DNA of 33,258 nucleotides from Verrucomicrobiota bacterium. GTDB taxonomy: Bacteria; Verrucomicrobiota; Verrucomicrobiia; Opitutales; Opitutaceae. Location: contig JAQGON010000159.1 of the NCBI GenBank assembly GCA_028293565.1, forward strand, positions 1 through 33,258, read 5' to 3'. The notes beneath the pieces are model-generated. The model ran no database searches. It was not told where the DNA came from and saw only the letters and a list, made by a program, of their open reading frames with translations. This document shows, in pieces, positions 1 through 33,258 of this stretch (positions within the stretch are counted from its first letter, which is position 1; every line of letters starts with the position of its first letter). Made by a program: the position numbers and the translations under genes.

Positions 1-75
1 TCGTTACCGTCATTATCTTCTGTGAAAAGGCTTGGGTTTCAGGCGTGAGACCAAGGTCCAATAGAACCGGGGAGC
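1..75 (+). repeat. Partial copy of dispersed repeat family R-A
   Basis: This stretch matches, with substitutions, the 3' half of the two units at 6344-6478 and 6536-6670. Shared blocks are CTTCTGTGAAAAGG and GACCAAGGTCCAAT, in the same order and orientation. The copy is cut by the window edge and ends about 20 bases before the RND pump start, so the efflux operon has family members on both sides. No protein is supported here. Confidence 0.7.
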
Positions 76-96
76 AGATGATGGTACCGTGCTCAC

Positions 97-3000
97 ATGT
101 GGATCGTTCAACTTGCTCTCCGCCGGCCTTACACGTTTGTCGTCGCGTCGCTGCTGCTGCTGCTGCTGACGCCGTTTGTCCTCCTCCGCACGCCCACGGA
201 TATTTTCCCGGCCATCAACATTCCCGTGGTCAGCGTGATTTGGCAGTACACCGGCCTCACGGCCAAGGATATTGAACAGCGCATCGTCTACGGCGACGAG
301 CGCGCCCTCACGACGACGGTCAACAATATCCAGCACATCGAGTCGACCTCGTACGACGGTTTCGGCGTCGTCAAAATTTTCTTCCAACCGGGCGTCGCTC
401 CCGATGGCGCCGTGGCCGAGGTCACCGCCGAATCGCAGACCATCCTGAAGCAGCTTCCCCCCGGCACCACCCCGCCGCTCATCATCCAGTACAGCGCGTC
501 CACCGTCCCGATCCTGCAGTACGGCATCAGCGGCACGTCGCTCTCCGAGCAGCAGATCTTCGATCTCACGATGAACACAATCCGCGTCGGGCTCGTCAAT
601 GTCCCCGGCGTCGGCATTCCCTTTCCCTACGGCGGCAAGCAGCGCGTGATCTCGGTGGACCTGGATCCCAAGGCGCTGGAGGCGCAGAATATTTCTCAAT
701 CGGACGTCGTCACCGCCCTCTCCACGCAGAACCTGGTGTTTCCCAGCGGCACGGCGAAGATCGGCGCCAACGAGTACCCGATCGACCTCAACACCAGCCC
801 CCGCCTCATCGAACGCCTCAACGATCTGCCGATCAAGACCGCCGAAGGCACCGTGATTCGCGTCCGCGACGTCGCGCAGGTCCGCGACGGAAACATGCCC
901 CAGCAAAACGTCGTGCGGCAGGACGGCGTCCGCAGCACGCTCCTGAGCGTCCTCAAGAACGGCAGCGCGTCGACGCTCCAGGTCGCCAGCGGCGTCAAGG
1001 CCGCGATGGCCGCGGTGCTGAAAACCGTCACGAGCGACCTGCACGTCAAGCAGTTCGCCGACCAGTCGGTCTTCGTCAACGCGGCGGTCAGCGGTGTCGT
1101 GCGCGAAGGGGTGATCGCGGCCACTTTGACGGCCCTGATGATCCTGCTGTTCCTCGGTTCGTGGCGGAGCACGGTCATCATCGCCGTTTCGATTCCGCTC
1201 TCCGTCCTCGCCTCCCTCGCGGTGCTCAGCGCGCTCGGGGAGACGATCAACCTGATGACGCTCGGCGGGCTCGCTCTCGCGGTCGGCATCCTGGTCGACG
1301 ATGCCACGGTCACGATCGAGAATATCGAACGCCACCTGCATGCCGGCGAGACCCTCGAGAACGGCATCATGGTCGGCGCGGGGGAAATCGCGCTGCCGGC
1401 CATGGTCTCCACCATCTGCATCTGCATCGTTTTCATCCCGATGTTCTTTCTGACCGGTGTCGCCCGATACCTGTTCGCGCCTCTTGCGGAAGCGGTGGTG
1501 TTCGCGGTCCTGGCCTCCTACGCCCTGTCGCGCACGCTCGTGCCGACCCTCGTGATGTGGTTCGAGCGCCGGAACCACGCTCCCGGCGGTGGCGGCGCGC
1601 ACGCTTCGGCGGCCGCCGGCAAATCGAGGACCGTGTCGCGGTGGCTGCGCCCCCTGGTAAGCTTGCAGCAGGGATTCGAGCGCGGCTTCGATCGCTTTCG
1701 CCAGCTCTACCGCGACCTCCTCGGTCGGGTGCTCGCGCATCGCCTGGCTTTCGGCGCGGGGTTCCTGGGCCTTTGCGCGGGCTCGCTGCTCCTGATCCCC
1801 TTCCTCGGTCAGGATTTCTTTCCGAGCGTCGACGCGGGAATCTTCCGGCTGCACGTGCGCGCCCATACCGGGACGCGCATCGAGGAGACCGCCGTCCTTG
1901 TCGATCGCGTCGAGGAAGCGATTCGCCGGCAAATTCCTGCGGCCGAACTCCAGGGGCTGATCGACAACATCGGGCTGCCGATCTCCGGGATTAATCTCAG
2001 CTACAACGACAGCGGCACGTCGGGACCGGCGGATGCGGACATCATTGTCTCGCTGAAGACCGGGCATCAGCCGACTCCCGGTTACATCCGGAGCCTTCGC
2101 CTGTCCCTGAACCGGGACTTTCCCGGCGCGACGTTTTATTTCCTGCCGGCGGACATTGTCAGCCAGACCATCAATTTCGGACTGCCTGCCCCCTACGATG
2201 TCCAGGTGCTCGGCCGCGATCTGGCCGGAAACCAGCAGGTCGCCGCCGCGATCGCCGCCAAGATCCGCCAGGTGCGCGGAGCCGTGGACGTGCGCGTCCA
2301 GCAGCCCTCGGATCTGCCGCGGTTTGAAGTGGCGGTCGATCGGACGAAGGCCTCGACGCTGGGGCTGACCGAGCGCGACGTCGCCGGCTCCGTGCTGCTC
2401 AATTTGAGCGGCAGCAGCCAGGTGCAGCCTGGCTACTGGCTCGATCCGCAGGTGGGCGTGCAGTACCTGCTGAATGTCCGCGTGCCGGAGTATCGGATGA
2501 CTTCGCTGGCCGATCTGAACTCGATTCCCGTGAACGCCGGCGTGCCCGGCACCGGCAACGAGCAGCTGCTGGCCAATGTCGCCTCGATCACGCGGACGAG
2601 CAGCCAGCCGATCTACACGCACTACAACCTTCTCCCCGTGGTCGACGTCTTCGGCGGAGTCAGCAACCGCGACCTCGGCGGCGTGCTGCAGGACATCAAG
2701 CCGATCATCGCCGAGGCGCAGAAATCGCTGCCGCACGGAAGCTCCATCATGCTCCGCGGCCAGGCGGAGACGATGCGCTCGAGCTTCATGGGCCTGACCG
2801 TGGGGCTGGTGATGGCCATTGCGCTGATCTACCTGCTGCTGGTCGTTAATTTTCAGAGCTGGCTCGACCCGTTTGTCATTCTCACCGCCCTGGTCGGCGC
2901 GCTCGCCGGCATCGTGTGGGGACTCTTCGTCACCGCGACCACTCTCAGCGTCCCGGCAATGATGGGCGCGATCATGTGCCTCGGCGTCGCCACCGCCAAC

Positions 3001-3348
3001 TCCGTGCTCGTGGTCACCTTCGCGCGCACGAATCTCCAGGAAGGAATGACGCCGCTGCAGGCCGCGTGGGAGGCGGGGATCGGGCGGCTGCGGCCGGTCC
3101 TCATGACGGCGCTGGCGATGATCATCGGAATGGTGCCGATGGCGCTGGGCCTCGGTGAGGGCGGCGAGCAGAACGCGCCGCTGGGCCGCGCGGTGATCGG
3201 CGGACTGCTCGTGGCCACCGTCGCGACGCTGTTCTTCGTTCCCGTGGTTTTCAGTCTTCTGCATCGCGCGACGCCGGCGCGCGCAACGCGCGAGGCGGAT
3301 CGGGCCGGTCCGGGGCCGGACATCCTCCCGGCTCCAACCGGCATCTGA
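97..3348 (+). CDS. RND-family efflux pump inner-membrane subunit (HAE1/AcrB-like)
   Basis: This 1083-residue protein has the length and layout of AcrB-type proton-driven exporters: an N-terminal membrane helix, a periplasmic porter half, a central helix bundle, then a repeat of the pattern. The start is fixed by the family-typical opening MWIVQLALRRPYTFVV. TM4 carries the proton-relay aspartate pair (GILVDD, Asp401-Asp402). The TM10 segment reads GVATANSVLVV, so Ala stands where AcrB has the relay Lys940. This is a substitution I recall from a subset of HAE1 proteins. It would export small toxic or lipophilic compounds through the adaptor and outer-membrane channel encoded just downstream, and it heads that three-gene operon. 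A long open frame on the opposite strand is a composition artefact. Substrate unknown; family assignment very secure. Confidence 0.96.
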   Translation: MWIVQLALRRPYTFVVASLLLLLLTPFVLLRTPTDIFPAINIPVVSVIWQYTGLTAKDIEQRIVYGDERALTTTVNNIQHIESTSYDGFGVVKIFFQPGVAPDGAVAEVTAESQTILKQLPPGTTPPLIIQYSASTVPILQYGISGTSLSEQQIFDLTMNTIRVGLVNVPGVGIPFPYGGKQRVISVDLDPKALEAQNISQSDVVTALSTQNLVFPSGTAKIGANEYPIDLNTSPRLIERLNDLPIKTAEGTVIRVRDVAQVRDGNMPQQNVVRQDGVRSTLLSVLKNGSASTLQVASGVKAAMAAVLKTVTSDLHVKQFADQSVFVNAAVSGVVREGVIAATLTALMILLFLGSWRSTVIIAVSIPLSVLASLAVLSALGETINLMTLGGLALAVGILVDDATVTIENIERHLHAGETLENGIMVGAGEIALPAMVSTICICIVFIPMFFLTGVARYLFAPLAEAVVFAVLASYALSRTLVPTLVMWFERRNHAPGGGGAHASAAAGKSRTVSRWLRPLVSLQQGFERGFDRFRQLYRDLLGRVLAHRLAFGAGFLGLCAGSLLLIPFLGQDFFPSVDAGIFRLHVRAHTGTRIEETAVLVDRVEEAIRRQIPAAELQGLIDNIGLPISGINLSYNDSGTSGPADADIIVSLKTGHQPTPGYIRSLRLSLNRDFPGATFYFLPADIVSQTINFGLPAPYDVQVLGRDLAGNQQVAAAIAAKIRQVRGAVDVRVQQPSDLPRFEVAVDRTKASTLGLTERDVAGSVLLNLSGSSQVQPGYWLDPQVGVQYLLNVRVPEYRMTSLADLNSIPVNAGVPGTGNEQLLANVASITRTSSQPIYTHYNLLPVVDVFGGVSNRDLGGVLQDIKPIIAEAQKSLPHGSSIMLRGQAETMRSSFMGLTVGLVMAIALIYLLLVVNFQSWLDPFVILTALVGALAGIVWGLFVTATTLSVPAMMGAIMCLGVATANSVLVVTFARTNLQEGMTPLQAAWEAGIGRLRPVLMTALAMIIGMVPMALGLGEGGEQNAPLGRAVIGGLLVATVATLFFVPVVFSLLHRATPARATREADRAGPGPDILPAPTGI

Positions 3349-3548
3349 CGATTTTCTCATGAACAACACTGATCATAATTCGAAGGGGGAACGGCTGTGG
3401 CACGGGTCTCACGACCCGTGTCGGCTTCGACCGCGGACCAGCTCCGTAACGGAGCCTCTTCGTGGAATGAGTCCTTCTTCACGGGTCGGAGACCCGTGCT
3501 ACCGCCGGCATCTGACGATTTTCTCATGAACAACACTGATCATAATTC
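3338..3548. repeat. 44-bp direct duplication flanking a palindromic element
   Basis: The same 44 bases occur at 3338-3381 and 3505-3548. They span the end of the pump gene and the ATG-AACAACACTGATCAT start of the adaptor. Between them lies the full-length R-B element (3397-3502). The period is 167 bp, not a multiple of three, so the upstream ATG at 3359 is out of frame with the adaptor and acts as an abandoned start. The arrangement fits insertion with duplication of flanking sequence or a tandem duplication. Confidence 0.85.
3397..3502. repeat. Palindromic repeat R-B, full-length copy
   Basis: The ends are GTGGCACGGGTCTCACGACC and GGTCGGAGACCCGTGCTAC, each containing a short inverted repeat and together forming a larger palindrome with a core rich in short stems. 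A second, shortened copy follows at 3573-3626. Its position between pump and adaptor means it is transcribed and could fold into a strong hairpin that alters expression ratio in the operon. Confidence 0.75.
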
Positions 3549-4752
3549 TCACGGCGAAGCGGGAGTGGCACGCGGAGCCTCTTCGTTGAATAAGTCCCCC
3601 TCTACGGGTCGGGAGACCCGTGCTACTCTCCTGGGCGGAATTCTTTTCCTCGCCGTAATCATCGGCGGTCTCCTTCTCGGCTTTCTTCCGCGCTGGCGGC
3701 AGAGCCGGGCGGCCGTCGCGGACATGAACCAGCTGGCGATCCCGACGGTCGCCGTAATCTCGCCCACACCCGGCAAACCCGGAAACGGACTGATCCTCCC
3801 CGCGGAGATCAGGCCCTGGAAGGAAGCGGCCATCTATGCCCGCGCAAACGGTTATCTCAAAAGCTGGGTGGCCGACATCGGCGGGCACGTGCAGGCCGGC
3901 CAGTTGCTGGCCGAAATCGAGACGCCTGACCTGGACCAGCAACTCGCCCAGGCCCAGGCGCAACTGGTGCTGGCCCAAGCCAACCTTCACCTCGCGGAAA
4001 CGACCGATGCGCGGTGGAAGGACCTGTTGAAGACGGGCTCGGTCTCCGCCCAGGACGCCGCCGACAAGGCCGCGGCCCGCGAAACCGCCGCCGCCAGCGT
4101 CGATGCCGACCGCGCCAACATGCGCCGTCTGCAGGAGCTCGCGGCCTTTCAGCGGGTCGTCGCGCCTTTCGCCGGCACCATCACCGCCCGCGCGCTGGAT
4201 GTCGGCGACCTCATCGTGGCCGGCAGCGGCGGCCGGGAGCTGTTTCATCTCGCCCAGGCCGATCAGCTGCGCGTCTACGTGCGCGTGCCGGAATCCGCCG
4301 CGCTTGGCATCGCGGCCGGGCAGACCGCGACGCTGACGTCTCCCGCCAGCCCGGGCCGATCGTTTCCCGCCAGAATCATCACCACCTCGGAAGCCATTTC
4401 CACCGTTTCCCGGACGCTGTTGACGGAGCTCGAGGTGGACAACGCGCAGCATCAGATCCTGCCCTACAGCTACGGCGAGATCACCTTGAAGGAAAACAAC
4501 ACGAAGCCGTTCCTCGCCCTGCCTTCGAACGCCCTGCTGTTTCGTGCGCAAGGCCTGCAGGTCGGCGTCGTCGGCGCGGACGGCGTGGTCGAACTGCGCT
4601 CGGTTCAGGTCGGCCGCGACTTCGGGCAGACCATCGAAATCCTCGGCGGCGTGACTCCGGCCGACCGCGTCATCGCCAACCCGGCCGACTCGCTCCAGAG
4701 CGGCGCCAAGGTGCGTCTCCAGGCCGTTCCCCAGACTCTCGTCGCAAAGTGA
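3526..4752 (+). CDS. RND efflux periplasmic adaptor (membrane fusion protein)
   Basis: This 408-residue adaptor would link the inner-membrane pump to the outer-membrane channel. It has one N-terminal membrane anchor (about residues 34-55, LLGGILFLAVIIGG), a lipoyl-like half (AEIRPWKEAAIYARANGYL), a helical hairpin rich in Ala, Gln and Leu (LDQQLAQAQAQLVLAQANL), the second lipoyl half (VVAPFAGTITARALDVGDLI), and beta-barrel and membrane-proximal domains. The start chosen is the ATG at 3526, inside the second 44-bp repeat. An in-frame start at 3397 exists but would translate the repeat element. Residues about 17-34 are themselves encoded by a shortened R-B copy, so the cytoplasmic tail is repeat-derived. 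The gene is second of three in the operon. Function is secure, exact start less so. Confidence 0.92.
   Translation: MNNTDHNSHGEAGVARGASSLNKSPSTGRETRATLLGGILFLAVIIGGLLLGFLPRWRQSRAAVADMNQLAIPTVAVISPTPGKPGNGLILPAEIRPWKEAAIYARANGYLKSWVADIGGHVQAGQLLAEIETPDLDQQLAQAQAQLVLAQANLHLAETTDARWKDLLKTGSVSAQDAADKAAARETAAASVDADRANMRRLQELAAFQRVVAPFAGTITARALDVGDLIVAGSGGRELFHLAQADQLRVYVRVPESAALGIAAGQTATLTSPASPGRSFPARIITTSEAISTVSRTLLTELEVDNAQHQILPYSYGEITLKENNTKPFLALPSNALLFRAQGLQVGVVGADGVVELRSVQVGRDFGQTIEILGGVTPADRVIANPADSLQSGAKVRLQAVPQTLVAK
3573..3626. repeat. Palindromic repeat R-B, internally deleted copy inside the adaptor gene
   Basis: It shares both ends with the copy at 3397-3502 (GTGGCACG... at the left, ACGGGTCGGGAGACCCGTG at the right) and the GCGGAGCCTCTTCGT block, but lacks the left-central part. 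It is read in frame within the adaptor, coding for its short cytoplasmic tail just ahead of the membrane anchor. Confidence 0.7.
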
Positions 4753-4807
4753 TTCTGGAGCCCGACCTGCGACCGCCATCTTCGAACCCTACGACCAAGG
4801 AAAAAGA

Positions 4808-6274
4808 ATGAACCCGAATTCGACTCTTGCAGGATTTTCACTGACAGCCCTGGCGTTGTTCGCGGGGTGCGCGGTCGGGCCGGATTACAAAAGACCCCAG
4901 GCGGCCTCCATTCCCGCCGTCTATGCGGGCGTGACCGATGGGTGGAAAGTCGCGCAGCCACAGGGACAATTGCCCAAGGGCAACTGGTGGGAGATCTTTG
5001 GCGATCCGGAACTCGACGCACTGGAAGCGCAGGCATCCGAAGCGAATCAGCAGCTCAAAGGAGCCGTGCAGCGATTTGCCGAAGCGCGCGCCGGCCTCGA
5101 CGCAACGCGAGCGGGATTTTTCCCCAACCTGTCGCTTTCGGGCTCGTACGCGCGTCAGCACACGTCGGCCAACGCCCCTTCGGTCACCACCGGCCGCGCC
5201 ATCGGCGCGTCGAGCACCTACGATACGTTTACGGCGCCCTTGGATCTCAGCTACGAAATCGACCTGTGGGGACGCGTCCGCCGGAGCGTGGAATCGGCGC
5301 GCGCCCAGACTGAAGCCAGCGCGGACGACGTGGAAGCCGTCAAGCTCGCGATCCAGGCCGAAGTCGCCGTCGATTATTTCACGTTGCGCGCCCTCGACTC
5401 CCAGCGGGCGGTGCTCGTTTCAAGTGTGGAGGTCTTCAGCAAGTCGTTCGACCTGACGGTGAATCGCCGGACCGGCGGCATCGCGACGGATCTCGAGGTC
5501 GCGCAGGCGGAGACCGTGCTCAAAACCACGCAGGCCCAGCTCCCCGCGGTGGCGCTGCAGCGCGCCCAATTCGAGCATGCGCTGGCGTTGCTGGCCGGGC
5601 AGCCCGCCTCCACGTTCCGGATTCCGGAGCGCGCGCTGTCCGCGGCGCCGCCGGCGATCCCGTCGGGGCTGCCGTCGGAATTGCTGGAGCGCCGGCCGGA
5701 CATCTCCGCCGCCGAACGCCTGATGGCGGCAGGGAACGCCAACATCGGCGTGGCCAAGGCGGCGTTTTTTCCCTCCATTCGGCTGAGTGCCCTGGCGGGC
5801 GTCGAGAGCCTCGCGTCGGGGAGCTTGTTCAACGGATCCAGCCGTTTCTGGGCCGTCGGCCCTTCGCTGACGCTGCCTCTCTTTGAAGGCGGCAGACTTC
5901 GTGCCGGCCTGCGCTTCGCCCAAGCCGCGTACGAGGAGATGGTGGCGAACTACCGCCAGACCGTCCTCGCGGCCTTTTCGGAGGTCGAAAACAATCTCTC
6001 GGCACAGAATTTTCTCGCGAGCCAGTACGAGGCCGAAAGCGGAGCGCTGCTCGCCGCGCGCAAGCAGCTCGAGGTCGCGAACAACCGGTACCGCGACGGA
6101 CTCATCACGTACCTGGAAGTGGCGACGGCCGAGAGCACGGCGTTGAACATCGAATTCACGGCCGCGCAGCTGCGCGGCCAGCAGCTCGTGGCCGCGGTGA
6201 CGCTGGTAAAATCGCTCGGCGGGGGATGGCGCGAAACCCCGACGGAAATTCCAAACCGTTTTTACAGAAGGTAA
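4808..6274 (+). CDS. Outer-membrane efflux lipoprotein (TolC/OprM/NodT family)
   Basis: This 488-residue channel subunit would complete the tripartite pump. The N-terminus has a lipoprotein signal with the lipobox LFAGC (acylated Cys21), followed by the family hallmark AVGPDYKRP. Two OEP repeats follow, each with the usual AxYEIDLWGRVR- and LFEGGRLRAGLRFAQA-like segments and the RRPDISAAER motif between them. A purine-rich ribosome site (AAGGAAAAAG) lies just before the ATG, and the gene sits 55 bases after the adaptor. The family-typical end 'SLGGGW' is followed by about a dozen residues that run into repeat R-A, and the stop codon (6272-6274) lies inside the left arm of that repeat. Family certain; C-terminal tail probably acquired. 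Confidence 0.95.
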   Translation: MNPNSTLAGFSLTALALFAGCAVGPDYKRPQAASIPAVYAGVTDGWKVAQPQGQLPKGNWWEIFGDPELDALEAQASEANQQLKGAVQRFAEARAGLDATRAGFFPNLSLSGSYARQHTSANAPSVTTGRAIGASSTYDTFTAPLDLSYEIDLWGRVRRSVESARAQTEASADDVEAVKLAIQAEVAVDYFTLRALDSQRAVLVSSVEVFSKSFDLTVNRRTGGIATDLEVAQAETVLKTTQAQLPAVALQRAQFEHALALLAGQPASTFRIPERALSAAPPAIPSGLPSELLERRPDISAAERLMAAGNANIGVAKAAFFPSIRLSALAGVESLASGSLFNGSSRFWAVGPSLTLPLFEGGRLRAGLRFAQAAYEEMVANYRQTVLAAFSEVENNLSAQNFLASQYEAESGALLAARKQLEVANNRYRDGLITYLEVATAESTALNIEFTAAQLRGQQLVAAVTLVKSLGGGWRETPTEIPNRFYRR

Positions 6275-6434
6275 CGGAGGCAACGAAGAGCCGTCCGTAT
6301 CCAGCGTCGAGGTTGCAAGCAGTGACGGACCGGGAGGGGGTTCGGAATTCAAAACCGGAAAATGGCGCTTTGCCTGCAAACCTCGACGCTTCCCACGGAC
6401 GGCTCTTTGTTAACTCCGTTTCCTTCTGTGAAAA
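6259..6434. repeat. Long imperfect palindrome (repeat R-A with both arms)
   Basis: The left arm (6259-6320) and right arm (6374-6434) are near-complementary over about 60 bases. The block GAAGAGCCGTCCGT at left pairs with ACGGACGGCTCTTTG at right, and CAGAAGG pairs with CCTTCTG. The roughly 53-base loop is unique. The element overlaps the last codons and the stop of the outer-membrane factor gene, so its RNA could form a hairpin at the mRNA 3' end. Confidence 0.8.
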
Positions 6435-6670
6435 GGATCGGGGTTCGGGATGGGACCAAGGTCCAATGGAATTGCGGGAGGTGGTAACGTATCCACGTAG
6501 GCGTTGCCAGCAGCGGCCGACCAGCAGAGGGGATCGGAATTCAAAACCGAAAAATCACGCTTTGCTTGCAAACCTCGACGCCTTCCACGGACGGCCCTTC
6601 GTTAACTCCGTTCCCTTCTGTAAAAATGCTCGGGGTTCGGGATGGGACCAAGGTCCAATGGAATTGCGGG
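6344..6670 (+). repeat. Two direct copies of a ~135-bp unit (R-A right-hand part)
   Basis: Units at 6344-6478 and 6536-6670 both begin GGAATTCAAAACC and end CCAATGGAATTGCGGG, with a few substitutions between, separated by 57 unrelated bases. The stretch 6275-6708 between the efflux operon and the aldo/keto reductase is almost entirely made of this family. I see no gene in it, although the reductase frame stays open through it. Confidence 0.85.
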
Positions 6671-6708
6671 GCTCGCGATGGTACTTTCTCGCCGTGGAAA
6701 CAATCGCA

Positions 6709-7671
6709 ATGAAAACAAAACAACTGGGAAATTCGGATCTGTTCATCACGCCTGTCGGCTTTGGATCCTGGGCCATCGGCGGCGCCGGATGGCAGTTTGG
6801 CTGGGGAAAACAAAACGACGACGCCTCCGTCGCCGCCATTCACCGCGCGCTGGAGCGGGGCATCAACTGGATCGACACCGCGGCGGTCTACGGCCTCGGC
6901 CACTCGGAGGAAATCGTGTCCCGCGCCCTCGCGGACTGGCCGGGACCGCGGCCTTATGTCTTCACCAAATGCGGACTGCGCTGGGATGCCCAGGGCCGGA
7001 CGCGCCGCGATTTGAGCGCCGCCTCCATCCGCCAGGAATGCGAGGACAGCCTGCGCCGGCTCGGCGTGGACGGGATCGACCTCTATCAAATCCACTGGCC
7101 GGTGGAGACCCTGAAGGATGTCGAGGAAGGATGGAGCACGATGGCCCAACTGCAGTGGGAAGGTAAGGTGCGGTGGATCGGAGTCTCGAATTTCAACGTG
7201 GAACAGATGACGCGAGCCCAGGCCATTGCTCCGATCACGTCGCTGCAGCCGCCCTTCTCGCTGGTGCATCCCGAAGTGGAGGCGGAGATCCTGCCCTACT
7301 GCGGACGCGAGGGTATCGGCACGATCGTCTATTCGCCGATGGCGTCGGGCCTGTTGACCGGCGCCATGACGCGGGAGCGCATTTCCCGGCTGCCGGAAGA
7401 CGACTGGCGCAAGCATCATCCCGATTTCAACGAACCGAAATTATCGGCCCACCTCGCATTGGTGGAGCGCCTGCGCGACATCGGCAAACGCCACGGCTGT
7501 TCGGCCGGCGCCGTCGCGGTGGCCTGGACGCTGCAGCATCCAGGGGTGACCGCCGCGATCGTCGGCGCGCGCCGCCCGGAACAGGTCGACGACATCGCCG
7601 CCGCGGCCGCGCTTCACCTCACGCCAACCGACCTCGACGAAATCGAAACGATCGCCGAACTCTCGCAGTAG
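6709..7671 (+). CDS. Aldo/keto reductase
   Basis: A 320-residue NAD(P)H-dependent TIM-barrel oxidoreductase interconverting a carbonyl and an alcohol. The catalytic tetrad is visible: Asp56 (WIDTAAVYG), Tyr61, Lys87 (VFTKCG) and His129 (DLYQIHWP). The phosphate-binding end of the cofactor site is in 'TAAIVGARRPEQVDD'. The frame is open upstream to 6226, but that part is repeat R-A. The ATG at 6709 gives the family-typical MKTKQLGNSDLFITPVGFG opening. It is followed 40 bases later by a hydroxyacid dehydrogenase and converges on the large catabolic cluster, so it may reduce or oxidise an intermediate of that pathway. This is inference; the exact substrate cannot be read from sequence. Confidence 0.93.
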   Translation: MKTKQLGNSDLFITPVGFGSWAIGGAGWQFGWGKQNDDASVAAIHRALERGINWIDTAAVYGLGHSEEIVSRALADWPGPRPYVFTKCGLRWDAQGRTRRDLSAASIRQECEDSLRRLGVDGIDLYQIHWPVETLKDVEEGWSTMAQLQWEGKVRWIGVSNFNVEQMTRAQAIAPITSLQPPFSLVHPEVEAEILPYCGREGIGTIVYSPMASGLLTGAMTRERISRLPEDDWRKHHPDFNEPKLSAHLALVERLRDIGKRHGCSAGAVAVAWTLQHPGVTAAIVGARRPEQVDDIAAAAALHLTPTDLDEIETIAELSQ

Positions 7672-7711
7672 CGCCGGTCCGCCTGCCGCTCATCAACCAA
7701 AGGAGAATAAA

Positions 7712-8623
7712 ATGAAAATCGGTTTTATCGGATTAGGCATTATGGGCAGCCGCATGGCGGGGAACCTCCAAAAACGCGGCCATTCCCTCATCGTCCACAA
7801 TCGAACCCGGGAAAAGGCGGAACCGTTGCTGTCGCATGGCGCGATCTGGGCCGACTCGCCCGCGGAAGCGGCCGCGCAGGCGGAAATCATCTTCACGATG
7901 CTGGCTCCCACGCACGCCGTCGCGGAAGCGGCGCTGGGCAAGGAGGGATTCCTTCCCGGCTTCGAGCCGGGACGCCTGTGGGTGGACTGCAGCACGGTGG
8001 ATCCGTCATTCTCGCGGGAGATGGCCGAAGCCGCGCGAGCGCATGGCATCCGTTTCCTTGGCGCCCCGGTGACGGGTTCCAGGAGCCAGGCCGCGCTCGC
8101 CACGCTGGTGTTTTGGGTCGGGGGCGCCGCCGAGGATCTGGAATCGTGCCGGCCCTTGCTGGAATGCATGGGAAACCGGGTCGCCCACGTCGGCGGACCC
8201 GGCATGGGGGCCGCGCTCAAGATCGTGATCAACCAATTGCTCGGCACCGGCATGGCCGCGTTTGCCGAAGGGTTGGTCCTGGGCGAGTCGCTCGGCCTGT
8301 CCCGATCGGTGCTGATGGGCGCGCTTCTCGGCGGACCCGCGGTGGCTCCCTTCCTCACGTTCAAGCGCGAGCGCATTGAAACCGGAAATTACGGACCAGC
8401 CGATTTCCCGCTGCGCTGGCTGCAGAAAGATCTACACCTCGCCGCATTGAGCGCCTACGATTCCGGCGCAGCCATGCCTTTGACGAATGTGGCGAAGGAA
8501 ATCTACCAGCTGGCCATCCAGGAAGGCCACGCCGACGACGATTTTTCCGCCATCTACGATTACCTCGCGCGCAACGCCGGCGCGAAGCGGCCGCTCTCCG
8601 AGCCCGTCGAGCAGCCCGCTTGA
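7712..8623 (+). CDS. NAD(P)-dependent beta-hydroxyacid dehydrogenase (3-hydroxyisobutyrate / tartronate semialdehyde reductase family)
   Basis: This 303-residue enzyme starts with a Rossmann nucleotide-binding motif (GFIGLGIMGSRMAGNL). It has the substrate-loop motif near residues 91-98 (VDCSTVDP), the GAPVTGSRSQA loop (118-128), and the presumed catalytic Lys170 in 'GAALKIVINQLLG'. Such enzymes oxidise 3-hydroxyisobutyrate or reduce tartronate semialdehyde, glyoxylate or succinic semialdehyde. The Arg-29/31 region (VHNRTREKA) suggests NADP preference, which is tentative. A strong ribosome site (AAAGGAG) precedes the ATG. It is likely co-transcribed with the preceding aldo/keto reductase. In sugar-acid pathways such a reductase often handles the aldehyde released by an aldolase, which would fit the adjacent DapA-like lyases. 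Confidence 0.93.
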   Translation: MKIGFIGLGIMGSRMAGNLQKRGHSLIVHNRTREKAEPLLSHGAIWADSPAEAAAQAEIIFTMLAPTHAVAEAALGKEGFLPGFEPGRLWVDCSTVDPSFSREMAEAARAHGIRFLGAPVTGSRSQAALATLVFWVGGAAEDLESCRPLLECMGNRVAHVGGPGMGAALKIVINQLLGTGMAAFAEGLVLGESLGLSRSVLMGALLGGPAVAPFLTFKRERIETGNYGPADFPLRWLQKDLHLAALSAYDSGAAMPLTNVAKEIYQLAIQEGHADDDFSAIYDYLARNAGAKRPLSEPVEQPA

Positions 8624-8681
8624 ACACTCGCCTCAAGCACCGAACAATTCACGGGCTCCAAATGAGTTGAACGCAAAGAGC

Positions 8682-8713
8682 GCAAAGGGCCCGAAGAGAC
8701 GGGAGCCCTTTGC
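8682..8713. terminator. Hairpin between convergent genes
   Basis: GCAAAGGGC (8682-8690) pairs with GCCCTTTGC (8705-8713) around a 14-base loop. It lies between the ends of the plus-strand dehydrogenase and the minus-strand Asp-box cluster, a natural place for a two-way terminator, though no clear T-run follows. The neighbouring AACGCAAAGAGCGCAAAGG also resembles a short interspersed palindrome seen in many related genomes (recollection). Confidence 0.5.
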
Positions 8714-8753
8714 AATCTTCGTGGAAAGAATCGGGTGACCGAGCGACCGGCGG

Positions 8754-10073
8754 TTAATCGCGCACGATCTCGATCGGCAGCACAAAGATTCGGGTGAGGT
8801 CGCCGTTGTTTTCCGGCGACGGTTTGGCGCTTCGGTCGTACACGAGCAGCAGGCGATTCGGCGCGACCTCGACGATTTCGGTGTAAGATGACGTCTGCCA
8901 CGCCGGCGCCGCCACCACCCCGTCGGGCGAGGGCTTGGGTTGATACGTTCCGATGCGATAGGTCGGGTCCGGCGCCCAGCGATTGTGGATGTCCACGATG
9001 TCGATGTCCTGCCACTTTTCCGCACGTGCATCCGTCGAGAGCCACAACCGGATGCCGGGACGTCCCGTCGAAAGGGCAATGGTGCCGTTCGCGGTCCGCA
9101 ACAGGCTCGGCTCGACGCTGAACGCGGGAATCGCCTCGGCCGCGCTCCACGTCCGGCCCTGGTCGTGGCTGTAGGCCCGCCGCAGGTTCCACCCGCGCCC
9201 GCCGCCGACGCGGAAAACCGTCATCAGGTCGCCGTCGGCGAGTTGGATCATGCTGATCTCGTTCGGCCCCTCCGCCTCCGGCGGCAGGCCGGTGGCGTCC
9301 GCAACCGTCGAGAGATAGCGCCATGTCCGGCCCTGGTCTTCGGACGCGAGGATCACGTTCCGGTACTGGGTGTCGCCCTGCTTCAAACAGTAGCCAGTGG
9401 CGAGCAGCCGTCCGCCGACCTGCACCGCGTTGCCGTCGAAGCACAGCGGCACATAGCTGATCCGCGGCGCAATTCCCTGCACGAGTTCAGGCCCAAAAAA
9501 ACCGTAGCCCGTCGGCCGGGCCAGGTCCCAGGGCCAGTCCACGACCTTCACTCCGTGCGGCTCGAGCACGGCGCGACCGCCGCCGAGCTCCAGCCGCGTG
9601 TAGGTCGCGTCAAAATTTCGCGTCTCGCCCGGCGACGTGGCGTAGAGGTAAGCCGGAATCCCCAGCAGCGAGGAATCCGCGACCGGCGTGTAAATCATGG
9701 CCTGGTGCTCCGCGACAAAGTCCAGGCGCCGACTCCACGTCTTGCCGCCGTCCTTGGAGAGCTGGAGGCCGCTGAAGTTGCGCGGATTGTCGTTGTAGTC
9801 CGACACGAGGGAATAGGAGACCAGGATCTCGCCGGAGGGAAACCGCGCCATTGACGGGACCGGATGATTCATCACCCAGCGATGATTCGGGCCTTCCTCC
9901 CACGCCAGCTGCGCGGCGACCTGGATCGGTTCGCCGATGCGCACGCGCAGGCCGGCGAGCTTCACTTCGGTCACCGCCGCAGCGGCGGCAGTCGTCAACG
10001 CGGACAGCGCCAGTCCGGCGGCCAGCGCGAGCAGCGGAAGCCCGCGGAGAATTCGTGTCGGATTTGTTTTCAT
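8754..10073 (-). CDS. Exported Asp-box (BNR) propeller protein, sialidase-like, copy 1
   Basis: A 439-residue protein with a Sec signal peptide (about residues 1-33, LLALAAGLALSALTTAAAAA). Asp-box turns with the S-x-D-x-G-x-x-W pattern are clear (SKDGGKTW at 106-113, SEDQGRTW, SHDQGRTW), marking a multi-bladed beta-propeller like those of GH33 sialidases. The family is diverse, and the same fold serves other glycosidases and polysaccharide lyases, so the chemistry is not settled. The usual FRIP motif is not obvious (MARFPSG lies near that place). This is the last gene of the minus-strand cluster, 16 bases after copy 2, and is expected to act in the periplasm or outside the cell on released glycans. 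Confidence 0.88.
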   Translation of the reverse strand: MKTNPTRILRGLPLLALAAGLALSALTTAAAAAVTEVKLAGLRVRIGEPIQVAAQLAWEEGPNHRWVMNHPVPSMARFPSGEILVSYSLVSDYNDNPRNFSGLQLSKDGGKTWSRRLDFVAEHQAMIYTPVADSSLLGIPAYLYATSPGETRNFDATYTRLELGGGRAVLEPHGVKVVDWPWDLARPTGYGFFGPELVQGIAPRISYVPLCFDGNAVQVGGRLLATGYCLKQGDTQYRNVILASEDQGRTWRYLSTVADATGLPPEAEGPNEISMIQLADGDLMTVFRVGGGRGWNLRRAYSHDQGRTWSAAEAIPAFSVEPSLLRTANGTIALSTGRPGIRLWLSTDARAEKWQDIDIVDIHNRWAPDPTYRIGTYQPKPSPDGVVAAPAWQTSSYTEIVEVAPNRLLLVYDRSAKPSPENNGDLTRIFVLPIEIVRD

Positions 10074-10089
10074 GAGCGAAAGATTCCGG

Positions 10090-11334
10090 TCAGCGGGTGA
10101 CCTTGAGAAAGGTGCCGTAAATCGAGTTCACCGCGGTGGGCGCCTTGTCGGGGTTCAGGCCCCAGCCTTCGACAAACGGAAGATGATCGTAGACGATCAG
10201 CAGCTTGCCGGGCTCGACCTCGACCATCCCCGTGTAGCAGGTGCTTTTCTGCCGGGCATAGGGCTTGTCCGGAATGTTCACTTCGTCCGATTTGGCCACT
10301 TGGGTTGGAGTGCTCCAGGTCGAGCCGCCGTCGGCGCTGAAGCGCACGGCCACGGGTTCGGGCCGTCCGGTGCAAAAGGCCAGCAGGCCGCTTTTCATCA
10401 CCATGAGCGCCGGCTCGACGCCGTGGAATCCGAGCGACGCGGGCTTGCTCCATGTCCGGCCGTCGTCCTCCGACCAGGATTTGTACATCACGTTATTGCT
10501 GCCGCGACGCATGACGACCAGCAGCCGGCCATCGGGCAGCCGCACCATCCGCGGCTCGCCAAAGCCCTCCGCTTTTTTCTCCCCCTCGCGCGCGAGCGCG
10601 GCCCTGGCCTCCTCATCGCCGGCGATCGTGCTGAGGTACTGCCAGTTTTTTCCCGCCCGGTCCGCCTTGACGACGATGGTCCGGAAAAATTCATCCCCTT
10701 CCAGCTTGCCGTACATCGTCGTGAGCCATCCGCCGTCACGGGACGCGGAGGTCGTGCCGCTGAAGAGGATCAAGGCCGCCTCCTTGATCTTTCCCAGGCC
10801 GAGAGTGCCGCTGTCATGGATGGTGCCGTCCATTTTCCGCCGGACCGCCGGCTGGGGAAGATGGATCTGCACGTCGCGGCTCAACAAAATCGTGTTCCCC
10901 CCGGCGCTCAACCGGGCGGAGCTCGCCTGCAGGTTCCGGTAATCGTCGCCCGGCCCCGGCAGCGGGTAACCGGCCACAATCTCCAGGCTGCCGTCGGGCA
11001 GCGACGGATCGCGGGTATAGGAGGCCTCGCGGTAGAGCATGCCGCCGGTGTTGCGCATGCCCCAGGTCCTGCCGCCGTCCTTCGAGATCACATAGCCCCA
11101 GAAGTTTCCCTCCACGTCGTCCGTGTCGGCGTCGAGACTGAAGTCGCAGATCAGTTCTCCCGTCGAGAGCATCTGCAGCGAGGGAAAATAGCCGTACTTG
11201 TGGCTTTCGTGGACCGTCACCGTGTCGAGGACCTCCACCGCAGGTCCCGCCCGACCCGCCATGGGAATGGCGAGCAAAAGCCCGAGCAGCGGAACGATTC
11301 CGGGCCGGGCAGCCTTGGTTGTTTTCATCATCAT
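10090..11334 (-). CDS. Exported Asp-box (BNR) propeller protein, sialidase-like, copy 2
   Basis: A 414-residue protein with a signal peptide (LLGLLLAIPMAGRAG) and Asp-boxes SKDGGRTW, SEDDGRTW and SADGGSTW. A glutamate-rich middle (GEKKAEGFGEPRMVRLPDGRL) precedes a blade often seen in the sialidase superfamily (PRMVRLPDGRLLVVMRRG). Three successive Met codons open the frame; I keep the first at 11334. It sits 40 bases after copy 3 and 16 bases before copy 1, in what looks like one transcript. Its sequence is clearly different from the neighbouring copies, so this is not recent tandem duplication. Exo-sialidase is the closest named activity, but related lyase or glycosidase activity is equally possible. 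Confidence 0.88.
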   Translation of the reverse strand: MMMKTTKAARPGIVPLLGLLLAIPMAGRAGPAVEVLDTVTVHESHKYGYFPSLQMLSTGELICDFSLDADTDDVEGNFWGYVISKDGGRTWGMRNTGGMLYREASYTRDPSLPDGSLEIVAGYPLPGPGDDYRNLQASSARLSAGGNTILLSRDVQIHLPQPAVRRKMDGTIHDSGTLGLGKIKEAALILFSGTTSASRDGGWLTTMYGKLEGDEFFRTIVVKADRAGKNWQYLSTIAGDEEARAALAREGEKKAEGFGEPRMVRLPDGRLLVVMRRGSNNVMYKSWSEDDGRTWSKPASLGFHGVEPALMVMKSGLLAFCTGRPEPVAVRFSADGGSTWSTPTQVAKSDEVNIPDKPYARQKSTCYTGMVEVEPGKLLIVYDHLPFVEGWGLNPDKAPTAVNSIYGTFLKVTR

Positions 11335-11374
11335 AAATTTTCGGCGCGGTCAGGACCGACTGCGGCGCCATGTG

Positions 11375-12472
11375 TCACAAGATCCGGAGTTTGACATAGC
11401 GGATGCCGTGGCCGGAGGGCTGCAGCGCCCAGAGGGTGATCAGGAGCGTCCCGTCCGAGAGCGGAGTGACCGAGGGCTCGCCGAAGGCGAAACTGGTCCA
11501 GTCCTTGAAATCCGCCGTCGCATTCCCGCGCGTCGCGACCTCCGCCGCCCAGATCCGCTGGTTGGCGAGAAGGCCGAAGTCGGACTCGGTGGGCCGCGCA
11601 ACCGCGAGCCACACGCCGATGTCCCCCTGTTTGCGCTGATTGTAGACGAACAGGGCGCGACCGTCCGGCAGCGGCGCGAGGGCCGTGGACTGTCCGAGCG
11701 TCCCGGTCGATCCGGTCGGTCCCCACGTCGCGCCCCCATCCTGGGAGATCGCATATTTGTTCATTTGAGGAGTGTCGCCCAGAATGTGCCAGCCCGTGCC
11801 GAGCAGCCGTCCATCCGAGAGCTCCACGACCCAGGACTCGGCGCCGACCGAGTTGACGTCCGAGAAACGCAGCATGGTGCTGTGCTGCCAGGACCGGCCG
11901 TTGTTCCGGCTGACGAGGCAGATCACCTGGTTCTGCTGCACCCGCAACGCGGGATCGAACGTGTTGTACGGCGCATAGCAGCAGACCATGTGTCCTGCCC
12001 GCGTGAGGCACATCGCTCCCGCGGCTTCGGCGCTGCCGGCGATCGGCATGGGGATGACCGAGAACGGGGACCACGTGTGCCCGCTGTTGCCCGACCGGGC
12101 CCACACCAGCTCGTTTTGCTTCAGGCCCTTGGTGGCGTCGGACCACGCGAGTTCGCCCGGATGATCGATGGGCGTCCGCATGCCGAAGAAATGGAAATCG
12201 CCGGAGGGCGCCGCGCTGATCGACCCGAAGATCGAGAAGCGATCCTGGATTTCCGGCCAGAGCGGCTGGGCCTCCGACCAGGAGAGGCCGCCGTCGCCGG
12301 AGCGCGCGATCATCGGCTTGAAGTCATTGCCGCCCGACACGGACTGGGCGACGAACGTGCAGACGACTTCGCCGTTGCGCGCCTGCACGCAGCGCGACCC
12401 GGCCGCGATGCTGGTCGGGCCGCCGGGAGTGCGCTGCGAGACGAACCCTTCGGAGATGATTTCGTAGTTCAT
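11375..12472 (-). CDS. Leaderless Asp-box (BNR) propeller protein, sialidase-like, copy 3
   Basis: A 365-residue protein with four Asp-box-like turns (SGDGGLSW, SGNSGHTW, SRNNGRSW, SQDGGATW). The start at 12472 is supported by its ATGA overlap with the stop of the lyase gene ahead of it. The frame is open further upstream, but that stretch is the lyase coding region on the same strand in another frame. From MNYEIISEGFVSQRT there is no signal peptide, unlike the other four copies, so it should stay in the cytoplasm. Translational coupling to the lyase suggests the two proteins act on consecutive intermediates inside the cell. Confidence 0.87.
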   Translation of the reverse strand: MNYEIISEGFVSQRTPGGPTSIAAGSRCVQARNGEVVCTFVAQSVSGGNDFKPMIARSGDGGLSWSEAQPLWPEIQDRFSIFGSISAAPSGDFHFFGMRTPIDHPGELAWSDATKGLKQNELVWARSGNSGHTWSPFSVIPMPIAGSAEAAGAMCLTRAGHMVCCYAPYNTFDPALRVQQNQVICLVSRNNGRSWQHSTMLRFSDVNSVGAESWVVELSDGRLLGTGWHILGDTPQMNKYAISQDGGATWGPTGSTGTLGQSTALAPLPDGRALFVYNQRKQGDIGVWLAVARPTESDFGLLANQRIWAAEVATRGNATADFKDWTSFAFGEPSVTPLSDGTLLITLWALQPSGHGIRYVKLRIL

Positions 12473-13449
12473 GAGGAGGCGCCACGCGACGCGGGATTCT
12501 TCGAGCCCTGCCCGGGCAGCAGCTCGGGCGTGTTTTTCCGGCACCATGCGAGGACCTGCTTGACGTGCCGCTGGCTGCCACTGCGGTACGGCGACTGGCA
12601 GCGTAGGCCGACGTCGCCGCCGCCCGCCACGCGCTGGATGCGATCGACTGCGGAATCCCACAGGCCTTCGTCCTTCACCATCGGAACCAGCGCCTCGTAG
12701 AGGAAACGCCGGATCGAGGCGGCCAGCGGCGCGGCCTCGCGCATCCGTCCGGCGGCGCAGAGTTCATAAAGTTCGACGACCTTGCGCGCGTTGAACCCGG
12801 TGATGGAGCAATATCCGCCGCGTCCGCCCGCGGGGATTCGCTCGTGGAAATCCTCCCCGCCGAAGATGGCGATGTCCGGGGCGGCGCGGAGCATCGCCCT
12901 CACCTGTTTCAAATCGCTGCCGGTGTCCTTCGTCCCGATGAAGGTCGGGACGGCCGCGGCGATCTCGCCGAGCAGCGCCGGCGTCAGTTTCCGCTTCGAG
13001 CGGCTGGTGAGATAGAGGATGATCGGCGTCGCGCCGGCCTCGGCCGCAATTTCCTTCACGAAGCGCTTCACCTCGTCGTCCTTCAGCTCGAGCCAGAACG
13101 GCAGCGCGATCTGGATGGCGTCGGCGCCGGCCTTCAGGGCGACGCGAATGCGCTGGTTCGCGGTGCGGGTGCTCAGCGCCGTGGCGCCGATCTGGATCGG
13201 CAGGCCGACGTCGTGTGCCTGCTCGCACGCGATCCGGGTGATGCGCTCGTAGGTCGCATCGTCCTGGGCATAGTACTCGCCCGTGGTGCCGCCCGTGTAG
13301 ACTCCGTGAACGCCGGTTCCCCCGTAGGAACGGACCTCGCGCTCGAACCGGCGCGGATCCAGTTCATCGCGATCGGTCCAGGGGACGATCAGGGCACTCC
13401 AGACACCGTGAAGGTTCTGGCGGGTGAGTTTTTTGATTTTGGCGGGCAT
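12469..13449 (-). CDS. DapA/NanA-family aldolase or dehydratase, copy 1
   Basis: This 326-residue protein is a class I (Schiff-base) TIM-barrel lyase of the dihydrodipicolinate synthase/N-acetylneuraminate lyase family. Visible motifs are the carboxylate-binding GGTTGE (53-58), the catalytic Tyr146 and the Schiff-base Lys174 (FIGTKDTGSD). After Tyr146, family members usually read Y-N-x-P; here it is YLTSRSKRK, so the substrate loop is altered. It is therefore unlikely to be the housekeeping DapA and more likely cleaves or dehydrates a 2-keto-3-deoxy sugar acid. It follows the MFS permease by 33 bases and overlaps copy 3 of the Asp-box proteins by four bases (ATGA). Confidence 0.92.
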   Translation of the reverse strand: MPAKIKKLTRQNLHGVWSALIVPWTDRDELDPRRFEREVRSYGGTGVHGVYTGGTTGEYYAQDDATYERITRIACEQAHDVGLPIQIGATALSTRTANQRIRVALKAGADAIQIALPFWLELKDDEVKRFVKEIAAEAGATPIILYLTSRSKRKLTPALLGEIAAAVPTFIGTKDTGSDLKQVRAMLRAAPDIAIFGGEDFHERIPAGGRGGYCSITGFNARKVVELYELCAAGRMREAAPLAASIRRFLYEALVPMVKDEGLWDSAVDRIQRVAGGGDVGLRCQSPYRSGSQRHVKQVLAWCRKNTPELLPGQGSKNPASRGASS

Positions 13450-13482
13450 GGGAGAGTCGATTCGGAATTTGGGAGAACCGGG

Positions 13483-14835
13483 TCAGGCGGGCTGGGCGCG
13501 GTCGGCGTCGGTCAGGTCCTCGGGACGCGGACGCGGGTGCGAGGGCAGTTTGACGATCACCATGACCGTCGTGAAAACCAGGATGGCCAGGGCGACCCAG
13601 AAACTGGTCCGCAGGCTCCACGTGTCAGAAATCCAGCCGTACATCACCGGCGCGAATCCCACGAGGCTCGAGAGCAGGGTCAGAAACGCGATGTTGCGGC
13701 GGACCTGCGACGTCGGTGAGCACTGCACGGGATAGTTCATGTAATACACCCCGAACAGTTCGCCGGCGCCGTTGATGCCGAACGCCAGGAGGAACCAGTA
13801 GCCCGGCACGAAGAGCACCCACAGCACGCCCGCGATCTGCAGGCCGGCGGTCACAAGGAGGGAGGCCTTGGGATTGGTCTTCGTGAGCAGCCAGCCCAGG
13901 AAGAATCCCGCGAGGATCTTGAAGAAGAACCGCAGCGTCAGTTCATATCCGACCAGGTCCTCCGACATCCGGCCGACGGCCTCGTAGGTGAAGAGACTCA
14001 TGTTCGTCTGCACCAGGTTGCCGCAGTACATGAGGAGGTAGGCAAGGCTCGCGATCAGCAGGACGCGGTAACGGAGGAAGGCTTTGAATCCGCCGACAAT
14101 CGCCGTGCTGAAACTCTCCCGCTGGACATCCACGCTCGGGACCGGAATCCGGTAGAGCCGAACCAGAAAAGCGGCCAGTCCGGTGCAGGCGGCGCTCATG
14201 GCGAAGAGGAGCGCGTAGTTGCGCGGATACGGGACGCCCAGCCACGAAGGCGGAGTCCAGCCAAAGACTTTTCCCTCCAGCAAAAGCTGCGCGCCCAGCG
14301 AGCCGACGACGGCAAATGCGGGGCCCCAGCCGAAGGCGAGGCCGAGCGCCTTGCCGCGGAGCCGCGCGGAGACCCCGCGGTTCAACGCCTCCCAACCCAT
14401 GATGTTGATCACGCCGTTGGCGGCGCCGAGGACGCCGGCGTGCACCACGAGCGCGGCCACGATCAATCCGCCCGAAGGCTGCGCGAGGAGCGTGGCCGCC
14501 AACGCGATGCCCATCAGGGCCGACAGGCTGTAGGACAGACCCATCATCATCTTGAATTGGCGGGCAGCCGGGTACAGCCAGGTCACCACCAGCGGGACCC
14601 ACGCCATGCCGAGAAAGACGGTGCTGGGAAGATTCGCGACCACGTCCGACGTATGCAGACGCTTGCAAAGCCCGGCTTGCACGAAACCCACATAAAGCGC
14701 CGGCGCCGCAAGGTAGGTCAGCGAAATCTGCGCCGCGTAGATCCGGCAGTTGCGGATCTGGAGCCGGAGTTCCAGCGGGCAATCGCCCGACCCGGTCCCG
14801 GCGGCGGCCTCGGTCCCTTTGGGCGAGTCACCCAT
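13483..14835 (-). CDS. MFS permease
   Basis: A 450-residue integral membrane protein with about 12 hydrophobic helices in two halves and a short cytoplasmic N-terminus of roughly 35 residues. The loop after TM4 (NRGVSARLRGKALGLAFGWG) and the central loop between the halves (YRIPVPSVDVQRESF) match the major facilitator layout. Its ATG overlaps the end of the amidohydrolase gene by 8 bases (14828-14835), and a lyase gene follows 33 bases on, so it belongs to the cluster's transcript. It most probably imports the sugar or sugar acid released by the secreted Asp-box proteins. Substrate is not readable. Confidence 0.9.
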   Translation of the reverse strand: MGDSPKGTEAAAGTGSGDCPLELRLQIRNCRIYAAQISLTYLAAPALYVGFVQAGLCKRLHTSDVVANLPSTVFLGMAWVPLVVTWLYPAARQFKMMMGLSYSLSALMGIALAATLLAQPSGGLIVAALVVHAGVLGAANGVINIMGWEALNRGVSARLRGKALGLAFGWGPAFAVVGSLGAQLLLEGKVFGWTPPSWLGVPYPRNYALLFAMSAACTGLAAFLVRLYRIPVPSVDVQRESFSTAIVGGFKAFLRYRVLLIASLAYLLMYCGNLVQTNMSLFTYEAVGRMSEDLVGYELTLRFFFKILAGFFLGWLLTKTNPKASLLVTAGLQIAGVLWVLFVPGYWFLLAFGINGAGELFGVYYMNYPVQCSPTSQVRRNIAFLTLLSSLVGFAPVMYGWISDTWSLRTSFWVALAILVFTTVMVIVKLPSHPRPRPEDLTDADRAQPA

Positions 14836-15682
14836 TTCGGGAGAACGGCCGGCGGGCCAGGTGCGAATCCAGCCTGAAGAATTTCAGCGCGTTTTCGCGC
14901 AGGATGAGGCGCTTGGCTTTGGCCGGAATTTCCGCGGCTTCGATCCGCGTGCGCTGCATCGCCACGTGATAGAGCGGCGTGTCGCTGCCGAACAGCAGCC
15001 GCTCGGCGCCGATTTCCTTCACCGCCCATTCCACCAATCCCGGCAGAATGCTGCGCGAGCTGGAGGTATCGACCCAAAGGTTGCCGTGCTTCGCGGCCTG
15101 GATCGCGCGAACCTGCAGGTCGGGCCGCCCGTTGCCGCCCGCGCCATTGCCCAAGTGCGCCAGCAGCATGCGAACCGCTGGATAGCGATTGGCGAAAGGG
15201 ACGAAATCCGCCGGCAGGCTGTTGGGACAGCCGCTGTGCGTCATCACCGGCGCGTCCACCTCTTCGAAGAATTTGAACAACGCGTCGCCGTGATCGGAGA
15301 TGCGATAGCAATGCTCCTCCGGGTGAATCTTGATTCCGACGCACCACTTCGTCTTGAGCATGCTCCTCGCCTGATCGTACGTCTTCGGCTGGAGCGGATT
15401 GACGATCACATACTGGAGCAGCCCCGCCACGGACGGGATCACGCGAAAGGCTTCATTGTTGCCCGCCACCACGTCCGTGTCGGTCCCGCGCGGCATCAGG
15501 CCCGAGAGCGGGGAGACGACGGTCCACCCCACTCCGCAGGCCTTGGCCCGCGCGGTGACGTCCTTCGCCGAGGCGCTCATGAACTGGCACACCAGTTTGT
15601 TGCTGCGTTCGATGGCCGTGCTCGGCGGATAAACCCCGTAGTGACCATGGACGTCAATTGCGTTAATGTCGGTGTTACTCAT
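14828..15682 (-). CDS. Amidohydrolase-family (COG2159 type) metal hydrolase or lactonase, copy 1
   Basis: This 284-residue TIM-barrel enzyme keeps the full set of metal and catalytic residues: His12-x-His14 (DVHGHYG), a Lys/His strand (GIKIHPEEH), His149 (MTHSG), His176 (AHLGNG) and the terminal Asp234 (FGSDTP). The C-terminus ILRENALKFFRL is typical. The family includes lactonases of sugar-acid pathways and non-oxidative decarboxylases. In this context hydrolysis of an aldonolactone is a reasonable guess. It heads the second module of the cluster. A 16-base perfect palindrome lies two bases upstream of its ATG and shared element A lies 57-75 bases upstream, so it probably has its own promoter. 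No Shine-Dalgarno is visible. Confidence 0.9.
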   Translation of the reverse strand: MSNTDINAIDVHGHYGVYPPSTAIERSNKLVCQFMSASAKDVTARAKACGVGWTVVSPLSGLMPRGTDTDVVAGNNEAFRVIPSVAGLLQYVIVNPLQPKTYDQARSMLKTKWCVGIKIHPEEHCYRISDHGDALFKFFEEVDAPVMTHSGCPNSLPADFVPFANRYPAVRMLLAHLGNGAGGNGRPDLQVRAIQAAKHGNLWVDTSSSRSILPGLVEWAVKEIGAERLLFGSDTPLYHVAMQRTRIEAAEIPAKAKRLILRENALKFFRLDSHLARRPFSRNG

Positions 15683-15684
15683 TT

Positions 15685-15700
15685 GTAATTAGTTAATTAC
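15685..15700. promoter_or_regulatory. 16-bp perfect palindrome at the amidohydrolase start
   Basis: GTAATTA-GT-TAATTAC is a perfect 7-2-7 inverted repeat that ends two bases before the ATG at 15682. It covers the place where a ribosome site would be. It could be a repressor operator, an mRNA hairpin that tunes initiation, or part of an AT-rich leader that keeps the start unstructured. Confidence 0.5.
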
Positions 15701-15738
15701 GAACCATTATCAGGCGGAGGCGACGCGGCGGGCCCGGA

Positions 15739-15764
15739 CGTAATATTCAAATATATTCAAATAT
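15739..15764 (-). promoter_or_regulatory. Shared upstream element, site A
   Basis: Read toward the amidohydrolase gene, 15757-15739 is AATATATTTGAATATTACG, similar to sites B and C. The surrounding AT-rich patch also contains two perfect tandem copies of ATTCAAATAT (15745-15764). It stands out in a GC-rich cluster and splits the 11-gene run into two modules. It may be an internal promoter, an operator, or both. Confidence 0.5.
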
Positions 15765-15787
15765 TCGTACGCGAGCACAATTTGCTT

Positions 15788-16579
15788 TCACCGCGCCGAA
15801 TAGCCGCCGTCCACTGCGAGCGTGGAACCCGTGATGTAGCTCGCGGCATCGCTGAGCAGGAAGACGACTGCGCCGCTGACCTCCGCGGGTTCGGCCATGC
15901 GGCCGAGCGCCGTCATCTTGCCGTACCGGGCCACAAATTCGGCGGGATCAGGATGCAGCTCGTCCGTGATCCCGCCTGGGGCGACCGTGTTGGCGCGCAC
16001 GCCCTTCGGGCCGTAGTGCGCGGCCATGAACCGGGTCAGGTTCGTCATGCCGGCCTTGTGGAAAAAATAATCGGGCGCGGATTTCATCGTCGTTCCTTCA
16101 TAGAGCCAGGGGTTCGGTCCGCCGATGCCGTGGATCGAGGAGATGCTGACGATGCTGCCGCTGCCCCGCGCGGCCATGGCATCGCCGAACGCCCGCACGG
16201 TGGCGAAATACCCGGTTGCATTGGTCGCCATCGATTGCTGCCAGCGGGCAATGTCGTCGTTCCATCCGCCGCGCATCGGATAATTCATGGCGTTGTAGAC
16301 CAACCCGTCGATGCGCTGATGCTCCGCCAGCACGCGGTCGCGCAGGCCGAGAACGTCCGGCTCCGAATCGGGAGTGCATTCTTCCCCGTGCACATCGAAG
16401 CCCCGAGCTCTTTCCGCCACTGCGATCGCCTCCGCCTTCGCGCGCTGTCGCGAGGTGATCACCACGGTTGCCCCCGCGTTCGCGAGGGCTGTCACCAAAG
16501 CCGGCCCGAGCAGCCCCGGCCCGCCGATTTGCACGATGACTTTTCCCGTCAGGGAAAATTGCGGGACAGGGTTAATCAC
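15788..16579 (-). CDS. Short-chain dehydrogenase/reductase (SDR)
   Basis: A 263-residue classical SDR with catalytic Asn120, Ser147 or Ser148 (SIVSISSIHG), Tyr171 and Lys175 (YFFHK), and the C-terminal ITGSTLAVDGGYSAR. The cofactor motif is unusual: GGPGLLG (19-25) where TGxxxGxG is expected, and the NNAG motif reads YNAM. 'TSRQRAKAE' after the second strand gives an Arg where NADP-preferring enzymes have a basic residue (tentative). The start is a GTG with no ribosome site. It is the last gene of the first module, 77 bases after an Asp-box protein. Oxidation of a sugar or sugar-acid hydroxyl is the likely role. Confidence 0.9.
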   Translation of the reverse strand: MINPVPQFSLTGKVIVQIGGPGLLGPALVTALANAGATVVITSRQRAKAEAIAVAERARGFDVHGEECTPDSEPDVLGLRDRVLAEHQRIDGLVYNAMNYPMRGGWNDDIARWQQSMATNATGYFATVRAFGDAMAARGSGSIVSISSIHGIGGPNPWLYEGTTMKSAPDYFFHKAGMTNLTRFMAAHYGPKGVRANTVAPGGITDELHPDPAEFVARYGKMTALGRMAEPAEVSGAVVFLLSDAASYITGSTLAVDGGYSAR

Positions 16580-16656
16580 GCGCGGAAGCTTATGGGTGGT
16601 TCAACATTGCGCTCACCGCCGGCAGCGATCGGCCAGCTGGGAGACGCGATCCGTGC

Positions 16657-17844
16657 CTACCGCTCCCAAATCACGGCCTTCGTGAAGGCGCCGGCCGGGG
16701 CGTTGCCCACCATCTGGAAGCGACCCTCGGTGCCGTAGACGATGTAGTAAATCGTGACCAGCTTGCCGTCCTTCCGCTCGACCGTAACCGGATAACCGAG
16801 GTCGCCATGGTCACCATCCCACGCCAGAATGTAGCGGTTGTTCCGGTCCCACGTGCGGCCTTGATCCCGGCTGATCATCGCCTGGACGCCGTAGGGTTTG
16901 TTGCGCTCGCCGAACGAGAGCAGGATGTCGCCGTTGCGCAGCTGCAGGAGATCGGCCGGGTGTTCCTGGTTGCGGGTGAGAGACTCCGGGGCGGACCAAT
17001 GGTAACCATTGTCGCTGGAAAATGTGACGTCCAGCTGCGCGCCTTTTTCCGAGCTGCGGATCGCGGCCATCAGGCGTCCGTCCGCCAGGCGCATCGCGCA
17101 CACTTCATTGTATTGCCGCGCAATGATGCTGGGATCGCCCCAGGTTTGGCCCTGGTCCTTCGAGCGGACGACCAGGCAGAAATCGCCGCGCTGCGCTTCC
17201 GGCTTCGCGTCGGCGAGCCGACGAAGTCTCCGCGTGACGTCATCCTTGTCGTCCGCCGGCGAACCCCGCAGCGTCACCGGCAGATAACCGGCGAACAATG
17301 TCATCAGCAGCGTGCCGTCCGGCATTTCGATGATCCTGCCGAAGGGATAGGCCCAGGTGTACGGCGCGATATTGACCTTGGCCGGAGGCTGCCACGTCTG
17401 GCCGCGGTCCTTCGAGCGCAGCGCGTAGGTTTCGGCGCGCCAGTCCTCGAAGGAATATTTCTCGCCCTTCCACGAATAGGAAACCGCGCCGTAAATCACG
17501 GTGCCGTCCTTCAGCTGCGTGCTCGCATCCATGCTGTCGTCGGCATCGGGCAAATCGAAACCCGTGGTCGGCTCGGACCAGGTGACCCCGCCATCCTTCG
17601 AGCGGGAGACCGAGGCCTTGCCGCCCTTGCCGACGTGCCCGGCGCCGGTCTTGAACGTCGCGAGCATCTCGCCGTCGTCGAGCAGCAGAAGCCGCGGAAA
17701 ATAGGCGCCTGGCGCCACGGTCACTCTTTGGCTCGGCACGCCCCTCAAGGCATAAACCTCGGGAAGATTTTCTCCCCGCGAGATGCCGGCAATGACGAAA
17801 CCCGCGGCCAGCAGGACCGCGCTCCGTAGATGATTTTCAGACAT
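16657..17844 (-). CDS. Exported Asp-box (BNR) propeller protein, sialidase-like, copy 4
   Basis: A 395-residue protein with a short signal peptide (SAVLLAAGFVIAGISRG) and the most regular set of Asp-boxes of the five copies: SKDGGVTW, SKDRGQTW, SKDQGQTW, SSDNGYHW and SRDQGRTW. The first blade (YFPRLLLLDDGEMLATF) carries an Arg where sialidases have the FRIP arginine, so it is the copy with the best claim to exo-glycosidase activity of the GH33-like type. It lies between a DapA-like lyase (86-base gap) and the SDR. Export to the periplasm is expected. Confidence 0.9.
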   Translation of the reverse strand: MSENHLRSAVLLAAGFVIAGISRGENLPEVYALRGVPSQRVTVAPGAYFPRLLLLDDGEMLATFKTGAGHVGKGGKASVSRSKDGGVTWSEPTTGFDLPDADDSMDASTQLKDGTVIYGAVSYSWKGEKYSFEDWRAETYALRSKDRGQTWQPPAKVNIAPYTWAYPFGRIIEMPDGTLLMTLFAGYLPVTLRGSPADDKDDVTRRLRRLADAKPEAQRGDFCLVVRSKDQGQTWGDPSIIARQYNEVCAMRLADGRLMAAIRSSEKGAQLDVTFSSDNGYHWSAPESLTRNQEHPADLLQLRNGDILLSFGERNKPYGVQAMISRDQGRTWDRNNRYILAWDGDHGDLGYPVTVERKDGKLVTIYYIVYGTEGRFQMVGNAPAGAFTKAVIWER

Positions 17845-17930
17845 GATGGTTTTGGCTGTTTTTCCCGCCGCGGTGAAATGCGGGGCGCGTTAGTTTGATT
17901 TTCTGGGAATCTCGTTGCGGAACTTCGAGG

Positions 17931-18848
17931 TCACGGCACGTGCTGGTAATGCTGTTCAAACAGGCTGCGACAGACGGCCGACTCTTCCTTGCTGAGCCCA
18001 AGGTACGGCGGAAGCACGCGGTTGGAGAATTTCGGATTTCTCAACCAGAGGAAGGTCTTGTCGTAGCTGCCGTCGATCATGGCCCGCTGGCAATGGCCGA
18101 AGAGCACCTTGTCCACTTCGTTCAGCAGAATGTGGATGCGAAAGAGCGTGTCCTTGTCGCGCCGCCCGCCGGCCTCGAAAAATTCCCAGGTCGTCTTCGG
18201 AAACAGCGCATCGTAGCTGCACAGCAGCGAGCACTCGCCGAGCAGCGAGCCGAACGCAAAGCCGCCCTCGAGGAAGAAATGCTGCAGCTCTCCCGCATGC
18301 TTCATCAGGTCGGCCACGCGCGCGTAGTCGCTCGTGCTGTTCTTGGTCGCCACGAGGTTGGGGACCTCCTTCATGATCTGCCGGTATTGCGGCCCCGTGA
18401 TGATATGCTTCGTCCGCGGCAGATTGTAATGGAGGAAGCGGCAGTCGGGAAAGGTCCCGCAGACCGTTTCGAAAAAGAGCATCATCTCCGGCAGGCTCAG
18501 CGCCCCCCACGAGGGAAGTGAGATCTGGAACATCCGGATGCCCTGGTCGCGCGCCCACGCGATGCGCTCGATGACCTGACCCATCGAAAGCGAGATGACA
18601 CCAATCTGCGGGTCCAGACCGGGCTTCACCGCCAGACGCGCAAAGTGGCCCACGATCTCCTTGAACTGGGTGTCCGTCAGGGCATAGCCCTCGCCGGCCG
18701 TGCCCATCAAATAGAGATTCCTGTAGCCGCCGTTGATGGCGTCCTGGACGTGTTGCTCGAAGACGCCGACGTCCAGCTTGAACTGGTCGGTCCAAGGAAG
18801 CATGCAGGCGGCGAGATTGGCGCGGGGATAGCGGGTCTGGATGGGCAC
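17931..18848 (-). CDS. DapA/NanA-family aldolase or dehydratase, copy 2
   Basis: This 305-residue Schiff-base TIM-barrel lyase shows GTAGEG (49-54), catalytic Tyr141 in HYNLPRTKH and Schiff-base Lys169 in VATKNSTSD. It keeps the Y-N-x-P loop that copy 1 has lost. The two copies are only distantly alike, so they probably handle different substrates or steps. The start is GTG at 18848, giving MPIQTRYPRANLAACMLPWT; a later Met would cut into the first strand. It follows the second amidohydrolase by 31 bases in the same transcript. It likely releases pyruvate from, or dehydrates, a keto-deoxy acid. Confidence 0.92.
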   Translation of the reverse strand: MPIQTRYPRANLAACMLPWTDQFKLDVGVFEQHVQDAINGGYRNLYLMGTAGEGYALTDTQFKEIVGHFARLAVKPGLDPQIGVISLSMGQVIERIAWARDQGIRMFQISLPSWGALSLPEMMLFFETVCGTFPDCRFLHYNLPRTKHIITGPQYRQIMKEVPNLVATKNSTSDYARVADLMKHAGELQHFFLEGGFAFGSLLGECSLLCSYDALFPKTTWEFFEAGGRRDKDTLFRIHILLNEVDKVLFGHCQRAMIDGSYDKTFLWLRNPKFSNRVLPPYLGLSKEESAVCRSLFEQHYQHVP

Positions 18849-18879
18849 GGGATTTTGGGAAAAGAGGAGCTGATCGGGA

Positions 18880-20001
18880 TTAGCTTAAGCCGGGACTTTT
18901 GATGCGAAGGATTCTTGCGGCCGTTCCGCCCATCAGTTTCGCCATGTCCGCGGGCGAGAGAAGATCCTGACAATAATTCTCGATGTAGCGGCGCGACTGG
19001 CGGTAGGTGCAAAAACGATTCTGGAACGGCATGTCCGTGCCCCAGAGCAGCCGGTCGGGGCCGATCTGGCGGATCATGCCCTCGAGCGCGGGACGACATT
19101 CGACGAACGGGTAATCGAAGAGGTCTCCCAGCCTGAACGGAAAGCCGACCTCGATGCAGAGGGTCGAATCGGAAAATGGCTCCCACATGTCCTTGGGCAG
19201 CACGAGCCGCCCGCCCTCGAGAAAGTCGCGCCACGGATATCCGTGCGTCACGCTCACGACCGCCCGCGGGTACCGGTCCATCCACTCGCGTAGCACCCGG
19301 AGCTCCTGGAGAAACCCCTCCCGCGGATCGCTCGAGCCCGGACTGGCGCCGAGGGTGAAAAAGAATGGAACGCCCAGCTGCGTCGCGGCGTCCCAGAAAG
19401 GCCGCCACGACGGTTCCGTGAAACGGCGGGCGCCGGCGATGCGATAGGCGTATTCCGGGATTATCTTCACCGCATGGAGCCCGTGAATCGCGATCGCGTC
19501 CCGCGCCTGCTTGATCGCCGCGTCAGGACTGCCGGGGATCAGCCATTCGTCCACCGGCGCCATCGCCTTGAGCCGTCCCGGATAGGCCCGCACGCACGAG
19601 GCGAGATAGCCGAGATCCTTGGAGAGCGTCGCGTCGGTATGAAGCAGCGCCCAGTCGACGTCCGCATGATCCATCTCGGCGATCAGCGCTCCCGGGCCGA
19701 ACTCGATGACGTTGGGCGGCAGCTGCTGTTTCGTGTAATCCTGGCCGTCGACCGTCCAGACGAAGCGTTTGGTCGAGTGATCCACCCGGAAATTTCGCTC
19801 GCGGGACACCCGCAGCGGATCGTCCGGCGTCGGATCGAGCAGGAGGCGCGCATCTCCCGGCGCGCGGTCGCGGACGCGGAACGCGGGTTGATGATGGAGC
19901 GCGTATTGCCGCTGCCAGAATTCCAGATGGGCTTCCACCGATTCATGCCCCGCGGGAGTATCCGGCGCGGTGAAGCAGTACGCGTGGCTGTCGACGATCA
20001 T
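18880..20001 (-). CDS. Amidohydrolase-family (COG2159 type) protein, copy 2
   Basis: A 373-residue TIM-barrel protein starting MIVDSHAYCF. The frame is open to 20340, but that part overlaps the preceding Asp-box gene, so the ATG at 20001 is chosen, 40 bases after that gene's stop. The later motifs are recognisable (VKIIPEYAY, VTHGYPW, LLWGTDMPF, and a C-terminal GTAARILRI). The first metal motif is H-x-Y (DSHAY) instead of H-x-H, and the strand-5 position reads FFFTLGA where a His would be expected, so metal binding may differ from copy 1. An insert of roughly 60 residues (ERNFRVDHSTKRFVWTVDG) precedes the core. Lactonase, decarboxylase or a non-catalytic role are all open. Confidence 0.87.
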   Translation of the reverse strand: MIVDSHAYCFTAPDTPAGHESVEAHLEFWQRQYALHHQPAFRVRDRAPGDARLLLDPTPDDPLRVSRERNFRVDHSTKRFVWTVDGQDYTKQQLPPNVIEFGPGALIAEMDHADVDWALLHTDATLSKDLGYLASCVRAYPGRLKAMAPVDEWLIPGSPDAAIKQARDAIAIHGLHAVKIIPEYAYRIAGARRFTEPSWRPFWDAATQLGVPFFFTLGASPGSSDPREGFLQELRVLREWMDRYPRAVVSVTHGYPWRDFLEGGRLVLPKDMWEPFSDSTLCIEVGFPFRLGDLFDYPFVECRPALEGMIRQIGPDRLLWGTDMPFQNRFCTYRQSRRYIENYCQDLLSPADMAKLMGGTAARILRIKSPGLS

Positions 20002-20041
20002 GAGAAGGAATCGAGTCGATGAGTCGCAGCGGCGCGCCCGC

Positions 20042-21265
20042 TCAACGGTGCGCGAGGCGGAACGAATCCATGACGATCGACTGGTCGATCTTGCCGTAGG
20101 CGTCGTCGGAGCCGATGTGACCGACCACCAGGATCTGGCCATCGTCGGTCTGGACAGCGTGGGGATAATAGGCTGAGCCCGGAAGATCGAGCCGGTGCCA
20201 TGACGCGCCGGCGTCGTCGGTCCAGTGGATTCCCGTGGTGGCGAGATGCAGAATCGGGCCTTCCTTCGTCGCGAGCAACTCGGGGTGTCCGCTGTGCGGG
20301 AAAGGCGCGGGGCCCACCGTTGTCGGCACCCACGTTGCACCCTGCTTTTTCAGAACGCCCTGCCAGCGCACTTCCCGCTGCGGCTTGGCTCCCGACGGAT
20401 CAGGCAGCCGAAAGACGCAGAGTAGGTCGCCGTTCGGCAGTTCGGCCAGGTCAAACTCCTCACCGCCCCAGTTGTGGCGGTTTGCCTCGGGCACGACCGC
20501 GATCGGGGCGGACCACGTGTGGCCTTCGTCGGACGAAACCACCAGCATCGGCTCGATATACTTGGCCATTGCCTCGCGGTTGATGCTACCCGCCGGCACA
20601 TTAGCGATTCCGCCCAAGGAAATCAACCGACCGTCGCGCAAGACGCGCAAGCGCTTCGGCAAAGTGATGCATTTTTTGGGATCCAGCATCACTTCAGGAG
20701 GACCCCACGTCAGCGTTCCGTCATGGGAGCGTTCGATGAAACCCGTCTGCGGCTTTTCCGGGTTGTAGGGCAGATAGTGCCCCCACACCGCCCGCAACAC
20801 GGTGCCGTCAGAGAGCGCCACTTCCGGTTCGCCCGTGATCCCGTTCATATTCGATTTGAACGAATCCGCGCTCACCTTCTCCCAGGTTGCGCCGGCGTCC
20901 TTCGACTTCAGGTGGACATTCCGCATCTCCAATCCGGTCATGTCGTAACCCGGCAGGCCCGGCGGCGGCCAATCAAGGCGGCGCTGGATTTCAACTGGCG
21001 CGAGCGCGCGGCCCTCGACCGGGCCGGTGGCCTGGGTGAAGCTGACCATGACGCTTCCGTCGGGCATCTTCCAGGCTCCCACCCAGCTCGTGAATCCGGG
21101 CGTTTGGGGGGAATGGTAGATCACACGATGCTCATAATTCTTCGCGACGAAGCTCTCTTCGCCAGCGGCCGCGGCCCGGACGGCCGGGACCGGCAAATTC
21201 AGAAGGGCCAAGGTGGCGGCGCAGCTCAAGGAGATGCGCGGAGAGAACAGGTGCGTTTTCATCAT
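20042..21265 (-). CDS. Exported Asp-box (BNR) propeller protein, sialidase-like, copy 5
   Basis: A 407-residue protein; MMKTHLFSPRISLSCAATLALLNLP and the following AVRAAAAG form a signal peptide. The frame is open to 21457, but the upstream part is AT-rich control region, so the start at 21265 (or the next Met at 21262) is preferred. Asp-box turns are SKDAGATW, SHDGTLTW, SSDEGHTW and TDDAGASW. Blade sequences such as SWVGAWKMPDGSVMVSF fit the sialidase superfamily. It is the first gene of the minus-strand cluster and is transcribed away from the TonB receptor. Shared element B lies about 100 bases upstream. Confidence 0.88.
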   Translation of the reverse strand: MMKTHLFSPRISLSCAATLALLNLPVPAVRAAAAGEESFVAKNYEHRVIYHSPQTPGFTSWVGAWKMPDGSVMVSFTQATGPVEGRALAPVEIQRRLDWPPPGLPGYDMTGLEMRNVHLKSKDAGATWEKVSADSFKSNMNGITGEPEVALSDGTVLRAVWGHYLPYNPEKPQTGFIERSHDGTLTWGPPEVMLDPKKCITLPKRLRVLRDGRLISLGGIANVPAGSINREAMAKYIEPMLVVSSDEGHTWSAPIAVVPEANRHNWGGEEFDLAELPNGDLLCVFRLPDPSGAKPQREVRWQGVLKKQGATWVPTTVGPAPFPHSGHPELLATKEGPILHLATTGIHWTDDAGASWHRLDLPGSAYYPHAVQTDDGQILVVGHIGSDDAYGKIDQSIVMDSFRLAHR

Positions 21266-21365
21266 GCTTAAGTCTGGGGGCGGCTGGGAAACCGGTGGGA
21301 TGGGAAACGTCGGAATCTGGAGCAGCGATCCGCTCCTCAAAGCCTGCGCCGAGCCGACCTGAAAT

Positions 21366-21384
21366 CGTATATGCAAATATATTT
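21366..21384 (-). promoter_or_regulatory. Shared upstream element, site B
   Basis: Read toward the Asp-box gene copy 5, the site is AAATATATTTGCATATACG, about 100 bases upstream of the ATG. A TTGATC lies upstream, 17 bases before CATATA, so the element may coincide with a weak -35/-10 promoter. It matches site C at 15 of 19 positions by eye. Confidence 0.5.
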
Positions 21385-21526
21385 TACACGGATCAAGTAA
21401 ATTATTCGGGGAAAAGCTCCTCAGTCGCGGCGGGCGATAAGGAGTGCGCCGGCACATATTAGCCGAACTTCAAATCCGTCGACGCGATAACAGGAGATGC
21501 CGACGAGCTGAATAGCTTAAGACTTT

Positions 21527-21544
21527 TGTATATAATGCTATACA
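21527..21544. promoter_or_regulatory. 18-bp palindrome TGTATA-N6-TATACA with embedded TATAAT
   Basis: Perfect 6-6-6 inverted repeat. The plus-strand sequence includes TATAAT at 21531-21536, an ideal -10 hexamer, although no good -35 is visible 16-18 bases upstream. GTATA/TATAC half-sites resemble those bound by FadR/NanR-type GntR regulators, the class encoded at 24050. A repressor bound here would block the -10. Confidence 0.55.
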
Positions 21545-21643
21545 CTACAATCTGTGTTTTTCACAATATGACAATCGGACCTTTGAACTTGGAGATTAAT
21601 GGCCCGGGAGATGCTTCCCGTGAAGCTCGAAGCACTTGAGTGA

Positions 21644-21678
21644 TTGACACAATATTCTTAGATATATCTGCATATCCA
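21644..21678 (+). promoter_or_regulatory. Shared upstream element, site C, with TTGACA
   Basis: A perfect -35 hexamer TTGACA (21644-21649) is followed by AGATATATCTGCATATCCA (21660-21678), which resembles sites A and B and contains GATAT-N6-ATATC. It ends about 42 bases before the receptor ATG. No -10 at ideal 17-base spacing is present; TATCTG at 15 bases and CATATC at 21 bases are the nearest. Confidence 0.5.
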
Positions 21679-21719
21679 CGAGCAGTGTTTTTCTCCGGCA
21701 TCCAACAACCCACCACCAA

Positions 21720-23852
21720 ATGAGCATCCACTCCACGGCCTGCCTTTCATTCGCAAGGCGGCTTCTGATCAGTTGCGCGGCTATGCTGACCGCTTCCGCC
21801 CTGGCCCAAACCACCACCACTACCACCACGACCTCGACCACCTCCACGAAGGCGGATGACGACAAGATCACCCATCTGACCGCCTTCGAGGTCAAGGATA
21901 CCCAGGACACCGGTTACACGGCGAAGAACGCCATCTCGGGCAGCAAGACTTCCCAGCCCTTGGAAAACCTCGCGGGCGCCTACTCGGTCGTGACGCGCGA
22001 CTTGCTCGACGATTTGGGCGCAATTCAAAACGCCCCTGAAGGCGTGCGCTATGTGGTTCCGGGCGTCACACCTTTCGTCAAGGGCGACCAGTATATGATC
22101 CGCGGCCGCCGCAGCGGCGGGACCGCCGACGACGGCGTGCCTTCGGTCATCTTTTTCGCCGACAGCGTGGGCATCGACTCAATCGAAGTGATGAAGGGAC
22201 CGCAGGCGGTGCTTTACGGACAGCAGGCCGGCATCTTCGGTAACGTCCTCCGCGTTTCCAAGAAGCCCCTTCCGATCTTTCGCGGCAGCGTGACGGGGTA
22301 TTATGGTTCCGACGAATTCAAGCGGATGGAAGTCGACGTGACGGGCCCGCTCACCCACGGATTTTCCTATCGCGTCATCGGTGCCTACCAGAAGGCGGGC
22401 GGCTATCTGAAGAACAGCTTCGACAACCGCGAAGTGGGCATGGCCACGCTTCAGTGGAAAGGGCCGACCACCACCGTGCGCCTGCGTTTCGAACACCAGG
22501 ACCTCCAGCAGCGCGGCGACAACATCCAGCTCGGCACCACCGGGCAGGTGTTCAATGTCTTCGAGGGCGCCGGACGGAATGAGGGCTTCTTTCCCAAATG
22601 GGGCCACTACGAGGATATCGGCAATATCACCCGCCTCAATGTGATCCAGGACTTCGGCGAGCATGTGCAGAGCCGCCTCTCGGCCAGCCGCGCCAAGACC
22701 TTCCGCGACTATATCTATCTGCTCTCGCCGACTCCGAACTACGCGACCAACACGTTCACCCAGGACTATTTCAATTACGCCGAGGATTTCGAGGCGAAGG
22801 GCCTGTACTTCGACAACGTCGCGAAGTTCGATGTGCGCGGCATCCCGCTCCAGACCAACTTCGGCTATACGTGGGACAAGTTCACGCCGCTGAACTTCAC
22901 CCGGAATTATATTCCGAAATATTTCACGGGCAACCTTTACGCGCCGGACTACTCCAACCTGCTCGAGCCCCGGACCTCGGAAGGCGCCACGGGGATCGTC
23001 AAGGGCGCCATGACGACCGCGACCAGCCTGTATATTCTGCAGACGGTCGAGCTCTTCCACAGCCGGCTCATCCTCAGCGCCGGCGCGGCCTACAACAAAT
23101 CCGTCGTCGAAAGCCAGGACACGGGCGTGGTGTCCACCAACCAGGGGGAGTGGGTCAAGCGCGCGGGCATCGTTTTCAAGCCCGTGAGCAACGTGTCGCT
23201 TTATTACGGGTATGCCACGATGTTCAATCCGTCGTCTGTGACGACGCTCGACATCAACGGCAACCCGCTGCCCGTGATCACCGGCATCGGCAAGGAGGTC
23301 GGCATCAAGACCAGTTTCCTCGACGGCCGTCTCTCGCTGTCGCTCGATTACTACAAGCTCGAGCGCACCAACATCTCGGTTTTCACGGGCAAGATCAATT
23401 CGCGCGGACTGGGCTACTATGAGCTGGTCGGCGCCGAGCGGAGCAAGGGCTGGGAGTTTGAGGCCCATGCGCAGCTGACCAAGAGCTGGGAGTTGGTCGG
23501 CGTGGCGTGGAAAGGCGATTCGCTCGATCGGACCGGCACCCAGTTCTTCAACTCGCTGAAGGAGTCCGCCGGGTTCTTCACGAACTACACCTTCGGCAAG
23601 GGAAGCGCGCTGCCGGGCTTCAGCATCGGCGGCGGATCGTACGCCCAGGGCCGCCGTTATTTTGGCGCCAATGCCGCCGCCGGCTTCTTCACCCACACGG
23701 CGTTCATCGGGTATAAATTCGACCAGTACAGCATCCGCTTGAACGTCGAAAATCTAACCGACGAACATTTCGTCTCGGGCGCGTGGTCGCAAGGGCAGGT
23801 CTCCGGCAGCACGCCGCGCTCCTACCGCCTGATGGCTGAGATGCGCTTCTGA
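21720..23852 (+). CDS. TonB-dependent outer-membrane receptor
   Basis: A 710-residue receptor with a signal peptide (SCAAMLTASALAQ), a run of Thr residues, then ITHLTAFEVKDTQDTGYTA, the segment I associate with verrucomicrobial receptors. A plug domain follows (ENLAGAYSVVTRDLLDDLGA, YMIRGRRSGG, IEVMKGPQAVLYGQQ), then a 22-strand-type barrel ending in aromatic SYRLMAEMRF. It is short for the group but has both ends. It would take glycan fragments or other large ligands across the outer membrane using TonB energy. It is transcribed divergently from the Asp-box cluster and precedes the GntR gene, which ties it to the same pathway. The ligand is unknown. Confidence 0.93.
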   Translation: MSIHSTACLSFARRLLISCAAMLTASALAQTTTTTTTTSTTSTKADDDKITHLTAFEVKDTQDTGYTAKNAISGSKTSQPLENLAGAYSVVTRDLLDDLGAIQNAPEGVRYVVPGVTPFVKGDQYMIRGRRSGGTADDGVPSVIFFADSVGIDSIEVMKGPQAVLYGQQAGIFGNVLRVSKKPLPIFRGSVTGYYGSDEFKRMEVDVTGPLTHGFSYRVIGAYQKAGGYLKNSFDNREVGMATLQWKGPTTTVRLRFEHQDLQQRGDNIQLGTTGQVFNVFEGAGRNEGFFPKWGHYEDIGNITRLNVIQDFGEHVQSRLSASRAKTFRDYIYLLSPTPNYATNTFTQDYFNYAEDFEAKGLYFDNVAKFDVRGIPLQTNFGYTWDKFTPLNFTRNYIPKYFTGNLYAPDYSNLLEPRTSEGATGIVKGAMTTATSLYILQTVELFHSRLILSAGAAYNKSVVESQDTGVVSTNQGEWVKRAGIVFKPVSNVSLYYGYATMFNPSSVTTLDINGNPLPVITGIGKEVGIKTSFLDGRLSLSLDYYKLERTNISVFTGKINSRGLGYYELVGAERSKGWEFEAHAQLTKSWELVGVAWKGDSLDRTGTQFFNSLKESAGFFTNYTFGKGSALPGFSIGGGSYAQGRRYFGANAAAGFFTHTAFIGYKFDQYSIRLNVENLTDEHFVSGAWSQGQVSGSTPRSYRLMAEMRF

Positions 23853-23865
23853 TCCTTCATCGCCG

Positions 23866-23893
23866 CCGCGGCCAGGCTGGCGCCTGGCCGCGG
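23866..23893 (+). terminator. GC-rich hairpin after the TonB receptor gene
   Basis: CCGCGGCCAGG and CCTGGCCGCGG form a perfect 11-bp stem with a 6-base loop, 14 bases after the stop codon. There is no T-run after it, so it may be a weak terminator or an mRNA-stabilising structure that separates receptor from regulator expression. Confidence 0.55.
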
Positions 23894-24049
23894 TCGCTGT
23901 CCCGCGAGCTGCGCGGGGTCCGACTGCGTCGCGGCCCCGTTTGATTTTTCCCGCCACGTCTCATCATCTCGCTCCGTTCCGTTCCGAGTTGCTCGGCGCG
24001 GCCGTCGTTTGCTCTTCTCAACCCCAACGCAGCCGCCCACAGTGAATCG

Positions 24050-24820
24050 ATGGTCAACGTAGACTACTCCAAGGCGTACAAATACATTCGGGAGCGAATC
24101 CTGAGCGGCGAGTACGCGCGGGGCTTCCCCTTGAAACCCGACGTGCTGGCGAAGGAAATCGGCATGAGTCGCACTCCGATCCGCGACGCGCTGCGCCAGC
24201 TGGACGGAGACGGCCTCGTCAGCATCCGTCCGCGGATCGGGGCCAGCGTGCGCTCGATCGACGTCGACGAGTACGCCGAGATCTGCGGCATGCGCCTGGG
24301 TTTGGAAATTTACTCCGTCGGCTTGGCGGCGAAACTGCGGACCGAATCCGACCTGAAGGAAATCGCGTTTGCCTGCGAAGCCGTGGCGCGCGAGACCGAG
24401 CGCCTGATCCAGGCCACCGATGCGGAGAAGCACCACATGGAAAACCTCACCTCCGAACTGTTGATTCGCGAGGACATCCATTTTCACATGGCGATCACCA
24501 GCGCGGCGAAGAACCGGCTGATCGGAAGAGAAATCCTGCGCAATCACCTCATCACCCGCATCGTCTCGGTCTCGACCATGTTGACTTCGAAATCGTTTCT
24601 TCCGGTCAACCGCTCCGAGGCCCTGACCATGGCGCGCACGACCGTTTCGGAGCACCGTTTGATTTACAACGCGATCGAGCGCCAGGACGTGGCCGTCGCG
24701 AGAAATGCGATGGAAATGCACCTCCAGCAGGACGTGGATACTTTGATCCGCCGGTTGGGCCGCAACGAGAGCGGCGAGATCGCGGGCAATCTCGCCACCG
24801 GCCGCGGAGCGGCCTCCTGA
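24050..24820 (+). CDS. GntR-family transcriptional regulator (FadR/FCD subfamily)
   Basis: A 256-residue regulator. Residues about 5-70 form the winged helix-turn-helix (DVLAKEIGMSRTPIRDALRQ, then LVSIRPRIGASV). The rest is the all-helical FCD ligand domain, with the acidic/His metal-site pattern visible as EDIHFH, SEHRLIYNAI and AMEMHLQQD. FCD domains usually sense sugar acids, carboxylates or their lactones, which suits control of the neighbouring cluster. The gene lies 197 bases after the receptor, past a GC hairpin, and 10 bases before the HEAT-like gene. Operator candidates are in the 21266-21719 region. It is probably a repressor released by a pathway intermediate, by analogy with NanR and UxuR. 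Confidence 0.93.
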   Translation: MVNVDYSKAYKYIRERILSGEYARGFPLKPDVLAKEIGMSRTPIRDALRQLDGDGLVSIRPRIGASVRSIDVDEYAEICGMRLGLEIYSVGLAAKLRTESDLKEIAFACEAVARETERLIQATDAEKHHMENLTSELLIREDIHFHMAITSAAKNRLIGREILRNHLITRIVSVSTMLTSKSFLPVNRSEALTMARTTVSEHRLIYNAIERQDVAVARNAMEMHLQQDVDTLIRRLGRNESGEIAGNLATGRGAAS

Positions 24821-24830
24821 AGCTGCTGCC

Positions 24831-25997
24831 ATGTCTCGAGGCAACAAACCGGTCGGAAAGGGGCTTTGGCCGGTCTTGATTCTCGGCCCGCTCTTGATGG
24901 CGAGCCTGCTGCCGGCCGTTTCCGCTTCCGGCGCGACCGCACGGGAAAATTCCGGCGCCCAGGCAGTCGCAAGTTCCTCCGCGGCGGCGCGCGCGCGGGA
25001 AGTCCTGCGGCAGGTCGCAACGCACGGCGAAAGCTGGAAGATGATCCACGCCGCCGAGGCGCTGGTCGCCCTCGGCGAAGGCCCTGCGGTCCGCGCGCTT
25101 TTCACCGCGAATGAGGCCGCCGATCGCTCGGACTATCGCATCGGCGCCTGGCGGGTGCGCGCCCGGACCGCCGAATCTCCCGAAGAGCGCAGCCGCTGGA
25201 TCGGAAAAATCGAAGCCGTGCTGCTCGATCCCGCCAGTCCGGATCGCCTGGATGCCATCGAGACGCTCTCGAAGCTCAACTGCGTGATCTCCGGCCCCAC
25301 CCTCGCCGCCTCCCGCCAGCTCGCAGCCGGGTTGTCGGAAAGCGACGGCACCTTTCCGCTGTGGGCTCTGGCTCTGGCCAACGAACCCGGAGCGCTCGAG
25401 CGCCTCGCCGGCGTGCTGACATCCGCCAACAGCCAAGCCCGCGGCCGCGCCGCGTACGCCCTGCGGTGGCTTCGTCCTTCATCGCCGCAAGTTCTCCGGG
25501 CCTTGGCACAGGCCGCGGACGCCGAGGCGGCCGACACCGACGCTTTACCCTACATGCTGGGCGCGGCACTGGCCCTGAACGCTGATCCGCTTCGGGCGGG
25601 GGCGTGGCAGGCCCGGCTCGAGAAAATCCTGGCCGCCGGCGAAACCTCGGCCCGCTACGAAGCCTGCCAGACGCTGATGGTGCGCTATGGCATCGCCGAC
25701 CTGCCGCGATTCCAGCCGCTGCTCGAGGATCCCGAAAGCGACACCCGCGTCGGGGCGGCTTGGAGCGTTCTCTTCATCGAAGCCCGCTCGCGCGACCATC
25801 CAGCCGCACGGGGGCGATCGGCTCAGCGGTCCATTCGAGGTTTCATTGAGCCGAAAAACGAACGTCGAACTTCCAACGCCCAACTTCCAACGTCGAATGC
25901 CATCGTAGCCGCGAGCGTCAGCGCGTGGGCCTTTGAACATCGCCGTTCCAGTCGCTCACGTTCGGAGGCACCGATTGTCGCGGATAGGATGTCCTGA
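24831..25997 (+). CDS. Exported HEAT-like repeat protein with repeat-derived C-terminus
   Basis: A 388-residue frame starting 10 bases after the GntR gene. Residues about 12-35 look like a signal peptide or anchor (LWPVLILGPLLMASLLPAV). The body (about 50-335) is Ala/Leu-rich helical hairpins of HEAT/ARM character (WKMIHAAEALVALGEG, SQARGRAAYALRWLRPSS, ETSARYEACQTLMVRYG). From about residue 340 the coding frame enters a palindromic repeat and reads low-complexity NERRTSNAQLPTSNA to the stop, so the natural end is probably lost and the gene may be truncated or decaying. Similar helical repeats occur as C-terminal domains of sulfatases and in cytochrome-type proteins; no catalytic motif is seen here. 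Role unknown; probably co-transcribed with the regulator. Confidence 0.7.
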   Translation: MSRGNKPVGKGLWPVLILGPLLMASLLPAVSASGATARENSGAQAVASSSAAARAREVLRQVATHGESWKMIHAAEALVALGEGPAVRALFTANEAADRSDYRIGAWRVRARTAESPEERSRWIGKIEAVLLDPASPDRLDAIETLSKLNCVISGPTLAASRQLAAGLSESDGTFPLWALALANEPGALERLAGVLTSANSQARGRAAYALRWLRPSSPQVLRALAQAADAEAADTDALPYMLGAALALNADPLRAGAWQARLEKILAAGETSARYEACQTLMVRYGIADLPRFQPLLEDPESDTRVGAAWSVLFIEARSRDHPAARGRSAQRSIRGFIEPKNERRTSNAQLPTSNAIVAASVSAWAFEHRRSSRSRSEAPIVADRMS

Positions 25998-26052
25998 TAG
26001 CACCACTCAGGAATTCAAGGTTGGAAGTTGAAAGTTGGACGTTCGATGTTCG
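25859..26052. repeat. Palindromic repeat R-C at the end of the HEAT-like gene
   Basis: The left arm 25859-25900 and right arm 26011-26052 are inverted copies matching at about 34 of 42 positions by eye. They are built from iterations of GTCGAACTTCCAAC-like words. About 110 bases lie between the arms, including GCCGCGAGCGTCAGCGCGTGGG, which I recall as a common interspersed motif in related genomes. The left arm is translated as the HEAT-like protein's tail; the right arm ends 100 bases before the sigma factor gene. Confidence 0.75.
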
Positions 26053-26151
26053 CCCGGGACGCCGTCGCCGCGGGCAGGACACGCTACCGCCCGCCGCCAC
26101 CGTCGCGCTTTCCCCTTGCCGCGATCGCCCGGCTTCCGCTCCTTCCCCGCC

Positions 26152-27399
26152 ATGTCCGAGCCACCCACGGTCGACATTCGCGCCCACCTTGACGCCGTGT
26201 TTCGCGGGGAAGCCGGCCGCATTCTCGCGTCGCTCATCCGTCTGCTCGGCGACTTCGACGTGGCCGAGGATGCGATGCACGACGCGTTCAATGCCGCCCT
26301 GCAACGCTGGCCCGCGGAGGGCCTCCCGGCCAACCCGCGCGCCTGGCTGATCTCCACCGCACGCTTCAAGGCGATCGACGCGATCCGCCGCCGCACGCGG
26401 TTCGAAGCGTCACAGGATGACATCGCCGACACGCTGCATGGCGGTGAACCCGCCGCGGCCGCCGGCGACGACGAACTGCCGGACGACCGGCTCAAGCTCA
26501 TCTTCGTCTGCTGTCACCCCGCGCTGGCGCCCGACGCCCGCGCGGCGCTCACCCTGCGCGAGGTGTGCGGGCTGACCACCGAGGAAATCGCGCGCGCTTT
26601 TCTCACCTCGGCGCCGACGATCGCCCAGCGGATCGTCCGCGCGAAGGCGAAGATCCGCGACGAGCGCATCCCTTACCAGGTGCCTTCGCGCGCGGAACTG
26701 CCGGAGCGGATCGGCGCGGTGCTCGCTGTCGTATACCTGCTGTTCAACGAGGGCTACTCCGCGTCGTCGGGCCCGTCGCTCACCCGCGCCGAGTTGTCGG
26801 CCGAAGCCATCCGGCTCGGCCGCGTGCTGCTCGAGCTGCTGCCCGATCCGGAGGTCATCGGCCTCGTCGCGCTCATGCTGTTGCACGAGTCGCGCCGCGC
26901 GGCGCGCATCAGCGCCGGGGGCGAGCTCGTGCTGCTCGAGCAGCAGGACCGGTCGGCGTGGAACCATGCGCTCATCCGCGAGGGTGTCGCGCTGGCGGAA
27001 CGCGCCCTGGCGACCCGGCGCTTCGGGCCTTATACGCTGCAGGCCGCCATCGCCGCAGTCCACGCCGAGGCCCCCGCGCCGGAGGCGACCGACTGGCGGC
27101 AGATTTGCGCGCTGTATGCCGCCCTGCTGGCGATGCAGCCCTCGCCGGTCATCGAGCTCAACCGGGCCGCGGCCATCGCGATGCACGAAGGGCCCGCGGC
27201 CGGGCTGGCCCTCATCGACGCGCTCGTCGCGCGCGGCGAACTGCGGGATTACCACCTCGCGCATGCGGCGCGGGCCGACCTGTTCCGCCGGCTCGGGCGC
27301 CGGGACGAGGCGCGGGCGGCCTACGCGCAGGCGCACGCGTTGGCGAAGGCCGAACCGGAGCGGCGTTACCTGGAAAAACGGGTCCGCGAGCTCAGCTGA
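26152..27399 (+). CDS. ECF RNA polymerase sigma factor with large C-terminal extension (ECF42-like)
   Basis: A 415-residue sigma factor. Region 2 is at about 20-85 (ASLIRLLGDFDVAEDAMHDA, WLISTARFKAIDAIRRR) and region 4 at about 125-170 (LTLREVCGLTTEEIARAF, IAQRIVRAKAKIRD). A 230-residue helical extension follows (VVYLLFNEGYSAS, ALYAALLAMQPSPVIELNRA, HAARADLFRRLGRRDEARAAY), ending in a TPR-like hairpin. This layout and the adjacent YCII/DGPF gene mark the ECF42 group, in which the extension rather than an anti-sigma factor is thought to control activity. The frame is open to 26035, but MSEPPTVDIRAHLDAVF at 26152 is the family-like start. No anti-sigma gene is present. Confidence 0.93.
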   Translation: MSEPPTVDIRAHLDAVFRGEAGRILASLIRLLGDFDVAEDAMHDAFNAALQRWPAEGLPANPRAWLISTARFKAIDAIRRRTRFEASQDDIADTLHGGEPAAAAGDDELPDDRLKLIFVCCHPALAPDARAALTLREVCGLTTEEIARAFLTSAPTIAQRIVRAKAKIRDERIPYQVPSRAELPERIGAVLAVVYLLFNEGYSASSGPSLTRAELSAEAIRLGRVLLELLPDPEVIGLVALMLLHESRRAARISAGGELVLLEQQDRSAWNHALIREGVALAERALATRRFGPYTLQAAIAAVHAEAPAPEATDWRQICALYAALLAMQPSPVIELNRAAAIAMHEGPAAGLALIDALVARGELRDYHLAHAARADLFRRLGRRDEARAAYAQAHALAKAEPERRYLEKRVRELS

Positions 27400-27490
27400 G
27401 ATTTTTTCGATCGCATGTCGAAATCCGCCGCGGCGGATCGACTAGCTGATGAACGGCGCCCAATCCCGGGCCCGCAACCCACACTCCACC

Positions 27491-27895
27491 ATGAAATACA
27501 TCTGCCTCGGCTACATTGACCCCAAAAAGTTCAGCTCCGCCTCGGAGACCGAAATGAACGCGATGATGGACAGCTGCTTCGCCTACGACGACCAGCTCCG
27601 CGCCAACGGTCACTTCAAGGGCGGCGAAGGGCTGCAGCCGCCGAACACGGCGATGACGCTGCGCTACACGAATGGACGGGTCGTCGTCACGGATGGGCCT
27701 TTCGCGGAAACCACCGAGCAGCTCGGCGGCATCATGATCCTCGAGGCGCGCGACCTGAACCACGCCGTCGAGCTGATTTCGAAACACCCCGGGGCAAAGT
27801 TCGGCCCGTGGGAAATCCGTCCTGCCGCCGACCTGGGCGAGATGGTGCGGCAAAGCGAGGCGCGCCGCCGCCAGGCCGGCAAACCGAAAGGCTGA
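27491..27895 (+). CDS. YCII-related (DGPF-domain) protein
   Basis: A 134-residue ferredoxin-like-fold protein. The core motif TDGPFAETTEQLGGIMILEA is clear, and the start MKYICLGYIDPKKF fits the family better than the frame's earlier Met at 27449. DGPF proteins are the regular genomic partners of ECF42 sigma factors; their biochemical role is unsettled. It begins 91 bases after the sigma gene and was probably transcribed with it or from an ECF promoter between them. The usual order in the family often places such genes upstream of the sigma gene; here they are downstream. Confidence 0.9.
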   Translation: MKYICLGYIDPKKFSSASETEMNAMMDSCFAYDDQLRANGHFKGGEGLQPPNTAMTLRYTNGRVVVTDGPFAETTEQLGGIMILEARDLNHAVELISKHPGAKFGPWEIRPAADLGEMVRQSEARRRQAGKPKG

Positions 27896-28063
27896 TTCCG
27901 TCGCGCCACGCCGCTTCCGAAGCGCCATTGGAAAAACCGGACCAGACCGGAGATAATCAGCCGATCAAGAGCCCATTTAACGGCCGGAAAAAGTATCCGC
28001 CGTTATAGCATTTTAAATAAAAGTGTGTCCGCGAGGACGCTGGGACCAAATCCCGGTTGGGAA

Positions 28064-28188
28064 GGAGTTTGGCCGCAAAAAAGCGCAAGGGCTCCGGGGC
28101 TCCGAATTGAATCCCCCGTGCGCCGATAGGCGCGATGGCAGCTCCTTCGCAGCCCGGGAGCCCTTGCGCATTTTTGCGGCCAAACTCC
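28064..28188. repeat. Near-perfect 125-bp palindromic element R-D
   Basis: The arms 28064-28095 and 28157-28188 are 32-base inverted repeats with one mismatch (GGAGTTTGGCCGC at the outer ends, GCGCAAGGGCTCC at the inner ends). The loop contains a smaller stem (GTGCGCCGATAGGCGCGA). It lies in the 444-base gap 27896-28339 between two converging genes, where I see nothing else. It has no coding capacity and looks like a non-autonomous mobile hairpin; it may also end transcription from both sides. Confidence 0.85.
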
Positions 28189-28339
28189 CCTCGGAATTCT
28201 CCGCGGAAGAGGAGGGTTCGGCAGCATGGCTACCGTATGATCCCAATTCTTCGTACGAGGCGGCTGCGCAGGACTTTTTTCGCTCCGAATCAAATGGAGC
28301 AGGAGCTGGCAAGCGGGAAGCCTGACCGCTTCCAAAGCA

Positions 28340-28840
28340 TCAGGCGCCCCGGCCGGTCCGCTGTTCGCTTTTCAAGCGGGCAACTTCGACCGCAGCCTGG
28401 ATTCTTTTATGGCGCGTCTCGGGTTTGGCTGCCTCGTCAATCCATCGGATGGTGTAATTCCGCTTACCGGGCGGCAGAGCCTTGAAATGCTCCATCACTC
28501 CGTCCGCCCGAAGGGCGCTCGCCAGATCCTGCGGAATGGAAATCGCAGAACGATCGACGACCGTAATGTGCACTCGAACGCGATCGCCGCCTTTGATCTT
28601 TGCGGCAGTACGGACCTTGGCTTTGACCCGGAGGTAATGGCGCCCGCCTCCGATCGGAAACAGGCTAACGAGGAAAGGCATCGAATCGTTCACCTGCGCG
28701 GAGACCAGAACAGGGCCTCGTGTTCGCAAAGCGCGGGTGATCTTCAATGGAACCGGAAGCGCAAAATAGTCCGCGCCGGAAGCAATGCGCTCCAATCGGG
28801 ATTGAAACGAAAGTTGCTGAGGCGCCGGAGAAGGTTTCAT
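28340..28840 (-). CDS. YdeI/OmdA-like protein with DUF1905 domain
   Basis: A 166-residue protein. The first ~95 residues form a DUF1905-type beta-barrel (FLVSLFPIGGGRHYLRVKAK, GDRVRVHITVVD). The rest is the 'bacteriocin-protection' OmdA-like helical tail (DLASALRADGVMEHFKALPP, GKRNYTIRWIDEAAKPETRHK). Biochemical function is not established; members are small cytoplasmic proteins found singly in many bacteria. It is transcribed on the minus strand, after the multidrug exporter gene by 124 bases, and converges with the YCII gene. No special link to the neighbouring genes is evident. Confidence 0.85.
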   Translation of the reverse strand: MKPSPAPQQLSFQSRLERIASGADYFALPVPLKITRALRTRGPVLVSAQVNDSMPFLVSLFPIGGGRHYLRVKAKVRTAAKIKGGDRVRVHITVVDRSAISIPQDLASALRADGVMEHFKALPPGKRNYTIRWIDEAAKPETRHKRIQAAVEVARLKSEQRTGRGA

Positions 28841-28964
28841 CGAATGATGAGATCGGACGGGGACGGATTAGAGGTTTGTGCCGGTGACCGGCGAAGGTGT
28901 CGGTCATTCTCGTGACTTGCCGAGGTGTCGCAACGCCGTTCGATCTCCACTGATCAAGGCTTCC

Positions 28965-30611
28965 TTATCGGAGCGTGACCAGCGAGCGGTTGAAAAAAAG
29001 CCCATTTCCCAACCCCGGGCCCCAGCCAGCGCCGGCCATGAGCGGATGGGAATCGGCGGGAGCCGGGGCGGCATTGCCCGGGGTCACGGTCAGGCCATGG
29101 GCGACAGCCGCCCAAACCAACATGCCGATCGCACTTGCTCCGCTCACGCAAAACCTCTGCCGCCCTGTTGCCGTCCTGCGTCTGGCGAGCGCGCTGCTTC
29201 CAACCGCGATCGCGAGCGCGGCCACGATCAGAATTGCGGCGACGGCGAACGTGATCCGCATCCCCGTGACGACGGCCTCGGGAGAGGCTGCGGTGATGTC
29301 GGTCGTCGCCGACGCGAGGGCGAACACCGCCCCCATCACGGAGGCGCCGGTGATGAGCCCGAGATTGCGCGACAGATTGAGCAGTCCGGATACAACGCCC
29401 CGCTGGTCCGGACGGATATTTGTCATGATGGCCGTGTTGTTGGCCGTCTGGAACAGTCCATAGCCGGCGGTGATGACCATGATCGGCGCGATGTAGCCGA
29501 AGCAGCTGGGCGTTGCCGGCATCAAGGACAGGATGACGCAACCGATCGCGATTCCGACGAGCCCGACGATCGTCATGCGTTGCGCGCCAAAGCGGTCCGC
29601 GATTCGGCCGGCGGGCACACCCGTCAGCGCGGCGACCAGCGGACCGACTGACAGGACGAGTCCGACCCTGGCCGCATCGAGCCCAAGCGATCGGGAGAGA
29701 AAGAACGGCCCGACCACCAGCGTCGCCATCATCACGGTCGAGACGAGCGCGCTCATGGCGAGGCTCGCACTCAGCCCGGGATCGCGGAACATCGCCAAGC
29801 GGATCAAAGGCGATGCGGCTTTCGCCTCGGCGAGCACGAAGAGCCCGAGACCAAAGATGGCGGCCAGCAGGAGAGCCAGGTTGAGCGAACCGAAATTGCC
29901 GCGGCCCATCGTCACCGCGAGGGCATAAGCCGCGAGCGTCAACGCCAGCAGCAGCGTGCCCACCTGGTCGAACCTGGCCCGATCCGTTTTCGGAACGTGG
30001 CGATCAACGGGCAGAGTGCGACGGGCGAGAAGAAACGTCAGGATGCCCAACGGCACGTTGACGAGGAAGAGTGCCCGCCAACCGGGTCCGGCGATCAGGA
30101 CGCCGCCGAGCGAGGGTCCGAATGCAGTGCCAATCGCGGACATCGTGCCGAGCAGCCCCATGGCGCTGCCGATCTTTGCCTTCGGCACGGTCTCACCGAC
30201 AAACGCCAGAGTGAGGGCCATCATGACGGCCGCTCCGAGCCCCTGCACCGCCCGGGAGGCAATCAGCAGCGAGAGCGTGGGAGCGACCCCGCACAGGACC
30301 GAACCCACCGTGAACAGAAAGATCCCGGCAAGGAGCAGTCGACGGCGGCCGAAGATGTCACCGAGTCGCCCCACGCCGACGATCAGGGTGGTGATGGCGA
30401 GGAGGTAAGCGAGGACGACCCATTGAACTTCCTGGAAAGAGGCGGTGAAAGCCCGGGCCAGGGTCGGCAAGGCAACATTCGCGATGCTGGTGCCCAGCGA
30501 GGAGAGCAACACGGAGAGCGAAAGGCTGGCGAGCGCCCCGCGAACGGAAGGCGTGGGTTCCGCGTTTTCAGCGCCGGCGTTCTCTCGTTCTGCAAGGGTT
30601 GTCGTCAACAT
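28965..30611 (-). CDS. MFS drug:proton antiporter of the 14-TM (DHA2) type
   Basis: This 548-residue exporter begins MLTTTLAERENAG at 30611; the open frame continues upstream across the divergent LysR gene, but that part is its shadow. Family motifs are present: motif C-like IGTAFGPSLGGVLIAGPGWR in TM5, the GRLGDIFGRRRLLLAG loop between TM2 and TM3, and VLSVGPLVAALTGVPAGRIADRFG. After the 14th helix a roughly 60-residue tail carries one extra hydrophobic stretch (SAIGMLVWAAVAHGL) and a Gly/Pro-rich end. It is divergent from a LysR regulator, the usual arrangement for an inducible efflux gene. Substrates are likely small toxic organics. Confidence 0.92.
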   Translation of the reverse strand: MLTTTLAERENAGAENAEPTPSVRGALASLSLSVLLSSLGTSIANVALPTLARAFTASFQEVQWVVLAYLLAITTLIVGVGRLGDIFGRRRLLLAGIFLFTVGSVLCGVAPTLSLLIASRAVQGLGAAVMMALTLAFVGETVPKAKIGSAMGLLGTMSAIGTAFGPSLGGVLIAGPGWRALFLVNVPLGILTFLLARRTLPVDRHVPKTDRARFDQVGTLLLALTLAAYALAVTMGRGNFGSLNLALLLAAIFGLGLFVLAEAKAASPLIRLAMFRDPGLSASLAMSALVSTVMMATLVVGPFFLSRSLGLDAARVGLVLSVGPLVAALTGVPAGRIADRFGAQRMTIVGLVGIAIGCVILSLMPATPSCFGYIAPIMVITAGYGLFQTANNTAIMTNIRPDQRGVVSGLLNLSRNLGLITGASVMGAVFALASATTDITAASPEAVVTGMRITFAVAAILIVAALAIAVGSSALARRRTATGRQRFCVSGASAIGMLVWAAVAHGLTVTPGNAAPAPADSHPLMAGAGWGPGLGNGLFFNRSLVTLR

Positions 30612-30716
30612 GGGCGAAACAATAGCCCATTGTCTGACATGGCGGAAGACGCGCCCTTTGCACTTTATTCGTGCGTTTGACGCCACATCACGATCTGAGT
30701 GAGCGATGAGGGATGC
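30612..30716. promoter_or_regulatory. Divergent promoter region, exporter/LysR pair
   Basis: 105 bases separate the two start codons. LysR proteins usually bind such intervals at T-N11-A sites and control both genes. I see a ribosome site (GAGGG) before the LysR ATG at 30717 but no convincing palindrome. Confidence 0.5.
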
Positions 30717-31622
30717 ATGACGAGACCGGACTTCAATCTGCTGGTTACCCTTGATGTGCTCCTCGCAGAGGGCAGCGTTGCGCGCGCCGCCCAGCGGTTG
30801 CGGCTCAGCCCATCGGCGATGAGCCGGGCCCTGGCGCGATTGCGTGAGACGATGGGCGATCCGCTGTTGGTTCGGGCGGGGCGTGTTCTCGTGCCCACGC
30901 CTCGCGCGCTCGAACTCCGCGAGCGAGTCAGTCACCTCGTGCAGGACGGAGAAGCGGTTCTGCGTCCGGCCGGAAAGGTCGACCTCAAACAACTCGTTCG
31001 AACATTCACGCTCCGAACCAGCGAGGGCTTCGTGGAAAACTTCGGACCGGGCCTCATTGCTCGAATCGGAGAGCAAGCTCCCGGAGTGCGACTGCGTTTC
31101 GTGCCGAAGCCACACAAGGGCAGCGCGCCACTGCGTGAGGGGACCGTCGATCTGGAAACCGGCGTGGTTGCGAAAACGACGAGTCCGGAGGTGCGGGTGC
31201 AGGCATTGTTCCGCGATCGCATCATTGGCGTGGTGCGAAACGGACACCCGTTGAGCAAGGGCAAGATCACGTCCTCCCGTTATGCGACCGGCCGGCACAT
31301 TGGCATCTCCCGGCAGGAGCCCGACAAGGGACCGATCGATGAAGCATTGGAGCCGTTTGGGCCGGAACGGGAAATCATCGCGATCGTCGGTGGCTTTTCG
31401 ACCGCGCTGGCACTTGCCCGGGCCTCCGACTTGATCGCCAGCGTTCCCGAACGACACACCGGAAACTTGCGCGCCGGAATGCACAGTTTCCCCCTTCCGG
31501 TTCCCACGAGGGAGTTCACGGTTTCATTGCTCTGGCACCCGCGGCTGGATGCCGATCCGGCGCATCGCTGGCTCCGCGGTCACGTTCGGGATGTCTGCGC
31601 GGCGACCCGCGGGACCCGCTGA
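30717..31622 (+). CDS. LysR-family transcriptional regulator
   Basis: A 301-residue regulator. The N-terminal helix-turn-helix is clear (MTRPDFNLLVTLDVLLAEGS, then ARAAQRLRLSPSAMSRALAR, LRETMGDPLLVRAGR), followed by the linker helix and a periplasmic-binding-protein-like effector domain (about 95-295). The ATG at 30717 is chosen over 30699 because of the GAGGG ribosome site and the NodD-like opening. It is divergent from the 14-TM exporter and most likely regulates it. The closest types I recall are NodD/LeuO-like members. Ligand unknown. Confidence 0.93.
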   Translation: MTRPDFNLLVTLDVLLAEGSVARAAQRLRLSPSAMSRALARLRETMGDPLLVRAGRVLVPTPRALELRERVSHLVQDGEAVLRPAGKVDLKQLVRTFTLRTSEGFVENFGPGLIARIGEQAPGVRLRFVPKPHKGSAPLREGTVDLETGVVAKTTSPEVRVQALFRDRIIGVVRNGHPLSKGKITSSRYATGRHIGISRQEPDKGPIDEALEPFGPEREIIAIVGGFSTALALARASDLIASVPERHTGNLRAGMHSFPLPVPTREFTVSLLWHPRLDADPAHRWLRGHVRDVCAATRGTR

Positions 31623-31686
31623 ATCGGCAAGCCTCCCGCCGTCAGCCGCGCGGATCACATCGGTCGCGCGAGCAGGACGTCAGGTG

Positions 31687-31743
31687 GAATTTTTAGGATT
31701 TTTAGGGTCTGTCCCTAATTCTGGCTTCTCCTAATTCTGGCTT
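31687..31743 (+). repeat. Hairpin repeat R-E, upstream copy
   Basis: Contains TTAGGG-TCTGT-CCCTAA, a perfect 6-bp stem with a 5-base loop, followed by TTCTGGCT, which occurs twice. The 28-base core (31699-31726) recurs at 32519-32546 with one difference and in the same orientation. It lies just before the GreA-like gene. Confidence 0.8.
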
Positions 31744-31783
31744 TATCATCATCCCGGATTCGAATCCTGTGCCATCGTCTCGC

Positions 31784-32398
31784 ATGCCATTGCATCGAAA
31801 AAAGATTTTTCGCGTCGCGGCTCCGGCTCCCACCACGATCTACGTGCGACCGGGCTACAACCGCGTGCTGGCCGAGCAGTTCGAGGCGCTCAAGCTCAAG
31901 CGCATTGATTTGGTGAAGGACAAGGTCGAGGCACACAGCCAAGGCGACCTGCGCGAGAACTTCGGGTTCAAGGCCGCCAAAGAGGCCATTCGCGCCGTGG
32001 ATCGGAAGATGACGGCGCTCGATCGTTTCGTCGCCCGCAACACGTTCATCGAAGTCGATCCCGTCATGTGGCTAACCAAACCGACGGACACGCTGCAACT
32101 GGGGCACGTGGCCACCATTGAGAAGGAGGACGTGGCGACGACGCGAAAGCACCGGTTCATATTTCTCGTGACCACGCATGGCGAGACGGCCAGCGACCCC
32201 GAGTCGGGGATTGAATGCCTGCCGCACAACTCTCCGCTGGCTGCCGCGGTGCTGGGCCTGCCGGTCAATGCTCCTACCAAAGTCACTCTTCCGGCGGGTG
32301 AAGCCCTCATGATTGTCCGAGCCATCCGCAACCCGACCAAAGCGGAACTCGATCGCTTGCTCACCGCCATCAATCCGCCCGAAATCGAAGACGATTAG
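31784..32398 (+). CDS. GreA/GreB-like transcript-cleavage factor family protein
   Basis: A 204-residue protein. The N-terminal half is a helical hairpin with the Gre tip signature in variant form: SQGDLRENFGFKAAKEAI, keeping the two acidic residues (Asp55, Glu58) that in GreA reach into the RNA polymerase channel. The C-terminal half is an FKBP-like GreAB_C domain (IEVDPVMWL, IECLPHNSPLAAAVLGLPVN, APTKVTLPAGEALMIVRAI). It is longer than classical GreA (about 158), partly through a 20-residue N-terminal lead. A GTG at 31769 is an alternative start. It is an accessory paralogue rather than the housekeeping gene (inference), and it is bracketed by direct copies of repeat R-E. Confidence 0.8.
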   Translation: MPLHRKKIFRVAAPAPTTIYVRPGYNRVLAEQFEALKLKRIDLVKDKVEAHSQGDLRENFGFKAAKEAIRAVDRKMTALDRFVARNTFIEVDPVMWLTKPTDTLQLGHVATIEKEDVATTRKHRFIFLVTTHGETASDPESGIECLPHNSPLAAAVLGLPVNAPTKVTLPAGEALMIVRAIRNPTKAELDRLLTAINPPEIEDD

Positions 32399-33026
32399 AA
32401 ACAACCACGGGATCGAGGATCTGGTACTGCGTTGCGCCATTCCGCCCAGTGGCCCACGCAATCGCCATTGAGCAACAAGGACTAGAATTTTTAGGTCTGT
32501 CCTAAGGATTTTTAGGAGTTTTTAGGGTCTGTCCCTAATTCTAGCTCCCATTAAATGGCTGAGATTTTCAGCTTAAACGGGCGCTCGTTCATGCGACCTT
32601 TGCATCTTTGTCTCGCGCTTCCGTTCGCCACCAGCCGCCGGACCGCCGGCTTCCTCTGGCGCGGCGGACTTTTCCGGTTCCTCGGCTGGCAGCGCGGAGG
32701 CGGATTTGCGACCCGAAATGCCCCGACCCTGGGCTCACGATCTTTCAATCGAATCAACCCGGGCGGGTTCGCCGCTCGAGCCGCGGCCGACCGCGGCCGA
32801 AGAAGAGGGCATGGCGTTCCTCTAGCTGGGCGCCAGGAAGGCCACCACCAAGACTAGTACTTGCTTTGTGGTAGAATGATCGTCCACTCCGGTCGGGGTT
32901 GCGCAACTGCCACTAGTTTCCCGACTCAATCCGCTTTCCGGGCCCGCCACCCCCGGTCGCAGATGAGGTGATTGTCTCCGATTAGGTCCGCAAAGGTCGC
33001 TCCGCTTTTGTATCAATCCGTCCCCC
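32399..33026. other. 628-bp stretch without a supported gene
   Basis: Apart from the R-E hairpins at 32485-32546 I find no gene. A plus-strand frame at 32555-32857 and a minus-strand frame at 32551-32757 are Arg/Pro/Gly-rich, overlap each other, lack ribosome sites, and resemble no family I know. The segment before the CheW-like gene (about 32860-33026) presumably holds its promoter, but no clear hexamers at good spacing are visible. Confidence 0.5.
32485..32546 (+). repeat. Hairpin repeat R-E, downstream copies
   Basis: Two adjacent hairpins share the loop TCTGT: TTAGG-TCTGT-CCTAA (about 32491-32505) and the longer TTAGGG-TCTGT-CCCTAA in the 28-base core at 32519-32546. They match the upstream copy at 31699-31726. 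Together they bracket the GreA-like gene in direct orientation. Confidence 0.8.
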
Positions 33027-33258
33027 ATGTTTGAAACGAGCGCACCCACCCAAATCGTGGTTTTCCGTCTGGACGCGCAGCGTTATGCGCTATCGCTGAC
33101 CGCGGTCGACCGGATCGCCCGCGCCGTCGAAATAACCCCTCTGCCAAACGCACCCGACATCGTGCTTGGGGTGATCAATGTTTCAGGCCGCGTGCTTCCC
33201 GTGCTCAACCTGCGCCGGCGTTTCCGGATGCGGGAACGTGCAATCAGCCCTGCCGATC
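33027..33258 (+). CDS. CheW-like chemotaxis coupling protein, 5' part
   Basis: The frame is open from ATG 33027 to the window edge (77 codons). It reads TQIVVFRLDAQRYALSLTAV, DRIARAVEITPLPNAPDIV, LGVINVSGRVLPVLNLRRRF, the standard first half of a CheW/SH3-like domain, including the 'PNAP-x-x-x-LGVIN-x-x-G' core. Such proteins couple chemoreceptors to the CheA kinase. Whether this is a free-standing CheW or the start of a larger CheW-CheR/CheA fusion cannot be told. It likely starts a chemotaxis-type operon continuing beyond the window. Confidence 0.88.
   Translation, partial: MFETSAPTQIVVFRLDAQRYALSLTAVDRIARAVEITPLPNAPDIVLGVINVSGRVLPVLNLRRRFRMRERAISPAD

Follow-up and report, generated by a model that had tools for sequence, protein, structure and literature searches.

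A TonB receptor, Asp-box propeller and amidohydrolase–lyase locus of an Opitutaceae bacterium and its possible role in the catabolism of an acidic or 6-deoxy sugar

The window, i.e., the whole stretch of DNA analysed, comprised 33,258 nt (positions 1–33,258) of contig JAQGON010000159.1 from a Verrucomicrobiota bacterium (Opitutales; Opitutaceae; assembly GCA_028293565.1), and the feature under study spans positions 8754–25997. Pfam analysis confirmed the gene inventory of the initial annotation, namely five Asp-box proteins, two lyases, two amidohydrolases, an SDR, an MFS permease, a TonB receptor, and a GntR/FCD regulator. BNR_2 scored above the cut-off in all five Asp-box proteins, both lyases matched DHDPS, and both amidohydrolases matched Amidohydro_2. 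The permease, SDR, receptor, and regulator were assigned to MFS_1, adh_short_C2, TonB plug plus barrel, and GntR plus FCD, respectively. The features are as follows:

8754..10073, minus strand: BNR1, secreted-type Asp-box (BNR_2) propeller (Pfam BNR_2, 1.6e-13)
10090..11334, minus strand: BNR2, secreted-type Asp-box propeller (BNR_2, 2.7e-16)
11375..12472, minus strand: BNR3, Asp-box propeller without signal peptide, predicted cytosolic (BNR_2, 6.3e-10, longer frame)
12469..13449, minus strand: DHD1, DapA/NanA-superfamily Schiff-base lyase, core gene (DHDPS, 1.9e-27)
13483..14835, minus strand: MFS permease (MFS_1)
14828..15682, minus strand: AH1, Amidohydro_2 TIM-barrel enzyme, core gene (7.5e-22)
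15683..15702, no strand: AT-rich palindrome abutting AH1, weak putative operator (pattern match)
15788..16579, minus strand: classical SDR dehydrogenase (adh_short_C2, 3.3e-41)
16657..17844, minus strand: BNR4, secreted-type Asp-box propeller with five exact Asp boxes (BNR_2, 2.1e-25)
17931..18848, minus strand: DHD2, second, distant DapA-superfamily lyase (DHDPS, 7.8e-11)
18880..20001, minus strand: AH2, Amidohydro_2 protein (3.6e-18)
20042..21265, minus strand: BNR5, secreted-type Asp-box propeller (BNR_2, 3.1e-08)
21526..21545, no strand: TGTATA-TATACA-like palindrome between BNR5 and the TonB receptor gene, putative operator
21720..23852, plus strand: TonB-dependent receptor, siderophore-receptor type by family (plug and barrel)
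24050..24820, plus strand: GntR/FCD regulator (Pfam)
24831..25997, plus strand: HEAT-repeat protein, 10 bases behind the regulator gene (Pfam)

After refinement of the boundaries, AH2 starts at the ATG at 20001, BNR5 at 21265, and BNR3 at 12472, where it overlaps the stop of DHD1 by 4 bases. From 15682 down to 8754 the genes overlap or are separated by at most 40 bases, and the gap between AH1 and the SDR gene is 105 bases with 57% AT, against 36% for the window. The genes of the TonB receptor, the regulator, and the HEAT protein are divergent. An NAD_binding_2/11 protein of the HIBADH/tartronate-semialdehyde-reductase type (Pfam) is encoded at 7712–8623. The genome itself has 13 BNR_2 matches on four contigs, and each of the four has a DHDPS-family match at most 3.1 kb from a BNR_2 match (rough joint probability 1.4e-6), indicating that the gene set is not due to chance.

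Each of BNR1–BNR5 carries two to five exact S-x-D-x-G-x-x-W boxes and, in the GH33 sialidase test, belongs to the Asp-box propeller family. BNR1, which is 29% identical to BNR2, has a hydrophobic N-terminus and three exact boxes, and the best PDB match of BNR4, 5hx0, is named uncharacterised. A hydrophobic N-terminus is missing from BNR3, both in the window and in the four examined of its six orthologs. One relative carries as many as 49 BNR_2 matches. In GH33 sialidases the FRIP motif bears the first catalytic arginine; [FY]RIP was found in none of the five propellers, BNR1 included.

Members of the DapA/NanA superfamily have a Schiff-base Lys, a Tyr, and a carboxylate-binding GxTGE. DHD1 has these residues: K174, Y146, and GTTGE are invariant in 11 sequences and align to their NanA counterparts. 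The best solved relatives of DHD1 are N-acetylneuraminate lyases, and it falls below the N-acetylneuraminate lyase equivalog cut-offs of NCBIfam (84.6 bits against 281 and 80.5 against 382). Its R150 aligns with Leu in 8u8w and with Arg, presumably the DHDPS-type residue, in 1hl2, which we take to be an engineered NanA. The BNR_2 and NanA-like matches could be accounted for by canonical sialic-acid utilisation through a sialidase, NanA, NanE, and NanK. However, no NanE was found in the genome (99.58% complete) by a search that was positive in 8 of 14 control genomes, FRIP is absent from all five propellers, and the nanA models score DHD1 as low as given above. With neither NanE nor FRIP, the canonical nan pathway was rejected as contradicted and highly improbable, and the earlier view that this is not a plain sialic-acid route holds.

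The metal ligands of Amidohydro_2 enzymes are HxH, two His, and an Asp. The set is complete in AH1, with H12, H14, H149, H176, and D234 invariant in 12 sequences. AH1 had no NCBIfam match, hence no named family, and its similarity to PDB entries is weak, mostly to decarboxylases. AH2 does not carry this ligand set: HxY replaces HxH and, as read from sequence and not structure, Thr216 occupies the presumed place of the strand-5 His, in the window and in five orthologs. AH2 has lost metal ligands and is perhaps no hydrolase. The label lactonase-like is backed by a weak similarity of AH2 to the L-fucono-1,5-lactonase equivalog of NCBIfam (24.8 bits, cut-off 400).

Among 150 genomes of the family, this one counted, AH1 orthologs occur in 10 and DHD1 orthologs in 11. 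All ten AH1 genomes have DHD1 and a single DHD1 genome (G082) is without AH1 (p 9e-15, genomes treated as independent). DHD1 (71–84% identity) lies within 3 kb of AH1 in 23 of 32 other AH1 loci and a DapA-family gene of 30–33% is present in three more; six have no DHD1-like neighbour, one of them (L129) with DHD2 about 9 kb away. The divergence of AH1 correlates with that of DHD1 (Spearman 0.54; 190 pairs from 20 loci), a value reached in 0 of 2000 Mantel permutations. AH2 is beside AH1 in 12 of the 32 loci, and BNR3 is found in 6, including two Phycisphaerales, and in 1 of 387 genomes of the phylum (threshold E 1e-40). Since fragmentary contigs account for many AH1 loci and close relatives for some, these counts are not independent. 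Judged by ortholog comparison, AH1 and DHD1 form a rare conserved core, and the partnership AH1-DHD1-AH2-BNR3 is conserved.

Larger arrangements are kept in Lacunisphaera MAGs: L109 has together the block MFS-HEAT-AH1-DHD1-BNR3-BNR5-AH2, and L108 keeps AH2, AH1, MFS, DHD1, and BNR3. MFS orthologs lie between AH1 and DHD1 in L108 (72%) and L121 (68%). A further locus of the genome that contains the window (L106, contig C223) combines an AH1 paralog with a 42% paralog of the TonB receptor. Orthologs of BNR1, 2, 3, or 5 are present in only 7 of the 32 AH1 loci (BNR1 at 67% in L123, BNR2 at 68% in L121, BNR5 at 69% and 65% in L109 and L123), while other propeller-like families, sampled members of which mostly lack a Pfam match, replace or accompany Asp-box genes in 18. 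SDR relatives of 51–60% occur in 4 of the 32, and no close BNR4 ortholog was found in 30 AH1 loci compared. The nearest DHD2 ortholog (82%) is in G028, an 84% complete genome in which AH1 and AH2 are found neither beside it, the contig ending about 1.1 kb past the gene, nor elsewhere. DHD2, BNR4, and the SDR look like additions to the core, so the locus does not appear to be built as two repeated modules. The initial annotation had each half repeat an Asp-box, lyase, and amidohydrolase set. Taken literally this is correct, but neither half is a copy of the other: DHD1 is 29% identical to DHD2 over 221 aa, and BLAST gives no match between AH1 and AH2 at E 1e-3. In L109, AH2 and BNR5 are grouped with the AH1/DHD1 pair regardless of the boundary drawn between the halves, and in G028 DHD2 stands without AH1 and AH2. 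The conserved synteny it proposed to look for does exist, although for a different module, the AH1–DHD1 core, and not for the Asp-box set.

The locus could also be a loose collection, with a real AH1-DHD1-AH2 core that was joined by drift of propeller, lyase, and transport genes unrelated to it, and with no single pathway across 8754–25997. The location of the best DHD2 ortholog outside an AH1 context, the missing BNR4 orthologs, the varying propeller families, and the AT-rich gap ahead of AH1 would fit this. We nevertheless regard it as improbable, since L109 and L108 keep the core, AH2, and BNR3 in blocks (in L109 BNR5, too), in L129 a stretch of 20 kb contains DHD2 (69%) and AH1 along with an MFS gene of the same type, and all 13 BNR_2 matches of the genome are on contigs with a DHDPS-family match.

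Relatives of the regulator (39–46%) are encoded in 4 of 32 AH1 loci; the protein weakly matches UxuR and ExuR among other FCD regulators. In L109 an ortholog of the HEAT protein (55%) is encoded upstream of AH1, and both genes are on one strand. In the genome that contains the window, a protein on contig C219, 50% identical to the HEAT protein over 265 aa, combines BNR_2 with a HEAT_2 match under the cut-off. From the window sites 15683..15702 and 21526 a palindrome pattern was derived. Of 25 loci, 7 have ATACA-NN-TGTAT upstream of AH1, compared with 0 copies in the remaining 425 kb of these loci; the motif ranked first in an enumeration of all palindromes with 5-base arms that was run after the motif was noticed. 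One more of eight loci left out of the enumeration has it (8 of 33 in total); it is absent from 25 of the 33, including the window, and from all seven planctomycete-type or distant loci tested.

Enolase-superfamily sugar-acid dehydratases are encoded by nine genes in six AH1 loci. One, just upstream of the L109 block, is an L-rhamnonate dehydratase (548 bits, cut-off 393); the other eight score below every equivalog cut-off. Among the window genes scanned there was no dehydratase of the kind found in LRA or fuconate pathways, and the genome, with 14 MR_MLE_C matches outside the window, has no ortholog of the L109 enzyme (best 33%). 2-Hydroxyacid dehydrogenases occur in six AH1 loci. L131 and L134 encode GH78-type rhamnosidases, L133 has a PcRGLX (PL26-like) protein, and L123 an arabinofuranosidase. 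The dehydratases, the 2-hydroxyacid dehydrogenases, and the palindrome upstream of AH1 speak for an acidic-sugar pathway that is regulated and has retro-aldol cleavage as its last step.

If the propellers instead freed a 2-keto-3-deoxy ulosonic acid (KDN, Kdo, or Dha, e.g., of pectin RG-II or algal scales) that DHD1 cleaved directly as NanA does, a dehydratase would be unnecessary. In addition to the solved relatives of DHD1, this would suit the YhcH/YjgK/YiaL proteins clustering from four AH1 loci and the Kelch proteins from six: the YhcH-type protein of L137, the only one scanned, scores above the cut-offs of TIGR00022 and DUF386 and below that of the NanQ equivalog (101 against 160 bits), and the one Kelch member scanned (L127) has a sub-cut-off NanM match. 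YhcH and NanM also assist NanA in KDN use, according to PMC8141875. However, FRIP is absent, R150 is Arg in 1hl2 and Leu in 8u8w, 18 of 32 AH1 loci have other propeller-like families, and the dehydratases and SDRs are left unexplained, which makes this route unlikely.

The known oxidative hexuronate pathway Udh-Gli-Gci-KdgD draws on the amidohydrolase and DapA superfamilies and a dehydrogenase. Of the window proteins, the SDR would be the dehydrogenase, an amidohydrolase the lactone isomerase or lactonase, and DHD1 the 5-dehydro-4-deoxyglucarate dehydratase. Two KdgD-type models are among the NCBIfam matches of DHD1, and the UxuR/ExuR similarity and the pectin-type enzymes in certain AH1 loci point the same way; yet the scores lie far under the cut-offs (77.7 against 278 and 60.7 against 374 bits), the SDR is of the classical kind, from which the Udh class presumably differs, and the window genes scanned include no Gci, aldehyde-dehydrogenase family member, or semialdehyde dehydrogenase, nor does any window protein reach a family cut-off of this pathway. 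The known pathway consists of a galactarolactone isomerase, a cycloisomerase, and KdgD (PMC6353982). Despite the shared logic of an amidohydrolase, a DapA-family enzyme, and a dehydrogenase, we consider a hexuronate variant rather doubtful.

We lean, with little more than even confidence, towards a TonB-dependent cluster that catabolises an acidic or 6-deoxy sugar taken from a glycan outside the cell. The sugar or a small oligomer would be set free by the secreted propellers BNR1, BNR2, BNR4, and BNR5 and imported through the TonB receptor and the MFS permease, and the cytosolic BNR3 might finish or open it. The SDR and the amidohydrolases could perform oxidation and lactone opening to an aldonate-type acid, and a dehydratase, whose gene probably lies elsewhere in this genome but within the AH1 locus of several relatives, would yield a 2-keto-3-deoxy acid. 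By family, DHD1 and perhaps DHD2 may cleave it by a Schiff-base retro-aldol reaction to pyruvate and a short aldehyde that nearby reductases can reduce; GntR/FCD would control transcription. The acidic-sugar pathway of the initial annotation is thereby retained through the partners AH1-DHD1-AH2-BNR3-BNR5 and the enzymes of the relatives, but not its two-module layout. On the other side of the balance, the TonB receptor looks siderophore-type, AH1 has no named relative, and the window has no dehydratase.

The known non-phosphorylative L-rhamnose and L-fucose routes are the LRA and fuconate pathways. They share with the locus an SDR, a lactonase-like amidohydrolase, a retro-aldol lyase and, in L109, an enolase-superfamily dehydratase; in contrast, the window lacks the dehydratase, has a DapA-family lyase and Asp-box propellers instead of GH78/GH29 and, to our knowledge, AH1 has no counterpart there. 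The nan operons resemble it in Asp-box propellers, NanA-like lyase, GntR/FCD, MFS, TonB receptor and, in relatives, YhcH-family and Kelch genes, and differ in NanE, FRIP, and the extra SDR and amidohydrolases of the window. The verrucomicrobial methyl-pentose loci also concern deoxy sugars derived from polysaccharides, and some related loci have rhamnosidase-type genes, but according to PMC8857213 they rely on isomerase/kinase and microcompartment routes, together with fucosidases and sulfatases, families absent among the window genes scanned.

More tentatively, and at somewhat below even probability, AH1-DHD1, AH2, and BNR3 may be the core of an undescribed acidic-sugar pathway common to Opitutaceae and planctomycetes, in which the AH1 reaction would be new to amidohydrolases. 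The core would remain fixed, and either Asp-box propellers or Pfam-less propellers with a relationship to 5-bladed glycosidases would serve as the exchangeable cassette that releases the sugar outside. If true, interchangeable enzyme fronts would supply a single pathway. For many proteins of the DapA and amidohydrolase superfamilies no reaction has been assigned, and unassigned propellers abound in this bacterial family. The rare co-inherited pair, the recurring palindrome, and the exchangeable propellers define a small assayable set, AH1, DHD1, AH2, and BNR3, which could lead to the substrate of whole uncharacterised propeller families.

The window is contig C214 of its own assembly (4.155 Mb, 239 contigs, 99.58% complete, contamination 4), and genome G107 belongs to the same genus. 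Pfam analysis bore out the gene inventory of the initial annotation in full, and the start positions of the amidohydrolase AH2 (20001) and of the Asp-box proteins BNR5 (21265) and BNR3 (12472) were refined. The genes for the amidohydrolase AH1, the MFS permease, the DapA-superfamily lyase DHD1, BNR3, BNR2, and BNR1 are so closely packed, with overlaps or gaps of no more than 40 bases, that they look like a single transcription unit. The upstream genes, encoding SDR, BNR4, the second lyase DHD2, AH2, and BNR5, are separated by gaps of 31 to 105 bases. The N-terminus is hydrophobic in BNR1, BNR2, BNR4, and BNR5; none was found in the BNR3 of the window or in the four orthologs examined, and BNR3 is a putative propeller by Pfam alone. 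Scans of the window with Rfam at gathering thresholds and for tRNAs gave no match, and promoters were not in excess (3 seen, mean 2.7), while terminator-like sites were mildly more frequent than in shuffled sequences (20 vs. a mean of 13.5, SD 3.6). Positions 97-6274 encode an ordinary RND efflux set (AcrB-type, HlyD-type, and OEP) on the plus strand. A Sigma-70-like protein with DUF6596 is encoded outside the cluster at 26035-27399.

To assess conservation, 150 genomes of the family were searched. At E 1e-10, AH1 found some match in 52 of them; once weaker matches had been discarded, 12 loci in 10 genomes remained, the window included, at 69-78% identity. Orthologs of DHD1 are present in 11 genomes, ten of which also carry AH1, and one (G082) has DHD1 without AH1 (hypergeometric 9e-15, with related genomes counted as independent). 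AH2 was found in six genomes, all of them with AH1. A search of named genomes with an AH1 alignment then gave 30 loci; adding L103 and L106, the latter a paralog in the own genome, brings the number of AH1 loci besides the window to 32, several of them from close relatives of one another. The conserved synteny on which the initial annotation had made its reading depend was found, as DHD1 at 71-84% identity lies within 3 kb of AH1 in 23 of the 32 loci. In three more (L130, L131, and L133) AH1 has a DapA-family gene of 30-33% identity beside it, bringing the total to 26, and no DHD1-like neighbour is seen in L106, L123, L129, L132, L134, and L135; L129 has DHD2 at 69% about 9 kb from AH1. Pairwise identities of AH1 and DHD1 were correlated (Spearman 0.54, with none of 2000 Mantel permutations as high) across 20 verrucomicrobial loci, taken from the 24 with DHD1 at 71% or more, window included, by leaving out L117, L119, L126, and L136.

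Other genes of the window recur at the 32 loci less often: the MFS permease family at 13, AH2 at 12, any ortholog of BNR1, BNR2, BNR3, or BNR5 at seven, and BNR3 itself at six (L108, L109, L123, L125, L131, and L134). Because contig ends often cut the flanks, absences at AH1 loci make such counts lower bounds. At E 1e-40, and among at most five first-look candidates scored per genome, BNR3 was found in one of 387 genomes of the phylum, the own genome, yet it occurs at six AH1 loci; its association with them is therefore strong.

The initial annotation had divided the cluster into two halves (21265-15788 and 15682-8754), each repeating an Asp-box, lyase, and amidohydrolase set. The idea of a duplicated module was rejected, because the genes of one half are not the homologous counterparts of those in the other and are grouped otherwise in relatives. 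Two loci illustrate the grouping:
L109 (Lacunisphaera MAG), with all genes in one orientation: L-rhamnonate dehydratase, MFS, HEAT, AH1, DHD1, BNR3, BNR5, AH2, and a last gene with GH43/GH32 matches below cut-off
L108, in gene order: AH2, AH1, MFS, DHD1, BNR3
From these gene orders, AH2 and BNR5, assigned to the other half in that division, belong with AH1 and DHD1. DHD2 is a subfamily separate from DHD1. At E 1e-10 it has matches in 45 of the 150 genomes, a count that includes remote matches such as DHD1 types, and propeller or Kelch relatives are found at seven of 20 DHD2 loci fetched. The family member G028 carries a DHD2 ortholog (82%) whose neighbours include genes for a TonB receptor and a Kelch protein and F1/F4-like genes (families described below), and no AH1 match was found there in the family-genome search. 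With 49 BNR_2 matches, this 3.0-Mb genome shows an Asp-box expansion of unusual size.

Within the own genome, 13 BNR_2 matches are spread over four contigs, each of which also has a DHDPS-family match no more than 3.1 kb from a BNR_2 match. With random placement of the four clusters the rough joint probability would be 1.4e-6; thus, the pairing of propeller and lyase is a habit of this genome and no accident of the window. A paralogous cluster on contig C219 (L010:7774-18356) comprises an AKR, a DapA-family gene, an SDR that shares 52% identity with that of the window, and four BNR_2 domains, one of which is followed in its protein by a HEAT_2 match below cut-off. Second copies of core genes are located on C72 (L107:1439-9223), with DHD1 (75%) and F4, F1, CehA-type, and MFS genes, and on C223 (L106), where AH1 (69%) is accompanied by MFS and by a TonB receptor that shares 42% identity with that of the window. 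On C226 (L014:3463-10788), a DHD2 paralog (39%) has beside it a class-V aminotransferase gene, hydantoinase A and B genes, and an FAD oxidoreductase gene. Genes for GntR, a TonB receptor, and F1 also occur there, and the set forms another DapA-based catabolic cluster.

An F1 (about 510 aa) or F4 (about 550 aa) gene is present at 18 of the 32 AH1 loci, usually behind DHD1. Sampled members gave no Pfam match, save for GH32 below cut-off in one relative of F1, and contain repeated S-x-DG-x-x-W motifs. Profile searches gave weak matches. Those of F1 are 6n1a (1.8e-5), which bears the name of a carbohydrate-binding protein, mannoside phosphorylases, and 3,6-anhydro-L-galactosidases, and those of F4 are a mannobiose phosphorylase (1.4e-5) and GH32, the latter above 0.03. 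As we take these matches to be five-bladed propeller enzymes, both families likely have this putative fold. A CehA/McbA-type metallohydrolase (NF038032; cluster of seven loci) and a class-V aminotransferase (cluster of five loci) also recur at AH1 loci.

DHD1 retains the lysine of the Schiff base as well as the tyrosine and GTTGE. Among solved structures, N-acetylneuraminate lyases are its best relatives, but it scores far below all equivalog cut-offs. AH1 retains the full metal-ligand set, and no named family was found for it. AH2 lacks HxH and has apparently lost the strand-5 His too; its nearest model, a weak one, is L-fucono-1,5-lactonase, and its weak matches include PDB chain 4dlf (1.7e-5). 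Enolase-superfamily sugar-acid dehydratases (nine genes) occur at six AH1 loci, 2-hydroxyacid dehydrogenases at six with one further in L125, YhcH-family genes at four, rhamnosidase-type genes at two from Phycisphaerales, and a PcRGLX and an arabinofuranosidase-type gene at one each. These genes point to acidic or deoxy sugars, putatively from pectin-like or algal polymers. L-rhamnose, prompted by L109, was not adopted as the substrate, because no ortholog of the L109 dehydratase was found in the own genome and eight of the nine dehydratases at AH1 loci fail to pass an equivalog cut-off. The own genome has 14 MR_MLE_C matches outside the window, and NanE was not found in it. Aldo-keto reductase and HIBADH/tartronate-semialdehyde-reductase type genes adjoin the cluster on the opposite strand (6226-8623) and could reduce an aldehyde product. 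The non-phosphorylative acidic-sugar pathway proposed initially is plausible as a class; the two-module layout does not describe how the system is organised. In searches of open-licence papers, this combination of genes was not mentioned in the titles and abstract openings.

For 25 of 33 loci, window included, all palindromes having arms of 5 bases and gaps of 0-8 bases were enumerated in a 400-base region upstream of AH1. In this enumeration, run after GTATAC-type sites had already been noticed, ATACA-NN-TGTAT ranked first, occurring at seven of the 25 loci vs. no copy in the 425-kb remainder of the same loci. Among the other eight (L115, L121, L130, and L132-L136, two with less than 300 bases of upstream sequence) it occurs in L136, giving eight of 33. 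TTGAC precedes a palindrome copy by 11-13 bases in seven of seven loci, and GTATAC is present upstream of AH1 in 15 copies vs. 0.8 expected. ATACA-NN-TGTAT is absent upstream of AH1 in the window, where related AT-rich palindromes are located at 15683 and 21526. The pattern TTGTA-N10-TACNM has two sites in the window vs. 0.04 expected, an excess that is only suggestive because the pattern was derived from those two sites; TTGTA-N(9-11)-TAC is found upstream of AH1 in L109 and the window among 25 regions of at most 300 bases, window included. We infer that a GntR/FCD protein may bind these palindromes.

We conclude that the cluster is a real, conserved catabolic cluster, and the strongest new fact about it is the AH1-DHD1(-AH2-BNR3) core.
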